Of a DNA stretch of 64,000 bases, positions 1 to 64,000 are shown one piece after another. The notes below the pieces were generated by a model that was not told the DNA's origin, did no database searches, and was given only the letters and a program-made list of their open reading frames with translations. A program made the position numbers and the translations under genes. Origin of the DNA: Rhizobium jaguaris (lineage in GTDB: Bacteria; Pseudomonadota; Alphaproteobacteria; Rhizobiales; Rhizobiaceae); NCBI RefSeq assembly GCF_003627755.1, contig NZ_CP032695.1, forward strand, positions 124,001 to 188,000, in the 5' to 3' direction. The first letter of the stretch is position 1. Each line of letters starts with the position of its first letter.

Positions 1-283
1 AACCAGCGCGAAGGCCCTCGATCCGATGGCTGGTGGTGGCAAGTGCGCTAATCATGAGAATCGGCAGTTCAAGCTGATCGTCACGAAGACGCCGCACGAT
101 ATCGAGTCCGTCCATCCCTGGAAGCATCCTGTCTAGGATCATGGCATCGTAGATGCCCTCGAGAGCCATGGTCAAGCCGGTATCGCCATCGGGTGCCCGG
201 TCGACGATGTAGCCGCTCTCCGACAAACCCCGCGTCAAATATGCGGCGGTCTTTTCATCGTCTTCTACGATCAGGATACGCAT
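1..283 (-). CDS. Response regulator, receiver domain (partial, runs off left edge)
   Basis: The first 94 codons of a two-component response regulator lie on the minus strand from an ATG at 281-283. The visible protein begins MRILIVEDDEKTA and shows the acidic pair of the receiver domain, the phospho-acceptor Asp in AMILDRMLPG, and the conserved Ser in LMISAL. The output domain lies outside the window. The ILDRMLPG style is typical of OmpR/PhoB-type regulators such as the CopR/IrlR group. It is transcribed away from the response regulator at 513, leaving a shared 229-bp promoter region. Its kinase partner is not visible. Confidence 0.85.
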   Translation of the reverse strand, partial: MRILIVEDDEKTAAYLTRGLSESGYIVDRAPDGDTGLTMALEGIYDAMILDRMLPGMDGLDIVRRLRDDQLELPILMISALATTSHRIEGLRAG

Positions 284-512
284 GATTTTGCCGTCCGATG
301 CGAGATTAAGCGATTCAACGAACACCGGTCGCTACCGAAGCCAGTCCCGCAATCGGCTCACATACTTGGGTGCACATTGCGGAAAAGCCAAGATTAATTA
401 GATTTCATGTTCGTGCGAAGCATAGGCTGATATTCAAGTGAGATAGTGGCTGCACACGCTAGGCTGGTTGACTTGAGTCGACACGGCTGGCAACTGGTGC
501 CGGAGAAATGCG
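284..512. promoter_or_regulatory. Divergent promoter region between two response regulators
   Basis: This 229-bp gap separates two divergently transcribed response regulators and must hold both promoters. It contains an AT-rich stretch near 391-440. No clear direct repeat typical of an OmpR-type binding site could be picked out by eye. Confidence 0.4.
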
Positions 513-1196
513 ATGTCACGAATCCTGGTGGTCGAAGACGATGAGCGAACCTCGGAGGAGATCGAGGCCGCGCTTGCCGATGCTGCCCATCGTGTCGAGC
601 GGGTGGCCACCGGGCGTGAAAGCATTCTTTTGGCTATTGCCGAGACGTTCGATGCCATTATTCTCGACCGCATGCTGCCGGGCGATGTCGACGGCCTCGG
701 TGTCCTTGCAGCGCTGCGCGCTGCGGGCGTGCAGACACCGGTCCTCATCCTGAGTGCACTGTCGGCCGTGGACGAGCGTGTTCGCGGCCTCAAGGCTGGC
801 GGGGACGACTACCTGACTAAACCGTTCGAATTCCTGGAATTGACGGCACGACTGGACGTTCTCATGAAGCGGCGATCCGGCCCGATTGTCGCGACAGTCC
901 TGCGCGTCGGTGATCTGGAGCTGGACCTCCTGAGGCACGTGGTACGCCGAGCAGGCGATGTCGTCGATCTGTTGCCACGTGAATACCGTCTTCTGGAATA
1001 TCTTATGCAGCATGCAGGTCAGATCGTCACCAGAACGATGCTTTTCGAGGAAGTTTGGCACTATCGCTATGACGAACCGACCAACCTGATCGACGTGCAT
1101 GTGAGCAAGCTGCGCCGTAAGATCGATCAAGCGGGTGCCGCTTCCATGATTCAAACCATCAGGGGCTCGGGCTATGTTCTTGCAGCGCCTAAATGA
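513..1196 (+). CDS. OmpR/PhoB-family response regulator
   Basis: A complete 227-residue response regulator with the usual family length. The receiver domain (about residues 1-118) begins MSRILVVEDDER, carries the phospho-acceptor Asp in IILDRMLPGD, and a Lys in LTKPFEFLEL. The C-terminal winged helix (about 130-225) shows LLPREYRLLEYLMQHAGQIV and the wing ending RGSGYVLAAPK. It overlaps the histidine kinase at 1174 by 23 bp, so the two are almost certainly co-translated partners. The signal sensed cannot be read from the sequence; the sister regulator upstream suggests an envelope or metal stress type, which is only a guess. Confidence 0.93.
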   Translation: MSRILVVEDDERTSEEIEAALADAAHRVERVATGRESILLAIAETFDAIILDRMLPGDVDGLGVLAALRAAGVQTPVLILSALSAVDERVRGLKAGGDDYLTKPFEFLELTARLDVLMKRRSGPIVATVLRVGDLELDLLRHVVRRAGDVVDLLPREYRLLEYLMQHAGQIVTRTMLFEEVWHYRYDEPTNLIDVHVSKLRRKIDQAGAASMIQTIRGSGYVLAAPK

Positions 1197-2556
1197 CATC
1201 TGCCGGACGACCAGCTTTCGCCTGTCGATGTCGTTCCTGGCCTTGTTCGGGCTAGCGTCCCTTGTGCTCTTCAGTTTCATGTATCTTGAAACGAAGAACT
1301 TCATGCAGAACAAGGTCGACGAATGGGTCCGGAGCGAAGTGCAGGAGTTTGCCCAGCGTCCTATCGATGACATAGTCTTTCGGCTGGGAGGCCGAACAGC
1401 GCGAGGGCCGGATGTCGAGCGTCCGATCGCATTGTTCGACAAAGCGGGCGTTCGCGTGGCTGGCAGCGACATTCTGCTTCCGTCAACGGCTCCCGACGGA
1501 GATGGTTTGTTCGATTTCAGAATTCAGGGACCTCCGGGACATACGCATTTCCGCGGCGTGGTCCACCGCCTCGCGTCTGGACACAGTCTGCTGGTCGCCC
1601 AAGACGTCGGTGAGTTGCGCGAGTTCGACGAAGTGCTTTCCGGTGCGATGCTGCTCGCCGGGACTATCATAGCCGCCATGGGGCTGGCCGGGGCCGCTAT
1701 AGTGGGGACCGGCGCAGTCGGCCAAATCGATGGCATTACGCGTGCCGCGCGCGACATCATGGCAGGCGACCTTTCGAAGCGGCTGCCGGCGCGGGGCAAT
1801 TCAGGAGACGTCGCCCGGTTGGCGAACGTGGTCAACGAGATGCTTGCCGAGATCGAGCGGTTGATGCACGAGGTCAAGGGTGTCTGCGACAACATTGCTC
1901 ACGATTTGCGCACACCTCTAACGCGTCTGCTGGCAGGACTTGAGCGGGTCCAACGTCGCGCCTCCTCGATGGACGACTATCGCCACGGCGTCGACGAAGC
2001 CATCGGCGAGACGCAAGCTGCCCTTAGAACATTCAGCGCGATGCTCAAGATTTCTGAGATCGAGGATGGTGTCCGCCGGTCCGGCTTCAGGCCGGTCGAT
2101 CTTGTCGCCGTGACTGCGGACGCAGTCGATTTCTACGAGCCGGCGGCAGAAGAAAAATCAATCGATATCAGCTTCTCAGTCGAGGGGTCGCCGGATGCCA
2201 CCATACCCGGTGAGCCGAGCCTATTATTCGAGGCGATCGGCAATCTCGTCGACAATGCGATCAAGTTTACGCCAGAGGGCGGGCGCGTTTCGGTCAGAAT
2301 CCTTGACGGGCCCGAGGGAGCCGGCGTCGCGGTTTCAGATACGGGACCAGGAATTCCAGAACGGGAGTGCGAGGCCATTCTCAGGCGCTTCTATCGGACG
2401 GAACGAAGTCGCCACACGCCCGGCAACGGTCTGGGGCTCAGTCTCGTAGCGGCCGTTGCCCGTCTGCATGGAATGATTTTGATCATTGACCAGCCGACGA
2501 TGGGCGCCTCCGTCTCGCTGCGCTATCCGATCACGCCAGGCACATCGAAGTACTAA
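1174..2556 (+). CDS. Membrane sensor histidine kinase
   Basis: A 460-residue sensor kinase that would phosphorylate the regulator encoded immediately upstream. A first membrane segment (about residues 17-38) is followed by a periplasmic loop of roughly 115 residues, a second membrane segment (about 152-180) and a HAMP region (GDLSKRLPARGNSGDV). The H-box is DNIAHDLRTPLTRL, the N-box NLVDNAIKFTPEGG, with DTGPGIP and GNGLGLSL as the ATP-binding glycine motifs. The start inside the regulator gene is supported by the translational overlap. All catalytic motifs look intact. Confidence 0.93.
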   Translation: MFLQRLNDICRTTSFRLSMSFLALFGLASLVLFSFMYLETKNFMQNKVDEWVRSEVQEFAQRPIDDIVFRLGGRTARGPDVERPIALFDKAGVRVAGSDILLPSTAPDGDGLFDFRIQGPPGHTHFRGVVHRLASGHSLLVAQDVGELREFDEVLSGAMLLAGTIIAAMGLAGAAIVGTGAVGQIDGITRAARDIMAGDLSKRLPARGNSGDVARLANVVNEMLAEIERLMHEVKGVCDNIAHDLRTPLTRLLAGLERVQRRASSMDDYRHGVDEAIGETQAALRTFSAMLKISEIEDGVRRSGFRPVDLVAVTADAVDFYEPAAEEKSIDISFSVEGSPDATIPGEPSLLFEAIGNLVDNAIKFTPEGGRVSVRILDGPEGAGVAVSDTGPGIPERECEAILRRFYRTERSRHTPGNGLGLSLVAAVARLHGMILIIDQPTMGASVSLRYPITPGTSKY

Positions 2557-2792
2557 ATTAGAACCACATGGAGCCGTCTAGGTCCGCTCTCTCCATCCGA
2601 GCGGCGTCAGTCGCAAAGGGTGTGGGCGGCTCAATCTTGATGGAGTAGTTCGAGGCAATGACGCTTCAGCCGAAAACTCGGGCGACGTGACGATATCGGT
2701 CGAACGTGGTCGCGGGAAGGGGACGGTACCTTCCCGCGATCCTCGATCTTGAAACCTGACAATCCTTCAAGGACTGGCCGAGACCTACAAGA

Positions 2793-4721
2793 TCAAAACT
2801 CTTCCCAGGATGCCACTGCGGCTCCGCCGGAGCCACCGAATGCGCCGGCAATTTTGGACCGGAGCGAGCGCGCCGGCGATGCGGTGGGACTGGACCGTTC
2901 CGTCGCGGTAGCCGGTCGTGCATGGCTGCGTTCGCTTTGCAGATTGAATTGCCCGAGGAGGTCATTCAGCGCTGTCACCTCCTTGGCCAGGCTATAGCTT
3001 GCGGCGGTAGACTCCTCGACCATGGCTGCATTCTGTTGCGTTCCCTGGTCGATGCTGTTGACGGCCGTGTTAATCTCCTGCAAGCCGGTTGCCTGTTCGC
3101 GCGCGGCTTCGACGATCGCTCGTACATTGCGGTCGATCTCTTCCACCTCCCTGACGATCTGCTGGAGCGATTGCCCGGTTTTGGTGACAAGATCGACGCC
3201 GCTGCCTACCTGCTGACCGGACGTCGAAATGAGCGTCTTGATCTCCTTGGCGGCAGTGGCGGATCGCTGCGCAAGCTCGCGCACTTCCTGCGCGACGACG
3301 GCAAAACCCTTGCCGGCTTCGCCCGCACGTGCTGCCTCGACGCCGGCGTTGAGGGCAAGCAGGTTCGTCTGGAAGGCTATATCGTCGATCACGCTGATGA
3401 TGTTGCTGATTTCGCCCGACGATTTCGAGATTGCCTCCATTGCGGCAACCGCCTCCTGCATGACTTCGCCGGACTTCTCGGCGCCGATGCGAGCACGGCC
3501 AACCAGCGAGCTTGCTTCCTCTGCGCGCCGAGTGGAATCCTTGACGGTCGTGGTGATTTCCTCAAGTGCGGCTGCCGTCTGTTCGACGGAGCTTGCCTGT
3601 TGCTCCGTACGCTTGGAGAGATCGTCCGCGGCAGAGCGGATCTGGTTGGCGCCGGCCGCGATGGCTTGGCCACCTTGGCCGATGGCGCGCAGCGTTTCCT
3701 CAAGCTTTGCCATCGATGCGTTGAAGTCTGCTCTCAGGCGATCAAGATGAGCGACAAATGGCTGCTCGATGCGGTAGATCAGGTTGCCGTTTGAAAGCTC
3801 GGCCAGACCACTTGCAAGGCCATCGACGGCAAATTGGATGTCAGCCGTGTCCTTGGCCTTTTGAGCCTCGCGTTCCAACCTCTCTTTTTCTGAGAGACTG
3901 CGACCGTCGGCAGCTTCCTGTTCCAGGCGGATTCGTTCGACGGCATTGTCACGGAACACCGCGACGGCCTCGGCCATCTGACCGACTTCGTCCCTGCGTC
4001 CGATGCCCGCAATTTCCTCCTCGGTCTTGCCGTCAGCAAGTGAGACCATGCGCGCCCGCAGGCGTTCGATAGGCGCGGCGATGCCGCGTGCTGAAACAAC
4101 GGCTGCAATCAGGATCGCAGCGGCAAAAAGAATGCCGAGCGCGATCAGCGTATTCGTAACGGTGCTTGACGTATGCTCGTTGAGCGTGTCGCTCTTGGCG
4201 CTAATGTTCTTGTTGAAGGTATCGAGCCACTGCCGAACGGCGAGAACTTCGTCATTGATGAGTGGGTCCGCTTGCTTCAAGAGTTTGCTGGCGGTCTCGT
4301 TGTCATCTACGAGCCCGGCCTTCACGGCCCGATCCGTCAGTGCAATGATGCTGTCGGCCTTCGCTGCCAGCCTGTCGATGGCATCTGCTTCGGCGGGGAT
4401 CAACTGCTTGACCGATGCGAAACGAGCGAGAAGGACCTTCTTGTTCTCCTCGTAGTTTTTCGAGAACGTACTCATCTGCGGATCTTTCGTGCTGTAGACT
4501 AGGATCTGATAGGCGTTGTAGCTCATAGCGGTAACGCGCTGGCTAGCCCTCGACATCTCCACAGCCGCCGTTTCATCCTTCGAGATGAAGTTCGAATAGG
4601 TCGCGACACTGTCTTTATATTGGCTGGACATAAAGAAGACGCCCGCAATGCCGATCAAACAGATCGGAATCATGATGGAGAGTACTTTCGTCCTGATTTT
4701 GGCGTTCTGGAGAAATGACAT
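2793..4721 (-). CDS. Methyl-accepting chemotaxis protein (transmembrane)
   Basis: A 642-residue chemoreceptor. I chose the ATG at 4719-4721 ([13 protein letters not shown]) because a cytoplasmic basic stretch followed by a membrane helix starts there; the open frame further upstream, to 4886, has no receptor-like sequence. Order: TM1 (about 13-31), a helical periplasmic four-helix-type sensor of about 150 residues, TM2 (about 188-208), HAMP, and a long MCP signalling coiled coil with the conserved tip [19 protein letters not shown]. The protein ends in SWEEF, matching the xWxxF pentapeptide that tethers CheR methyltransferase. It is monocistronic and converges on the kinase gene. No ligand is predicted. 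Confidence 0.93.
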
Positions 4722-5526
4722 GATGTCGCTTGCCTTTCGTGAAGAGCTGACAACTGCCTGCGCACCGCAGCGCGTTCGTACTGAAAATTGCCTGCTTTGG
4801 GATCGGGAGCATCGCAGTAAAGAGCATCCTGCTCGTCGCCGATGGCGCTGCACCGTCAAAACTGGCAGAGACATCTGATGAAACAATTAATAACGAAAAA
4901 TCGTACTAATTGAATAAAGTACTTCTGTCACTTGTTGGCGGGTGAAATAACTATTATAAGTTGTTTTCACGAAGATTTATGCAATTTAAAAAAATGTTGT
5001 CTAAATATAATTTGACAATTTAGTTTTAGATATACCGTTGAATGGTAGAGCAGGCTTTGTTGATTCCAACTTTTACTTGTTGTTTGCTTTGATTGCATTC
5101 AGGTGGAAAAAATACAACCACGACCTACATTAGCGCATGCGCATTGAAAGGCGAGGTGCAAGCAGCTCCAGCATAGTCAACATCATTAAAGATCGGAATC
5201 GGTCTAAGCGTTGGGTCAATGCACCAGCGCCTCAATGCGGCGGACCAGTATGAATACGGCCATGGACATGAAGGCTGGGCCACCGATCCTGTTTGGGCCT
5301 TGCAGGGTGAATGAACAAGCACCGTGCAGGAGGCGCATTAGGGCCGGGAGCGTGGCGCGGCCACATCATCTGTCTATTTTCTAAATCGCTGTTATCCTGT
5401 GCTTTTATTTGGGGTGTCTGCTGTTCGACTCCTATCAGGCGTGAGTCTTTAGAGATCGCCGCGATGTTGTCCCGGAGGGGCTTTAAGTCCGCATGTTCGG
5501 CTTTTTGATACTCTGATTAGATCTCA
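4722..5526. other. Gene-free stretch, AT-rich then unassigned
   Basis: About 800 bp with no convincing gene. The part near 4880-5110 is strikingly AT-rich for this window and probably holds the chemoreceptor promoter. From 5110 to 5526 the base composition returns to normal, but frames are short and match nothing I recognise; it may be decayed coding DNA at the edge of the degraded region that follows. Confidence 0.4.
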
Positions 5527-5700
5527 TCAGCCTGTACGCAGCCACTTGGCAACCGTTCGACTGGCTTCGGCTAGCGCCTCGTAAACGTCAGCATTTCGAA
5601 GTAGCGCGAACAAGAATGCACCACTGAATCGGTCCCCAGCTCCGATCATGCTTTTAGCCTCGACGACTAATTCCGGCTCGACATAGTCTGCATGGAACTT
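5527..5700 (-). pseudogene. PfkB-family carbohydrate kinase, C-terminal remnant
   Basis: About 57 codons on the minus strand encode the end of a ribokinase/PfkB-type sugar kinase. The hallmark is GAGDRFSGAFL, which carries the anion-hole GAGD and catalytic Asp of the family, followed by a typical C-terminal helix (VYEALAEASRTVAKWL). Family members run to about 300 residues, so the N-terminal three quarters are missing. The frame stays open upstream to 5886 but there it is only antisense to the next remnant. Lacking the sugar-binding half, it cannot be functional. Confidence 0.7.
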
Positions 5701-6124
5701 GTTGTTCGTTTCGATTGACACTGTGCTTGCGAGTGCCAATGGCCGACTGGCCGGCGCCGGACACGGCTTCTTCATGTTCACAAAGGACGCTGCAAAGCAG
5801 AAGGTCCTCTGGGAATTCATGAAGTTCGCGACGGGCCAGAAAGGCCAGATGATCCTGGCAAAGAATTCCGGATATATGCCGATCAATATCCTTGCATCGA
5901 AGGATCCGGCCTTCCTGGACGCCTATTTCAGGATCAATCCCTATCATCGCGGCGTCGTCGAACGGCTGGCCATTACAGGTGACCAGTTCTCTTTCCCAAG
6001 CGACAACACCGTGAAGATCGTCCAAATGATGGCCGATCAGATGCACGACGTGATCACCCATCGCATAGGGGCCGATGAAGCATTGGCTCGCATGGCGTCG
6101 CAAACGCGCAAGCTGCTGAGCTGA
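5701..6124 (+). pseudogene. ABC transporter substrate-binding protein, C-terminal remnant
   Basis: The open frame (ATG at 5699) encodes the last third of a family-1 (UgpB/MalE-like) periplasmic binding protein: GFFMFTKDAAKQKVLWEFMKF, then SGYMPIN and a C-terminal helical region. It has no signal peptide and about 250 N-terminal residues are missing. It aligns with the C-terminus of the frameshifted binding protein just downstream (SGYMPINILASKDPA against TGFTPVNTLAVKDPA), so the two were probably tandem paralogues. Its 5' end abuts the PfkB remnant on the other strand, so a deletion or rearrangement joined two truncated genes near 5700-5730. Confidence 0.7.
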
Positions 6125-6168
6125 GCTTCGGACCGACCGATACCCTTCAAACGTCCAGGATTACGATA

Positions 6169-7435
6169 ATGAAACGTCTACTATCGATCTTCGGTGCGAT
6201 TGGTCTGCTTACCTTCGCCGTGACCGCGCAGGCAGAGCAGATAACGCTCCACCTTACGCATGCCTTCCCGAACCGCGACAGCCTCTTTCTAAAGCCGATC
6301 GCCGAAAAATTCATGCAGCAAAACCCTGACATCAAGATTGAGCTTGAGGCGAATGCGACCGACTGCCCGGCGCTGCTCCAGCAGCTGCTCCGAGACGGTG
6401 TGACGGGTTCGCTTCCCGATATGGTATCGGGCGTCTGCTACACCGACATGCCGACGCTGGCGGAGCGCGGCATGCTTACTCCGTTGGACAAGCTCATTGC
6501 CGATGACGCCGACTGGAAGAATGTCGGTGTCGCACCCGGCGCGCTCGCGACGACAACCGTCCAGGGACACGTCTTCGCGATTCCGCAATCGGTGTCTGCA
6601 AGCATCGCCTACTACAATATGAGCTTGATCAGGAAAGTTCGGCCGGACCTCAAAAAATTTGAGCTTTCCTGGAGCGACATCCTGGCGATTGCGGATGACC
6701 TCAAGAAAATCCTCCCCGGACGTCATGCCGCTTTTCTTCGAATACTATGCAGACAGCTATAACTGGACTTTTAATTCGCTCCTGCTGAGCCACGGTGGGA
6801 ACGTTTTCACCGACGATGGCAAGATCGGCTTCGATTCAAAGGCGGGACGAGACTCACTGGATCTGATGCAGCGTTTCGGGCAGATGGGAATGGTTGACAT
6901 GACGGCCGAGCAGGCGCGACAAGCTTTCGCCTCCGGCAAGATCGGCATCTACTTCGCTTCGAATTCTCGCTTGAAGACGCTGACTGCCAATGCAAGTTCC
7001 TCGCTCGATATCCAGACCGGGCCGTTTCCGCAATCTGCGGCAGACGGAAAGCTTGCTTCCGGCGGCGGCGGCTTGGCGATCACCAGCAAGGATCCCAAGA
7101 AGATCGCAGCTGCCTGGAAGTTCCTGAAATTCACTTCGGGACCGGAAGCGCAGACGATGATTGTTAAGGCTACCGGGTTCACTCCGGTCAATACGCTCGC
7201 CGTCAAGGATCCGGCCTATCTCGGAGACTACTACAAGGCCAACCCGAACGCGCTGCCTGCCATTGAAGAGCTTCCGAGAATCAAGATTCAGAACCTCTAT
7301 CCCGGCGACAACGGCCAGCGCATCACGACGGTCATCCGTGACCATCTTCAAAGTGTCGTCACCCTAAAGCAGACGCCCGCGGAAGTTATGCCGAAGATGG
7401 TGGCAGACGTCGAAAAGCTGCTGCCCAAACACTGA
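6169..7435 (+). pseudogene. ABC sugar-type substrate-binding protein, single-base frameshift
   Basis: A family-1 extracellular solute-binding protein of about 420 residues split into two frames. The first half starts at 6169 with a clear Sec signal peptide (MKRLLSIFGAIGLLTFAVTAQA) and reads to about 6714. The second half is in the next frame from about 6718 to the stop at 7435. The switch lies in a run of four C at 6714-6717: removing one C gives a continuous ILPDVMPLFFEYY reading. The protein resembles UgpB-like binding proteins. It is either a recent pseudogene or a sequencing error in a homopolymer. No permease or ATPase genes accompany it. Confidence 0.82.
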
Positions 7436-7449
7436 CCCGCATCCATCTG

Positions 7450-7476
7450 CATTCTCGGTCGGTCGAGCCGAGAATG
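7450..7476 (+). terminator. Hairpin after the binding-protein pseudogene
   Basis: A perfect 9-bp stem (CATTCTCGG at 7450-7458 pairing with CCGAGAATG at 7468-7476) with a 9-nt loop begins 15 bp after the stop codon. There is no following T-run, so it is a weak intrinsic terminator or an mRNA-stabilising hairpin. Confidence 0.4.
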
Positions 7477-7507
7477 CGTTCAGCTCTCATTCGAGAAAGA
7501 CCCGATC

Positions 7508-7552
7508 ATGCCCGTTGAAATTCACTCTCGCGAAGCGGCCATGCAGCACGTC
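7508..7552 (+). pseudogene. HIT-family protein gene, 5' fragment (split by IS21-type element)
   Basis: Fifteen codons from an ATG at 7508 (MPVEIHSREAAMQHV), preceded by a GAGAAAG ribosome site, end exactly at the insertion-sequence boundary. Joined across the element to codon GAT at 10158, the frame continues without change into the HIT-family sequence, MQHV-DGADDRHFVAEL. This shows that the two fragments were one gene. Confidence 0.75.
7546..7552. repeat. Target-site duplication, left copy (GCACGTC)
   Basis: The 7-bp sequence GCACGTC immediately precedes the left IS end and is repeated at 10151-10157 after the right end. The match actually extends to 11 bp (TGCAGCACGTC) because the right terminus happens to end TGCA. 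A 7-bp duplication fits IS21-family transposition. Confidence 0.75.
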
Positions 7553-7625
7553 TGCCGATTCCGATGAAGCCGCCCCTTTGTTCCGAGATGATTGCGCCCC
7601 TTGATTCCGGGATGATCTCGCCCCC
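7553..7625. repeat. IS21 left-end multiple terminal repeats
   Basis: Three head-to-tail units of about 24 bp (7553-7576, 7577-7600, 7601-7625), each with a TTCCG core, a GATGA-like middle and a CGCCCC end. They match the inverted units at the right end and are probably transposase-binding sites. Confidence 0.75.
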
Positions 7626-7678
7626 TGTTTAGTGGGGTCTGCAGGCGATGATTGTTGTCAGTCCATTTAGGCGGGGTG

Positions 7679-8416
7679 TCAAGCTTTTCGGGGCAGGTTT
7701 CGGCGTAGGCTATCGCCGCTCAATTCGATGCGATGGGCGTTGTGAACGAGGCGATCCAGGATGGCATCAGCATAAGTCGGGTTTCCTATGACGTCGTGCC
7801 ATGCCGACACCGGAAGTTGGCTGGTAATGATGGTTGATCTGCGGCCGTAGCGATCTTCCAGGATTTCGAGGAGGTCGTGCCGGGCCTGTTCGTTGAGCGG
7901 TTCGAGACCCCAGTCGTCGAGGATCAGGACTTGAACATGGCCCAGGGTACGTTGCAGCCGAGCATACCTGCCGTCGCCGCGAGCAAGTGCGAGCTGAGCA
8001 AACAGTCGTGGGACACGCTGATAGAGAACGGAACGATCGTCACGGCAAGCCTTGTGGCCGAGAGCGCAGGCTAACCAGCTTTTTCCGACACCCGAGGGTC
8101 CGCAAATGGCCAGATTGTCATGAGCGTTGATCCAGTCGCCGCCGAGCAGCTTCATGAAGAGCGCGCGATCAAGGCCGCGCTCGCTGCGGTAGTCGACATC
8201 TTCCGGGGTGGCCTGGTGGCGAAGCTTGGCAAACCTGAGGCGTGCGGCAAGCTTACGATCGTAGCGGGAACTCCACTCCCGTTCGAGCAGCAGTCCTAGC
8301 CACTCGGCATGCGAGAGATGTTCGGCTTCGCCGTTGGTGACGAGCTCCCCGAAGGCCTTTGCCATGCCGGCCAGGCCCATGGAATTGAGTTTGTCGAGTG
8401 TTGGATGGGCAAGCAT
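7679..8416 (-). CDS. istB: IS21 helper ATPase IstB
   Basis: A 245-residue AAA+ ATPase that assists the IstA transposase in target capture. It shows a Walker A motif GPSGVGKSWLACALG and a Walker B-like LILDDWGLE, and has the full family length. The ATG at 8414-8416 is preceded on the minus strand by AAGGAG. It lies 12 bp downstream of istA in the usual istA-istB order. No disruption is seen, so the element may still be mobile. Confidence 0.95.
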   Translation of the reverse strand: MLAHPTLDKLNSMGLAGMAKAFGELVTNGEAEHLSHAEWLGLLLEREWSSRYDRKLAARLRFAKLRHQATPEDVDYRSERGLDRALFMKLLGGDWINAHDNLAICGPSGVGKSWLACALGHKACRDDRSVLYQRVPRLFAQLALARGDGRYARLQRTLGHVQVLILDDWGLEPLNEQARHDLLEILEDRYGRRSTIITSQLPVSAWHDVIGNPTYADAILDRLVHNAHRIELSGDSLRRNLPRKA

Positions 8417-8428
8417 TCTTTGTTCTCC

Positions 8429-9979
8429 TTAGTGGTAATAGCGAGGTCCACGGATGTTTTCGTGTTGGATAGGCTCATGCGAAGGTGGTCCATTGGTGGA
8501 GGCGGCTCGATCGAGATGATTGTCGAGGATGGAGCGCACCGAACCGTAGGTCCGGGCCCCGATCTCAAGCGCACGGCTGCAAGCAGCGTTCACTCTGTCG
8601 CGGCCAAAGCTTTTGTTCAGGCGGATAATTCCCATGCAGGCTCGAAAGCCCTGCTCCGGGTGCGGCCTGTCGGCGAGGATCTTCTCACACAGCAATGCAA
8701 CCTCCGGCCCGATGGAAGAGGCCTCGCGTTGAATGCGTTCGATCGTCCAGTCGGCAAAGCGGCGGTGGGCCGAGGGCATGTGATCGGGGATTGTGGTGTG
8801 CTTGCCGTTACCGCTGGAGCGGCGATGAGCGGCTATTCGCTCGCCTTTGTGGAATATCTCGATCGTATTGGCGGTGATGCGCGCCTCGACTTGCTCGCGA
8901 GCAAAGCGATAGGGAACGGAGTAATAATGCCGCTCGATCTCGACGTGGTAATCCAATCCAGCACGCCGGATACGCCATTCCGCAAAGACATAGCGTTCAA
9001 CGGGCAATGGCCTTAAAGCGGGCCGGTCGAGCTCTTCGAACAATTGGCGGCGCGTGACGCCAACCCGGCGAAGGACACGCCTGTCGTTCAAATCATATAG
9101 CAAGTCGGCAATCGCCGCATTGACTTCGGCCAGACTGTAGAAGGTGCGATGGCGGAGGCGGCCCAGCAGCCAACGCTCGACGATACGAACCGCAGCCTCG
9201 ACTTTCGCCTTGTCGCGGGGGCGTCTCGGCCTCGTCGGCAGGACGGCGCTGCCATAATGCGCTGCCATCGCGCAATACGTCCGGTTGACCTGGGGATCGA
9301 AGTGGCACGCCTTGATGATCGCCACCTTGGCATTGTCGGGAACCAGCAACGCCGGCGCACCGCCGAAGAACTCCAGCGCCTGAACATGGCATTCGACCCA
9401 GTCCGGAAGCGTCTCGGTCCAGCGCGCCTGCGCGAACGAAAGACTGGATGCCCCCAGGACAGCGACAAATAAATGGGCCTGCCGTGTTTTGCCCGACAGC
9501 CGATCAACGACAACAGTGACCGTGTCGCCGGCGTAGTCGACGAACAATTTGTCGCCCGCCATATGATCCTGCCGCATCGTCACCGGCAGCTTCAACGCCC
9601 AGCCGCGATAGAGGTCACAATATCGGCTGTAGCGGTAACCATCGGGATAACGGCTTATGTATTCGTCCCAGAGAATTTGCAGCGTCACGTGCTTGCGCTT
9701 GAGCTCGCGATGGACTTGCACCCAGTCAGGCTCCGGTGCGCGACGATGACCCGTCTTCGTCCCAGCCGCACGGTAGAGCGCCGCCTCCAGGACGGCATCA
9801 CTCACGTCATCATCCAACGGCCACGAAAGCCCCGCAGCCGCCGCCCGTCGCAGCGTCTCGCGCACCGTCGAGGCTGCTGCTCCGACCCGAACCGCAATCG
9901 ATTTGTGGCCCAGCCCTTGCTCGGACCGATATCTCAGTATCTCGCGGACACGCCGCATCTCCAGTCTCTCCGCAGGCAT
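8429..9979 (-). CDS. istA: IS21 transposase IstA
   Basis: A 516-residue DDE transposase. The N-terminal helix-turn-helix region (EILRYRSEQGLGHKSIAVRVG) is followed by an rve-type integrase core: the first Asp in KLFVDYAGDTV, the second in LLVPDNAKVAI, and a Glu in DKAKVEAAVRIVERW. The C-terminal region resembles the standard IstA beta-barrel part (VPYRFAREQVEARIT). It has the usual length and no frameshifts. It is transcribed leftwards with istB. Confidence 0.95.
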   Translation of the reverse strand: MPAERLEMRRVREILRYRSEQGLGHKSIAVRVGAAASTVRETLRRAAAAGLSWPLDDDVSDAVLEAALYRAAGTKTGHRRAPEPDWVQVHRELKRKHVTLQILWDEYISRYPDGYRYSRYCDLYRGWALKLPVTMRQDHMAGDKLFVDYAGDTVTVVVDRLSGKTRQAHLFVAVLGASSLSFAQARWTETLPDWVECHVQALEFFGGAPALLVPDNAKVAIIKACHFDPQVNRTYCAMAAHYGSAVLPTRPRRPRDKAKVEAAVRIVERWLLGRLRHRTFYSLAEVNAAIADLLYDLNDRRVLRRVGVTRRQLFEELDRPALRPLPVERYVFAEWRIRRAGLDYHVEIERHYYSVPYRFAREQVEARITANTIEIFHKGERIAAHRRSSGNGKHTTIPDHMPSAHRRFADWTIERIQREASSIGPEVALLCEKILADRPHPEQGFRACMGIIRLNKSFGRDRVNAACSRALEIGARTYGSVRSILDNHLDRAASTNGPPSHEPIQHENIRGPRYYH

Positions 9980-10052
9980 CCCGTTCCTTCCTTGTCATCA
10001 TTGACGGAAGGAACTTCACACCGGCAGAACACCCTTGCCACATCCCTCCGTA

Positions 10053-10150
10053 GGGGGCGGCATCATCTCGGAACAAGGGGGCGACTAATTCTCGGAATTG
10101 GGGGGCGACATCATTTCGGAATCAGGGGGCGGATTGCCTCGGAATTTGCA
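10053..10150. repeat. IS21 right-end multiple terminal repeats
   Basis: Roughly four GGGGGCG-N-CATCAT-N-TCGGAA-type units run to the right IS terminus at 10150. They are inverted copies of the left-end units and probable IstA-binding sites. Confidence 0.75.
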
Positions 10151-10594
10151 GCACGTCGATGGCGCCGATGATCGGCACTTCGTGGCTGAACTCGAAACCG
10201 GTTATCTTTGGCTCAGCCGCAATCGACAATATTTCAGAGGCTATTGCTTTTTCGCAGCCAAGCAGCGGGCCCGCGAGCTTCATGAAATGCCTGAAGAGCT
10301 TCGCAGCAGACACCTTTTGGAAATGTCTCTTGTAACCGAAGCCGTGCAGCTTGCCTTCAATCCGAAAAAATGAACGTCGCCTTCTTCGGCAACCTTTGGG
10401 CCCACGTCCATTGGAACATCATACCGCGCTATGGCAACGACCCGCTTCCCGAAGATTCGATCTGGACGCTCGATCGCAATTTGATCGAATCGCACTTCCT
10501 GTCTGACGAGGAACTCGCAATCGTGCGAACAGAATTGCGAAATACCTTATCGCAACTCTGCAGGCGCGATGGGATCGACGTTATCTTCGCCTGA
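10151..10594 (+). pseudogene. HIT-family protein gene, 3' fragment (IS-split and frameshifted)
   Basis: After the duplicated GCACGTC the HIT-family reading continues (HFVAELETGYLWLSRNRQYF, then FRGYCFF and ELHEMPEELR) to a premature stop near 10373. It resumes one frame over from 10370 with MNVAFFGNLWAHVHWNIIPRY, where HVHWN is a degenerate histidine triad (HxHxH with Asn last). The switch lies in a run of six A at 10365-10370; seven would restore a continuous PKKMN reading. HIT proteins hydrolyse nucleotide phosphoanhydrides or phosphoramidates. Two independent lesions (IS and frameshift) make function very unlikely. Confidence 0.8.
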
Positions 10595-10662
10595 TCCGCA
10601 ATTGAACATTCATCGCCATAAACCGCACGGCTGGCGAAGTCGGAGCGATAAGAGACACCACG

Positions 10663-11016
10663 ATGCTACCTGCACCCTGCAACATCCGTTACGGAATCGG
10701 TAAAGACGATCACTATGATCTCGGTCGCACCCTGGACGAAGTTTCGCACGCGGACATCGTTGCACTCCAAGAAATTGACGTCGGTTGGTCAAGAACCGAC
10801 TTCCACGGTCAGGTCGAGATGATCAAACAACGGTTTCCAGGCTACGCCGTCGCCTGGGGACCGAATATCGATACCATGTCTTCGCGCGGCGCCACGGAAC
10901 GTCGGCAGCATGGCAACGCTATCGTTTCGCGCTATTGCCCCATATTGTCGTGTCGTTTGGCACTTCTGTGGTTGCCGCCCGTTTTGCAAGAAGTTTCTGA
11001 CCTTTTGTGCGTGTGA
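10663..11016 (+). pseudogene. Endonuclease/exonuclease/phosphatase-family protein, truncated
   Basis: The first 90 or so residues resemble the N-terminus of the EEP superfamily: NIRYGIGKDDHYDLGRTLDE, then IVALQEIDVGWSRT with the metal-binding Glu in LQE, and ERRQHGNAIVSRYCPIL. Homology stops near 10945 and the frame runs into unrelated sequence ending at 11016. Complete family members have about 250-290 residues, so two thirds, including the catalytic His, are missing. It follows the HIT pseudogene on the same strand, and both may have belonged to one phosphate-ester utilisation locus with the upstream binding proteins. Confidence 0.65.
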
Positions 11017-11236
11017 TCGAGTGCGGTCTTCTGTCAGGCCTTTCGTTGCGACGCTTCCAAAGGCCGCCGGCCGGTATGGTGATCTGCGGAGCGGGTCCAA
11101 ATCTTAATTCCGAGCTTGCATGCTCAAAGTGCCAAACTGGTTTTCCCGTCCCGATCGGTTCGATCATGCGCCCATTCTGGTCATTGCCTTCTCACACCCG
11201 TCTCCCTGCGTTACTCAGGCATGCTCTGCATGAAGT
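11017..11236. other. Non-coding stretch at the 3' flank of the IS110-type transposase
   Basis: No gene is seen. The left boundary of the IS110-type element must fall in this interval or close to it, but such elements lack obvious terminal inverted repeats, so the end cannot be fixed by eye. In IS1111-type relatives this flank would carry the guide (bridge) RNA. Confidence 0.35.
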
Positions 11237-12265
11237 TCATACAGCCATGCCCGACGCCGGAACTCGATAATTTTCACCCTTCGCCAGCATGGCCCAGATC
11301 GCCCGCGCCATCTTGTTTGCGAGAGCGATCGCCACCAGCATGCGCGGCTTTCTTGCCAGCATCCGGGCCAGCCACGAACCGTCAGCAATCCGTTTACGAC
11401 CCATCCATGTGATGCGCGACATCGCGCCAATGATCAGCAACCTGCGAATGTCGGCCTGCCCAGCTTTGGAAACGCGGCCAAGGCGCTCTTTCCCGCCGGA
11501 GGAAAACTGTTTTGGGACAAGACCAAGCCATGCCGCAAAATCACGGCCGCGACGGAAGCTTCTCATTGCCGGCGCGAAGGCTTCAACGGCCATTGCCGTC
11601 ATCGGGCCGACGCCGGGCATGGTCTGAAGCCGCTGCGCGATATCCGTCTGCTTGGCGACCTCTCCAATTTTCTTTGTCTTATCATCGATCCTGGCGGTCT
11701 TCTCCGCAATCTGAGCCAAAAGATCGCGGCACTCTTCCTGGACGAGCTGAGGCAGATCATTGCCTATTTCATCGAGAATGGCCTCGATACGCTTGATATG
11801 ACTGATCCCCAACGGAACGACATGACCGTATTCGTAGAGCACGGCGCGCAAAGCATTGACCAGTTCGGTGCGCTGATGGACGATGCGCTCGCGTGCGCGG
11901 AATAAGATCGCTCGTGCTTGCTGAGCTTCCGTCTTTGGTTCGACAAAGCGCATTTCGGGACGCTGCGCGGCAGTGACAATCGCCTCGGCATCTGCAGCAT
12001 CATTCTTCTGCCTTTTGACAAAGGGCCGCACATATTGCGGGGCGATTAGCTTGACTGCATGTCCAAGCTTCACCAGCTCGCGCGCCCAGAAATGCGCGCT
12101 ACCGCACGACTCCATAACCGCGACGCATGGCGGCTGCGCTTCCATAAACCTGAGAAATTGCACGCGGCCAATTTTCTTGCGGAACTTCACTTCCCCCATC
12201 ATCGATGCCCCGTGAAGCTGAAATACATTTTTTGCCAGATCAATGCCAATCATAGTATCGTACAT
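11237..12265 (-). CDS. IS110-family transposase (IS1111-like)
   Basis: A 342-residue DEDD-type recombinase. I start it at the ATG at 12263-12265 (MYDTMIGIDLAKNVFQLHG), which has GGAGAGG upstream; the frame stays open to 12472 without family sequence. Catalytic acidic residues are visible in IGIDLAK, AVMESCGSAHFW and KNDAADAEAI. The C-terminal transposase_20 domain follows (TMPGVGPMTAMAV, then FRRGRDFAAWLGLVPKQ and SKAGQADIRRLL). The domain order and length are complete, so it may be active. These enzymes are directed by a structured RNA made from the element's own flank. Confidence 0.92.
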   Translation of the reverse strand: MYDTMIGIDLAKNVFQLHGASMMGEVKFRKKIGRVQFLRFMEAQPPCVAVMESCGSAHFWARELVKLGHAVKLIAPQYVRPFVKRQKNDAADAEAIVTAAQRPEMRFVEPKTEAQQARAILFRARERIVHQRTELVNALRAVLYEYGHVVPLGISHIKRIEAILDEIGNDLPQLVQEECRDLLAQIAEKTARIDDKTKKIGEVAKQTDIAQRLQTMPGVGPMTAMAVEAFAPAMRSFRRGRDFAAWLGLVPKQFSSGGKERLGRVSKAGQADIRRLLIIGAMSRITWMGRKRIADGSWLARMLARKPRMLVAIALANKMARAIWAMLAKGENYRVPASGMAV

Positions 12266-12521
12266 TCCGCCGTCCTCTCCGCTCGGTGGCCCTAACGAAC
12301 CACCATCCTGGCACATTGCGATGCCGTTGGGGGAGGGCGGCAACCATCCCATCTTAAACGTAAGAATGTGGCCGTTTCTTTCTTGGTTGAGGATGCACTG
12401 GAGCTGGCGGAGCACACAGAGATTTGACAATGTGTGGCCCCGCACCCAGCCGGGGGGTGCGTCTCGGCGCAAACGGCCCTCGTTTGAGAAAATCGACCGA
12501 ACTGTTATGCGCCACTAGCGG
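12266..12521. other. Non-coding 5' flank of the IS110-type transposase
   Basis: A 256-bp interval upstream of the transposase (minus orientation) with GC-rich segments that could fold, such as CCGCACCCAGCCGGGGGGTGCG near 12442. It holds the transposase promoter, one end of the element and possibly its bridge RNA. No gene was found. Confidence 0.35.
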
Positions 12522-12899
12522 TCATACGGTTAGATGGTCGCGCGAATACTCTCTGACAGCTAGCAGCACGGGCATGAGGCTAGACCCAGCGCGCGTCAGC
12601 CGGTACTCGACATGGGGAGGTTGCTCACCAAAGTCCTGTCTCTCGACAAGCCCGTCGCCTTCGAGTTCCCGCAGATGCTGGGTCAGCATTTTCTGCGAGA
12701 TACCCGGCATGTCGCGCAGCAGCTGCGAACTGCGCATCGATGGAGCGGCAAAGAGGCGAAACAGTATCGCTAATTTCCACCTCCCGCTCAACATCCTGAA
12801 GACACGACCAACATGCCCTACAGAGCCGTCCGGTCCTAGGCAAACTGCCCGCTCCTCGTGATCCATGGGCACTTTTAAGTGCGTAATTGCCTCATCCAT
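12522..12899 (-). CDS. HxlR-family transcriptional regulator
   Basis: A 125-residue winged-helix regulator of the HxlR family, whose members often sense electrophiles or redox state. Recognisable stretches are VFRMLSGRWKLAILFRLF, FSQ-type helix SSQLLRDMPGISQKMLTQHLRELEGDG broken here as SQKMLTQHLRELEGDGLVER, and HVEYRLTRAGSSLMPVL in the wing. The start at 12897-12899 has AGGA upstream. It diverges from the SDR gene at 12947 across only 47 bp, the common arrangement in which HxlR represses the adjacent oxidoreductase. Confidence 0.9.
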   Translation of the reverse strand: MDEAITHLKVPMDHEERAVCLGPDGSVGHVGRVFRMLSGRWKLAILFRLFAAPSMRSSQLLRDMPGISQKMLTQHLRELEGDGLVERQDFGEQPPHVEYRLTRAGSSLMPVLLAVREYSRDHLTV

Positions 12900-12946
12900 C
12901 GTCCTACTTTCTTATCCCGCATCGAGTTTAACATGGGAACGCGTCG

Positions 12947-13756
12947 ATGGATTTGAAACTAGACGGAAAGATCGCGCTGGTGACGGGCGGCAGCAAGGGA
13001 ATCGGCGAGGGCATTGCCCGCGGCCTTGCGCGCGAGGGGGCCATCGTGATCATCCACGGTCGCAATAGGGCCAAAACCGAGCAAGTCGCACACGACATAA
13101 TTGTCGAAGGCGGCCGTGCGCATGTGGTCATCGGCGATTTAACTCAGGAAGATGAGGTGCAGCGTCTGATCGATGAGGCCCAAGCCTTCGTGCGGCCCGT
13201 CGAGATCGTCGTCAACAATGCTGGAGGCTCCGGCGGGCAGGAGGACTGGGCGACGACGCGACCGGAGACTTGGGCGGCGGGCTATGACCGCAATGTGGTT
13301 ACGGCTGTCAGGATCACCGCCCGCCTGCTGCCTGCCATGCGTGCGGCGAAATGGGGACGGGTCGTTAATATCTCTAGCCTCGCAGGCATGATGCCGCCCG
13401 CAGCAAGACCGGATTACGCAGCGGCCAAGGCGGCGATGATCGCCATGACCGCCTCGCTCGCCAAGTCCGTCGCGATGGACGGCATCACGGCGAATGCCGT
13501 ATCGCCGGGAACGATCCACAGCATCAGCCTCGACGAGGCTTTCCGCAAGGCGGCCGTCGGCCGGGGTCTTGCCGCCGATGCGCCTTGGCCGGATGTCGAG
13601 CGGGAGATTCTGCCGCTTTTCGCGCAAGTTCCGATGGGGCGGGTCGGCAACCTTGAGGAGATCGCCGATGCCGTCGCCTTTCTCGTCAGCCCGCGAGCTA
13701 GTTACGTTACCGGCGTTAACTTGAGGCTCGACGGCGGCCTCTGGCCCGGACTCTGA
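12947..13756 (+). CDS. SDR-family NAD(P)-dependent oxidoreductase
   Basis: A 269-residue classical short-chain dehydrogenase. The cofactor motif TGGSKGIGEGIA lies near residue 14, NNAGGSGG near residue 95, the catalytic Ser in NISSLAGM and the YxxxK pair in YAAAKAAMIAM, followed by NAVSPGTI. It ends with SPRASYVTGVNLRLDGG, the standard C-terminus. Acidic/basic residues after the glycine motif (HGRNRAK) suggest NADP preference. The substrate is unknown. It is divergent from the HxlR regulator and probably controlled by it. Confidence 0.9.
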   Translation: MDLKLDGKIALVTGGSKGIGEGIARGLAREGAIVIIHGRNRAKTEQVAHDIIVEGGRAHVVIGDLTQEDEVQRLIDEAQAFVRPVEIVVNNAGGSGGQEDWATTRPETWAAGYDRNVVTAVRITARLLPAMRAAKWGRVVNISSLAGMMPPAARPDYAAAKAAMIAMTASLAKSVAMDGITANAVSPGTIHSISLDEAFRKAAVGRGLAADAPWPDVEREILPLFAQVPMGRVGNLEEIADAVAFLVSPRASYVTGVNLRLDGGLWPGL

Positions 13757-14303
13757 GCTTCGTCGGCTTTAAGCCGATCTCGGACCTCCACACCAACGCC
13801 TTTGGATGTCTGCTTTTGTTAATAACCGCCTTAGCAGCGGAAAGTCCGCTTCCGGCCCCCAAATTGGTCGTTATGTCCACTCCAAGTCTCGGGCGATAGA
13901 GACGGAGAACTTTTGTAACAACAGGGTCGCTGGTTCGATCCCTTTCAACTGCCCGATTGCGGAATAGCGGGATCGACAGTTCCTTTCCTTTTCAAGGTTA
14001 CCGATGCGAGTGCAATTTCTCCTTCGTCGGTCGAAGCGCAGGTTCGTGTCCGTCCTAGCGACATGTCCATCCATGCGAATCGGACACCGTCGGTGATCTT
14101 GTGCAAATTGATATGGGAGGCAGCGCGGCGGCACGTAAAATTCGACCCAGTTATGGCCGTAAGGCTTTGGGTCCGCTTTTTCCGCAGTGGCAGTAATCCC
14201 CTGTCGCTCGGTCAGAGCGGCCTTCGGCGGGACCGGATGTGGTGCGTAAACCGGCCTTGGCACAGGTGCTTGTTGAATTGCTCCTAGCCACCAGTTGCAG
14301 TAA
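13757..14303. other. Intergenic stretch, no confident gene
   Basis: About 550 bp between the SDR and the GntR regulator. A minus-strand frame here (within 13871-14527) is open but has no recognised domain and overlaps the regulator's start. A short GGTTCGATCC motif at about 13931 mimics a tRNA T-loop, but no tRNA can be folded. It may be decayed sequence. Confidence 0.35.
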
Positions 14304-14315
14304 GTGGTACGCCAT
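14304..14315. promoter_or_regulatory. Putative GntR operator upstream of the regulator
   Basis: GTGGTACGCCAT is a near copy of the two ATGGTATGCCAT-type palindromes at 15247 and 15559. It lies 72 bp before the regulator's start, as expected for autoregulation by a FadR-type GntR protein. The assignment is by motif recurrence only. Confidence 0.55.
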
Positions 14316-14387
14316 AATACAATTTCCGAATTTGACTGCCGCGGCGGACTTTGCGCGCGCGACTCCGGTCTAACATTGAGGTGCAGA

Positions 14388-15083
14388 ATGAGCGGTGCTG
14401 TGAAGGACACAGCAATCAGGGTTGAGCGTCCTGCAAAGACATTGCGGGAATTGGCACTCGATAAGGTCCGCGAAGCCATTGTGAACGGATATTTTCTCCC
14501 AGGAGATAGACTTGTCGAACGCGACATGTGCGCTCAGCTCGGCGTGAGCCGGACGATCGTGCGCGAAGTTCTTCGGCATCTGGAATCGGAAGGGCTGGTT
14601 GCCAATCTGCCAAACAAGGGCCCGATTGTTGCCCAGCTCGATCTCGACGAGGCCAAGCAGATCTACGAGATCCGCGGTGTGCTTGAGGGCATGGCAGCGC
14701 GGTTGTGCGCGCAGCGCAGAAGTCCTAATATTGTGGCGGCGCTGGAAACGTCGCTGCAGGGAATCCGCGACAGCTACCGCGACAAGGACATGCCCGGAGT
14801 GCTGGCGCACACATCTGCTTTCTATCAAACGCTGTTCACAATGGTCGACAGACATGTCGCCTGGGGCGTCGTCAATCTCCTCACGGTGCGAATAAACCAT
14901 CTGCGGTCGATGACGATCAAGACGAAGAATCGAGACATCGAAGGCCCGCGCCAAATGGCGAAGATCGTGGAGGCGATCCGCAATGGTGACGGGGAGGCCG
15001 CATATAAGGCTGCCATGGACCACGTTGCCGCCGCCAGCGCTATTGCGGAAGCGGTTCTATCCGCAAAGGAATCCGCCGAATAA
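14388..15083 (+). CDS. GntR/FadR-family (FCD domain) transcriptional regulator
   Basis: A 231-residue regulator. I use the ATG at 14388 (MSGAVKDTAIRVERPAKTL), preceded by GAGGTG. The N-terminal winged helix shows LDKVREAIVNGYFLPGDRL and the GVSRTIVREVLRHLESEGLV recognition helix. The C-terminal all-helical FCD domain follows (EAKQIYEIRGVLEGMAARL, then FYQTLFTMVDRHV). FCD regulators bind organic acids and usually repress catabolic operons. The operators upstream of itself and of the downstream operon point to control of the genes at 15284-26219. Confidence 0.9.
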   Translation: MSGAVKDTAIRVERPAKTLRELALDKVREAIVNGYFLPGDRLVERDMCAQLGVSRTIVREVLRHLESEGLVANLPNKGPIVAQLDLDEAKQIYEIRGVLEGMAARLCAQRRSPNIVAALETSLQGIRDSYRDKDMPGVLAHTSAFYQTLFTMVDRHVAWGVVNLLTVRINHLRSMTIKTKNRDIEGPRQMAKIVEAIRNGDGEAAYKAAMDHVAAASAIAEAVLSAKESAE

Positions 15084-15221
15084 AGCGGTGGATGCTCCCT
15101 GCTTACAGCCGGAGCGACTGGAAATATCTTTCGACCTTTTCTTTCGATCCGTTTCGGGACGCGGGTTTGCTCGCGGGCGCGATCGCGACTCCGCAAAAGA
15201 CGGCAAAGCAATATTGCAAGC

Positions 15222-15258
15222 TTGACACCTAACTTTGCTCGATGTGATGGTATGCCAT
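15222..15258 (+). promoter_or_regulatory. Putative promoter with GntR operator (small-ORF copy)
   Basis: TTGACA (15222-15227) is followed by the perfect palindrome-like ATGGTATGCCAT at 15247-15258, 25 bp before the small ORF at 15284. The operator is an inverted-orientation match to that at 15559. Confidence 0.6.
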
Positions 15259-15283
15259 ATTAAGTAATAAGGCGGAGCATCAT

Positions 15284-15439
15284 ATGAAGTGCATTGCCGT
15301 GCCTCCCAACGCCCACCCGCATCTAAGGATATCCGAGCAGACATTGCCCGCCGAGGCTGACGCTCGCGCTTGGAGAGATCAGGTTGGCCGATATCCGTTC
15401 GAAGTGCCTTGCATCGACCTTGAAGTCTTCGTGATCTGA
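15284..15439 (+). CDS. Small ORF, 51 residues, function unknown
   Basis: An ATG at 15284, 8 bp after a GGCGGAG ribosome site, opens a 51-codon frame that begins MKCIAVPPNAHPHLRISEQ and ends GRYPFEVPCIDLEVFVI before a TGA at 15437. I do not recognise the family. It sits directly downstream of a TTGACA box and a GntR-type operator and about 160 bp before the catabolic operon. It could be a genuine small protein, a leader peptide, or the truncated start of a lost operon gene. No membrane helix is apparent. Confidence 0.45.
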   Translation: MKCIAVPPNAHPHLRISEQTLPAEADARAWRDQVGRYPFEVPCIDLEVFVI

Positions 15440-15542
15440 GGGGTTCGCCCCTGGCGGCTCCATCGGCGCCGCGGCAATTACGTGATTTTACGACGTATTT
15501 TAGAGCTTCGCTTTTGAACCTTCGCAGCGGGAAGGAATCGGC

Positions 15543-15573
15543 TTGACACTTTCATATTATGGCATACCATAAT
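15543..15573 (+). promoter_or_regulatory. Putative operon promoter with overlapping GntR operator
   Basis: TTGACA (15543-15548) is followed by ATGGCATACCAT (15559-15570) within ATTATGGCATACCATAAT. The operator would cover the -10 region (TACCAT or CATAAT), which fits a repressor. The DUF1185 gene starts 27 bp further on. Confidence 0.65.
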
Positions 15574-15599
15574 ATATAACGTCAAAACTGAGGTGTTCG

Positions 15600-16202
15600 A
15601 TGACCATTCAAATTCGCAAAACCGGGCTGCAGATCGAGACGACGCTGATCGAGGGTGGCAAGGCAGCGCAGGTTCCGCTGAAGCTGTTTACCGCCTACGC
15701 CGTCGTGAAGAATCCCTGGGCGGGACGTGGCTTCGTCGAAGACCTGAAGCCCGAAATTCATGCGGCCGCTCCGATCCTTGGCGAGCTGCTGACCAAGATG
15801 ATCATCCAGGCCGTTGGCTCCGGCGATGGGGTTGAAGCCTATGGAAAATGCGCGGTGGTCGGTCTGGACGGCGAGCTCGAGCATGCCTCGGCGCTGATCC
15901 ACACGCTTCGCTTCGGCAATCATTATCGCCATGCTGTTGGCGCGAAATCCTACCTCGCCTTCTGCAACACGCGCGGCCCTGCCAATGCGCCGATCATGAT
16001 CCCGCTGATGGACAAAAACGATGAAGGGCGCCGCTCGCATTACCTGACGATCCAGACCGCGATCCCGGATGCACCCGCAGCCGACGAAATTGTCGTGGCG
16101 CTTGGCGCATCCGTGGGCGGGCGTCCCCATCATCGCATCGGCGATCGCTACCAGGATCTCAAGGATCTGGGCCAAGACGTCGCCAACCCCGCCGACGTTT
16201 GA
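15600..16202 (+). CDS. DUF1185 / AA_synth family protein
   Basis: A 200-residue protein of the AA_synth (DUF1185) family, recognisable from MTIQIRKTGLQIETTLIEGG, the central VKNPWAGRGFVEDL, GKCAVVGLDGELEHASALIH, AVGAKSYLAFCNTRG and a C-terminal RPHHRIGDRYQDL. Family structures show a variant of the Bacillus chorismate mutase fold; the reaction is not established. It is the first gene of the operon, after a promoter/operator, with GAGGTG-like bases before the ATG. The fold and position suggest an enzyme or scavenger of a labile intermediate produced by the monooxygenase encoded downstream. Confidence 0.85.
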   Translation: MTIQIRKTGLQIETTLIEGGKAAQVPLKLFTAYAVVKNPWAGRGFVEDLKPEIHAAAPILGELLTKMIIQAVGSGDGVEAYGKCAVVGLDGELEHASALIHTLRFGNHYRHAVGAKSYLAFCNTRGPANAPIMIPLMDKNDEGRRSHYLTIQTAIPDAPAADEIVVALGASVGGRPHHRIGDRYQDLKDLGQDVANPADV

Positions 16203-16219
16203 AAAGGCTGGGCGCTGAC

Positions 16220-17062
16220 ATGCTGACCGTTGGATCAACTGCGCCGGGCGCTTCCGCAAAGACCAACTGGGTCTTTGCAAGGAACAAGACTGCAGGTGGA
16301 ACGGCCTATCACGAAGCCGGCAACGGTGAGCCGCTTGTCCTGATCCATGGTGTCGGCATGCGGCTCGAAGCCTGGGCGCCGCAGATTCTCGCCCTGTCTG
16401 CGGGCCACCGTGTGATCGCCGTCGACATGCCCGGGCATGGCGAAACTGCCAGGCTACCGGTCGGAAGCCGCCTTGAGCAATTCGTCGCCTGGTTCGGGCA
16501 ATTCCTGGACGAAATGGCAATCGAGACAGCAAATGTCGCCGGCCATTCGATGGGTGCTCTGGTGTCTGGCGGGGCGGCCGCAACGTTTGGCAGCCGTATC
16601 AAGCGGGTGGCATACCTCAATGGCGTCTACCGGCGCGATCCGGCGGCAAAAGCGGCGGTGTTGGCACGCGCCGCTGCGATTCCGCTGACGGGTGTGGACA
16701 AGGAAGGCCCGTTGCTTCGATGGTTCGGCGACGATCCGGATAGTGTCGTTGCACGCGATCTGACGCGCAACTGGCTGAACCTCGTCGATCCGGAGGGGTA
16801 TGCCGTTGCTTATTCGGCATTTGCCGAAGGAGACGAGACCTATGCGGATCGCTGGAAGGACGTGGCGGGCCCGGCGCTGTTTCTGACGGGATCGGATGAT
16901 CCCAATTCGACGCCGTTGATGGCGACGCAAATGGCGGCACTCGCCCCCAATGGCTGGGTGCGGATCGTCGAGGGCCATCGTCACATGGTCAATCTGACGG
17001 CCCCCGACATCGTAAATGCGCTGCTCGCCGAATGGCTTTCCGAAGGGGAGGATGTGAAATGA
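16220..17062 (+). CDS. Alpha/beta-fold hydrolase
   Basis: About 280 residues with the alpha/beta hydrolase signature: oxyanion region LIHGVGMRLEAWAPQI, the nucleophile elbow GHSMGALVSG, an acidic residue in LTGSDDPNST and a catalytic His in EGHRHMVNLT. I prefer the ATG at 16220; a TTG at 16199 overlapping the previous stop is possible. It would hydrolyse an ester, amide or beta-ketone-type product. In the Rut pathway the analogous RutD also belongs to this fold, which fits the neighbouring monooxygenase and reductase. Its end overlaps the next start (ATGA). Confidence 0.85.
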   Translation: MLTVGSTAPGASAKTNWVFARNKTAGGTAYHEAGNGEPLVLIHGVGMRLEAWAPQILALSAGHRVIAVDMPGHGETARLPVGSRLEQFVAWFGQFLDEMAIETANVAGHSMGALVSGGAAATFGSRIKRVAYLNGVYRRDPAAKAAVLARAAAIPLTGVDKEGPLLRWFGDDPDSVVARDLTRNWLNLVDPEGYAVAYSAFAEGDETYADRWKDVAGPALFLTGSDDPNSTPLMATQMAALAPNGWVRIVEGHRHMVNLTAPDIVNALLAEWLSEGEDVK

Positions 17063-17994
17063 CGCTACAGCTTGCGGACCCGAGAGCGTTGCGCGATGCC
17101 TTTGGCGCATTTGCGACAGGGGTAACGGTCGTGACCGCCCAGGATGCCGATGGAAGGCCCATCGGCTTTACGGCAAATTCATTTACATCGGTGTCGCTCG
17201 ATCCGCCTCTTTTGCTTGTCTGCCTGGCCAAGACCTCCCGCAATTACGCGACTATGACGGGTGCGAAGCATTTTGCCGTCAATGTTCTGTCGGAAGGCCA
17301 GAAGGATGTCTCCAACACCTTTGCGCGGCCTGTCGAAGACCGGTTTGCCGCGGTCGAGTGGCAAGCAGGCGCCGCCGGGTGCCCTATCCTGGGGAATGTC
17401 TCAGCGTGGTTCGAATGCGCGACCGAAAAGCTGGTCGAAGCGGGTGACCACGTCATCCTGATGGGGCGGATCGAAGCCTTCGAAAACAGCGGACTGAATG
17501 GATTGGGTTATGCCCGCGGCGGCTATTTCACGCCCATCCTCGCCAGCAAGGCCGTTTCGGCCGCAGCGGAAGGCAATATCGAGCTCGGAGCCGTTCTGGA
17601 GCGTCATAGCGAGGTTCTTCTTATCGGCGATGATGTCTTTTCCCTGCCGACCTGTGACGGCAAGGACGGAAGCCCCGCTGACATACTTCGGGATTATCTG
17701 GAGGAACTCACCGGTCTTTCGGTGACGATCGGCTTCCTCTACTCGGTCTATGAGGGCAAGAGCGACGGCAAGCAACACATTGTCTACCGTGCCTTCGCTT
17801 CGGAAGGCGAGCCGCGTAATGGCAGGTTCCTGAAGCCGGATACGTTGGCCAAGACCCATTTCAAGACAAGCTCGACCGCCGACATCGTTGCGCGCTTCGC
17901 GGTGGAGAGCCAGCTCGGCAATTTTGGCGTTTATTTCGGCGACGAGACCGTCGGCACGGTCCGTTCGGTTCCAACAAAGGCGGCACAGCCATGA
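17059..17994 (+). CDS. Flavin reductase with C-terminal Nudix-like domain
   Basis: A 311-residue protein, about twice the length of a simple flavin reductase. Residues 1-165 are a flavin_Reduct/RutF-type domain (FATGVTVVTAQDADGRPIGF, then SFTSVSLDPPLLLVCL and HFAVNVLSEGQ). Residues 175-300 look like a Nudix-type beta sandwich with a degenerate helix (DYLEELTGLSVTIGFLYSVY and HIVYRAF), lacking a full GX5EX7REUXEEXGU box. It would supply reduced FMN to the luciferase-like monooxygenase encoded next, with which it overlaps by 4 bp. The role of the extra domain is unknown: it might bind NAD(P)H, FMN or an effector. Confidence 0.85.
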   Translation: MTLQLADPRALRDAFGAFATGVTVVTAQDADGRPIGFTANSFTSVSLDPPLLLVCLAKTSRNYATMTGAKHFAVNVLSEGQKDVSNTFARPVEDRFAAVEWQAGAAGCPILGNVSAWFECATEKLVEAGDHVILMGRIEAFENSGLNGLGYARGGYFTPILASKAVSAAAEGNIELGAVLERHSEVLLIGDDVFSLPTCDGKDGSPADILRDYLEELTGLSVTIGFLYSVYEGKSDGKQHIVYRAFASEGEPRNGRFLKPDTLAKTHFKTSSTADIVARFAVESQLGNFGVYFGDETVGTVRSVPTKAAQP

Positions 17995-19031
17995 AATTTT
18001 CTCTTTTCGTTCACATGGAGCGTCTCGACGCCAGCCAGAGCCACAAGAGCCTCTATGAGGAGTTCGTCGCTCTCTGCGAGATCGCGGACAAAGGCGGCAT
18101 GCATGCCATTTGGACGGGCGAGCATCACGGCATGGATTTCACCATTGCGCCCAATCCTTTCGTCACCATTGCCGATCTGGCGCGCCGCACCTCGCGCGCA
18201 AGGCTCGGTACGGGGACGGTGATCGCGCCGTTCTGGCATCCGATCAAGCTCGCCGGCGAAGCGGCCATGACCGACATCATTTGTGATGGAAGGCTAGATA
18301 TCGGTATCGCGCGCGGTGCTTATTCCTTTGAATACGAGCGCTTGCTGCCGGGTCTCGATGCCTGGGGCGCCGGTCAGCGGATGCGCGAACTCATTCCAGC
18401 GGTCAAAGGCATATGGAAAGGCGACTACGCGCATGATGGGGAGTTTTATAAATTCCCGGCGACCACTTCGGCGCCGAAGCCCCTGCAACAGCCGAACCCG
18501 CCAATCTGGGTGGCCGCGCGCGATCCGAATTCGCATGAGTTCGCCGTCGCCAATGGTTGCAATGTTCAGGTGACGCCGCTCTGGCAGGGCGATGAAGAAG
18601 TCGTGGCGCTGATGGGCCGTTTCAACGATGCCTGCGCCAAGAATCCGGATATCGATCGGCCCAAGATCATGCTGCTGCGCCATACCTATGTCGGCTCGAC
18701 AGAGGCGGACATAGCCCAGGCGGCCCACGAACTCAGCGTCTACTACAACTACTTCTTCGCCTGGTTCAAAAACGAGAAGCCTATCAAGCAGGGCCTGATC
18801 GAGCGGATACCCGAAGAGGAGATCGGCGCGAACGCGATGCTTTCCGATGCGGTCATGCGCAGCAACAACGTCGTCGGTAATGCCGAGACCGTCATTGCTC
18901 GGCTCAAGGCCTATGAAGCCATGGGCTACGACGAATATTCCTTCTGGATCGATACGGGCATGTCCTTCGAGCGGAAGAAAGCGTCACTTGAGCGCTTTAT
19001 CGCCGAGGTCATGCCGGCATTTGCGGAGTGA
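17991..19031 (+). CDS. Luciferase-like (LLM) flavin-dependent monooxygenase
   Basis: A 346-residue class C flavin monooxygenase with a bacterial-luciferase TIM barrel. Seen are the N-terminal strand MKFSLFVHMERLD, AIWTGEHHGMDF, RLGTGTVIAPFWHPIKLAGE, DGRLDIGIARGAY and the closing AMGYDEYSFWID. It uses FMNH2 from the upstream reductase and O2. Relatives cleave C-S, C-N or ring bonds (for example RutA, NtaA). It is the likely committing enzyme of this pathway. It overlaps both neighbours by a few bases, so translation is coupled. The substrate cannot be deduced from sequence alone. Confidence 0.88.
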   Translation: MKFSLFVHMERLDASQSHKSLYEEFVALCEIADKGGMHAIWTGEHHGMDFTIAPNPFVTIADLARRTSRARLGTGTVIAPFWHPIKLAGEAAMTDIICDGRLDIGIARGAYSFEYERLLPGLDAWGAGQRMRELIPAVKGIWKGDYAHDGEFYKFPATTSAPKPLQQPNPPIWVAARDPNSHEFAVANGCNVQVTPLWQGDEEVVALMGRFNDACAKNPDIDRPKIMLLRHTYVGSTEADIAQAAHELSVYYNYFFAWFKNEKPIKQGLIERIPEEEIGANAMLSDAVMRSNNVVGNAETVIARLKAYEAMGYDEYSFWIDTGMSFERKKASLERFIAEVMPAFAE

Positions 19032-19036
19032 ACCCC

Positions 19037-20500
19037 ATGCAGCGTTTCCAGAGTTATATCGATGGCGAATTTCTGGACGGAGAGGCCCGATATCAAAGCA
19101 TCGATCCCGCCACCGGCAAGAACTGGGCGGATATGCCGGAAGCGCGCGAGGGGGATGTCGATCGCGCGGTCAATGCGGCCGAAAAGGCACTCTATGACGG
19201 CCCCTGGTCGAAGATGACCGCTACGCAACGGGGCAAGCTCCTTTATAAGCTTGCCGATCTGGTGGCCGCCAATGCCCAGAAGCTCGCCGAACTGGAGACG
19301 CGCGACACCGGCAAGATCATCCGCGAGACTTCGGCGCAGATCGCCTATGTCGCCGACTACTACCGTTACTATGCCGGTATCGCCGACAAGATCGAAGGCT
19401 CCTATCTCCCGATCGACAAGCAGGACATGGACGTCTGGCTGCGACGTGAGCCGATTGGCGTCGTGGCCATGGTCGTGCCCTGGAACAGCCAGTTGTTTCT
19501 CTCCGCCGTCAAGATAGGTCCGGCGCTGGCAGCCGGCTGCACGATGGTCGTCAAGGCGTCCGAAGATGGACCGGCGCCGCTTCTGGAATTCGCTCGCCTC
19601 ATTCATGAGGCAGGCTTCCCGGCGGGCGTCGTCAACATTATCACAGGTTTCGGCGCATCGTGCGGCGCTGCCCTTAGCCGGCATCCGAAGGTCGCCCATA
19701 TCGCCTTCACTGGTGGGCCTGAAACAGCGCGCCATATCGTCCGAAATTCGGCCGAAAACCTTGCCTCGACATCCCTGGAGCTTGGCGGCAAGTCGCCTTT
19801 CATCGTCTTTGCCGACGCCGACCTCGAAAGCGCCGCCAATGCCCAGGTCGCGGGAATCTTCGCTGCGACCGGCCAAAGCTGCGTTGCCGGTTCGCGGTTA
19901 ATCGTCGAGCGAAGCATCAAGGACAGGTTCCTGAACCTGCTGAAGGACAAGGCCGAGGCGATCCGTGTCGGCACGCCCTTGGATATGGCGACCGAAGTCG
20001 GTCCGCTGGCGACGAAGCGCCAGCAGGATCATGTTGCAGCGCTCATTCACAAATCCGTTCAAAGCGGCGCCCGCATTGTCACGGGTGGGCAAATGCCGAG
20101 CGGCGACGGCTTTTACTTCCCGCCGACGATTCTTGACTGCGACGGCGTTGCATCGCCTTCGCTTGCCGAGGAGTTCTTCGGTCCTGTGCTGTCCGTTGTT
20201 GCGTTCGACACCGAAGCCGAAGCGTTGAAGCTTGCCAATGATACCCGCTACGGCCTTGCGTCCGGTGTCTTCACCCAGAACCTCACCCGCGCCCATCGCC
20301 TGATGAAAGGCATCCGTGCCGGTATCGTCTGGGTCAATACCTATCGCGCCGTATCGCCGATCGCTCCCTTCGGCGGCTTTGGCCTTTCCGGCCACGGCCG
20401 GGAAGGCGGCTTGGCCGCGGCGCTCGATTATACCCGCACGAAGACGATCTGGCTCAGGACGTCGGACGATCCGATCCCCGATCCTTTCGTCATGAGGTGA
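19037..20500 (+). CDS. Aldehyde dehydrogenase (NAD(P)-dependent)
   Basis: A 487-residue aldehyde dehydrogenase. The ATG at 19037 lies 8 bp after GGAG; a GTG at 19028 is possible. Key features are the VPWNSQLFL region, FTGGPETARHIV for cofactor binding, the general base Glu in SLELGGKSP, the nucleophilic Cys in ATGQSCVAGSR, and EEFFGPVLSV. It resembles betaine-aldehyde/aromatic aldehyde dehydrogenases in general form. It likely oxidises an aldehyde released by the monooxygenase or hydrolase. Confidence 0.9.
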   Translation: MQRFQSYIDGEFLDGEARYQSIDPATGKNWADMPEAREGDVDRAVNAAEKALYDGPWSKMTATQRGKLLYKLADLVAANAQKLAELETRDTGKIIRETSAQIAYVADYYRYYAGIADKIEGSYLPIDKQDMDVWLRREPIGVVAMVVPWNSQLFLSAVKIGPALAAGCTMVVKASEDGPAPLLEFARLIHEAGFPAGVVNIITGFGASCGAALSRHPKVAHIAFTGGPETARHIVRNSAENLASTSLELGGKSPFIVFADADLESAANAQVAGIFAATGQSCVAGSRLIVERSIKDRFLNLLKDKAEAIRVGTPLDMATEVGPLATKRQQDHVAALIHKSVQSGARIVTGGQMPSGDGFYFPPTILDCDGVASPSLAEEFFGPVLSVVAFDTEAEALKLANDTRYGLASGVFTQNLTRAHRLMKGIRAGIVWVNTYRAVSPIAPFGGFGLSGHGREGGLAAALDYTRTKTIWLRTSDDPIPDPFVMR

Positions 20501-20505
20501 TGCCG

Positions 20506-20838
20506 ATGTTCTATGAAATCCGGACCTATCGGCTGAAGAACGGTGCAATCCCGCAATATTTGAAGGTCGTCGAGGACGAAGGGATCGCCATTCAGAAAGC
20601 GCATCTCGGCAATCTGGTCGGCTACTTCTATTCGGAGATCGGGACCATCAACGAGATCGTTCATATCTGGGCCTATGCGAGCCTCGATGATCGCGAGGAA
20701 AGGCGCCAGAGATTGGCGTCCGATCCGCAATGGCAGGCTTTCCTGCCGAAGATACGCGACCTGATCGAACTGGCCGAGAACAAGATTATGAAGCCGGCGA
20801 ATTTCTCTCCTCTCGGGAAGAGTGCGCCAGCCGCATAA
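20506..20838 (+). CDS. NIPSNAP-family protein
   Basis: About 110 residues of the NIPSNAP ferredoxin-like fold, seen in MFYEIRTYRLKNGAIPQYL, the central NEIVHIWAYASLDDRE, and DPQWQAFLPKI. GAGG at 20494-20497 favours the ATG at 20506 over those at 20497 (GTG) or 20500. NIPSNAP proteins often accompany catabolic operons but their biochemical role is unclear. It lies directly between the aldehyde dehydrogenase and the binding protein. Confidence 0.85.
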   Translation: MFYEIRTYRLKNGAIPQYLKVVEDEGIAIQKAHLGNLVGYFYSEIGTINEIVHIWAYASLDDREERRQRLASDPQWQAFLPKIRDLIELAENKIMKPANFSPLGKSAPAA

Positions 20839-20876
20839 AGCATGCCTGTAAGACAACAATACAAGGACAAGGGAAC

Positions 20877-21887
20877 ATGAAAAGAACAATTGCACTCGCG
20901 GCTTTCGCCGCAATAATGGCTGTGTCCGGGACTGCAAAGGCCGATACGCTCGTCTTCACGAGCTGGGGAGGAACGACGCAGGACGCGCAGAAGGTCGCCT
21001 GGGCCAATCCGTTCACGGATAAGACCGGCATCGTCATCGCACAGGACGGACCCACCGATTACGGCAAGCTGAAAGCCATGGTCGAAGCTGGCCAGGTCAG
21101 TTGGGATGTCGTCGACGTCGAAGGCGACTACGCCGCACAGGCTGGCAAGGACGGGCTGCTGGAAAAGCTGGATTTCTCCGTCATCGATAAGTCCAAGCTC
21201 GATCCCCGTTTCGTCACGGACTATTCGGTTGGCAGCTTCTACTATTCCTTCGTGATCGGCTGCAATGCGGATGCCGTGAAAGCCTGCCCCAAGACCTGGG
21301 CGGATCTCTTCGATACGACGAAATTTCCCGGCAAGCGCACCTTCTACAAGTGGTCGGCACCGGGCGTGATCGAAGCGGCTCTGCTGGCCGATGGCGTTCC
21401 CGCCGACAAGCTTTATCCGCTTGATCTCGATCGGGCTTTTAAGAAGCTCGATACGATCAAATCCGATATCATCTGGTGGTCCAGCGGCGCTCAGTCGCAG
21501 CAGCTTCTCGCATCTGCCGAGGCTCCCTTCGGCAGCCTGTGGAATGGCCGCATGACTGCGCTCGCCGCCAGCGGCGTCAAGTCGGAAACCTCCTGGGAGC
21601 AGAACATCACGGCGGCCGATTCGCTCGTCGTGCCGAAGGGTGCGCCGAACTCTGAAGCCGCGATGAAGTTCATTGCCCTTGCGACGTCGGCACAGCCCCA
21701 GGCTGATCTGGCGAAGACGACCGGTTATGCACCGATCAACATCGACTCGGCCAAGTTGATGGACCCGGCAACGGCCAAGACCTTGCCGGATCAGCAGACC
21801 GCAAGCCAGGTCAATGCCAGCATGGCTTATTGGGCTGAAAATCGCGATGCCATCGGCAAGCGGTGGTATGCTTGGCAGGCCAAATAA
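20877..21887 (+). CDS. PotD-like ABC transporter substrate-binding protein
   Basis: A 336-residue periplasmic binding protein of the spermidine/putrescine (PotD) class. It opens with a Sec signal peptide (MKRTIALAAFAAIMAVSGTAKA) and then the family motif LVFTSWGGTTQDAQ, with DVVDVEGDYAAQ and AVKACPKTWADLFD. The ATG at 20877 has GGGAAC upstream. PotD-type proteins bind polyamines, but rhizobial relatives also take up opines, carboxylates and other small amines. Located ahead of its own permeases and ATPase within the operon, it probably imports the pathway substrate. Confidence 0.9.
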   Translation: MKRTIALAAFAAIMAVSGTAKADTLVFTSWGGTTQDAQKVAWANPFTDKTGIVIAQDGPTDYGKLKAMVEAGQVSWDVVDVEGDYAAQAGKDGLLEKLDFSVIDKSKLDPRFVTDYSVGSFYYSFVIGCNADAVKACPKTWADLFDTTKFPGKRTFYKWSAPGVIEAALLADGVPADKLYPLDLDRAFKKLDTIKSDIIWWSSGAQSQQLLASAEAPFGSLWNGRMTALAASGVKSETSWEQNITAADSLVVPKGAPNSEAAMKFIALATSAQPQADLAKTTGYAPINIDSAKLMDPATAKTLPDQQTASQVNASMAYWAENRDAIGKRWYAWQAK

Positions 21888-22006
21888 GCTGAAGAAACTC
21901 CGAGGCAGCACCGCGAGCGTCATTCTGCTCGCGGTGTGTGGCGCAGGTTCTAAATCTTCCTGGGAGCTGGCGCCGTTGTCTGATCCTACGGCGGGAAAGG
22001 ATTGCC

Positions 22007-22879
22007 ATGTCGACCTATATTGACGTCGCCAGTGAAACTGCGACCACATCCAAGGCCGCAAGGCCTACGGGCTTCGGCGAAATCATGCCGGCGCTGCTTT
22101 TCGTCGGGATCTTCTTCATTGTCCCGGTCGTCGCGCTCCTGTTGCGAAGCGTGTTTGAACCGGTTGCCGGCTTCGGCAACTATGCCGAACTGCTGGGCTC
22201 GGCGACCTATCTGAAGATCTTCGCCAACACCTTCATTGTGTCCGGTCTTGTCACCGCGATTTCACTGCTGATCGGCTTTCCGGTCGCGTGGACGCTGGCA
22301 ATCATGCCCACCAGGCTGGCTTCACTGATTTTCGCGGTCTTGCTGCTGTCGATGTGGACCAATCTGCTGGCCCGAACCTACGCCTGGATGGTCCTGCTGC
22401 AGCGCACCGGACTGATCAACAAGATGTTGATGGGAATGGGGCTGATCAACCAGCCTCTGCCGCTCGTCAACAATCTGACCGGTGTGACGATCGGCATGAC
22501 CTATATCATGCTGCCATTCATCATCCTGCCGCTCTACGGCGTCATCAAGAAGATCGACCCGGCCATTCTGCAGGCGGCGGCACTTTGCGGAGCGAATCGC
22601 TGGCAATGTCTTACGCGCGTTCTTCTGCCCTTGGCCGCGAGAGGCATGGTTGCCGGTGCGCTGATGGTCTTCGTCATGTCGCTTGGTTACTACGTTACCC
22701 CGTCGCTTCTCGGCGGAACGGCGAATATGATGCTGGCCGAACTCATCGCCCAGTTCGTGCAGTCCCTCGTCAATTGGGGAATGGGCGGTGCCGCGGCCCT
22801 GGTTCTCCTCGTCGTCACGCTTTCGCTCTATGCAGTCCAGCTACGGCTGTTCGGCGTGCAGAACACGGGAGGGCGCTGA
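22007..22879 (+). CDS. ABC transporter permease (PotB-like)
   Basis: A 290-residue inner-membrane permease with about six helices; the first is IMPALLFVGIFFIVPVVALL. The EAA loop that contacts the ATPase is seen in ILQAAALCGANRWQCLTRVLLPLAARG. The ATG at 22007 is preceded by GGAAAGG; the frame opens earlier (21938) but without membrane sequence. It pairs with the permease at 22881, one base after its stop. Confidence 0.9.
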   Translation: MSTYIDVASETATTSKAARPTGFGEIMPALLFVGIFFIVPVVALLLRSVFEPVAGFGNYAELLGSATYLKIFANTFIVSGLVTAISLLIGFPVAWTLAIMPTRLASLIFAVLLLSMWTNLLARTYAWMVLLQRTGLINKMLMGMGLINQPLPLVNNLTGVTIGMTYIMLPFIILPLYGVIKKIDPAILQAAALCGANRWQCLTRVLLPLAARGMVAGALMVFVMSLGYYVTPSLLGGTANMMLAELIAQFVQSLVNWGMGGAAALVLLVVTLSLYAVQLRLFGVQNTGGR

Positions 22880-22880
22880 C

Positions 22881-23681
22881 ATGCTGCTCGATTTCGATCG
22901 CCTCGGCTGGTGGAAATATGTGCTTGTGGCGGTGACCGTCTTGACGGCTGCCTTCCTACTGTTGCCCATCCTCTTTATCGCCGCGCTTTCCTTCGGATCT
23001 TCGCAGTGGCTGATCTTTCCGCCTCCGGGCTGGACGCTTAAATGGTACAGCCAGCTCTTCGCCGATCCGCAATGGCTGGCATCCGCCTGGACGAGCTTTA
23101 GGATCGCCTCGATCGTCACGGTTCTTTCCGTGCTGCTTGGGCTGGTAACCTCGTTCGGTCTGGTGCGCGGAACCTTCATGTTCCGCGATGCGCTGAAGGC
23201 GCTTTTCCTGACGCCGATGATCCTGCCCGTCGTCGTCCTTGCCGTTGCTCTCTATGCCTTCTTCCTGAGGATGGGTCTCGGCGGAACCACGATCGGCTTT
23301 GTCATTTCGCATCTCGTTCTGGCACTGCCCTTCTCCATCCTGTCCATTTCGAATGCGCTCGAAGGCTTCGACAAATCCATCGAGGATGCCGCGGTGCTCT
23401 GCGGTGCCTCGCCTCTTGAAGCGAAGATCAGGGTGACCCTGCCAGCCATCAGCCATGGACTGTTTTCCGCCGCTGTTTTCTCGTTCCTGACATCCTGGGA
23501 CGAAGTGGTGGTGGCGATTTTCATGGCGAGCCCCACGCTGCAGACGTTGCCGGTGAAGGTATGGTCCACCCTCAGGCAAGATCTGACGCCGGTCATCGCT
23601 GCGGCATCGTCCCTTCTCATCCTATTGACGATCACTTTGATGGCGCTTGTCGCGATCGCACGCAAGGTACTGAAATCATGA
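22881..23681 (+). CDS. ABC transporter permease (PotC-like)
   Basis: A 266-residue second permease subunit with a first membrane helix at about residues 12-36 (YVLVAVTVLTAAFLLLPILF) and the coupling EAA loop in IEDAAVLCGASPLEAKIRVTLP broken here as DAAVLCGASPLEAKIRVTLP. The ATG follows the PotB-like stop directly, and its own stop overlaps the ATPase start (ATGA), so the three are translated together. Confidence 0.9.
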   Translation: MLLDFDRLGWWKYVLVAVTVLTAAFLLLPILFIAALSFGSSQWLIFPPPGWTLKWYSQLFADPQWLASAWTSFRIASIVTVLSVLLGLVTSFGLVRGTFMFRDALKALFLTPMILPVVVLAVALYAFFLRMGLGGTTIGFVISHLVLALPFSILSISNALEGFDKSIEDAAVLCGASPLEAKIRVTLPAISHGLFSAAVFSFLTSWDEVVVAIFMASPTLQTLPVKVWSTLRQDLTPVIAAASSLLILLTITLMALVAIARKVLKS

Positions 23682-24754
23682 ACGAGTCTTTCCTACAGAT
23701 CAGAGGCATCCGCAAGGAATACGGCCCTGTCGTCGCGGTGCAAGATGTCAATCTCGAGGTCCAGCGTGGCGAGTTCCTGACCTTTCTCGGACCGTCCGGT
23801 TCGGGCAAAAGCACGACGCTCTACATCTTGGCCGGCTTCGAAAACCCGACAAAGGGCGACATACTCCTCAGCGGCCAAACGCTGCTTTCGACCCCGTCGC
23901 ACAAGCGCAATATCGGCATGGTCTTCCAGCGGTACACCTTGTTTCCGCATTTGACGGTCGGCGAAAACATCGCTTTTCCCCTCAAGGTACGGCGCAAGTC
24001 CAAGGCGGAAGTCGACAGCAAGGTGAAGGAAATGCTGCGGCTCGTCAGGCTTGAAGGATTCGAGGATCGCAAGCCTGCGCAGATGTCGGGCGGCCAGCAG
24101 CAGCGCGTGGCACTCGCCCGGGCACTCGCTTACGATCCGCCGGTGCTTTTGATGGACGAGCCACTTTCTGCGCTCGATAAGAAGCTTCGCGAGGAAATTC
24201 AGCATGAGATACGCCGGATCCACCAGCAGACAGAGGTGACGATCCTCTACGTCACACACGATCAGGAGGAAGCCTTGCGTCTTTCCGATCGCATTGCGGT
24301 CTTCTCCAAGGGCGTTATCGACCAGATCGGGACCGGGCCGGAACTTTACGCCAATCCGCGCACACGCTTTGTTGCCGAATTCATCGGTGACAGCGATTTT
24401 ATCTCCTGCGATTTGCTGTCTTCGACGGATGGGCATGCGACGATCTCGCTGGGTGGCGACGCCGTCTTTAGGATCCCGGTGCATGGCAAGGCCATCTCCG
24501 GCAGAAGGGGAGCTTTGATGCTGAGGCCGGAACGCATCCGGTTGTCGCGAAACCAGATGCAGAAGGGCAGCCTCGCGGCAACGGTCAGCGATATCACTTT
24601 CCTCGGCAACAACGTCCACGTTGCCACCGAGACTGCAGCCGGCGAGGCATTGGCCGTGCGTCTTCCCTTCGGGCATGAGGCCATCACCGGGCTCAGCCGC
24701 GGCGAACAGGTGCATCTGGATTTCGATCCGGATGCTGCTCACGTATTTTGCTGA
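23678..24754 (+). CDS. ABC transporter ATPase (PotA-like)
   Basis: A 358-residue ATPase energising the PotBC-like permeases. It has Walker A (LGPSGSGKSTTLYILAG), the signature [15 protein letters not shown], Walker B (VLLMDEPLSALD), the switch His in YVTHDQEEAL, and a C-terminal TOBE domain from about residue 270. The ATG at 23678 overlaps the stop of the permease gene. All motifs are intact. Confidence 0.92.
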   Translation: MNESFLQIRGIRKEYGPVVAVQDVNLEVQRGEFLTFLGPSGSGKSTTLYILAGFENPTKGDILLSGQTLLSTPSHKRNIGMVFQRYTLFPHLTVGENIAFPLKVRRKSKAEVDSKVKEMLRLVRLEGFEDRKPAQMSGGQQQRVALARALAYDPPVLLMDEPLSALDKKLREEIQHEIRRIHQQTEVTILYVTHDQEEALRLSDRIAVFSKGVIDQIGTGPELYANPRTRFVAEFIGDSDFISCDLLSSTDGHATISLGGDAVFRIPVHGKAISGRRGALMLRPERIRLSRNQMQKGSLAATVSDITFLGNNVHVATETAAGEALAVRLPFGHEAITGLSRGEQVHLDFDPDAAHVFC

Positions 24755-24764
24755 AAGTCGTCCC

Positions 24765-26219
24765 ATGAAGCTGAATGATGTTTCACTATTTCGCCAGGCA
24801 TGTCCGGTCGCGGGCAATTGGATCGAAGCGAAGGATCATCAGGCGACGACGATCCGCAATCCGGCCACTGGCGACGCACTGGGCGCAGTTCCGGATCTGG
24901 GGGCCGCGGAAACCGAGGAGGCAATCCGGGCTGCCGTCATCGCCCAAAAGCTCTGGGCAAAGAAGACCGCGGGGGAGCGCGCTACCATATTGAAGGCGTG
25001 GCATCGCCTGATGATCGAAAATATCGATGATCTGGCGATGATCCTGACGCTGGAGCAGGGAAAGCCTTTGGCCGAGGCCAAGGGGGAAATTGCCTATGGT
25101 GCGAGCTTCATCGAATGGTTTGCCGAGGAGGCGAGGCGCATCAACGGCGAGACCATACCTGGCCATCAGCAGGACAAGCGGATCCTTGTCCTGCGCCAGC
25201 CTGCAGGCGTCGTCGCTGCCATCACGCCCTGGAACTTCCCGAATGCCATGGTGACCCGCAAGGTCGGCCCGGCGCTTGCCGTCGGCTGCGCAGTCGTCCT
25301 CAAGCCAGCGCCACAGACGCCTTTTTCCGCCATCGCGCTTGCCGTCCTTGCGGAGCGCGCGGGTCTGCCGCCGGGCCTTCTCAATATCGTCACCGGTGAT
25401 GCCGCGGCAATTGGCGGGGCGTTGACCGCAAGCCCGGCCATCAGGGTTCTGACCTTCACCGGGTCCACGCGCACGGGCGAACTGCTTTATCGGCAATGCG
25501 CGCCGACGATCAAGAAGCTCGGTCTCGAGCTTGGTGGCAATGCCCCATTCATCGTGTTTGACGACGCGGATCTCGACGCTGCGGTCGAGGGTGCGATCAT
25601 CGCCAAGTTTCGCAACAACGGACAAACCTGCGTTTGCGCCAACCGCCTGTATGTCCAGGATGGTGTCTACGAAGCTTTTGCGGCCAAGCTCGCCGATGCG
25701 GTTGAGAAATTGGAGGTCGGCAACGGGCTGGAGCGCGACGTTGTGCTTGGCCCGCTCATCGACGAAAACGCCGTCGCCAAGATCGACACCCATATTCACG
25801 ATGCCGTGGCAAAGGGTGCGGGCATCGTTTCCGGGGGGAAACGCCATGCACTTGGCGGCCTCTTCTTCGAGCCAACCATTCTCCGCGACGTCGATGCCAG
25901 CATGCAGGTCGCGCGTGAGGAAACCTTCGGGCCTCTCGCGCCGCTCTTTCGGTTCCGCGACGAGCAGGACGTCATCGAACAGGCAAACGACACTGAATTC
26001 GGGCTCGCCTCCTATTTCTACGCTCGTGATCTCTCGCGTGTCTTTCGTGTGGCCGAAGCGCTCGAATTCGGGATGGTCGGCGTCAATACCGGTCTCGTCT
26101 CTACGGCGGAGGCTCCGTTCGGCGGCGTGAAGATGTCGGGTCTCGGCCGCGAAGGGTCCAGGCACGGATTGGAGGAATACACGGAGCTGAAATATGTTTG
26201 CCTTGGGAGTATTTCCTAG
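24765..26219 (+). CDS. NAD(P)-dependent succinate-semialdehyde-type dehydrogenase
   Basis: A 484-residue aldehyde dehydrogenase, last in the operon. The ATG at 24765 lies 10 bp after the ATPase stop. It resembles GabD-type succinate-semialdehyde dehydrogenases: WFAEEARRINGETI, GVVAAITPWNFPNAMVTRK, FTGSTRTGELLYRQCAP, the Glu in LELGGNAPFIVFDDADLD, and the nucleophile Cys in NNGQTCVCANRLY. A C4 semialdehyde product would link the pathway to the TCA cycle, but substrate range in this family cannot be fixed by eye. Confidence 0.88.
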   Translation: MKLNDVSLFRQACPVAGNWIEAKDHQATTIRNPATGDALGAVPDLGAAETEEAIRAAVIAQKLWAKKTAGERATILKAWHRLMIENIDDLAMILTLEQGKPLAEAKGEIAYGASFIEWFAEEARRINGETIPGHQQDKRILVLRQPAGVVAAITPWNFPNAMVTRKVGPALAVGCAVVLKPAPQTPFSAIALAVLAERAGLPPGLLNIVTGDAAAIGGALTASPAIRVLTFTGSTRTGELLYRQCAPTIKKLGLELGGNAPFIVFDDADLDAAVEGAIIAKFRNNGQTCVCANRLYVQDGVYEAFAAKLADAVEKLEVGNGLERDVVLGPLIDENAVAKIDTHIHDAVAKGAGIVSGGKRHALGGLFFEPTILRDVDASMQVAREETFGPLAPLFRFRDEQDVIEQANDTEFGLASYFYARDLSRVFRVAEALEFGMVGVNTGLVSTAEAPFGGVKMSGLGREGSRHGLEEYTELKYVCLGSIS

Positions 26220-26464
26220 GCGCAAGGCAGAGCTACGGGCGGTCATTTGTAATATGGAGCGCGGCCAGCGGAAGATCCGTCAGAGCGGCGATCACTTTTA
26301 TTCGAGTTATACGTCAGAAGCCATGCACGAGCGATAAGCGCTCAAAGACAGGGCAAACCGCCAAACGATTTCATAGTTGAAATGACAATGCCGCGGTATC
26401 AGTTGCTCCCGACAATATCGCCGCGTTCACGTGCTGCTCAAGCGCGATGGGCGAGACACTCGCT

Positions 26465-26989
26465 TCAGGCGGCGGCTGCCAGGTGCTCCAGCTCTTCATG
26501 GAGATGTTCGGCATAGCTGCGCAATACCGTCAGTTCGAACCGCTCCAGTCCGGTACGCGTCAGGTGCAGCGAGACATGGCCGAAAAGCGTGACCACCGAA
26601 TGGCCTTCGGGAAAAACTGAGGGATCGAGATCGACGGCGGTGCCTTTCGCTAGGGTTTCGGCCGCAAGGGGACCGGAAAGGCCGATACGAACCCGCCCAT
26701 GGCTCTGGTCGGAGACAAAGGCATTCCCTTGGAGGATTGATGAGAGAGCGGCAATGCGCGCAGGTGCAAGCTTGTCGTCGCCGACGACGAACCATTGCCG
26801 GAAGCCGGCCGGGCGGAGACTGCTTTCCGCAAGGTCGGCTGCCGAAAGATAGCCGGCTAGGATTTTGGTATCGATCGAGCCCATCACATGCAGTAGATGG
26901 CCTTCCGGCAGGGTCTCCAGCCGGATGCCCGACCCTTCGAATACGGCCTTGCCGGCAAGTGCCGGTCTGTGTGCGGGACGATCACGCAT
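26465..26989 (-). CDS. soxG: Sarcosine oxidase / N-methylglutamate dehydrogenase gamma subunit
   Basis: A 174-residue gamma subunit of the heterotetrameric sarcosine-oxidase family, a folate-binding-like fold (SIDTKILAGYLSAADLAESS, RVRIGLSGPLAAETLAKG, HVSLHLTRTGLERFELTVLR). The ATG at 26987-26989 overlaps the end of the alpha-subunit gene. The order B-D-A-G is that of both soxBDAG and mgdABCD. With GmaS and GlxBCD nearby, it more likely belongs to N-methylglutamate dehydrogenase (MgdD). Confidence 0.85.
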   Translation of the reverse strand: MRDRPAHRPALAGKAVFEGSGIRLETLPEGHLLHVMGSIDTKILAGYLSAADLAESSLRPAGFRQWFVVGDDKLAPARIAALSSILQGNAFVSDQSHGRVRIGLSGPLAAETLAKGTAVDLDPSVFPEGHSVVTLFGHVSLHLTRTGLERFELTVLRSYAEHLHEELEHLAAAA

Positions 26990-29915
26990 GCAGTTTCTCG
27001 TTCTCAGGATCGATGAAGATCGGGCTGCAGAGCAGCGCTTCGGTGAATTCGTTTCTAAGGCCATTCCAGACCGTGACCTTTTCACCAATACGCTCCGGCC
27101 CGCGCTTGATCAGTGCCAGGCCGATCGTGTGGCCGAGGCTTGGCGAAAATGCGCTGGAGGTGACATAGCCCTGGTCGTTCTCGAGCGTGGCGGCGGCCCG
27201 ATCCGCCAGGATATGGGCGCCGGTGCGGAAGCTCGTGGCAGGATTGATCGGCTTCACGCCGACAAGGCGCGGTCGGTCGGGTAACTGCAGGCCTTCGCGA
27301 GTCAGCATGGCCTTGCCGATGAAATCCGACTTGGTCGCTGAGACCATCCGACCGAGGCCAAGATCATTTGGCGTCACCGTGCCGTTGATTTCGGCGTGGG
27401 TGACATGGCCCTTTTCGATGCGCATCACGCCGAGCGCTTCGGCGCCGTAAGGGCAAATACCGTGCTTCTCGCCAACCTCCATGATGGCATCCGCCACCCA
27501 TTCACCGTAACCGGCAGGTACGGCGAGCTCATAAGCGAGTTCGCCGGAAAAGGAGATTCGGAAGAGTCGGCCTTCGAGCGTACCGCCAAAGAGCGAGACA
27601 ATGCGGGCACTCATAAAGGGGAAGGCAACGTCGGACAAATCCTCATCGACGATCTCGGAGAGGATTGCCCGCGATTTTGGGCCAGCAATCGCCATCTGCG
27701 CCCATTGGTCGGTCGAGGAGGCGAAGTAGACGTCGAGTTCAGGCCAGAGCGTCTGGGCGCAGAATTCGAGATGAGTGAGCACACCGGCCGCGAGCGCCGT
27801 CGTTGTCGTCATGAAGAAGTGATTTTCACCGAGCCGGCTGGTCGTGCCGTCATCGTAGATCATGCCGTCTTCGCGCAGCATGACGCCATACCGTGCCTTG
27901 CCGACGGACAACTTGGCAAAGCCGTTGCAATAGACGCGGTCAAGGAAGGTTGCCGCATCCCTGCCGAGGATCTCGATCTTGCCGAGCGTCGAGACATCGC
28001 AGATACCGGCGTTCTTGCGGATGTTCAGCACCTCTCGATCGACGCTTTCACGCCAGGTGGTCTCGCCTTGGCGCGGGAACCAGGATGAGCGATACCAAAG
28101 GCCCGTCTCGACAAAGGTGGCGCCATTCTTCTTGGCCCAGTTATGCAGCGGCGACTTGCGCGCCGGCTGGAAGTGTTTGCCGCGCGCGGTGCCGGTCAGC
28201 GCGCCGAAGGAGACCGGCGTATAAAACGGGCGGAAGGTTGTCGTGCCGACCTCGGCCGGCGAGACGCCGCGCGCTTCTGCAAGGATGCCGATAGCGTTGA
28301 TATTGGACAGCTTGCCCTGATCGGTCGCCATACCGTTGGTGGTGTAGCGCTTGGCGAGCTCGACATGGCCGTAGCCTTCGCGCACGGCAAGGCCGAGGTC
28401 CTTCAGATGAACGTCGTTCTGGTAATCGACGAACGCCTTGCCCTTGCCGCCTTTAACATACCAGAGCGACGCAACGGCCGGGGAGATCTCCTCCACCACT
28501 GCAAAGGCTGGCATGACGTTGCTGAAGCCGATCGCCTTCAGTGCCTCAACCGCTTTGCCGGCGCCATCGCCTAAGCAGGCATCCGTGGCGGCAAGGCCGG
28601 CGGCCGAGCCGGCAATCAGCAAGCCCTCTTGCCTTTCCGGTGCCAGGAACGCGGCTTTCTCCGCGGACCAGATGGGCTTTGCGCCGCGTTGGCATGCAAG
28701 GTGGATGATCGGGCTCCAGCCACCGGACACAGCCAGTGCATCGGCCTCGATGCGTTGAGTGCCCGAGGCGGTCGCGACGCTCAAACGATGCAAGCACTTG
28801 CGGCCATGCGCGTCGACGACACGGGCATTGGTTAGCACCGGAGCACGGCCTGACCAGGTGTCGTGGGAATTGGCACGGCTGTCGACGATGGCGGCGACCT
28901 CGAGGCCGGCGGCTTCAAGGTCGGCGGCGGTGCGGTAACCGGATTGGTTCGTTGTGAAGACGACGGTGCGAACGCCGGGAGCAATCGCTTGACGGTTGAG
29001 GTAGCTGCACATGGCGCCGGCCATCATAACGCCAGGAATGTCGTTGCCGCCGAAGACGAGAGGGCGTTCCTCTGCGCCGGTCGCAAGGATCGCCCGCGTG
29101 GCGATGATGCGCCAAAGGCGCTCGACCGGACGGTGCGGATCGGGCGTTGCCAGATGTTTCTGCACGCGCTCGACGGCGCCGAAGACATTATCGTCGTACC
29201 AGCCGATGACTGTGGTGCGCGACAGGAGCCGCACGTTCGGGAGGCTTTCGAGTTCGTCGAGAATATCCCGCAGGATTGTGCCGGCCTCAAGGAGAAGGTT
29301 ACCGCCGAGTGCAGGACCCTCGTCGGCGACGATGACGCGGGCGCCCGCGCGTCCCGCCGTCAGGGCTGCGGCGAGGCCCGTCGGTCCCGCACCGATCACA
29401 AGCAGGTCGCAATGACCCCAGCGTTTCTCATAGGAATCTGGATCGGCCTCGTAGGACGCCTTACCGAGGCCGGCGGCCTTGCGGATCAGCGGTTCGTAGA
29501 GTTTCTCCCAAAGGCCTGCCGGCCACATAAACGTCTTGTAATAGAAGCCGGCGCTGAGGAAGGGCGAGAACAGGCCGTTGACGGCGCCGATATCGAAGCC
29601 GAGCGAGGGCCAGCGGTTTTGGCTGCGCGCGATCAATCCTTCATGGAGTTCGATCATCGTGGCGCGGCTATTGGCTTCGGTCCGGCCGCCGGTCCCTGTC
29701 GTCACCAGCGCATTGGGTTCGGCGGCACCCGCCGTCAGGATACCGCGCGGCCGATGATACTTGAAACTACGGCCCACGAGCTGGATGCCGTTGGCAAGCA
29801 GGGCGGAGGCGAGTGTGTCGCCGGGATGGCCTGTCAGCTCCCGGCCGTCGAAGGTAAAGTTGACGGTTTTCGAGCGGTCGATTTGACCGCCGACGGAGAG
29901 ACGGTAGCTCGTCAT
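26982..29915 (-). CDS. soxA: Sarcosine oxidase / N-methylglutamate dehydrogenase alpha subunit
   Basis: A 977-residue alpha subunit. The N-terminus (DGRELTGHPGDTLASALLAN) is a ferredoxin-like region; the dinucleotide-binding motif follows in VIGAGPTGLAAALTAGRAG, near residue 170, and the C-terminal 380 residues are a GcvT-type tetrahydrofolate-binding domain (SRLGENHFFMTTTTALA, ISFSGELAYELAVPAGYGE). It would pass the one-carbon unit to folate as methylene-THF. Full length compared with the family. It overlaps soxD by 4 bp and soxG by 8 bp. Confidence 0.93.
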   Translation of the reverse strand: MTSYRLSVGGQIDRSKTVNFTFDGRELTGHPGDTLASALLANGIQLVGRSFKYHRPRGILTAGAAEPNALVTTGTGGRTEANSRATMIELHEGLIARSQNRWPSLGFDIGAVNGLFSPFLSAGFYYKTFMWPAGLWEKLYEPLIRKAAGLGKASYEADPDSYEKRWGHCDLLVIGAGPTGLAAALTAGRAGARVIVADEGPALGGNLLLEAGTILRDILDELESLPNVRLLSRTTVIGWYDDNVFGAVERVQKHLATPDPHRPVERLWRIIATRAILATGAEERPLVFGGNDIPGVMMAGAMCSYLNRQAIAPGVRTVVFTTNQSGYRTAADLEAAGLEVAAIVDSRANSHDTWSGRAPVLTNARVVDAHGRKCLHRLSVATASGTQRIEADALAVSGGWSPIIHLACQRGAKPIWSAEKAAFLAPERQEGLLIAGSAAGLAATDACLGDGAGKAVEALKAIGFSNVMPAFAVVEEISPAVASLWYVKGGKGKAFVDYQNDVHLKDLGLAVREGYGHVELAKRYTTNGMATDQGKLSNINAIGILAEARGVSPAEVGTTTFRPFYTPVSFGALTGTARGKHFQPARKSPLHNWAKKNGATFVETGLWYRSSWFPRQGETTWRESVDREVLNIRKNAGICDVSTLGKIEILGRDAATFLDRVYCNGFAKLSVGKARYGVMLREDGMIYDDGTTSRLGENHFFMTTTTALAAGVLTHLEFCAQTLWPELDVYFASSTDQWAQMAIAGPKSRAILSEIVDEDLSDVAFPFMSARIVSLFGGTLEGRLFRISFSGELAYELAVPAGYGEWVADAIMEVGEKHGICPYGAEALGVMRIEKGHVTHAEINGTVTPNDLGLGRMVSATKSDFIGKAMLTREGLQLPDRPRLVGVKPINPATSFRTGAHILADRAAATLENDQGYVTSSAFSPSLGHTIGLALIKRGPERIGEKVTVWNGLRNEFTEALLCSPIFIDPENEKLHA

Positions 29916-30190
29916 GCCTGGCCTCCGAGCTTGGCGAGGGCAGCGTCGCTCACCTCATAAGCGGCGTGGGTGACGGTGTCGCGCTCGACGACCAGCCAGC
30001 GGCGGCAGCCGGAGGAATGGTGCCAATATTCCTTGTGGCGCCCCTTCGGATTGTCTCGGAGGTAGACATAGTCATACCACGCCTCAGGGCCGGCATTCGG
30101 GGCGGGACGTGTCAGGCTTGCATCGCCCTTGATGGAAAACTCCTCCTTGGGGCGGAGGCCGCAGTGAGGGCAGGAAATCAGGCTTGCCAT
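29912..30190 (-). CDS. soxD: Sarcosine oxidase / N-methylglutamate dehydrogenase delta subunit
   Basis: A 92-residue delta subunit with the zinc site typical of SoxD: Cys-x2-Cys in SCPHCGLRPKEEF and His-x3-Cys-type residues in YWHHSSGCRRWLVV. The pattern WYDYVYLRDNPKGRHKEYW is diagnostic. It lies between the beta and alpha subunit genes, overlapping the latter. Confidence 0.92.
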   Translation of the reverse strand: MASLISCPHCGLRPKEEFSIKGDASLTRPAPNAGPEAWYDYVYLRDNPKGRHKEYWHHSSGCRRWLVVERDTVTHAAYEVSDAALAKLGGQA

Positions 30191-30202
30191 CTCGTTTTGT
30201 CC

Positions 30203-31453
30203 TCAATGCAGGTTGGGCTGGGCGCCGACGCCCTTTTCATCGATCTGATAGCCGCGTCGGAAGCGGTCAAGCCGCAGTTGCCGGGCGGTTTCATGCGGCT
30301 CATTGCGGGCAATCAGGTGGGCATAGCAGTAGCCGGAGGCAGGCGTCGCTTTGAAGCCACCGTAACACCAGCCGGCATTCAGATAGAGATTGTCGATATG
30401 GGTCCGGTCGATGATCGGCGATCCGTCCATACTCATATCCATGACGCCGCCCCACGTGCGCAGGTAGCGCACGCGGGTCAGCGACGGGATCATGGCGACG
30501 CCGGCCTCGGCGACATGTTCGACGGTCGCGAGATTGCCGCGCTGTGCATAGGAATTGTACCCGTCGATGTCGCCGCCGAAGACAAGGCCGCCCTTGTCCG
30601 ATTGGGAGACATAAAAATGGCCGGCGCCAAAGGTGACGACCGTATCGATGAAGGGTTTCAGGCCCTCGGACACGAAGGCCTGCAGCACATGGCTTTCGAT
30701 CGGCAGGCGTAGGCCCGCCATATCGGCGACGGTGGTGGAATTGCCGGCTGCGGCGAGCGCCAGCTTGCCGCAGCCGATGAAGCCCCTTGAGGTCTCGACA
30801 CCGGTCACGCTGCCATTCTCGGCGCGGATACCGGTTACCTCGCAGCCTGTGATAATGTCGACGCCGCGATTGTCGGCGCCACGAGCATAGCCCCAGGCGA
30901 CCGCATCGTGACGAACCGTCCCGCCGCGCGGTTGGAACAGGCCGCCCATGATAGGGAAGCGGGCATTATCGAAATCGAGGAAAGGCAGCATCTTACGCAC
31001 GGCCGTTCGATCAAGGAATTCGGCATCGACGCCATGCAGCCGCATGGCGTTGCCGCGACGGGTATAGGCGTCACGTTGTGCATCGGAATGGAAAAGATTG
31101 AGCACGCCGCGCTGCGAGACCATGGCATTGAAGTTGAAATCCTGCTCCAGGCCTTCCCAGAGCTTCATTGACAACTCGTAGAAAGGGTTGTTGCCGGGCA
31201 ACAGGTAGTTCGAACGAATGATCGTTGTGTTGCGGCCGATGTTGCCCGAGCCGAGATAGCCCTTTTCCAACACCGCGACATTGGTGATGCCGAAGGTCTT
31301 GGCGAGGTAGTAGGCCGTTGCAAGCCCATGGCCGCCGCCACCGACGATGACAACATCATAATGCGGCTTCGGTGCCGGACTGCGCCAGGCTGCGGTCCAG
31401 TCCTTGTTGCCCCGAAGGCCGTTCAGAAAGATCGAAAGTGCGGAATAGCGCAT
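30203..31453 (-). CDS. soxB: Sarcosine oxidase / N-methylglutamate dehydrogenase beta subunit
   Basis: A 416-residue FAD-dependent amine oxidase subunit. The FAD-binding motif VGGGGHGLATAYYLAK lies near residue 37, and NIGRNTTIIRSNYLLPGN and TWGGVMDMSMDGSPIIDRT are typical of the SoxB family, which also binds FMN covalently. It is the first gene of the minus-strand soxBDAG operon, divergent from the GlxA-type regulator. It oxidises the N-methyl group of sarcosine or, given the surrounding genes, of N-methylglutamate (MgdA). Confidence 0.92.
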   Translation of the reverse strand: MRYSALSIFLNGLRGNKDWTAAWRSPAPKPHYDVVIVGGGGHGLATAYYLAKTFGITNVAVLEKGYLGSGNIGRNTTIIRSNYLLPGNNPFYELSMKLWEGLEQDFNFNAMVSQRGVLNLFHSDAQRDAYTRRGNAMRLHGVDAEFLDRTAVRKMLPFLDFDNARFPIMGGLFQPRGGTVRHDAVAWGYARGADNRGVDIITGCEVTGIRAENGSVTGVETSRGFIGCGKLALAAAGNSTTVADMAGLRLPIESHVLQAFVSEGLKPFIDTVVTFGAGHFYVSQSDKGGLVFGGDIDGYNSYAQRGNLATVEHVAEAGVAMIPSLTRVRYLRTWGGVMDMSMDGSPIIDRTHIDNLYLNAGWCYGGFKATPASGYCYAHLIARNEPHETARQLRLDRFRRGYQIDEKGVGAQPNLH

Positions 31454-31539
31454 GGTGATATCCGGAAGAGGTGTCCCATGATGACAGATCGAAGCGCGCT
31501 GACTTGCATGAAGAGGACATTATTCGCTAGAAAAGAGAC
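31454..31539. promoter_or_regulatory. Divergent promoter region soxB / glxA-type regulator
   Basis: An 86-bp region separating the sox operon from its probable regulator. It contains ATTATTCGCTAG (31519-31530), a motif that recurs in variant form before other methylamine gene blocks at 33276, 39689, 32513 and 48092. Confidence 0.5.
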
Positions 31540-32499
31540 ATGACCCCAGCCGATAGCAAAAGCGTCCAGAAAATCGGTTTCCTCCTCGTGCCAGGATTTG
31601 CGCTGATGTCCTATGCGTCCGCGATCGAGCCGCTTCGCGCCGCAAACCTCATCGCTGGACGCGAACTATACCGTCTTTCCATGTTTTCTTCGCACGGCAC
31701 GTCGGTGCCGTCCTCGTCGGGTGCCGTAGTTCCCGCGGCACCTCTGCCGTCTCGCGGCACTGGTCTCGACATGGTCTTCGTTTGCGCCGGTGGTTCGCCG
31801 CGCGATTGGCACCACCCGACCGTGCATGCCTGCCTCCGGCAGTTGGCACGCGAAGGCGTGCGGATCGGCGGTATTTCGGGCGGCCCGTACCTGCTTGCCG
31901 CCGCAGGGCTGCTTGCCGGGCGTGATTTCACCATTCATTGGGAACATGCGCCGGCGCTGCTCGAAGCATTCCCGGATCTTACACCACGTCAGGCCCGCTT
32001 CGTCATCGACGGCAATCGCATCACTTGCGGTGGCGGTATCGCGCCGCTGGACATGATGCATGCGCTGATTGCCGAGCGCACCGGCGCCGATTTCGCCCGC
32101 CGCGTCAGCGACTGGTATTTGCATACGGAGATCGGCGAGCCGGCCGCGCCGCAGCGGGCCTCGCTTGCAGAACGTTACGGCGTGCACCACCCGGGCCTGC
32201 TCAGCGTCCTTGCCAAGATGGAAGAGACCATTGAGATGCCGCTTGATCGTACGACGATGGCTCGGATCGCCGGCGTTACCGCCCGCCATCTCGACAGGCT
32301 GTTCGCCGCCCATCTGGAAACGACCTTTCTCGAGCAATATCGCCGCATCCGGCTGCAGCATGCATTACGCCTGCTTCGCCAAAGCCCGCTGTCGATCTCG
32401 GAAATCGCGGTTGCGACCGGCTTTTCCAGCGCTGGCCATTTCTCGCGACTGTTTCGCGAGGCTTATGGCAGGGCGCCGCGCGATATGCGGCGGGACTAG
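31540..32499 (+). CDS. glxA: GlxA-family AraC-type transcriptional regulator
   Basis: A 319-residue regulator with an N-terminal DJ-1/PfpI-like domain (KIGFLLVPGFALMSYASAIE, VFVCAGGSPRDW, GGISGGPYLLAAAGL) and a C-terminal AraC helix-turn-helix pair (MARIAGVTARHLDRLF and ISEIAVATGFSSAGHFSRLF). This subclass controls choline, carnitine, sarcosine and methylamine genes. It diverges from soxB and precedes the XRE-cupin regulator, so it probably activates the sox/mgd operon and perhaps the glx genes. It starts at 31540 after AAAGAG. Confidence 0.88.
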   Translation: MTPADSKSVQKIGFLLVPGFALMSYASAIEPLRAANLIAGRELYRLSMFSSHGTSVPSSSGAVVPAAPLPSRGTGLDMVFVCAGGSPRDWHHPTVHACLRQLAREGVRIGGISGGPYLLAAAGLLAGRDFTIHWEHAPALLEAFPDLTPRQARFVIDGNRITCGGGIAPLDMMHALIAERTGADFARRVSDWYLHTEIGEPAAPQRASLAERYGVHHPGLLSVLAKMEETIEMPLDRTTMARIAGVTARHLDRLFAAHLETTFLEQYRRIRLQHALRLLRQSPLSISEIAVATGFSSAGHFSRLFREAYGRAPRDMRRD

Positions 32500-32512
32500 A
32501 CTTTCTTCACGG

Positions 32513-32529
32513 TTGAGAAATTTTCACTA
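32513..32529. promoter_or_regulatory. AT-rich motif before XRE-cupin gene
   Basis: TTGAGAAATTTTCACTA shares the GA-AAAT-TTC-CTA pattern found before tdm/permease (48092-48107) and glxB (33276-33294). It is a possible regulator site; this is inference from recurrence. Confidence 0.35.
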
Positions 32530-32579
32530 CGGCGATAGGGTGAATTCCAGGAAAACATCTGACGACGAAGGAAAATTGA

Positions 32580-33263
32580 ATGAATACCAAGCGCGAAACG
32601 ACGGAGCAGAAGGACCACGCGCATGGCAGCCGCTCTGCCTTCACTCAGGATCCGCATGCCGTTCGCGAGCCGAAGGAAAACAACCTCGAAATGGCGATCG
32701 GCCACGAGGTGCGCGCCTTCCGCAAGAAACTCGGTATCACGGTGACGGATCTCGCCGCTGCGACCGGCATATCGCTCGGCATGTTGTCGAAGATCGAGAA
32801 TGGCAATATTTCGCCGTCGCTGACGACGCTGCAATCGCTGTCACGCGCCCTCGGCGTGCCGCTCACCGCCTTTTTCCGCCGTTACGAGGAGCCGCGTAAC
32901 GCTGTCTTCGTCAAGGCGGGACAGGGTGTCGAACTCGAACGCCGCGGCACGCGCGCGGGCCATCAATATAATCTGCTCGGACACATCGACAATAATACGA
33001 GCGGCGTCATCGTTGAGCCCTACCTCATAACCCTGACCGCGGATTCCGACGTCTTCCCGACCTTCCAGCACGAGGGCATGGAGTTTCTCTATATGCTCGA
33101 AGGCGAGGTCGTTTATCGTCATGGCGACCAGCTTTTCCCTATGCAACCGGGCGACAGCTTGTTCTTTGATGCCGATGCGCCGCATGGCCCCGAAGTGCTT
33201 GTCAAGCTGCCGAGCCGCTACCTGTCGATCATTAGCTATCCACAAGTGAACAAGAATACCTAA
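32580..33263 (+). CDS. XRE-family regulator with C-terminal cupin domain
   Basis: A 227-residue regulator. A Cro/CI-type helix-turn-helix (RAFRKKLGITVTDLAAATGI, SLGMLSKIENGNISPSL) occupies about residues 40-95, and a cupin ligand-binding domain follows (TFQHEGMEFLYMLEGEVVYRH at around 165). Such regulators sense small amines or amino acids. It lies between the GlxA-type regulator and the glxBCD genes on the same strand, suggesting a role in amine-dependent control of the glx-gmaS block. Confidence 0.9.
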   Translation: MNTKRETTEQKDHAHGSRSAFTQDPHAVREPKENNLEMAIGHEVRAFRKKLGITVTDLAAATGISLGMLSKIENGNISPSLTTLQSLSRALGVPLTAFFRRYEEPRNAVFVKAGQGVELERRGTRAGHQYNLLGHIDNNTSGVIVEPYLITLTADSDVFPTFQHEGMEFLYMLEGEVVYRHGDQLFPMQPGDSLFFDADAPHGPEVLVKLPSRYLSIISYPQVNKNT

Positions 33264-33275
33264 CTTGCCTTAAAA

Positions 33276-33294
33276 GAAAAAATTATTCTTCCTA
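33276..33294. promoter_or_regulatory. AT-rich motif before glxB
   Basis: GAAAAAATTATTCTTCCTA lies in the 90-bp gap before glxB and includes an AAGAA/TTCTT inverted pair. It is similar to motifs at 31519, 32513, 39689 and 48092. Function is inferred only. Confidence 0.35.
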
Positions 33295-33353
33295 GTTGAA
33301 GTTCAAAAAAAGACCTGTTACTCATTTTGCAGATGCGAACGGAGGGTTTGATC

Positions 33354-34250
33354 ATGTGCGGAATTGTCGGTCTCTTCCTGAAGGATAAAAGCCTGGAGCC
33401 TCAGCTCGGAGCGCTCCTGTCGTCCATGCTGGTGACGATGACCGATCGCGGGCCGGATAGCGCCGGCATTGCCATCTATGGCGACGGTGACGGCGACAAG
33501 GCGAAGATCACCGTTCAGTCCGCCAGTCCGAAGAAGGATTTCGCTGGCCTGGAAACGGAATTGATGAGGGCGCTCGACAGCTATCTTTCGATCGAGGTCA
33601 AGAGTACGCATGCGGTCATCACCTTGCCAAGGAACCGGCTCGACGACGGCCGCGCGGCAATCGCCGAACTTCGTCCCGACGTGCGGATCATGAGCAGCGG
33701 CGATGCGATCGAGATCTATAAGGAAACCGGCCTGCCGAAGGATGTCGTTTCCCGCTTTTCCGTCACCGCGATGGCGGGCACGCACGGTATCGGCCACACG
33801 CGCATGGCAACGGAGTCCGCCGTGACGACGCTTGGCGCCCATCCTTTCTCGACCGGCTCCGACCAGTGCCTTGTGCACAACGGCTCGCTGTCGAACCACA
33901 ACAATCTTCGCCGCGAACTGAAGCATCAGGGCATGACCTTCGAGACGGAAAACGACTCCGAGGTTGCCGCTGCCTATCTGACGGCCGAGATGGCCAAGGG
34001 GAAGAATCTGGGTGAAGCGCTGGAGAGCGCGGTCGACGACCTCGACGGTTTTTTCACCTTCGTCGTCGGCACCAAGTCAGGCTTCGGCGTCGTGCGCGAT
34101 GCGATCGCCTGCAAGCCTGCCGTCATGGCTGAAACGGATCGTTATGTTGCTTTCGGCTCGGAATATCGTGCGCTTGTCAGCCTGCCCGGCATCGAAGCGG
34201 CGCGTGTCTGGGAGCCGGAGCCGGCAACCGTTTATTTCTGGGAACGCTGA
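33354..34250 (+). CDS. glxB: GlxB / MgsA: class II glutamine amidotransferase-type subunit
   Basis: A 298-residue Ntn-type amidotransferase subunit. The ATG at 33354 places the nucleophile Cys at residue 2 (MCGIVGLFLKD), after GGAGGG. Other motifs are DRGPDSAGIAIYG, GHTRMATESAVTT, LVHNGSLSNHNNL and NDSEVAAAYL. It is the first subunit of N-methylglutamate synthase (MgsABC), which makes N-methylglutamate from gamma-glutamylmethylamide or glutamate plus methylamine. It precedes glxC by 54 bp. Confidence 0.9.
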   Translation: MCGIVGLFLKDKSLEPQLGALLSSMLVTMTDRGPDSAGIAIYGDGDGDKAKITVQSASPKKDFAGLETELMRALDSYLSIEVKSTHAVITLPRNRLDDGRAAIAELRPDVRIMSSGDAIEIYKETGLPKDVVSRFSVTAMAGTHGIGHTRMATESAVTTLGAHPFSTGSDQCLVHNGSLSNHNNLRRELKHQGMTFETENDSEVAAAYLTAEMAKGKNLGEALESAVDDLDGFFTFVVGTKSGFGVVRDAIACKPAVMAETDRYVAFGSEYRALVSLPGIEAARVWEPEPATVYFWER

Positions 34251-34304
34251 AAGCCGGCATGGCAACTTCAACCTATCGGTTCGATTTCATTTCAGGACGA
34301 TTAT

Positions 34305-34991
34305 ATGCCCACATTTGATCTTGCGGTGACCCCGCTTCGCGATCTCAATCAGACCCTGCACGACATTGTACAGGGCGATAACGACCTTCAGTTCGAAGTC
34401 GTCAATCCGCGTGGCCATCATGCGGTCGCCGCCGGCGTGCACGCGCCTGTCAGCATCGATATCCGCGGCAGCGTCGGCTATTACTGCGGCGGCATGAACG
34501 ACGAGGCCGTTATCACTGTGCACGGTTCGGCTGGCCCCGGTGTCGGCGAGAACATGGTGTCCGGCCGGATAACCGTCAAAGGCGACGCCAGCCAGTACGC
34601 GGGCGCGACCGGTTGCGGTGGCCTTTTGGTGATCGAAGGCAATGCCTCGTCGCGCTGCGGCATCTCCATGAAAGGTATCGATATCGTCGTGCGTGGCAAT
34701 ATCGGCCACATGTCCGCTTTCATGGCGCAAGCCGGCAACCTCGTCGTTCTCGGCGACGCTGGCGAGGCGCTTGGCGACTCCCTCTACGAGGCACGCATCT
34801 TCGTGCGCGGCAAGGTCCAAAGCCTCGGCGCCGACTGTATTGAGAAGGAGATGCGCTCCGAGCACATCGAATTGCTCGGCCGCCTCCTCGAAAAGGCCGG
34901 CATCACCGATGCAAGGCCCGAGGAATTCAGCCGCTACGGTTCCGCCCGCAAGCTCTATAGCTTCCACGTCGACAATGCCGACGCCTACTAA
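34305..34991 (+). CDS. glxC: GlxC / MgsB: glutamate-synthase GXGXG-domain subunit
   Basis: A 228-residue right-handed beta-helix subunit corresponding to the C-terminal GXGXG domain of glutamate synthase. It shows repeated strands (GSVGYYCGGMNDEAVITVHG, GVGENMVSGRITVKGDASQY, GGLLVIEGNASSRCGISMKG). It bridges the amidotransferase and FMN subunits in N-methylglutamate synthase. Located between glxB and glxD at short spacing. Confidence 0.92.
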   Translation: MPTFDLAVTPLRDLNQTLHDIVQGDNDLQFEVVNPRGHHAVAAGVHAPVSIDIRGSVGYYCGGMNDEAVITVHGSAGPGVGENMVSGRITVKGDASQYAGATGCGGLLVIEGNASSRCGISMKGIDIVVRGNIGHMSAFMAQAGNLVVLGDAGEALGDSLYEARIFVRGKVQSLGADCIEKEMRSEHIELLGRLLEKAGITDARPEEFSRYGSARKLYSFHVDNADAY

Positions 34992-35009
34992 GCCCTATCG
35001 AGGTTCTTC

Positions 35010-36338
35010 ATGAGCTATCACAATCCGCCCACAAAGCCTCGCCTTTCGGCAACCTTCGACGAATATACGATGTCGGAAATCCGACGCGCGGCGGCGACCG
35101 GCATCTATGACATCCGCGGCGGCGGCGCCAAGCGTAAATTGCCGCATTTCGACGACCTTCTCTTTCTTGGCGCCTCGATCTCCCGCTATCCGCTGGAGGG
35201 CTATCGCGAAAAATGCGGCACTAATGTCGTGCTCGGCTCGCGCTTCGCCAAGAAGCCGATCGAATTGAAGATCCCGATCACCATTGCGGGCATGAGCTTC
35301 GGCTCGCTCTCCGGGCCTGCCAAGGAGGCGCTCGGCCGTGGCGCGACAATAGCCGGCACGTCGACCACCACGGGCGACGGCGGCATGACGGAGGAGGAAC
35401 GAGGTCATTCGCAGCTCCTCGTCTATCAATATCTTCCCTCGCGCTACGGCATGAACCCGAAGGATCTGCGACGTGCCGATGCGATCGAGATCGTTGTGGG
35501 CCAGGGCGCCAAGCCTGGCGGCGGCGGCATGCTGCTCGGTCAGAAGATCTCCGATCGCGTTGCCGAGATGCGCACGCTGCCGAAGGGCATCGATCAGCGC
35601 TCGGCCAGCCGTCACCCGGATTGGACCGGTCCGGACGATCTCGAGATCAAGATTCTCGAACTGCGCGAAATCACCAACTGGGAAAAGCCGATCTACGTGA
35701 AGGTCGGTGGCGCGCGGCCCTATTACGATACGGCGCTTGCCGTGAAGGCCGGCGCCGACGTCGTCGTGCTCGACGGCATGCAAGGCGGTACTGCTGCAAC
35801 GCAGGAAGTCTTCATCGAGCATGTCGGCATGCCGACGCTTGCCTGCATCCGGCCGGCCGTCCAGGCGCTGCAGGATCTCGGTATGCACCGCAAGGTTCAG
35901 CTTATCGTCTCCGGCGGTATCCGCAATGGCGCTGACGTGGCAAAGGCGCTGGCGCTCGGCGCCGATGCTGTCTCCATCGGCACGGCAGCGCTTATCGCAA
36001 TCGGCGAGAACGATCCGCGCTGGACGGCCGATTATGAAGCGCTCGGGACGACGGCTGCCGCCTATGATGACTGGCATGAGGGCAAGGATCCGGCCGGCAT
36101 CACCACGCAGGATCCCGAACTGATGAAGCGTGTCGATCCGGTGGCCGCCGGCCGCCGCCTGGCAAACTATCTGAAGGTCATGGCGCTCGAAGCACAGACC
36201 ATCGCCCGGGCCTGCGGCAAAAACCATGTCCACAACCTCGAACCGGAGGATCTCTGCGCGCTGACCATCGAGGCATCCGCCATGGCGCAGGTGCCGCTTG
36301 CCGGCACGAACTGGATCCCGGGAAAGGGAGGCTACTGA
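35010..36338 (+). CDS. glxD: GlxD / MgsC: FMN-binding glutamate-synthase-like subunit
   Basis: A 442-residue subunit homologous to the FMN-binding domain of glutamate synthase. Motifs include PITIAGMSFGSLSGPAKEAL, GEGGMT-like STTTGDGGMTEEERG, VGQGAKPGGGGMLLGQKI, KVGGARPYYDTALAVKAGAD and VSGGIRNGADVAKALALGAD. It would carry out the synthase half-reaction in N-methylglutamate formation. It follows glxC by 18 bp and is followed by a GC-rich hairpin. Confidence 0.93.
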   Translation: MSYHNPPTKPRLSATFDEYTMSEIRRAAATGIYDIRGGGAKRKLPHFDDLLFLGASISRYPLEGYREKCGTNVVLGSRFAKKPIELKIPITIAGMSFGSLSGPAKEALGRGATIAGTSTTTGDGGMTEEERGHSQLLVYQYLPSRYGMNPKDLRRADAIEIVVGQGAKPGGGGMLLGQKISDRVAEMRTLPKGIDQRSASRHPDWTGPDDLEIKILELREITNWEKPIYVKVGGARPYYDTALAVKAGADVVVLDGMQGGTAATQEVFIEHVGMPTLACIRPAVQALQDLGMHRKVQLIVSGGIRNGADVAKALALGADAVSIGTAALIAIGENDPRWTADYEALGTTAAAYDDWHEGKDPAGITTQDPELMKRVDPVAAGRRLANYLKVMALEAQTIARACGKNHVHNLEPEDLCALTIEASAMAQVPLAGTNWIPGKGGY

Positions 36339-36345
36339 TTTCTAC

Positions 36346-36368
36346 CGGCCGGGCGAACATCCCGGCCG
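36346..36368 (+). terminator. Hairpin between glxD and the glutamine-synthetase-type gene
   Basis: CGGCCGGG (36346-36353) pairs with CCCGGCCG (36361-36368) around a 7-nt loop, followed by TTTCG. The 8-bp GC stem could act as a weak terminator or an attenuator separating glxBCD from the downstream gene. Confidence 0.5.
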
Positions 36369-36418
36369 TTTCGCATCCATAACCAAAGTGTCTCTAAGAA
36401 ATCCAAAGGGGAACGAGA

Positions 36419-37726
36419 ATGACACTGGATCTTGCTGCTTTTGCGAAAGACAAAGGCATCAAATACTTCATGATCAGCTATACCGATCTCTTCGCCGGCC
36501 AGCGCGCCAAGCTGGTGCCGGCACAGGCGATCGCCGGCATGCAGGAAGAGGGCGCGGGTTTTGCAGGTTTCGCCACCTGGCTCGACATGACTCCCGCTCA
36601 TCCTGATTTGTTCGCGGTACCGGACGCATCTTCTGTCATCCAACTCCCATGGAAGAAGGATGTCGCCTGGGTCGCCGCCGATTGTATGATGGAAGGCGAA
36701 CTTGTCGCCCAGGCGCCGCGCAACGTGCTGAAGAGGCTCATCGAGCAAGCCGAGGCGGAGGGCAAGCGGGTCAAGACCGGCGTCGAGGCGGAATTCTTCC
36801 TGATCACCGCCGACGGCTCCAAGATTTCAGACGAATACGATACCGCTGAAAAGCCCTGCTACGACCAGCAGGCTGTCATGCGTCGCTATGATGTCATTGC
36901 CGAAATCTGCGACTACATGCTCGAACTCGGTTGGGGCGCCTATCAGAACGATCACGAGGACGCCAACGGCCAGTTCGAGATGAACTGGGAATTCGACGAC
37001 GCGCTAAAGACAGCCGACAAGCATTCCTTCTTCAAGTTCATGGTGAAGTCGATCGCCGAAAAGCACGGGCTTCGCGCTACCTTCATGCCGAAGCCTTTCA
37101 AGGGGCTCACCGGCAATGGCTGCCATTGCCATATCTCGGTCTGGGACAATGACAGCAGGACAAACGTCTTTGCCGACAGGGAAGCGGAATTCGGCCTCTC
37201 GGCGGAAGGCAGGCACTTTCTTGGCGGTATCATGAAACATGCCTCGTCGCTTGCGGCGATCACCAATCCGACGGTCAATTCCTACAAGCGCATCAACGCG
37301 CCGCGCACGACGTCGGGCGCCACCTGGTCGCCGAACACGGTGACCTGGACCGGCAATAACCGCACCCATATGGTGCGCGTGCCTGGGCCTGGCCGTTTCG
37401 AACTGCGCCTGCCGGACGGTGCGGTCAATCCCTATCTGCTTCAGGCCATCATCATTGCAGCCGGCCTCGACGGCCTCCGCAGCAGGGCCGATCCCGGCCT
37501 GCATCACGATATCGATATGTATGCGGAGGGTCACCTGGTGAAGAATGCGCCGCGTCTGCCGCTCAATTTGCTGGATGCTCTTCGGGCCTATGACGAGGAC
37601 GAGGGCCTGAAGCAGGCGATCGGTTCAGAGTTCTCCGAAGCCTATCTCAAGCTCAAGCATCAGGAATGGAACGCCTACTGCTCGCACTTTACGCAGTGGG
37701 AGCGCGACAGCACGCTCGATATCTGA
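36419..37726 (+). CDS. gmaS: GlnT-type glutamine synthetase / gamma-glutamylmethylamide synthetase
   Basis: A 435-residue glutamine-synthetase-fold ligase of the GlnT group. Motifs are VEAEFFLITADG and NDHEDANGQFEMNWEF (metal-binding Glu/His), NGCHCHISVWDND, and NRTHMVRVPGPGRFELRLPD. In the methylamine pathway the same family member (GmaS) joins glutamate and methylamine using ATP. The location between glxBCD and dmm/tmm/tdm genes strongly favours GmaS over ordinary ammonia assimilation. It is preceded by GGGGAACGAG and has full family length. Confidence 0.9.
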   Translation: MTLDLAAFAKDKGIKYFMISYTDLFAGQRAKLVPAQAIAGMQEEGAGFAGFATWLDMTPAHPDLFAVPDASSVIQLPWKKDVAWVAADCMMEGELVAQAPRNVLKRLIEQAEAEGKRVKTGVEAEFFLITADGSKISDEYDTAEKPCYDQQAVMRRYDVIAEICDYMLELGWGAYQNDHEDANGQFEMNWEFDDALKTADKHSFFKFMVKSIAEKHGLRATFMPKPFKGLTGNGCHCHISVWDNDSRTNVFADREAEFGLSAEGRHFLGGIMKHASSLAAITNPTVNSYKRINAPRTTSGATWSPNTVTWTGNNRTHMVRVPGPGRFELRLPDGAVNPYLLQAIIIAAGLDGLRSRADPGLHHDIDMYAEGHLVKNAPRLPLNLLDALRAYDEDEGLKQAIGSEFSEAYLKLKHQEWNAYCSHFTQWERDSTLDI

Positions 37727-37825
37727 GTGCGTAGCGAAAAGATGCCTGAATTGACCCATGTGCCGCGGCGCAATCCCCCGGCACACGGGCGGATTTCTGG
37801 CCGTCGACGGCGGAGGAAGAGCACC

Positions 37826-38710
37826 ATGACGAGCTATGTAGTGACAGTGACGTGTAAGTCGACCCGCGGGATCGTTGCGGCGATAGCGAATTATCTGGCC
37901 GATCAAGGCTGCAACATCGTCGACTCCAGCCAGTTCGACGATCTCGATACCGGCAAGTTCTTCATGCGGGTCTCCTTCATCTCCGAAGAAGGTGTGGCTC
38001 AGGACGCCTTGGTCGAAGGCTTCAAGCCGGTCGCCGCCAAATTCGAGATGGACGCCGAGATCTACGATGCCCATAAGCGCATGAAGGTGCTGCTGATGGT
38101 GTCGCGCTTCGGCCATTGCCTCAACGACCTGCTCTACCGCTGGAAGATCGGCGCGCTGCCGATCGACATCGTCGGCGTCGTCTCCAACCATTTCGATTAT
38201 CAGAAGGTAGTCGTCAACCACGACATTCCCTTCCACCACATCAGGGTGACGAAGGACAACAAGCCGCAGGCCGAAGCCCAGCTCATGGAACTCGTCGAGC
38301 AGACCGGCACCGAGCTGATCGTGCTGGCCCGCTACATGCAGGTGCTGTCGGATGCGCTCTGCAAGAAGATGTCGGGCCGGATCATCAACATCCACCATTC
38401 CTTCCTGCCGAGCTTCAAGGGCGCCAACCCCTACAAGCAGGCCTATGAGCGCGGCGTCAAGCTGATCGGCGCGACGGCGCATTACGTCACCGGCGATCTG
38501 GATGAAGGTCCGATCATCGAGCAGGACACCGCGCGCATCACGCATGCGCAATCGGCCGAGGACTATGTCTCGATCGGCCGCGATGTCGAAAGCCAGGTGC
38601 TGGCCCGCGCCATCCATGCCCATATCCACTACCGCACCTTTCTCAACGGCAACCGCACCATCGTCTTCCCGGCGAGCCCCGGAAGCTATGCTTCGGAGCG
38701 GATGGGGTGA
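37826..38710 (+). CDS. purU: Formyltetrahydrofolate deformylase
   Basis: A 294-residue enzyme hydrolysing 10-formyl-THF to formate and THF. I use the ATG at 37826, 7 bp after GGAGGAAGA; the frame opens earlier at 37727 without family sequence. The N-terminal ACT domain (TVTCKSTRGIVAAIANYLAD) is followed by a formyltransferase domain (HHSFLPSFKGANPYKQAYER, GATAHYVTGDLDEGPIIEQD). Here it releases folate from the one-carbon units produced by demethylation. Confidence 0.95.
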   Translation: MTSYVVTVTCKSTRGIVAAIANYLADQGCNIVDSSQFDDLDTGKFFMRVSFISEEGVAQDALVEGFKPVAAKFEMDAEIYDAHKRMKVLLMVSRFGHCLNDLLYRWKIGALPIDIVGVVSNHFDYQKVVVNHDIPFHHIRVTKDNKPQAEAQLMELVEQTGTELIVLARYMQVLSDALCKKMSGRIINIHHSFLPSFKGANPYKQAYERGVKLIGATAHYVTGDLDEGPIIEQDTARITHAQSAEDYVSIGRDVESQVLARAIHAHIHYRTFLNGNRTIVFPASPGSYASERMG

Positions 38711-38713
38711 GCA

Positions 38714-39613
38714 ATGGCTGACATCATTGATGGCAAGCAGGTGGCTGCTTCGGTAATTGATGCGGTGAAGACCGCGACCGCTGCGCTCGAAAGGGACACG
38801 GGCACGAAGACCGGACTGGCCGTCGTCATCGTCGGCGATGATCCGGCCAGCCACACCTATGTCAGCTCCAAGAGCCGCATGGCCAAGGAATGCGGCTTCA
38901 ATTCCATCCAGCACACGCTGCCCGCCGAGACGACGCAGGATGAGCTGGCAAGGCTGGTGGCGTCGCTGAACGAGGACGCTGCCATTCATGGCATCCTGGT
39001 GCAATTGCCATTGCCGAAGCACCTGAATGCCGAAGCGATCATCCAGTCGATCCGGCCGGACAAGGACGTCGACGGCTTGAATGTCGTTAATGCCGGCAAG
39101 CTGGCGACCGGCGATCTCGACACCGGCCTGATCTCCTGCACGCCGGCCGGCGCCATGCTGCTGGTGCGCCGCATGCATGGCGAAGACCTGTCGGGTCTCA
39201 CCGCCGTCGTCATCGGCCGCTCCAACCTCTTCGGCAAGCCGATGGCGCAGCTGCTGATTCATGCCAATGCGACCGTGACGACGGCGCATTCGCGCACGAA
39301 GGACTTGGCCGCCGTCGCCCGCGGCGCCGATATTCTGGTGGCCGCCGTCGGCCGGCCGGAAATGGTGAAGGCGGATTGGATCAAGCCCGGTGCGACCGTC
39401 ATCGATGTTGGCATCAACCGCATCGCCGCGCCGGACAAGGGGGAGGGCAAGACCCGCCTTGTCGGCGATGTCGCCTTTACGGAAGCCATGGAGGTTGCCG
39501 CGGTTATCACTCCGGTGCCGGGTGGCGTCGGCCCGATGACCATCGCCATGCTGATGGCCAATACATCCATTGCCGCACATCGTGCCGCCGGCAAGCCGGC
39601 GCCGAAGTTCTGA
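38714..39613 (+). CDS. folD: Methylene-THF dehydrogenase/cyclohydrolase
   Basis: A 299-residue bifunctional FolD that converts methylene-THF to 10-formyl-THF. Motifs: [20 protein letters not shown] with the catalytic Lys, [10 protein letters not shown], and [15 protein letters not shown]. It lies 3 bp after purU, forming a folate-based oxidation unit for the formaldehyde equivalents released by the Sox/Mgd, Dmm and Tdm enzymes. This is likely a pathway-dedicated extra copy rather than the housekeeping gene, though that cannot be shown from the window. Confidence 0.95.
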
Positions 39614-39688
39614 GTGAATACCGTTGGGGGCGGAGCCGACAAAATCGTTACCATCGGCTTGCCACGGCGTAAAAGACGATTATAGTCA

Positions 39689-39703
39689 AGAAATAAATAT
39701 TCC
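39689..39703. promoter_or_regulatory. AT-rich motif before the dmm gene block
   Basis: AGAAATAAATATTCC, 25 bp before the dmmD-like gene, resembles the glxB-upstream AGAAAAAATTATTCTTC. It could belong to a shared regulator site or simply be an AT-rich promoter. Confidence 0.3.
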
Positions 39704-39727
39704 GTACAGGAAAAAAGAGGGAACGAA

Positions 39728-40861
39728 ATGACGTTATCTTGGCGTTTCTCCGCCTTGGCGGACCGGCATCGCGCTCTGGGGTCGAAGCTTGAGGACTGGA
39801 GCGGAATGGGCACCGCCTGGACATACGATAAGGACATGTCCGAAGAGCATGTCGCGATCCGGACCAAGGCCGGCATCATGGACGTCTCGGGCCTGAAAAA
39901 GGTTCATCTTGTCGGCCCGCATGCCATCGCCGTCCTCGACTACATCACCACCCGCGACATGACGAAGATCTATCCCGGCCGCTCGGTCTACGCCGCGATG
40001 CTGAACGACCGCGGCCATTTCACCGAGGATTGTATCGTCTATCGCACCGGCCCGAATTCCTGGATGCTGGTGCATGGCTCGGGCTCCGGCCACGAGGAAA
40101 TCGTCAAGCAGGCGGCGGGCCGCAATTGCGCCGTGCTTTTCGACGACGACCTGCACGATCTCTCGCTGCAGGGGCCGATCGCGGTCGATTATCTCGCCAA
40201 ATATGTGCCTGGCATCCGCGATCTCAAATATTTCCATCATATGCAGACCACGCTTTTCGGCGCGCCGGTAATGATCTCGCGCACCGGCTATACGGGCGAG
40301 CGTGGTTATGAAATCTTCGTGCGCGGTCAGGATGCCGTCATGGTGTGGGACCGGATTGTCGCCGAAGGCGAAGATATGGGGATCATTCCCTGCTGCTTCA
40401 GCGTCCTCGACATGTTGCGCGTCGAAAGTTACCTGCTCTTCTATCCCTACGACAATTCTCAGATGTATCCCTTTGCCGACCAGCCACCCGGCGACAGTCT
40501 TTGGGAACTTGGCCTCGACTTCACGGTCAGCCCCGGCAAGACCGGCTTCCGCGGTGCTGAAGAACATGCGCGCCTGAAGGGAAAGGAACGCTTCAAAATC
40601 TTCGGCATGCTGATCGATGCCGATGGCCCCGCCGATCTCGGCGACGAGGTCTTTGCCGACGGAAAGAAGGTCGGCGTCATCACCTGCCCGAGCTATTCCG
40701 CGCTGACGGGGAAATCCATGGCGATCGCCCGTCTCGACGTCGATAAGGCCGTGCAAGGCACAAAGCTTGAGGTTCGCGGCAAGAACGTCAAAGCCGATGC
40801 GACCGCGCATACACTGCCATTCGACGATCCGGAGAAGAAGAAGCGGACCGCCGTCGGTTAG
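39728..40861 (+). CDS. dmmD: GcvT-like aminomethyltransferase (DmmD-like)
   Basis: A 377-residue glycine-cleavage-T-type protein binding tetrahydrofolate. Seen are IRTKAGIMDVSGLKKVHLVG, DYITTRDMTKIYPGRSVYAA, SRTGYTGERGYEIFVRGQD and LELGLDFTVSPGKTGFRG. It starts the block that continues with the three dimethylamine monooxygenase subunits in the order D-A-B-C described for marine methylated-amine degraders. It probably captures the one-carbon unit from dimethylamine oxidation onto THF. The assignment as DmmD rests on order and fold. Confidence 0.85.
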   Translation: MTLSWRFSALADRHRALGSKLEDWSGMGTAWTYDKDMSEEHVAIRTKAGIMDVSGLKKVHLVGPHAIAVLDYITTRDMTKIYPGRSVYAAMLNDRGHFTEDCIVYRTGPNSWMLVHGSGSGHEEIVKQAAGRNCAVLFDDDLHDLSLQGPIAVDYLAKYVPGIRDLKYFHHMQTTLFGAPVMISRTGYTGERGYEIFVRGQDAVMVWDRIVAEGEDMGIIPCCFSVLDMLRVESYLLFYPYDNSQMYPFADQPPGDSLWELGLDFTVSPGKTGFRGAEEHARLKGKERFKIFGMLIDADGPADLGDEVFADGKKVGVITCPSYSALTGKSMAIARLDVDKAVQGTKLEVRGKNVKADATAHTLPFDDPEKKKRTAVG

Positions 40862-40871
40862 GGAGCGCGCC

Positions 40872-41477
40872 ATGCTCGTTGAAGGCATCAAGAGCCGACC
40901 CGTCTACAGAGGCCTGATCATCCAGCCGAAGGCGCGCAAGCATATTTTCGCTCTGGAAGGCGAGGGCGCGCTGGCCCTTACCGAGCAGCAGGCTGCGCTT
41001 GACGAAACGGCGCTCGCTCGAAGCGAAGTCCTCTATGTAGCACGTGGTTCGCGGGGCAAGGGCCGTGATGAGATCCTGCGCAGGTTCGGCGCCGATATGT
41101 TCTTCGCAGCGCCGACGATCGCGACGCTGCTCTTCCGCCTCAAAGGTTCGCTCGCCACCGCCCATATGGGCACGCGGCTTTATATTGCCGGCACCGAAGG
41201 CTTTATCGGCCAGGCGATGATGGTGGCGCTCGATTACGGTATGGACCACGCCTCGGTCATGACGGAGCATCGTGGTTCTCTGGCGCGTCGTGTGCAATGT
41301 GTCCACTGCAAAGGCATCACCGAGGACGTCACCCATAGCCCCTTCACCTGTAGCCATTGCGGCCTTCCGCTGCTCGTGCGCGATCACTATTCGCGCCGCC
41401 TCGGCGCCTTCCAGGGCGTCAATATCGATGCGGAAGAGCCTGGAAATGCACCCGATCCGGAGGAATTGTTCCTGTGA
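40872..41477 (+). CDS. dmmA: Dimethylamine monooxygenase subunit DmmA-like
   Basis: A 201-residue protein with an N-terminal alpha/beta part (PVYRGLIIQPKARKHIFALE, MGTRLYIAGTEGFIGQAMMV) and a C-terminal zinc ribbon (CVHCKGITEDV, CSHCGLPLLVRDHYSRR). This matches DmmA-type subunits as I know them. The ATG at 40872 follows the dmmD-like stop by 10 bp, and the end overlaps the next start. Its zinc ribbon probably mediates subunit or electron-transfer contacts. Confidence 0.8.
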   Translation: MLVEGIKSRPVYRGLIIQPKARKHIFALEGEGALALTEQQAALDETALARSEVLYVARGSRGKGRDEILRRFGADMFFAAPTIATLLFRLKGSLATAHMGTRLYIAGTEGFIGQAMMVALDYGMDHASVMTEHRGSLARRVQCVHCKGITEDVTHSPFTCSHCGLPLLVRDHYSRRLGAFQGVNIDAEEPGNAPDPEELFL

Positions 41478-42439
41478 GCGGCGGTACTGAAATTCCAGTT
41501 AGGGTAACGAAGGTGACGCCGGTCGCCCATCGCATCAAGCGCTTCCGCTTCGAGCGCCTGGATGGCATGCCGATGCCCTATTTCTCCGGCGGCGCCCATA
41601 TCATCGTCTCGATGAACGATGACGGCCATATCAGGCGTAACGCCTATTCGCTGATGTCGCCTCCGCATGATTGCACGGCCTATGAGGTCAGTGTGCTGCA
41701 TGTCGAGGATTCACGCGGCGGCTCCACCTTCATGCATGAGAAAGTGAGTGAAGGGGACGAACTGAAGGTCAGCTATCCGGTTAACCTCTTCCAGCCGGAT
41801 TGGCGCGCCCGCAAGCATCTGCTGATCGCCGGCGGCATCGGTATCACGCCGTTCATCGCGATGATGGAGCAGTTTTCCCGCGAGGGCGGCAATTTCGAGC
41901 TGCACTACGCGGTGCGCGCCCGCGACCGCGGCGCCTATTGCGAGGAACTCGTCGCGCGCTATGGCCCCCATCGCGTGAAGATTTATTGCGACGTCGAAAA
42001 GAATTTTATTCCGTTCGCCCGCCTGCTCGAGAGCCAGCCGCTCGGCACGCATCTCTATGTGTGCGGCCCCTCCGGCATGATCGACGGAGTGCTGAAGGCA
42101 GGGTTGGAGGCCGGCTGGCCGGAGCAGAACCTGCATTCCGAGCGCTTTCTCTCTTCGCAACCCGGCAAGCCCTTCTCGATAAAGCTAACGCGTTCCGGGA
42201 AGACGGTTCATGTCGGCCATCACGAAAGCATGCTGGAGGCGATCGAGGCGGCAGGTGTAGACGCGCCTTTTCTCTGTCGCGGCGGGGCTTGTGGACAGTG
42301 CGAGACCGCGGTCGCCGCCTGCGAGGGCAAGCTTTTGCACCACGACGTCTATCTGACAGATGAAGAAAAGACTTCCGGCCGCAAGGTGATGATCTGCGTC
42401 TCCCGCTTCGAGGGAAACACACTGCATCTCGACCTTTAG
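41474..42439 (+). CDS. dmmB: Dimethylamine monooxygenase reductase subunit (DmmB-like)
   Basis: A 321-residue oxygenase reductase. An FNR/PDR-type flavin and NAD domain comes first (RRNAYSLMSPPHDCTAYEVS, HLLIAGGIGITPFIAMMEQF, YVCGPSGMIDGVL), and a plant-type [2Fe-2S] ferredoxin domain last (LCRGGACGQCETAV with the C-x4-C-x2-C cluster, and MICVSR). The GTG at 41474 overlaps the DmmA stop and follows GGAGG. It passes electrons from NADH to the heme-type subunit encoded next. Confidence 0.88.
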   Translation: MSGGTEIPVRVTKVTPVAHRIKRFRFERLDGMPMPYFSGGAHIIVSMNDDGHIRRNAYSLMSPPHDCTAYEVSVLHVEDSRGGSTFMHEKVSEGDELKVSYPVNLFQPDWRARKHLLIAGGIGITPFIAMMEQFSREGGNFELHYAVRARDRGAYCEELVARYGPHRVKIYCDVEKNFIPFARLLESQPLGTHLYVCGPSGMIDGVLKAGLEAGWPEQNLHSERFLSSQPGKPFSIKLTRSGKTVHVGHHESMLEAIEAAGVDAPFLCRGGACGQCETAVAACEGKLLHHDVYLTDEEKTSGRKVMICVSRFEGNTLHLDL

Positions 42440-42466
42440 GCATCGGGCCGAACCAGGAGAACGGAC

Positions 42467-43507
42467 ATGGCAATCGCCTTCAAGCAGGAAACGTTCCGGG
42501 ACGATTTCAGCTATCGAAACAGTCCGGAAAATATCCGGCGTTTTCCCTTTCCCTTCGACCGCGACGAGTACATGTATTCCGTCAACATGGAACCGCATGT
42601 GAAGGGGCAAAATGGAACCGTTTACGAAAGCCTCATCGATGTCGATGAGCATTATGTTGCCGAAATGCGCGACCGGGCTCTCGTGCTGAAGGAGGATCCG
42701 CTGCGCTATCAGGCGCTGCCGCATATGATGACGGCACAATGGGACACGCTGGAACTGTTGATGGAAGAACAGGCCTCCGGCTATCCCGAACACTTCTCCC
42801 TGGTCAAAAACGGTGACCAGTGGCGTTGGATCAATCGGCCACTCGGCATCGATGACAGCTTCACGTTCGGGGATGCGTCGACGCTGCCCTATGAGCCGTT
42901 CGAATATATCACCCGTCAGGCCCAGGGCGACTTCTGCATCGTCGACCAGCGCGACGGCAACCTCTGGATGGATGCCGGCATGGTCACAACACAGGCCGAC
43001 TGGTCGCTCGATTTCGACATCGGCATGAATTTCATGGAATGGCATGGACCGGTGCCGCTCGCCCATCAGATCGGCATCTTCGACCGCGCGCTGAAATTCC
43101 TCCTGAACCTGCAACAGGGCAAGCCGACGCGCCGCTTCAACTGGACGATGACCATCAATCCGCGCCTCGACACCAGCCCGGAAAACTATCCCAAATGGGG
43201 CCCGGACCGCACGACGGTAACACCCGACAATGTCGGCGAGAAAGTGCATCTGCGCGTCGAATTGCAGAGTCTATGGCGCCTGCCGCGTTCGAACGCAATT
43301 CTGTTCGTCATCCGCTGCTATCTGATGAACATGAGCGAACTCGTCACCGTCCCGAAATGGGCGCGACGGTTTCCGCGTGTGCTGCGCACGCTGCCGCCGG
43401 AACTGATCGACTACAAGGGGCTCACACGCTTCCGCGAGACCACGATCGACTGGCTTTCAAAATACGACGACGGCGCCTCGACCAGTCCCGGCTTCTTCCC
43501 GGATTGA
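42467..43507 (+). CDS. dmmC: Heme-dependent oxidative N-demethylase (DUF3445; DmmC-like)
   Basis: A 346-residue DUF3445-family oxidative N-demethylase. Recognisable are RRFPFPFDRDEYMYSVNM, ALPHMMTAQWDTLELLME, DFCIVDQRDGNLWMDAGMVT, the central FDIGMNFMEWHGPVPLA and RPRSNAILFVIRCYLMN-like LWRLPRSNAILFVIRCYLMN. It would oxidise dimethylamine to methylamine and formaldehyde. It lies 27 bp after the reductase gene, with GGAGAACGG before the ATG. Confidence 0.87.
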   Translation: MAIAFKQETFRDDFSYRNSPENIRRFPFPFDRDEYMYSVNMEPHVKGQNGTVYESLIDVDEHYVAEMRDRALVLKEDPLRYQALPHMMTAQWDTLELLMEEQASGYPEHFSLVKNGDQWRWINRPLGIDDSFTFGDASTLPYEPFEYITRQAQGDFCIVDQRDGNLWMDAGMVTTQADWSLDFDIGMNFMEWHGPVPLAHQIGIFDRALKFLLNLQQGKPTRRFNWTMTINPRLDTSPENYPKWGPDRTTVTPDNVGEKVHLRVELQSLWRLPRSNAILFVIRCYLMNMSELVTVPKWARRFPRVLRTLPPELIDYKGLTRFRETTIDWLSKYDDGASTSPGFFPD

Positions 43508-43575
43508 TGCCGAACGAAGCGTTCGAACGACCGCACGCGACAAGAATTTCGATATAATCAAGAGGGGAATGCTTC

Positions 43576-44913
43576 ATGACAAGAGTTGCCGTTATCGGCG
43601 CGGGTCCCTCGGGGCTGGCACAGTTGCGCGCCTTCCAGTCGGCTGCCAAGAAGGGTGCCGACATTCCGGAAGTCGTCTGCTTCGAAAAACAGTCGGACTG
43701 GGGAGGGCTTTGGAATTACACTTGGCGGACCGGCCTAGACGAATATGGCGAGCCGGTTCACGGCAGCATGTATCGTTACCTGTGGTCGAACGGCCCGAAG
43801 GAATGCCTGGAATTCGCAGACTATTCGTTCGAGGAGCATTTCGGCAAGCCGATCGCCTCCTATCCGCCACGTGCCGTCCTCTGGGACTATATCAAGGGAC
43901 GCGTTGAGAAAGCGGATGTGCGCAAGTGGGTTCGCTTCAGCACGCCGGTGCGCATGGTGCGTTTCGATGAGGAGGCGAAGAAATTCACGGTCACGGCGCA
44001 CGACCGCGTCGAAGATCGCATGTATGACGAGGCGTTCGATTATGTCGTGGTCGCCACCGGACATTTCTCGACGCCGAACGTTCCCTATTTCGAGGGTGTC
44101 AAGACCTTCAACGGCCGTGTGCTGCATGCCCATGACTTCCGCGATGCGCTGGAATTCAAGGGCAAGGACATCCTCATCGTCGGCCGCAGCTATTCGGCCG
44201 AAGACATTGGATCGCAATGCTGGAAATACGGCGCCAAGTCGGTGACGACGAGCTACCGCTCGAAGCCGATGGGCTTCAAATGGCCGGAGAATTTCGAGGA
44301 ACGGCCACTACTGACCCGACTTGAAAACAAGACGGCGTACTTTCTCGATGGATCATCGAAGGATGTCGACGCGCTGATCCTCTGCACCGGATATCAACAC
44401 CATTTCCCCTTCCTGCCGGACGAGTTGCGCTTGAAGACCGCCAACCGGCTGTGGGCCGACGGCCTCTACAAGGGCGTGATCTTCGACAAGAATCCGCAAC
44501 TCTTCTACATCGGCATGCAGGACCAATTTTATACCTTCAACATGTTCGACGTGCAGGCCTGGTGGGCGCGCGACGTTATGATGGGCCGCATCAAGCTGCC
44601 ATCGGAAGAGGGCCTGAAGGCGAATTTCGACATGTGGCGCGCCCGCGAGGAAACGCTGGAAGATGCCGAGCAGATGATCTGGTACCAGGGCGATTACGTG
44701 AAGGAGCTGCTTGCCGAAACCGACTATCCGAGCTTCGACATCGAAGGCACCAACAAGACCTTCATGGAGTGGGAGCACCACAAGGCGGAGAACGTCATGG
44801 GTTTCCGCGACCATGCCTATCGCTCGCTGATGACCGGCAACATGTCGCCGAAGCATCATACGCCCTGGGTCGATGCACTTGACGATTCCATGGAGGAATA
44901 TCTGCGCAACTAG
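43576..44913 (+). CDS. tmm: Trimethylamine monooxygenase
   Basis: A 445-residue class B flavin monooxygenase. The FAD motif [12 protein letters not shown] is at residue 6, [20 protein letters not shown] follows, and the NADPH motif is [18 protein letters not shown]. The fingerprint region is [19 protein letters not shown]. Length and motifs match bacterial Tmm, which oxidises TMA to TMAO. The gene is preceded by GAGGGGAATG and ends before a 9-bp hairpin. It sits between the dmm genes and tdm, making the pathway order TMA to TMAO to DMA explicit. Confidence 0.92.
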
Positions 44914-44933
44914 TGGCCTCCAGTGTTGCGTAA

Positions 44934-44966
44934 CCGGCAAGGCGCGCGCGCCGTCGCCCTTGCCGG
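44934..44966 (+). terminator. Hairpin after tmm
   Basis: CCGGCAAGG (44934-44942) pairs with CCTTGCCGG (44958-44966) over a 15-nt GC-rich loop, 20 bp after the tmm stop. There is no T-run, so termination would be partial. Confidence 0.4.
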
Positions 44967-45019
44967 CCTATTCGAGACGAAATGAAGCAATTTGATCCGC
45001 AATTCCTTTTTCTTCGGGC

Positions 45020-45628
45020 ATGGTCTTCATGGATTTTCAAACGAGCATTCTCGGCCGCATGAGCGGCTTTCTCTATCGTTGCCGCGCCGATGAGAACTAT
45101 ACGATGCTGGAAATGACCGACGGCATCGAGCGTGTCTTCGGCTATCCCGCGGATGAAATCATCGGCAATCGGACACGGACCTTCACTTCGATCATGTGCG
45201 GGGATGACGTGCCTCTCATGGACAATGTCGTCGGCATGGCGCTGGAAAAGCACACCGATTGGACGATGGAATACCGCATCCGTCACAATAACGGGCATTA
45301 CATCTGGGTGACGGAAACCGGCGGCGGTGTTTGGGCCGAGAACGGCGAGCTGCTTTATCTGGAAGGCAGCATCATCAATATCGAATCGCTCTATCAGCGC
45401 ATAGACGAGCAGACGGCCGACATGCGAGTGACGGTGTCGAAGACCGGCGAGATCCTGCAGTCACTGCGTTACCTGAAATTGCTTGCCGTCAACGCCGGCA
45501 TCGAGGCGGCAAGAGCCGGAACCGCGGGATCCGGCTTCGCGGTCTTGGCGGCGGAAATGCGTACGCTCGCCAACTCCTCGGAAGAGGCGGCGCGGGCGAT
45601 CTCGAATGCTCAGCGCAAGACGGATTGA
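45020..45628 (+). CDS. Small soluble PAS-chemoreceptor-type protein
   Basis: A 202-residue protein with no membrane segment. Residues 1-125 form a PAS domain (MTDGIERVFGYPADEIIG, WTMEYRIRHNNGHYIWVTET). Residues 140-200 match only the hairpin tip of chemoreceptors: KLLAVNAGIEAARAGTAGSG, FAVLAAEMRTLANSSEEAAR, compared with [19 protein letters not shown] in the full receptor at 2793. The long methylation and coiled-coil regions are missing. It may interact with CheA/CheW or act as a cytoplasmic sensor of amine oxidation or redox state. It lies after tmm and ends 3 bp before the convergent tdm stop. It could be a truncated receptor instead. Confidence 0.75.
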   Translation: MVFMDFQTSILGRMSGFLYRCRADENYTMLEMTDGIERVFGYPADEIIGNRTRTFTSIMCGDDVPLMDNVVGMALEKHTDWTMEYRIRHNNGHYIWVTETGGGVWAENGELLYLEGSIINIESLYQRIDEQTADMRVTVSKTGEILQSLRYLKLLAVNAGIEAARAGTAGSGFAVLAAEMRTLANSSEEAARAISNAQRKTD

Positions 45629-45631
45629 AGC

Positions 45632-48001
45632 TCAGGACCGTGGCCGCGTCTTTTGCGGGTCGTAGTGTGAGAGCGGCACGATGATGGCCGGCAAGCGTTT
45701 TTGCTGGCCGTCGAGTTTGCCGATCTCGACCGCTGTGCCGACCGTGGCATGGGTCACGTCAATGCGGGCAAGCGCGATCGTCTTGCCGAGAATCGGCGAG
45801 CGGGTGGCGCTGGTGACGACGCCGACCTGTGCTCGGCCGATATGAACACAATCGCCATGGCCGACCGCCTCATTGGCCTGGACATCCAGCCCGACCAGAA
45901 GGTGGCGTGGGTTCTCCTTGCGGCGGATCAGCGCCTCGCGGCCTATGAAATCGTCTTGTTTGGATTTCAGCGGCACGGTGAAACCGATGCCGGCCTCGAA
46001 GGGGTCGGTCTGATCGGTGAATTCGTGATGGGCAAAAATCAGCCCCGCCTCGATGCGCACCATGTCTAGGGCCTCAAGACCCATGGGCTTCAGACCATGC
46101 GGCTGGCCTGACTCCCAGACTGCGTCGAAGACAGTCAAAGCATCTTTGGGATGGCAGAAGATTTCGTAACCGAGTTCGCCGGTATAGCCGGTGCGCGAGA
46201 CAACGACAGGAGCACCCTCGAAGCCGCCGATGCGGCCGACGGAAAAGCGGAACCATTCGAGTTCGCCGATCGTCGGCTGGCGCGGCGCTGTCCAGATGAT
46301 CTCCCTCAAAATGTCGCGGCTCTTCGGTCCCTGCACGGCGATATTATGCATCTGGTCGGTCGATGAGCGCACCCAGGCCTTGAAGCCCTTTTTCTCGGCC
46401 TGCTCGCGCAGCCAGATGCCGCTGTAGTCATCGCCGCCGATCCAACGGAAATTCTTGTCGCCGAGCCGGAAGAGCGTGCCGTCGTCGATCATACCGCCGT
46501 TTTCGTAGCACATGGCGGAGTAGACGACCTGGCCGGTCGAAAGCTTGCGGACATCGCGTGTCAGGCAATATTGCAGCAGCTCTTCGGCATCCGGTCCCGT
46601 GACCTCGAACTTTCGGAGCGGCGAGAGATCGATAACCGCCGCTCGTTCCCGGCAGGCCCAATATTCCTCGACCGGGCCTTCGGCCGCAAAGCGGTTCGGC
46701 AGCCAGTAGCCGCGATATTCGGTGTAATCCCGCGTCAGGGCGGAGAGACGGGGATGGAAGGCGGTTTCCCGCGTCAGTTCGGCGTCTGAATCAGGGGTCA
46801 TGCGATAGGCTACCGCTCGTGAGAATTTCTCTTTTCCGGAAAAGGTGCGGACATGGATATCCGTCGGATCCCAGCCGTTTGCCGCATCGATATCATCAGG
46901 GCAAGAGGAGGAGACACAGACAAGGTCCGTCAGCGCCCGCATCAGCACATAGTCGCCCGGCCGCGACCAGGGCTCGTCGAGGTAGAGCTGATTGTTGTGA
47001 TCGATATTGGTATTGTAGAAATAGTTGAGTGCTTCCCAGCCCTTGCGGCCGGCTATGCCATAAGGCGCCAGCGCTGCATTGAAGTTGTCCGTGCAGTTTG
47101 CATGCCCCGGATAGCCCATATCGTCGTAATAACGGGAGTTGCAGGCGGTCGCGAAGGCGTCGTGGCGGCCAACCGTGTCCTGGACGATCTCCACCAGTGG
47201 CTCGAAATCGCGGTCGAAAGCCTTGGACGGCAAGCCCGGCGTCGGGTAGCTGCGGCCGAGCAAAGTGCGTGTGACGGTGGAATCGAGCGCCAGATCCAGG
47301 CCTTTGTCCACCTTGCGTGCAGCAAAAGCCTGAAAATCGGTGCATTGCCGGCCATAGACGTCGATGATCTGGATGAACTCGCCCGCGCGGACGAAATAGG
47401 CGGATGCGGTCGCGGCCCTGATGCGGATATCTTCGATCGGATCGGCCACTGGCTCGGGCAGGGCGGAGAGATAGTCGCGGATGACTCGGCTGCGCCGGAT
47501 CCTGATCTCGATCGGCGTTGCCGTATCCTGCGTCTGCGGCGACATTGCTTCGCCCGGCGCTGCAACGATCAGTAGGCCTTCCAGGGCGATGGCAAATTCA
47601 ACCTTGCTGCCAGGAGACGAGGCTTGTCCAAAGATTCGAACGGTACCAGCCGAAGCGAGATCGGCGCCACGCCGCTGCAGGGCGGTGCGTGTTCGGATCG
47701 CACTTTCCGCGTCGGAGGACAGGATGCCCTTCAGTCCCTCGGCGGCATTCGTAAAGGCGGCACCGAGGCCCTCAGATTGGAAACGGCCGTTCTCGCCGAG
47801 AAAGGAAATCTCGCAGACCTGACCGCCCTCACTGTCGGTCACCGCCACATGATCGCCGGGCTCGACGCGCACGACCAGCGATCCACCGCCCTTGCAGCGG
47901 TAGCGCTCGGTATCGCCCGGTAGCGTCGGTATGCCGGGATAGCGGACGATGCTAGCCGAAATGGGCCGAGCCCCGGCCATCGTCGGATGGAGATTTCGCA
48001 T
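45632..48001 (-). CDS. tdm: Trimethylamine N-oxide demethylase (Tdm; DUF1989-GcvT fusion)
   Basis: A 789-residue two-domain enzyme. The N-terminal half is a DUF1989-type domain; Cys287, Cys303 and Cys367 (in ATACNSRYY, HANCTDNFN and SSSCPDDID) show the 16- and 64-residue spacings I associate with the zinc ligands of characterised Tdm. The C-terminal half (from about 415) is a GcvT-like THF-binding domain (ENGGMIDDGTLFRLGDKNF, VVSRTGYTGELGYEIF). It splits TMAO into dimethylamine and formaldehyde, the latter caught by THF. The start at 47999-48001 has AGAGGG upstream. It converges on the PAS protein and diverges from the permease. Confidence 0.92.
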   Translation of the reverse strand: MRNLHPTMAGARPISASIVRYPGIPTLPGDTERYRCKGGGSLVVRVEPGDHVAVTDSEGGQVCEISFLGENGRFQSEGLGAAFTNAAEGLKGILSSDAESAIRTRTALQRRGADLASAGTVRIFGQASSPGSKVEFAIALEGLLIVAAPGEAMSPQTQDTATPIEIRIRRSRVIRDYLSALPEPVADPIEDIRIRAATASAYFVRAGEFIQIIDVYGRQCTDFQAFAARKVDKGLDLALDSTVTRTLLGRSYPTPGLPSKAFDRDFEPLVEIVQDTVGRHDAFATACNSRYYDDMGYPGHANCTDNFNAALAPYGIAGRKGWEALNYFYNTNIDHNNQLYLDEPWSRPGDYVLMRALTDLVCVSSSCPDDIDAANGWDPTDIHVRTFSGKEKFSRAVAYRMTPDSDAELTRETAFHPRLSALTRDYTEYRGYWLPNRFAAEGPVEEYWACRERAAVIDLSPLRKFEVTGPDAEELLQYCLTRDVRKLSTGQVVYSAMCYENGGMIDDGTLFRLGDKNFRWIGGDDYSGIWLREQAEKKGFKAWVRSSTDQMHNIAVQGPKSRDILREIIWTAPRQPTIGELEWFRFSVGRIGGFEGAPVVVSRTGYTGELGYEIFCHPKDALTVFDAVWESGQPHGLKPMGLEALDMVRIEAGLIFAHHEFTDQTDPFEAGIGFTVPLKSKQDDFIGREALIRRKENPRHLLVGLDVQANEAVGHGDCVHIGRAQVGVVTSATRSPILGKTIALARIDVTHATVGTAVEIGKLDGQQKRLPAIIVPLSHYDPQKTRPRS

Positions 48002-48091
48002 GTGACCCTCTTGAGGGGAATGATGTGCATCGCAGCACTCTGGTCATGCTGACAAAATGCTCTCCGAAAGTAAAGGGATATTGACTAAAAA

Positions 48092-48107
48092 GAAAAAATC
48101 TTCACTA
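48092..48107. promoter_or_regulatory. AT-rich motif between tdm and the permease
   Basis: GAAAAAATCTTCACTA lies in the 246-bp divergent promoter region between tdm and the APC permease and closely matches motifs before the XRE-cupin gene (32513) and glxB (33276). Confidence 0.35.
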
Positions 48108-48247
48108 TGTATAAAGGGTCGAGACTCGGAAATCCGTGTGGGAATACGGACGTTAAAACCACCGGCAGGCCTGCGATGCCATGGGAGGCACGTTCAGGGA
48201 GACGTACGAGAGATACGTCCGGAACAACAGAATGGGGAACTTCACCG

Positions 48248-50032
48248 ATGACGGATTTAGTCGACGCCGGCGTAGCAGCCGGCACCGAAGGTAAGCTTAT
48301 ACGCGCGCTCGACTGGAAGGGCGCATTCTGGGTTGCTGCGGGCGTACCGCCGCTCGTTCTCTTTTCCATCGGCGGCATCGCGGGTGCGACCGGCAAGCTT
48401 GCCTTTGCCGTGTGGATCATCTCGATGATCATGGGATTTCTGCAATCCTTCACTTACGCGGAAATTGCTGGAATGTTCGGCAACAAGTCCGGCGGCGCCT
48501 CGGTCTATGGTGCCACCGCATGGCTGCGCTATTCGAAGTTCATCGCGCCGCTCTCCGTCTGGTGCAATTGGTTCGCCTGGTCGCCGGTGCTGTCCCTTGG
48601 CTGCGCTATCGCGGCCGGTTATATCTTGAATGCCTTCTTCCCGATTCCAGCGGCGGATTCGCAGGCCGTCATCGCCTGGATCAGCGCGCATGCCGCTTCC
48701 GTAACGGCCGATAGCCCTCGCGTCGCCGAATATATTGCCGCCCATGCCGGTACCTCGGCGGAAGACGCCGTCAAGGCACTACTGAGCGCCGACGGCATTG
48801 CCGCGCTGACGCCGCCAATCCGGAGCTGGTCGCTTCTCAGCTTCAGCATTCCGTTCCTCGCAACCGCCAATATCAACGCCACCTTCTTTATAGGTGGGAT
48901 CCTGATGCTGATCATCTTCGCGATCCAGCATCGTGGTATTTCCGAAACGGCAAGTGTCCAGAAATGGCTGGCGATCATCGTTCTCGTGCCGCTGCTCATC
49001 ATCGGCCTCTATCCGATCGTCAGCGGCCAGATCGTCGCTGCCAATGTCACCGGCCTCGTTCCGCCGACGGCGGCCTATGCCGGCACCGACGGCAGTTGGA
49101 GCAATGGCGGATGGACGCTCTTTCTCGGCGGCCTCTACATCGCCGCCTGGTCGACCTACGGTTTCGAAACCGCCGTCTGCTATACCCGCGAGCTCAAGAA
49201 CCCGAAGACTGACACGTTCAAGGCGATCTTCTATTCCGGTCTTGTCTGCTGCCTGTTCTTCTTCCTCGTACCCTTCGCCTTCCAGGGCGTGCTTGGCCAT
49301 GCCGGCATGTTGGCGCCTGGCATCGTTGACGGCACCGGGGTGGCGGAAGCGCTCGGCGGCCTGATCGGCGCCGGCCGCATCGTCACGCAGCTCCTCGTCG
49401 TCCTGATGATCCTCGCCCTCTTCCTGGCCATTATGACAGCGATGGCAGGTTCTTCGCGGACGCTCTACCAAGGTTCGAAGGATGGCTGGCTGCCGAAATA
49501 TCTCGACCATGTCAACGGGAACGGCGCACCAACCAGGGCGATGTGGACGGACTTCGCGTTCAATCTCTGCCTTCTGGCGATCGCTTCGGATGCAAGCGGT
49601 TACTTCTTCGTGCTCGCTGTCTCCAACGTCGGCTACATCATCTTCAATTTCCTGAACCTGAATTCGGGCTGGATCCATCGCGTCGACTCCGGCCACATCG
49701 AACGCCCCTGGAAGGCACCGACTTGGTTGATCGGCCTCAACACAGTTCTCGCCTTCGTCAATGCCCTCTTCCTTGGTGCCGGCGCCAAGGTCTGGGGCTA
49801 CGCCAACGCTCTCTGGGTCGGCTTTGCCTTCGCCGCGCTGATCCTGCCGGTCTTCGCCTATCGACACTATGTCCGCGATGGCGGCAAGTTCCCGGCCGGC
49901 GCCATGGAGGATCTCGGCCTGGTTGGACAGGATTTGGGTGTCAAAAAGGCGGGTACTTTGCCGTATGTGGCGCTCGCCGGCGGCCTCGCCATCGTGTTGA
50001 TCGCCAATTGGATTTTCCAACTGCCAGCATAG
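48248..50032 (+). CDS. APC-family permease
   Basis: A 594-residue amino acid-polyamine-organocation transporter. I use the ATG at 48248 (MTDLVDAGVAAG) after GGGGAAC; the frame opens at 48107 without membrane sequence. The first helices read PLVLFSIGGIAGATG and FAVWIISMIMGFLQSFTYAE, with the APC consensus FGNKSGGASVYG. About 12 helices are predicted, with an unusual 85-residue insertion (residues about 150-235) after helix four. Divergent from tdm, it is a good candidate importer of TMA, TMAO or another methylated amine, replacing the TmoXVW ABC system of marine bacteria. Confidence 0.85.
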   Translation: MTDLVDAGVAAGTEGKLIRALDWKGAFWVAAGVPPLVLFSIGGIAGATGKLAFAVWIISMIMGFLQSFTYAEIAGMFGNKSGGASVYGATAWLRYSKFIAPLSVWCNWFAWSPVLSLGCAIAAGYILNAFFPIPAADSQAVIAWISAHAASVTADSPRVAEYIAAHAGTSAEDAVKALLSADGIAALTPPIRSWSLLSFSIPFLATANINATFFIGGILMLIIFAIQHRGISETASVQKWLAIIVLVPLLIIGLYPIVSGQIVAANVTGLVPPTAAYAGTDGSWSNGGWTLFLGGLYIAAWSTYGFETAVCYTRELKNPKTDTFKAIFYSGLVCCLFFFLVPFAFQGVLGHAGMLAPGIVDGTGVAEALGGLIGAGRIVTQLLVVLMILALFLAIMTAMAGSSRTLYQGSKDGWLPKYLDHVNGNGAPTRAMWTDFAFNLCLLAIASDASGYFFVLAVSNVGYIIFNFLNLNSGWIHRVDSGHIERPWKAPTWLIGLNTVLAFVNALFLGAGAKVWGYANALWVGFAFAALILPVFAYRHYVRDGGKFPAGAMEDLGLVGQDLGVKKAGTLPYVALAGGLAIVLIANWIFQLPA

Positions 50033-50326
50033 GCAGAGGCACGACCAGCATTTTCCTGTCGACACCCCATGTATCGCTGGCAGTTGCGCAGCTTGTAGAG
50101 GATCGGATGACGCCGAGGACTTACCCCCTCGGCGCTTCCATCCTTCAAAAGGGGCTGTTGCGCCGCGGGCTAGCCCGGCAGGGCGGAAACCAAGCGGGCA
50201 CGATTGGTGAAGGAGCGTACGATTAGCCGGTTGAAAGCGGAAGTTGCACCGGCTTCGAGATTGGCTTGCTCAAGTCGCGATGAGTGAACAGGCGGGCCAA
50301 TCAAGCAGGCGGCTCCGCCGAGATAC
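50033..50326. other. Gene-free stretch with terminator-like hairpin
   Basis: Non-coding. An 8-bp stem CGCCGAGG (50111-50118) / CCTCGGCG (50127-50134) follows the permease by 78 bp and may terminate it. The rest shows no gene and leads into the IS5-type relic. Confidence 0.4.
50111..50134 (+). terminator. Hairpin downstream of the APC permease
   Basis: CGCCGAGG and CCTCGGCG flank an 8-nt loop; a C/T-rich tract (CTTCCATCCTTC) follows. A plausible weak intrinsic terminator. Confidence 0.5.
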
Positions 50327-50829
50327 CTAGGGCGCGGACTGATTAGCATGCAACCAAATTTGGATTGATGCGAGTTTGACGAACGCCAGATAGTTGGCTG
50401 CGAGCTTGTCATATCGGGTTGCAACGCACCGACATTGCTTGATCTTGTTGAAGAACCGTTCGATCAAGTTGCGCGCGCCCTCGCGAGCGACCCATATCTT
50501 GATGATTGTTGTCGGCGATGCAAGCTCCGTGCTGGTGCACGCGGACGACCGAGGTATCGATCATTTGGATCGCCGCGTCACGACCTGCGGCCAGTGCATC
50601 CATGATCCGGTCCTAGACGCCAGCCCGCCGCCACCGAACGAAGCGATTGTAACAAGTGGTGCGGGGACCGTAGTTCTTCGGCAGGTCGCGCCATGGCGCA
50701 CCAGAACGTAGTACCCAAAAAGATGCCATTGAGCACGCGATGGTCATTTACGCGCCGGACGCCGCTCGGCTTGTTCGGCAGCATCGGTTTGATGGCGGTC
50801 CATTCGTGATCGCTGAGTTCGTAGCGCAT
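50327..50829 (-). pseudogene. IS5-family (IS427-like) transposase relic
   Basis: A broken transposase on the minus strand. The start MRYELSDHEWTAIKPMLPNK at 50829 is followed by PSGVRRVNDHRVLNGIF, then by frameshifts, MDALAAGRDAAIQMIDTSVV and VHQHGACIADNNHQDMGRSR in another frame. The middle is deleted: the sequence jumps to the family C-terminus (NLIERFFNKIKQCR, YDKLAANYLAFVKLASIQIW) ending near 50327. Some IS5-group elements use programmed frameshifting, but the internal deletion shows this copy is dead. Confidence 0.8.
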
Positions 50830-51130
50830 GATTCGTGCCTCCGGTTTCGGAGCTTGAATCACGTCTCGGGCCGCGCCATCAACCGGCCGCGCCCCACGGC
50901 TGTGCCACTAATGCTCTGAATTTACTTCCGCTTTCGGCGGCATAGCGGACTTGGCCGAACTTGCTATTGGCGCGACCCGGTCGCGAATGACCCGACTCCG
51001 ACATTGGCTGCTTGTTCTTGAGCCCATGTGGAGCGCCGTTTCCGCTCGCTAATGTGGTAGACTCTATCCTCGGCCTGAGGACGCATAGCTCGGAAGAGAG
51101 TCTCGTGCGGCCGAACGAGGGAAACCGCCC
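50830..51130. other. Gene-free stretch between IS relic and MBL gene
   Basis: No gene is seen. The MBL gene's promoter should be here; the IS end cannot be fixed because no clear terminal inverted repeat was found. Confidence 0.3.
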
Positions 51131-52111
51131 ATGCCCACTTTGCAGCCCGTGGATCGGTTGGAATTTCAGATCCTGATCGACAATCTGACCGATAGCTTGT
51201 CCACGGCCCCGCCGAATGTCACGCTTGAGTGGACAGCACTTATGCGGGCGGGCATGCGACAATTGTCCGGCCGCTGCCAATGTTGTGCGAATCACGGCTT
51301 GGCAGTCGTCGTCAAAGCGTTTCGCGGCGCGGCGAGCCGCGTCGTTCTGTTCGATGCCGGTCCGGTGGAGTTCGCGGTCGAATACAATGGGACCCGGCTC
51401 GGCATCGACTTCGCCAGCATCGATGCTGTGGTGCTCTCGCACGGGCACTGGGACCACGCCGGCGGGCTGCCGATTGCGTTTGACCTCATCACCAAAGCAA
51501 ACGGCGGCCGCGCGATTCCCTGCTATTTGCACCCCGGCATGTTCCGCCAGCGCGCCTTGCCGCTCACGGGCGGCGGATTACTTCCCATCCGCGGGATCCC
51601 CTCGCCGGACGACCTCGCTGCCAAGGGAGCCGTCCCGGTCGTCACGACTGAGGCGCAAGTCCTGCTCGACGATATGTTTCTAGTCAGCGGTGAGATTCCC
51701 CGCATGACGAGCTACGAGAAGGGGTTCCCGGGCCACAAGCGGCGGAGCGAGGACGGCCAATCTTGGGAAGATGATCCGCTCATCATGGACGAGCGCTTTC
51801 TGGCCGTTCATGTGGGCGGCAAAGGCATCGTCGTACTCACGGCCTGCTCGCACGCAGGTATCATCAACGTTCTCAAACATGCGCAGTCCAGTTTCCCGGC
51901 GATCCCGCTCTATGCTGTTGCTGGCGGCTTCCACTTGGCGGGCGGCAACGAGAAGATCATTGCCGAATCCGTGCGCGACATCGGAACGTTCGGTCTTGCC
52001 TTGATCGCGCCGGGCCATTGCACGGGCTGGCGGGCGGTGAATGCCCTCGTGAACGCCTATGGTGACAGCACCGTGGCACCCTTGGCCGTCGGAAAGATAT
52101 TCGCAATCTGA
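51131..52111 (+). CDS. Metallo-beta-lactamase-fold hydrolase (DHPS-like)
   Basis: A 326-residue MBL-fold metalloenzyme. The metal motif is VVLSHGHWDHAGGLP (HxHxDH), a further His lies in LTACSHAGIINVLKHAQ, and a late His in GGFHLAGG and PGHCTGWRA. This arrangement resembles the MBL group annotated as 7,8-dihydropterin-type (DHPS-like) hydrolases. The protein is complete and alone between an IS relic and non-coding DNA, so context gives no function. Confidence 0.85.
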   Translation: MPTLQPVDRLEFQILIDNLTDSLSTAPPNVTLEWTALMRAGMRQLSGRCQCCANHGLAVVVKAFRGAASRVVLFDAGPVEFAVEYNGTRLGIDFASIDAVVLSHGHWDHAGGLPIAFDLITKANGGRAIPCYLHPGMFRQRALPLTGGGLLPIRGIPSPDDLAAKGAVPVVTTEAQVLLDDMFLVSGEIPRMTSYEKGFPGHKRRSEDGQSWEDDPLIMDERFLAVHVGGKGIVVLTACSHAGIINVLKHAQSSFPAIPLYAVAGGFHLAGGNEKIIAESVRDIGTFGLALIAPGHCTGWRAVNALVNAYGDSTVAPLAVGKIFAI

Positions 52112-52919
52112 CGCGCGGGCATTCCAAACGTGAGGCCTCGACTTCAGCTCCTGGCCCTTCGCGTCATTCAGCTGCGCTGCAGAATTTGGTTGCTATCGGT
52201 GCATAGCGGACTCTGGCAAGCCGTCCGCCAGGCAGATTTATGGGTTCACGGCCTGGTTCAATCCAGCTAGCGATCTGCCGTCAGTATCTGAGAGATGACA
52301 GATGGTCGGGTCGATCTGAAGAGAAAGCGGGGTCGCATCGGTAAGCATGTCCTCTTCTCACTTAGTGTAAAGCCCGCGGCGTTATTCCCTCCATTGGAGA
52401 TACCAGTCCCAGGCGCTGAGGAAGATCAATAAGCCGAAAGTGGCTGTAAGCGGGACGCCGCAGCCTTTGACGATACCGGCGGCGGAGGCTGCCAAGGCCC
52501 CAAACGTCAGGCCAAGGTGATCGACCTTCTGGAAGGCTGTCTCTTCGCCCCAGATACCGTGCGCTGAAGACCGATCGCCTCGGCGCCGAAGTATTGAAAT
52601 GGATCATGTCGGCCACCTCCGCTGCCAACGGCGGCGGCGCATCTGCGACGCCGGCCAAAAGGTCAGGGTCTTCGAACGTCCGTCATATTAGGGTTGGCGC
52701 CCGCCGTTAGGGTGAGGGCCCGCGGCGACAACGATCCTCCGCCGAAGGCATCCCAACAGCCGCGCGTGCGGCATTCGCACAACGGACTTGCGATGGCGAG
52801 TTCCATCGCGTTCCTACATGATGCATGCTTGCCCCCAGCGGTCTCGATACCAGAACGTGAGCACCCAACTAGGCAGCAACCCCGACGATGTGCAACACTC
52901 TCATAGAATTACTGAACTC
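52112..52919. other. Long gene-free stretch, decayed sequence
   Basis: About 800 bp without a convincing gene. Around 52500-52720 a plus-strand frame gives short coding-like segments (KVIDLLEGCLFAPDTVR, broken by stops), which could be the remains of a small DUF3489-like or phage-type protein, but the match is weak. The promoter of the regulator at 52920 must lie near the right end. Confidence 0.35.
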
Positions 52920-53903
52920 ATGGCGCGGCAATCGTTTTCTCTAAATGATCTCAAGCATGGCGAGCGGCCGGTACGCATCGGGTTCTTCCTGGCACCCGAC
53001 TATCCGCTGATGACCTTTTCTGCAGCCCTTGATTCACTCAGGCAGGGAAACCGGTTGATCAAGCGGAAGGCTTTCGAATGGGTTCTGATTACTGCAGACG
53101 GACGCGAGGCGAGGTCGAGCAGCGGACTGGCTTTTCCTTCCGATTACGCCATAGCGCAAGCACCGAAATGCGATATTCTGTTCGTCTGTGCTGGTGTCAA
53201 CTACACTAATAGTTACGATCCGGGGCTGTTCTCGTGGCTTCGCCGCATCTATTCCGAAGGCTGCGTTGTCGGTGGGGTCAGCACGGCGGTGTTCTATTTG
53301 GCAAGGGCCGGACTCCTTGAGGGCCGGCGCTGCGCGGTCCATTGGGAGTCGCTCCCGAGCTTCCGCAGTGAGTTTCCCAACTGTTTGGCGACCGATGACA
53401 TCTTTGCGGTCGACGGGCGGCTGATTACATCGTCTGGCGGTACCGTCACGCTTGACATGATGCTCTATCTGATTGCCGCGATCGAAGGACGAGAGCTCGC
53501 CGAGCAGATCTCCGATCAGTTCAATCATCCTCGCATGCGAAGACAGGACGACGTTCAGCGGATGGTACCCGAGGACCGCTTCGGCATTCGGAATGTCAAA
53601 CTTGGTTTCGTGATCCGTCGCATGGAAAGCAGTCTTTCCGAACCCATCGAGATCGCGGAGCTTGCTGATGCCGTCAAGATCTCACCGCGTCAGCTAGAAC
53701 GGCTGTTCCGTACCCATCTGAACAAAAGCCCGTCGCAGTTTTACATCGATCTGCGCATGGCGCGCGCCAGGGAACTTTTGATCCACACCGATCTAAGCGT
53801 TTCCGATATCGCCGGCGTCTGCGGATACGAATCCCCCTCGCATTTCAGCCGGTTCTACCGCCAGCATTTTCGCGAAAGCCCAGTCGCCACGCGACGGTCC
53901 TGA
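52920..53903 (+). CDS. GlxA-family AraC-type transcriptional regulator
   Basis: About 327 residues: a DJ-1/PfpI-like ligand domain (VRIGFFLAPDYPLMTFSAAL, ILFVCAGVNYTNSYDPGLF, GGVSTAVFYLARAGLLEG) and an AraC DNA-binding domain (IAELADAVKISPRQLERLF, VSDIAGVCGYESPSHFSRFY). I use the ATG at 52920, which lacks a strong ribosome site; starts further upstream are open. It is a paralogue of the regulator at 31540. It precedes and probably controls the peptide-transport/hydantoinase operon that follows on the same strand. Confidence 0.85.
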   Translation: MARQSFSLNDLKHGERPVRIGFFLAPDYPLMTFSAALDSLRQGNRLIKRKAFEWVLITADGREARSSSGLAFPSDYAIAQAPKCDILFVCAGVNYTNSYDPGLFSWLRRIYSEGCVVGGVSTAVFYLARAGLLEGRRCAVHWESLPSFRSEFPNCLATDDIFAVDGRLITSSGGTVTLDMMLYLIAAIEGRELAEQISDQFNHPRMRRQDDVQRMVPEDRFGIRNVKLGFVIRRMESSLSEPIEIAELADAVKISPRQLERLFRTHLNKSPSQFYIDLRMARARELLIHTDLSVSDIAGVCGYESPSHFSRFYRQHFRESPVATRRS

Positions 53904-54148
53904 GTCAGCATCACTGCAATCTTTGCCTGTCTTTTTAATCGGAGTGGACCGCTATTGGTGCAATGCAGCAATATGTCGTGTGACGCATATTCCGTGTCGG
54001 ATGAATGCATTCTGTCACATTAATATTGGCTCTAGATTTTGTCTCGACGGCGAAAACGGACATCAGATCCGCGCAGGTCGAGGCGGCGGAAAACCAGCTA
54101 CGCCTCGCGACAACGGGAACAGTTTGCACGAACTCGGAGACCATCATC

Positions 54149-55822
54149 TTGGACAAGAATCAGCATTCCTATATTCCGACGCTTATCAAAGAGCTTTCGG
54201 ACGGCAGCATCAACCGCAGGGACTTCCTGCGTAAGTCGACGCTTCTCGGCCTCTCGGCGGCCGCCGCCTATTCGCTGGCGGGCGTCGCTCAGCCGTTCAA
54301 CTCGGCCAAGGCCGACGACATGCCAAAGGGCGGTAATCTGCGCATCGGTATGCGCTGCATGGAAATCAAGGACCCGCATCTGGCCGACTTCGCCGAAAAG
54401 TCGAACGTCATCCGTCAGGTCTGCGAGTATTTGACCTTCACCGACCGCAACAACATCACCCATCCCTACCTCCTCGAAAAATGGGATGTCAGCGACGACC
54501 TGAAGACCTGGACGCTGCATGTCCGCAAGGGCGTCAAGTGGCGCAAGGGCGGCAAGACGTTGACGGCGGACGACGTCGTCTGGAACCTGAAGCGCGTTAG
54601 CGACCCGAAGGTCGGCTCGTCGGTTCTCGGCCTCTTCACCGGCTATCTCGTCCAGGAATATGACGGGGGCGAGAAGGACGAGAAGGGCAATCCGAAGAAG
54701 TCGAGCAAGCTCTGGTCCGACAACGCGATCGAGAAGGTCGACGACTACACGGTTCGCCTCAATTGCTACGCACCGCAGATCGCCGTTCCCGAACATCTTT
54801 ACCACTATCCGATGTTCATTCTGGATCCGGCCGACAACGGCTCCTTCGGCCCCGATGCAAACGGTACGGGCCCGTTCGAGATGACGGAATACACGATCGG
54901 CAAGGGCGCCAAGTATAAGGCGCGCACCGACTATTGGGGCACCGGTCCCTATCTTTCGACATTCGAGTTCGTCGATCTCGGTGACAATCCAGGCGCGGGC
55001 ATTGCGGCCATGGCCTCCAAGCAGGTCGACGGACTGTCGGAGGCCGATGCAGTCCAGATCAGCTCGATGAAGAATTTCCCGCATGTGGCGGTCTTCAAGG
55101 TCGAGACGACGCAGACTGTCGTCGCCCGCATGCACCCCGATGTCGAGCAGTTCAAGGACAGGCGCGTCCGCCAGGCAATGCGCTTTGCGATCGATCGCGA
55201 GAAGGTCATCCAGACGTCGCTGCTTGGCGCCGGCACGCCGGCGGAAGATCACCACGTCGCGCCGTCGCATCCTGAATACGCGACCCTTCCGAAATATCCC
55301 CGCGATATCGAGAAGGCCAAGAAGCTGCTGGCCGATGCCGGCTATCCCAACGGCTTCGAATTTGACATGGTCACGCGCCCGGATCCGATCTGGGAGCTGA
55401 ACACGGCCCAAGTTCTGGCCGAGCAGTTCAAGGACATCGGCGTCAAGATCAACATCAAGTCGCTGCCGAGCGCGCAATATTGGGAGGTCTGGACGTCGGC
55501 GCCCTTCAGCCTGACGGCCTGGGGCCATCGCCCGCTCGCCATCATGACGCTGTCGCTCGCCTATCGGTCGAATGCCGCCTGGAACGAGTCCCACTATGCC
55601 AATCCGGAATTCGACCAGCTCCTGACCCGGGCCGAGGGCATCCTTGACCCCAAGGAGCGCAGCAAGGTCATCGAGAAAATCGAGTTGATCATGCAGGATG
55701 ACGGGCCGATCGTTCAGCCGTTCTGGCGCGTCTTCTCGACCGTAATGGACAAGAAGGTCAAGGGTTTCGAGCTCCATCCTTCGCAGTACATCTTCGCGCA
55801 TCAATACGCGATCTCCGCCTGA
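54149..55822 (+). CDS. Peptide-type ABC transporter substrate-binding protein (Tat signal)
   Basis: A 557-residue family-5 binding protein. The likely start is a TTG at 54149 ([20 protein letters not shown]) with CGGAG 10 bp before; the ATG at 54005 adds sequence without homology. The twin-arginine motif [20 protein letters not shown] directs export by Tat. The mature part has [56 protein letters not shown] and a C-terminal [20 protein letters not shown]. It captures the transported ligand for the permeases encoded next. Confidence 0.88.
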
Positions 55823-55899
55823 TCAAGCGGCGCCAGGATCGCCCGGGCTTGTCCGGGCGGTCTCATGCCGACGCGTGAGAACATCGGACTGATAGTGCA

Positions 55900-56913
55900 A
55901 TGTCGAAATTCCTTCTGAAACGACTGATCATGATGCTGCTCACCATGCTGTGCGCATCATTCCTGGTCTTTGCCGTCTGCGAATTCACCCCCGGCAGCGT
56001 GGCGCGCAAATCGCTCGGCCCCTTCGCCACGCAGCAGCAGGTCGATATCCTGACTGAAAAGCTGAAGGCCAATGATCCGCTGCTCGTGCGTTACGGTCGC
56101 TGGCTCGGCGTGCTCGTCGGCGCCATTCCCGATCCGCTGCAGGATCCGAGCACCGGGCTCAATTTCAAGGATCCGCGCGGCGCGCAGTACTTTGGCAATT
56201 TCGGCTATTCGACGCTGAACAAGCTGCCTGTCAACGACGTGATCTGGAACAGGCTTGGCAATACGGCGATCCTCGCCGGCCTCGCCTTTCTCCTGATCGT
56301 GCCACTGTCGATCATCTTCGGTATCTTGTCGGGGTTGAAGGAGGGCGGGGTGCTTGACCGAACGCTGTCGGTCATCTGCATCACTTTCACCTCCATTCCC
56401 GAATTTGCGTCGGGCGTTTTCCTGGTCACACTCTTCGTCATTCTCTGGCCGATCTTGCCGGGGACGAGCCCGCTCAACAGCGACGGCGGATGGGCGGTGC
56501 CCTATCAGTTCGTGCTGCCGGTCGCTGTGCTCGTGATCTACGATTTCGGTTACGTCGCCCGGATGATCCGCGTCTCGATGATCGGCGTCATGGAGCGGCC
56601 ATACATCCGCACTGCCGTCCTGAAGGGCATGAGTACCCGTCGCATGGTTCTCGGCCATGCGCTGCGCAACGCCATGATCGCACCTTTCACCGTGCTCCTC
56701 CTGCAGATCAACTTTCTGATCAGCGGCGTGGTCGTCACTGAGCTCGTCTTTGCCTATCCGGGCTTCGGTCGCCTGATCCTGGACGCCAGCCTCTTCGGCG
56801 ATATCGCCACGCTGGAAGCTGCGACGCTCATCACGGTTGCCGTCGCCGTCGTTACGCAGTTGCTCGGCGACCTGGGTTACATGCTGCTCGATCCACGTAT
56901 CCGGGTGAGGTAA
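55900..56913 (+). CDS. Peptide-type ABC transporter permease (DppB-like)
   Basis: A 337-residue inner-membrane permease. The N-terminal helix (LIMMLLTMLCASFLVFAVCE) is followed by ATP-contact loop MSTRRMVLGHALRNAMIAPF, and the C-terminal ELVFAYPGFGRLILDASLFG is typical of DppB/OppB. It is followed by its partner permease after 3 bp. Confidence 0.9.
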   Translation: MSKFLLKRLIMMLLTMLCASFLVFAVCEFTPGSVARKSLGPFATQQQVDILTEKLKANDPLLVRYGRWLGVLVGAIPDPLQDPSTGLNFKDPRGAQYFGNFGYSTLNKLPVNDVIWNRLGNTAILAGLAFLLIVPLSIIFGILSGLKEGGVLDRTLSVICITFTSIPEFASGVFLVTLFVILWPILPGTSPLNSDGGWAVPYQFVLPVAVLVIYDFGYVARMIRVSMIGVMERPYIRTAVLKGMSTRRMVLGHALRNAMIAPFTVLLLQINFLISGVVVTELVFAYPGFGRLILDASLFGDIATLEAATLITVAVAVVTQLLGDLGYMLLDPRIRVR

Positions 56914-56916
56914 ACC

Positions 56917-57792
56917 ATGGCACTCCAAGACAATATCGCCGGGATCAAGGTCACTGCGGTCAAGCGGGCGGCGCGGCCGAACTGGATGCGGATCTTTCAT
57001 TCCAAGACGGCCATCGTCGGCCTGTTCCTGGTCGTCTTCTGGGTGGCCGCGGCCGTTCTCGCGCCGATCCTGCCGCTACCGTCCCCGACGGATTCGGACG
57101 TGATGGCGATGGGCAATCCCTTTCCATCCGCAACCCATTGGCTCGGCACCGATATCCTAAGCCGAGACGTTCTCTCCCGCCTGATCTTCGGCGCACGCAC
57201 CGTGCTTTTCGTTGCGCCGCTCTCGGTTGCTGTCGCCATGATCGTTGGCATCGCCATGGGCATGGTCGCGGGCTATTACGGCGGCTGGATCGACACGCTG
57301 ATCAGTCGCTTCTCCGACATCGTGCTCGCCTTTCCCGTTCTCGTGATCTATGTGATCCTGATCGCCAATATCGGGCCGTCCGTACTCAACATCGTGCTCG
57401 CAACGACAATCGCGTCGTCACCGGGCATCGGCCGCATCACCCGTGGCCTCATTCTCGGCCTCAAAGAGCAGGAATATATAGCCGCCGCGAAACTCCGGGC
57501 GGAGAGCACGATCTACATCATGCTCGTCGAGCTCCTGCCCAATTGCCGCAGCCTGCTGATCGTCGATGCCTGCCTGCGCATCGGGTATACCATCATCACC
57601 ATCGGCATTCTCGGTTTCCTCGGCCTTGGCCTGCCGCCGCCGAACCCCGATTGGGGCGGCATGGTCAAGGAGAGCGTCACCGTGCTCAACGTCTGGCCCC
57701 TGATGTCGCTCATTCCATCCGCTGCGCTCGTCAGTCTCGTTCTCGGTTTCAATCTGCTGGCCGATGGCATGCGTGAGGCATGGAAGCCATGA
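56917..57792 (+). CDS. Peptide-type ABC transporter permease (DppC-like)
   Basis: A 291-residue DppC-type permease: short cytoplasmic N-terminus, first helix AIVGLFLVVFWVAAAVLAPI, the motif HWLGTDILSRDVLSRLIFGA, and the coupling loop KEQEYIAAAKLRAESTIYIM. The start 3 bp after the previous stop and the 4-bp overlap with the ATPase (ATGA) indicate one transcript. Confidence 0.9.
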   Translation: MALQDNIAGIKVTAVKRAARPNWMRIFHSKTAIVGLFLVVFWVAAAVLAPILPLPSPTDSDVMAMGNPFPSATHWLGTDILSRDVLSRLIFGARTVLFVAPLSVAVAMIVGIAMGMVAGYYGGWIDTLISRFSDIVLAFPVLVIYVILIANIGPSVLNIVLATTIASSPGIGRITRGLILGLKEQEYIAAAKLRAESTIYIMLVELLPNCRSLLIVDACLRIGYTIITIGILGFLGLGLPPPNPDWGGMVKESVTVLNVWPLMSLIPSAALVSLVLGFNLLADGMREAWKP

Positions 57793-59879
57793 ACCTGTCC
57801 GTATCCAACCTGCAAGGGGCCGACATGTCCGACGCTCCAAAGTCTGATCTCGAACCGCTGCTCGACATCAGGGATCTCAGGATCGAGTTCCGCGGCAAGA
57901 GCGAGACCGTGGTCGCAGTGCCGAACCTCTCTTTCAGCGTCGGGCCGGGCGAGAGCTACGGCCTCGTCGGCGAGTCCGGCTGCGGCAAGAGCACGACAGC
58001 CATGGCGATCATGGGTTATCTCGGCAATACCGGCGTGATCGCCGACGGCAGCATCCGCTTCGATGGCAGGGAGCTCGTCGGCGCCAGAGAAAAGGAGCTG
58101 CGCTCGATCCGGGGCCGGCGCATCGCCATGGTCTACCAGGATCCGATGAGTGCGCTCAATCCGGTCAAGACGATCGGATCGCAGCTTGCGGAAGTGCCTC
58201 TGCTGCATCTCGGATCGACGAAGAAGGAGGCCATGGAGATGGCGGCCGCCATGCTCGACGATGTGCGCTTGCCTGATGCCGGCGACATGTTGAAGCGCTA
58301 TCCGCATCAGCTGTCGGGCGGCCAGCAGCAACGCGTCGTTATTGCCATGGCGCTTCTGGCGCGGCCTTCGCTGCTATTGCTCGACGAACCGACGACGGGC
58401 CTCGACGTGACGGTCGAAGCGGCTGTCATCGACCTGATCGGCGAGCTGCGCCGCCGCTATTCCACGAGCCTGCTATTCATCTCCCACAATCTCGGCTTGA
58501 TCGCAGAAACCTGCGACCGCGTCGGCATCATGTATTCCGGCGAGATGGTGGAGGAGGGGACGACCGGCGATCTCTTCCGCACGCCGCGCCATCCCTATAC
58601 ACAGGGGCTGATCGATTGCATTCCAGATATCGGCAGCGATAAGCATAGCCGCGCGCTGGCCGCAATTCCCGGCCATATTCCGTTGCCGCAGGAGCGGCCG
58701 GAAGGCTGTTTCTTCGCGCCGCGCTGCTCGGGCTTCACCGCGGGTCTCTGCGACCGTCCTGATCTCGACCTGACGACGGCCGGAGCCGATCATCTCGTCC
58801 GCTGCGCCCGCTGGCAGGAGATGGAACGGCCGCGCGCAAAACTGCCGCCGACGCTCTCCACCATGGTTCAGCAGGAAGAGGCGATCGACCTTTCCGACGT
58901 CACGAAGCTCTACCGGATCAGCGCCCAGAAGACGGTCAAGGCCAACGAGGCGGTCTCTTTCGGCGCACGCAAGGCCGAGATCGTCGCTCTGGTCGGCGAA
59001 TCCGGTTGCGGGAAGTCGACGCTGGCGCGCATCGCAACCGGCCTCGATAGCGCGACATCAGGATCGATCCGCATGGCCGGCGAGAACATCGCCGAGCTTC
59101 AGGCGCGCGAAAGACCGCGTCACTTATTGCAGTCCATCCAGATGATCTTTCAGAATCCGGACAGCACGCTGAATCCGTCCCACTCGGCCGCGTTTTCGAT
59201 CCGTCGCTCGATCAAGAAATTCGGCGTCCGCAAGGGCAGGGCCGCAATCGAACAGCGGGTCCGGGAGCTTCTGGAAATGGTGCGGCTATCGCCCACGGTT
59301 GCCGATCGCAAGCCGAGCCAGCTCTCCGGCGGCCAGAAGCAGCGCATCGCGATTGCCCGCGCCTTTGCCGCCGATCCCTCGCTGATCGTTGCCGACGAAC
59401 CGGTCTCGGCGCTCGACGTCTCGGTTCAGGCCGCAGTCGTGACCCTGCTTCTCGACATCCAGCGTGAGAAGCATACGACGATGCTGTTCATCAGCCATGA
59501 CCTAGCGCTCGTCCGGCACGTCGCCGACAAGGTCGTCGTCATGTATCTCGGCAAGGTGATGGAAAAAGGCACGGTCGAAGAGGTCTTCGGCGCCGGCACC
59601 CATCCCTATACCGAAGCGCTGATTTCGGCGATCCGCAGCCCGAACCCCGACGAGGAGCCGCGTGAACGGATCCGGCTGACCGGCGAAACGCCGAGCCCCG
59701 TCAATGTCCCCGCGGGCTGTCGCTTCGCGACGCGCTGCCATCGCAAGGTCGGCACGATCTGCGACAGCGTCGCTCCGCCGATCCGGCAAATGTCTGACAC
59801 CCACGAGATCGCCTGCCATATCGAGGAAGGCCGGCTGCGGGGCGAATTGCCGGTCTATGCCGCGCCAACAAGGGGATAG
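57789..59879 (+). CDS. Double ABC ATPase (DppD-DppF fusion)
   Basis: A 696-residue protein with two ATPase modules that energise the two permeases. First module: Walker [21 protein letters not shown], signature [16 protein letters not shown], Walker [15 protein letters not shown]. Second module (from about 365): [53 protein letters not shown]. Each half ends in an oligopeptide-type C-terminal Cys-containing region ([22 protein letters not shown]). The start at 57789 overlaps the permease stop; 57825 is an alternative start. The fusion is common in rhizobia. Confidence 0.92.
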
Positions 59880-59881
59880 CG

Positions 59882-61153
59882 ATGAGCGGCGAAGCATCCA
59901 TGGGCGCGAGTTTCTGGGAGCGGGCAGCGCGATTTCGTGCACTTGTCCCGGTTATGGTCGCCATTTGCGTGATCGGCACGGGCAACAGCCTGTTGACCAC
60001 ATCGGTATCGCTGCGCCTTAGCGAGCCGGATGTGGATCCTGGCACGGTGCAGTTGCTTCTGACCGGTTTCCCCGTCGGCTTCCTCGCAGGCTGCCTCGCC
60101 GCGCGCTTTCTCGTCTCGCGCTTCGGCCATCGGGGCACGTTCCTGGCCGTCGGTTTCCTTGCAGCCTTCGCGGGCTTTGGCTATATGGCGACATCCGCGG
60201 CGCCGGTCTGGCTCGTGCTGCGACTTCTGAACGGCTTTGCGATGGCGGTGATATTCGTCGTCTCGGAAAGCTGGATCAATCTCTATGCGGACGAGCGTAA
60301 TCGCGGCTCCTATTTCTCACTCTACATGATGATGACCTCGCTCGCCGTTCTCTTCGGCCAGCTCATGGTCGAGGCGGCAGGCCCGCATTCCCCCCATCTC
60401 TTCCTGATCGCGGCAATGACCGTGACGGTCGGCGTCCTCTATTGCCGGTTCGTCGGCCGCCCCTGGCCGTCTCTTCCAGTGCGCGATATCCGCCCGCTAC
60501 AGGCCGGTGTTTCATCCGCCGATCAGCGCTATGGCCTGTGGAAGCTTGCCGTTCTCGCGCCCGTCACTATCATTGCGGTCTTCCAGGCTGGCATGACCAA
60601 CATGAATGTCTTCGCGTTGACGCCGCTCTACGGCGCGAAGATCGACCTTCCGGCCGCAACGACGATCGGGCTCGTAACGGCATTCAGTATGGGTGGCATG
60701 CTGGCGCAGACGCCTGTGGGCTGGCTCTCCGATCGGCTGGACCGTCGCTGGATGCTGCTGGTGCAGGGCATACTGGCAGCCATATTCTGCGTCTCGATCA
60801 TCACTCTCGGAAGCCACTTCGTACCGCTGCTTTTCGTGCTGTTCTTCCTCTATGGCGCCACGGCGTTGACGATCTATCCCGTTGGCATCGCCTTTGCCAA
60901 CTCGCAGATCGACAGCCGCCACATGGTCTCGGCATCGGGCGGTCTTCTGCTGCTCTATTCGATCGGCAATGTCATGACACCAGGCGTTGCCGCCGGTCTC
61001 ATGGCGCATGTAGCGCCTTACGCACTCTTCATCATGCTCGGGAGCGGCGCGGCACTCGTTGCCGTCGGCGCCTGCTTCAATCTTCGCCGCAAGGCAGTCC
61101 ATTCCGACTTGAGCATTTCGTCAGACTGCCTCGTTTCCGGAGCCAATGAATGA
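59882..61153 (+). CDS. MFS transporter
   Basis: A 423-residue major facilitator protein with about twelve helices, starting 2 bp after the ATPase stop. Visible are the first helix (ALVPVMVAICVIGTGNSLL), the inter-helix motif ARFLVSRFGHRGTFLAVGFL, the second-half MGGMLAQTPVGWLSDRLDRR and late helices (ASGGLLLLYSIGNVMTPGV). It resembles the YcaD-type group. Within the operon it may export an end product or import a related compound. Confidence 0.88.
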   Translation: MSGEASMGASFWERAARFRALVPVMVAICVIGTGNSLLTTSVSLRLSEPDVDPGTVQLLLTGFPVGFLAGCLAARFLVSRFGHRGTFLAVGFLAAFAGFGYMATSAAPVWLVLRLLNGFAMAVIFVVSESWINLYADERNRGSYFSLYMMMTSLAVLFGQLMVEAAGPHSPHLFLIAAMTVTVGVLYCRFVGRPWPSLPVRDIRPLQAGVSSADQRYGLWKLAVLAPVTIIAVFQAGMTNMNVFALTPLYGAKIDLPAATTIGLVTAFSMGGMLAQTPVGWLSDRLDRRWMLLVQGILAAIFCVSIITLGSHFVPLLFVLFFLYGATALTIYPVGIAFANSQIDSRHMVSASGGLLLLYSIGNVMTPGVAAGLMAHVAPYALFIMLGSGAALVAVGACFNLRRKAVHSDLSISSDCLVSGANE

Positions 61154-62583
61154 CCAAGGATTCTCGCTTCGACCTCGTCATCCGCGGAGGCCGCGTCGTG
61201 CTTCCCGAGGAGACCCGCGACATCGATGTAGGCGTTTGCGGCGGCGTGATTGTCGCACTCGGTGCCGACCTGCCGGACGGACGCCAGGAGATCTCCGCCG
61301 CGGGGCGCCTGGTCTTGCCGGGCGGTGTCGACAGCCATTGCCACATGGACCAGCAACCCTGGGAAGGAAAAGCGACCGCCGACAACTTCAACACGGGCAC
61401 ACTGTCGGCGCTCTGTGGCGGCACGACGACCGTCATCCCCTTTGCAATGCAGATGCGCGGCCAGTCCCTGCGCGGTATCGTCGAGGATTATCACGAGCGG
61501 GCGCGGCCGAAGGCACATATCGATTACGGCATTCATCTGATTGTCGGCGATCCGTCGCCGGAAGTGCTTCGCGACGAAATTCCGTCACTGATCGCCGAGG
61601 GTTGCACCTCGATGAAAATCTACCTGACCTATGACGGCCTCAAGCTCGACGACTATGAGGTGCTGAATGTCCTCGATCTCGCCCGATCCCATGGCGCGAT
61701 GGTGATGGTGCATGCCGAGAACGATGCTTGCATCCGCTGGCTCACCGAGAAGTTCATCGCCGCCCGCAAGACGCAACTGCGTTATCACGAAAAGGCCCAT
61801 TCCGAGATCGGCGACCGCGAGGCGACCTTCCGCGCCATCAGCCTGTCGGAACTGATCGAGACGCCGATCCTGGTGAGCCACGTCGCTGCCGGTGGTGCCG
61901 TCGAGGAGATCCGTCGCGCCAAGGCGCGCGGGCTGCCGATCTATGCCGAGACATGCCCGCAATATCTCTTCCTCTCGGCCGAGGATATCGATACCCACGA
62001 TCTCTCCGGCTCGAAATGCGTCTGCACGCCGCCCCCGCGCGACAAGTCGAACCAGCCGGATATCTGGCGCGGCATTCTGGACGGCACGCTCGAGGTCTTC
62101 TCGTCCGACCATTCGCCCTGGAACTATGCCGACAAGATCGCCGGCGGTCCGGATACGCCGTTCAATCGTATCCCGAACGGCATTCCCGGCATTGAGACGC
62201 GGCTCGCTCTGCTCTTTTCGGCCGGCGTCAACGGTGGTCGCATGTCGCTGCAGAAATTCGTCGATCTGACGTCTGCCGCCCCCGCGCGGCTCTTCGGCCT
62301 CTATCCGCGCAAAGGGCTCATTGCCGTCGGATCGGATGCTGACATCGCGATATGGGATCCGGATCGGGTCGTGACGATCAACAATGACATGCTGCATCAC
62401 GCAACGGACCACACGCCCTATGAGGGGCAGACGATCCGTGGCTGGCCGGTCATGACCATCTCGCGCGGCGAATTGGTGTGGAATGACGGCGAGGTGCTGT
62501 CTGTAGCCGGTCGCGGCCGGTTCATCGCCCGGCAGCGGCCGTTCCCGCCGCAGCAGGGCCTTTCGCGGATACTTGCATCATGA
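61150..62583 (+). CDS. Hydantoinase/dihydropyrimidinase-type amidohydrolase
   Basis: A 477-residue cyclic amidohydrolase. Metal ligands are visible in DSHCHMDQQPW (HxH), the carboxylated Lys in TSMKIYLTYDG, His in VMVHAENDACIRWL and ILVSHVAAGGAV, and Asp in FSSDHSPWNYAD. It has the length of D-hydantoinases/dihydropyrimidinases, which open five- or six-membered cyclic imides. The ATG at 61150 overlaps the MFS stop. The operon therefore appears to take up and open a cyclic amide/ureide, but the ring size and substrate are unknown. Confidence 0.9.
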   Translation: MTKDSRFDLVIRGGRVVLPEETRDIDVGVCGGVIVALGADLPDGRQEISAAGRLVLPGGVDSHCHMDQQPWEGKATADNFNTGTLSALCGGTTTVIPFAMQMRGQSLRGIVEDYHERARPKAHIDYGIHLIVGDPSPEVLRDEIPSLIAEGCTSMKIYLTYDGLKLDDYEVLNVLDLARSHGAMVMVHAENDACIRWLTEKFIAARKTQLRYHEKAHSEIGDREATFRAISLSELIETPILVSHVAAGGAVEEIRRAKARGLPIYAETCPQYLFLSAEDIDTHDLSGSKCVCTPPPRDKSNQPDIWRGILDGTLEVFSSDHSPWNYADKIAGGPDTPFNRIPNGIPGIETRLALLFSAGVNGGRMSLQKFVDLTSAAPARLFGLYPRKGLIAVGSDADIAIWDPDRVVTINNDMLHHATDHTPYEGQTIRGWPVMTISRGELVWNDGEVLSVAGRGRFIARQRPFPPQQGLSRILAS

Positions 62584-63353
62584 CCGCGACCGGAAATCCC
62601 ATGACAGCGCGGCTCGACGGCAAGGTGATCATGATTACGGGTGCCGCCAGCGGCATAGGCGCAGCGATTGCGCGCCGCTGCGTTGACGAGGGCGGTTATG
62701 TCGTCTGTGCCGATCAGTCGGAGGACGCGGTTGGTAACCTCGCCGACAGTTTCGGCCCTCGCGCCATTGCCGTTCGCTGCGACGTGAGGGATCAGCGCTC
62801 GATGGAGCGGGCGGTCGAAACAGTTCGTGGCCGTTTCGGGCGGCTGGACGGGCTGGTGCACAACGCGGCAGCGCCATCGCTTGACGGCACGGTCGTCGAT
62901 CTCAGCGAGGAGCAATGGCGTCTCGAAATCGACGTCAGCCTGACCGGCGCGTTTCTGGCGGGCAAGTTTGCGATTCCATTGATGACGGCAAATGGCGGTG
63001 GCTCTGTCGTGCTGATAGCTTCTCAGTTCGCGCATGTCGCGACGGGCAAGGCAGTCGCCTATTGTGCGGCCAAGGCCGGTCTCGTTCATCTAGCCAAGGC
63101 GATGGCGATTGACCATGCAGCCGAGGGCATTCGTGTCAACAGCCTGTCGCCAGGGGCCGTCGCCACGCCGCGGCTCTTGCAGCGCTGGCCCGATCTCGAG
63201 GCCGCCGACAAAGGCCTCGGTGCGGCGCATCTGCTCAACCGGATTGCGCAGCCGGAAGAGATTGCAGCGTCGGCCGCCTTTCTCCTTTCGTCCGACGGTT
63301 CCTTCGTTACCGGCACCGACCTTCTCGTGGATGGCGGCTATGCGGCTCGCTGA
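62580..63353 (+). CDS. SDR-family NAD(P)-dependent oxidoreductase
   Basis: A 257-residue (or 250, if starting at the second ATG at 62601) short-chain dehydrogenase. Motifs: TGAASGIGAAIARRC, VHNAAAPSLDG (in place of NNAG), the Ser in VVLIASQFAHVA, YCAAKAGLVHLAKAM for the catalytic Tyr/Lys, and NSLSPGAVATPRLL. An acidic residue after the second strand (CADQSEDAV) favours NAD. It overlaps the hydantoinase stop. It probably oxidises a hydroxyl intermediate of this pathway. Confidence 0.9.
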   Translation: MTATGNPMTARLDGKVIMITGAASGIGAAIARRCVDEGGYVVCADQSEDAVGNLADSFGPRAIAVRCDVRDQRSMERAVETVRGRFGRLDGLVHNAAAPSLDGTVVDLSEEQWRLEIDVSLTGAFLAGKFAIPLMTANGGGSVVLIASQFAHVATGKAVAYCAAKAGLVHLAKAMAIDHAAEGIRVNSLSPGAVATPRLLQRWPDLEAADKGLGAAHLLNRIAQPEEIAASAAFLLSSDGSFVTGTDLLVDGGYAAR

Positions 63354-63389
63354 GGTTTTCTTTCACACGCAACTGGAATGGATTTCAAA

Positions 63390-64000
63390 ATGACCCTTCT
63401 TGTCACCGGCGGTACTGGTTTCGTGATGAGTGTGGTGGCGCGGGAATGGCTCGACCGCGATCCCGCTGCCCGCGCCGTTATTCTCGATCGCTCCGGCCTC
63501 GACGCCATGGCCGAGCAATATTTCGCTCCGGTTCGCGATCGGCTGACGGTCATTACCGGTGATATCTGCGATCCCTCGCAATGGTCCGATGCGCTCGACG
63601 CTCACGGCATCACGGCGATCGTTCATGGCGCGACCATCACGCCGATTTCACGCGGCAGCGCCGCCGAGGCGAAGCGCCAGCCCGAGGCCGAGGACCCGGC
63701 GCGGATTGTCGACGTCAATCTGATGGGTACGGTGCGGATGCTCGAATGGGCGCGCAAGAAGCCGTCGGTCAAGCGTTTCCTCTATGTCAGCTCGGGCTCC
63801 GTCTATCGCCACCATGGCCCGGACTGGGCGGGCGAGCCTTTGCCGGAAGATGGCTATGTCGCGCCGCTGACGCTCTACGGCATCTCGAAATTCGCCTCCG
63901 AAATGGTCGTCAACCGCTATGCGGATCTCTTCGGCATTTCTGCTCTGAGTGTCCGCCTTGCCTCCGTCTATGGCCCGATGGATAGGGCGACCGAAAGCCG
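63390..64000 (+). CDS. NAD-dependent epimerase/dehydratase (partial, runs off right edge)
   Basis: An open frame continues past the window end. From the ATG at 63390 it reads MTLLVTGGTGFVMSVVAREW; an ATG at 63378 (MDFK) is in the same frame. The Rossmann glycine motif is TGGTGFV, later VHGATITPISRG, YVSSGSVYRHHG, and the YxxxK pair in LYGISKFASEMVVNRYADLF, followed by VRLASVYGP. It is an extended SDR of the sugar-epimerase type; some such enzymes act as sugar-acid dehydrogenases. It starts 36 bp after the SDR. Confidence 0.85.
   Translation, partial: MTLLVTGGTGFVMSVVAREWLDRDPAARAVILDRSGLDAMAEQYFAPVRDRLTVITGDICDPSQWSDALDAHGITAIVHGATITPISRGSAAEAKRQPEAEDPARIVDVNLMGTVRMLEWARKKPSVKRFLYVSSGSVYRHHGPDWAGEPLPEDGYVAPLTLYGISKFASEMVVNRYADLFGISALSVRLASVYGPMDRATES

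Follow-up and report, generated by a model that had tools for sequence, protein, structure and literature searches.

Positions 26465 to 50032 of the window, the 64,000-nucleotide stretch of Rhizobium jaguaris DNA analyzed here, very probably constitute a complete aerobic methylated-amine catabolic island of a Rhizobium, equipped with a candidate pathway sensor in which a PAS domain is joined to the hairpin tip of a methyl-accepting chemotaxis protein (MCP). The pathway is a known one, in a group where it is common, and the remaining interest of the island is the sensor gene, here termed the PAS-tip gene.

The genome totals 8,025,568 bases on 4 contigs; on contig C2 (2.58 Mb), the window covers 124-188 kb. 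The block contains 20 uninterrupted genes, arranged as the first-pass annotation gave them (Table 1). Gene identities, synteny, co-occurrence, and purifying selection (estimated for the PAS-tip gene and tdm) were observed directly. The starts of mgsA, purU, dmmA, dmmB, the PAS-tip gene, and tmoP were moved inward by comparison with the annotated plasmid of Rhizobium sp. NXC14. No tRNA was found in the window, and no Rfam model matches the window at the gathering score.

Table 1. Genes of the methylated-amine island, with window coordinates and supporting matches.
Gene or product	Position	Strand	Support
mgdD/soxG-like, N-methylglutamate dehydrogenase (sarcosine-oxidase-type) gamma subunit	26465..26989	-	TIGR01375 93 bits, below cut-off 144; NXC14 homologue begins 26989; longer frame starts 27088
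mgdC/soxA-like alpha subunit	26982..29915	-	TIGR01372 1420 bits (cut-off 1164)
mgdB/soxD-like delta subunit	29912..30190	-	TIGR01374 116.8 bits (cut-off 116.5)
mgdA/soxB-like beta subunit	30203..31453	-	TIGR01373 718 bits (cut-off 529)
AraC-type regulator with DJ-1/PfpI domain, candidate TmaR, divergent from mgd	31540..32499	+	Pfam HTH_18 and DJ-1_PfpI
HTH_3-cupin regulator	32580..33263	+	Pfam HTH_3 and Cupin_2
mgsA/glxB, glutamine amidotransferase-like	33354..34250	+	GATase_6/7; frame opens 33327, start from NXC14 (about 33354)
mgsB/glxC	34305..34991	+	Pfam GXGXG
mgsC/glxD, FMN glutamate-synthase-like	35010..36338	+	Pfam Glu_synthase 291 bits
gmaS (glnT), gamma-glutamylmethylamide synthetase	36419..37726	+	TIGR03105 675 bits (cut-off 470); PDB 7cql 611 bits
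purU, formyl-THF deformylase	37826..38710	+	TIGR00655 332 bits (cut-off 286); frame opens 37727, start from NXC14
folD, methylene-THF dehydrogenase/cyclohydrolase	38714..39613	+	NF010785 492 bits (cut-off 396)
dmmD, GcvT-like folate protein	39728..40861	+	Pfam GCV_T, GCV_T_C
dmmA	40872..41477	+	NF041259 119 bits (cut-off 60); start from NXC14
dmmB, ferredoxin reductase subunit	41474..42439	+	Fer2 and NAD_binding_1; start from NXC14
dmmC, haem-dependent oxidative N-demethylase alpha subunit	42467..43507	+	PF11927 (HODM_asu-like) 231 bits; PDB 5lte 496 bits
tmm, trimethylamine monooxygenase	43576..44913	+	NF058570 857 bits (cut-off 675); PDB 2vq7 775 bits
PAS and MCP hairpin-tip protein, 199 aa, candidate pathway sensor	45029..45628	+	PAS_3 62 bits, MCPsignal 50 bits; start from NXC14
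tdm, TMAO demethylase	45632..48001	-	NF053776 1273 bits (cut-off 1100); PDB 9q59 1058 bits
tmoP, APC-type TMAO permease	48248..50032	+	NF053774 838 bits (cut-off 690); frame opens 48107, start from NXC14

Enzymes, transport and regulation

The first-pass annotation had placed Tmm, Tdm, DmmDABC, GmaS, MgsABC, MgdABCD, FolD, PurU, two regulators, a permease, and a PAS-MCP protein within the block, and family models, domains, and solved relatives find every one of them encoded there. Its gene names and its trimethylamine (TMA)-to-formate reading are supported by NCBIfam and Pfam profile matches and by PDB relatives. Curated NCBIfam cut-offs are exceeded by Tmm, Tdm, TmoP, GmaS, DmmA, the SoxA/B/D-type subunits, PurU, and FolD. 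Aerobic TMA oxidation and the N-methylglutamate pathway were judged by Tmm, Tdm, and GmaS, which score 857, 1273, and 675 bits, respectively, all above cut-off. Tdm, Tmm, GmaS, and DmmC are matched over nearly their full length by the solved proteins 9q59, 2vq7, 7cql, and 5lte. DmmC has no NCBIfam match and is recognized instead by Pfam HODM_asu-like (231 bits) and by 5lte, a haem-dependent oxidative N-demethylase (496 bits). The four-gene dmmDABC set is complete and in order: GcvT-like, DmmA, reductase, and HODM.

MgsABC is identified by its domains (GATase, GXGXG, and Glu_synthase) and gene order only. The order and domains of mgsABC and mgdABCD fit the pathway, but the models do not distinguish Mgd from sarcosine oxidase, and MgdD falls below its model cut-off (93 vs 144 bits) yet is positioned with the other mgd genes. 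It is the context that decides between MgdABCD and a heterotetrameric sarcosine oxidase, and between MgsABC and other Glx-type proteins, as family models alone do not separate them. A true sarcosine oxidase for betaine or choline use, which would make the island two adjacent pathways, would fit the sarcosine oxidase names of models TIGR01372-01374 and the resemblance of the AraC/DJ-1 regulator to GbdR. It is very improbable, given that the sox-like genes sit with gmaS and mgs, as in the N-methylglutamate clusters presented in the main texts of PMC4543880 and PMC8235418, and that tmaR homologues often adjoin mgd in the amine clusters described in the main text of PMC13390433.

For the methylated-amine pathway, the reactions, transport, and regulation outlined here are predicted from protein families, and every step in the R. 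jaguaris genome from homology. TmoP would import TMAO. Tmm would convert TMA to TMAO, from which Tdm would produce dimethylamine and formaldehyde. DmmABC would make monomethylamine, with DmmD as the putative formaldehyde/folate partner. GmaS, MgsABC, and MgdABCD would carry the last methyl group through gamma-glutamylmethylamide and N-methylglutamate to methylene-THF, releasing the nitrogen. FolD and PurU would drain the one-carbon unit to formate, which a formate dehydrogenase encoded on a different contig could then remove. According to the main texts of the respective papers, mutants have established that tmm and the dmm genes are needed in Paracoccus (PMC4543880) and that dmmD is needed in Ruegeria (PMC5520151).

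The statement in the first-pass annotation that the window has no formate dehydrogenase holds for the TIGR01591 family: the genome has 12 matches to it, none of them within the window. The top match to this formate dehydrogenase alpha model (972 bits, cut-off 666) is on contig C1, as is the one formate-THF ligase gene, so the one-carbon route can finish beyond the window. That the window lacks a formate dehydrogenase is a matter of where it was cut. The APC permease, which had been regarded as unusual, is no novelty: its score of 838 exceeds the cut-off of 690 for TmoP, the TMAO permease family, and TmoP is also named in published clusters.

The best NCBIfam match of the AraC/DJ-1 gene (31540-32499) is GbdR, below the GbdR cut-off. 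The gene lies beside mgd and is divergent from mgdA, the position of TmaR. Its resemblance by type and position to TmaR of Ruegeria pomeroyi (SPO1584), an AraC-type regulator adjoining the mgd operon in an amine cluster in the main text of PMC13390433, accounts for it. The TmaR clade in the tree of that paper is described there as having over 44% identity. R. pomeroyi also has a GntR-type regulator, TmoR (PMC13390433, main text), whereas none is found beside tmm here and an HTH-cupin gene is present instead. The HTH-cupin gene (32580..33263) matches the PuuR model at 65 bits, below the cut-off of 211. The TmaR-type AraC/DJ-1 regulator and the HTH-cupin protein probably control the island. A listing of words common to intergenic stretches returned the AT-rich word AAAGAAAAAAT before mgsA (33255-33330) and between tdm and tmoP (47995-48260), a putative shared control site.

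Several other genes are found in the window. At 2793-4886 lies a full-size chemoreceptor gene whose product has both HAMP and MCP signalling domains, and Mu-type and IS110-type transposase genes are located at 8429-12472, about 14 kb from the island. Upstream of the island (17991-24754) are a luciferase-like monooxygenase, an aldehyde dehydrogenase, and then an ABC transporter composed of a solute-binding protein, two permeases, and an ATPase. At 52788-62583, genes for a peptide-type ABC transporter, an MFS transporter, and an amidohydrolase come after another AraC/DJ-1 regulator.

Distribution in Rhizobium and published counterparts

The tight packing of all steps had been considered unusual for a rhizobial genome, which the comparisons do not support. 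At least 80% of the block is present in one place in 82 of the 411 plasmid records with a match, and an equivalent is published for Aminobacter and similar islands for Paracoccus and Roseobacter. The 30 listed of those 82 plasmid records are all from Rhizobium and are 81.7-84.2% identical. Laboratory root-nodule strains with the block include R. tropici CIAT 899 and strain 3841 (on pRL11). Full-length Tdm (E 1e-200 or better) occurs in 30 of the 151 genomes of the family sample, with 28 above the family cut-off. The class sample of 289 genomes, the own genome included, has 24 with Tdm at E 0, of which 21 exceed the cut-off, and 50 with GmaS above its cut-off. Together, the syntenic plasmid records and the Tdm frequencies make the rhizobial island ordinary for its group. 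The island was also considered as a rare acquisition, which was rejected because of the synteny in the 82 plasmid records and an ordinary base composition (G+C 0.604, against 0.593 in the rest of the window).

Rhizobium sp. NXC14 has the same gene order as the block, except for minCDE before tdm. This cell-division operon (L166, 22435-24264) is inserted between the PAS-tip gene and tdm, and its proteins have no match in the window. Literature searches found no account of the rhizobial island.

The closest descriptions come from other genera. Genes for TMA oxidation and the N-methylglutamate pathway are clustered in Paracoccus and marine Roseobacter islands as they are here; in some strains these islands lie on extrachromosomal replicons, and tmoP is named in a figure legend (PMC4543880, main text and legends). 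Unlike the block, these islands also hold serine-cycle genes. A word search of the main text of PMC4543880 found no mention of a PAS or chemotaxis gene, the sole 'PAS' being within 'by-pass'. Aminobacter has tmm, tmd, tmoP, dmmDABC, gmaS, mgsABC, mgdABCD, folD, and purU in common with the island, and in one A. aminovorans strain the N-methylglutamate pathway genes are predicted to be on a plasmid (PMC8235418, main text). The Aminobacter route, as given there, differs in including fdh and serine-cycle genes, and 'PAS' and 'chemotaxis' are absent from that main text by word search.

A PAS protein with a chemoreceptor-like tip

The PAS-tip gene lies between tmm and tdm. The encoded protein has a PAS domain in its front part, followed by a hairpin that matches the MCP signalling domain over 44 residues, and these two parts account for the sequence in both the Pfam search and the predicted model. 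The MCPsignal profile matches at 50 bits over columns 50-93 of 172 only, with the conserved hairpin tip present. A full signalling domain with methylation helices is absent, as judged from the profile columns and from the model, which has one PAS domain followed by two helices. The PAS fold is predicted with pLDDT of 79-93 in 10-residue blocks over residues 21-120, and the two long helices of the hairpin are predicted at low confidence (51-65 in such blocks). The matches in structure searches are generic PAS folds such as those of ARNT, LOV, NifL, and FixL, and the hairpin is barely covered; no cofactor is assigned, since only generic folds were matched.

Many, but not all, methyl-accepting chemotaxis proteins have a membrane anchor. 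The PAS-tip hairpin matches the solved tips of these proteins, but the protein is only 199 aa long, has no HAMP match in the Pfam search, and retains little more of the signalling domain than its tip. We read it as a soluble candidate sensor of the pathway. It would most likely report the state of the pathway, either to a CheA/CheW chemotaxis array or to a regulator.

The first of these outputs, a cytoplasmic chemoreceptor whose hairpin tip joins the CheA/CheW array for metabolism-dependent taxis to methylated amines, is a tentative possibility that falls somewhat short of even. Two short receptor fragments align with the protein, 4jpb over residues 129-198 (E 3.3e-8) and 3ur1 over residues 134-198 (E 4.3e-8); both were presumably crystallized with chemotaxis partners. 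Among 39 aligned rows, hand-picked from the loci and from 120 listed of 425 proteins, 27 columns are invariant, and 15 of these are in the tip. The turn of the tip, however, reads GTAGSGF in the window and in 13 other rows of the 39, with T and S where the solved tips have E and R or K (GEAGRGF in 6s18, GEAGKGF in 4jpb), and further rhizobial rows also differ from the solved tips. The match to only 44 residues of a 172-column model, the lack of a HAMP match, and the low-confidence hairpin also weigh against a chemoreceptor.

The dN/dS of the PAS-tip gene is 0.056-0.168, and that of Tdm is 0.058-0.152, each against six relatives; with dS near 1 these values are rough. A decaying MCP fragment was considered and rejected based on the open frame and the low dN/dS of the gene. 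The first-pass annotation had called the PAS-MCP protein unusual. The gene is in fact a standing part of the Rhizobium cluster, but pointing it out was useful, as no description of it was found in literature searches or in word searches of the main texts of PMC13390433, PMC5520151, PMC8235418, and PMC4543880; subscription papers were mostly outside the scope of these searches, which are no proof of absence.

Association with the pathway and possible outputs

The PAS-tip gene co-occurs with the pathway. It is found (E 1e-30) in 8 of the 151 genomes of the family sample. In every one of these 8, among them the own genome, the contig that bears it also bears Tdm, at distances that range between a few bases and about 44 kb. 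With the own genome removed, the contingency table is 7, 0, 22, 121 (Fisher 5e-6). Four other genomes of the class sample have a full-length relative, and three of them have Tdm, adjoining or about 3 kb away. The fourth (G015) lacks Tdm, giving a table of 3, 1, 20, 264 (Fisher 0.0017). These p-values are indicative only, because the samples are phylogenetically non-independent and the named set is enriched in methylotrophs. The PAS-tip gene is not needed for the pathway, since 22 of the 30 family-sample genomes with Tdm have no PAS-tip match at 1e-30. Likewise, 20 of the 23 class-sample Tdm genomes besides the own one have no full-length copy.

A wider comparison took the best 80 of 559 loci, of which 37 were used as full-length; another 40 match mainly the MCP tip, and L133, L145, and L157 have no match to island proteins at 1e-15. 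Island genes lie within the fetched flank (10 kb) at 26 of the 37 full-length loci, and 24 of these 26 come from Rhizobium, Allorhizobium, Shinella, or records titled Rhizobiales. L086 and G037, being equal in length, are apparently the same contig and thus are not independent. The 11 unlinked carriers comprise 8 alphaproteobacterial and 3 gammaproteobacterial genomes. Of the 8 alphaproteobacterial carriers, 7 have Tdm and all 8 have GmaS above cut-off, compared with 21/289 and 50/289 in the class sample. GmaS is present and Tdm absent in G443, while a Rhodospirillum MAG has the PAS-tip gene and tdm about 25 kb apart on one contig. Neither the three gammaproteobacterial carriers nor G015 has a match above cut-off to Tdm or GmaS. 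A Hyphomicrobium genome encodes a second, PAS-only relative besides its PAS-tip gene (G444:C1:966265-966651, open frame of 150 aa).

On a tree of 27 rows, from which many near-copies were dropped, linkage to the island requires 4 changes, at least 3 of them forced by starred branches; the tree has several long branches, and the placement of the PAS-AraC row is unsure. Among 14 homologue loci compared, three gene groups reach three loci, beyond the homologue and its opposite-strand shadow. None of the three is an island gene, and they look like GGDEF, ABC-ATPase, and DegP-type proteins.

The second output would make the PAS-tip protein a regulatory partner that signals a metabolite to the AraC/DJ-1 regulator, with the MCP tip serving as a dimerizing coiled coil only. 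Genome G165 fuses a related PAS domain (45-46% identical) behind an AraC/DJ-1 regulator, and three further protein clusters are alike. According to the main text of PMC13390433, none of the amines of the pathway is the effector of TmaR, which also favors a partner of this kind. Such a partner is nevertheless rather unlikely: the fused regulator is only 31% identical to that of the island, the 19.5-kb stretch around the fusion matches no further island protein at 1e-8, and the fused PAS domain has relatives that are combined with GGDEF domains (P0135 and P0136), so the fusion does not single out AraC. The fusion is located at L015 514-1884 (G165:C8); the tmm, tdm, and tmoP genes of G165 lie on a different contig, where no PAS-tip match adjoins them.

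The PAS input domain seems to be used with different outputs, which leaves the output of the candidate sensor between chemotaxis and transcription. More broadly, a small cytoplasmic PAS-MCP-tip receptor that lacks adaptation may, across Alphaproteobacteria, act as a sensor dedicated to the TMA/TMAO pathway, recruited or kept near tdm in several lineages and coupling intracellular demethylation flux to chemotaxis or to an amine regulator; we hold this to be almost an even call, but a little under it.

Many Rhizobium strains, including several that come from root nodules, carry the whole TMA-to-formate gene set on large plasmids. Within this set, the PAS-tip gene offers a definite candidate for methylated-amine sensing, one that can be deleted, and bears on the question of the TmaR effector (PMC13390433).
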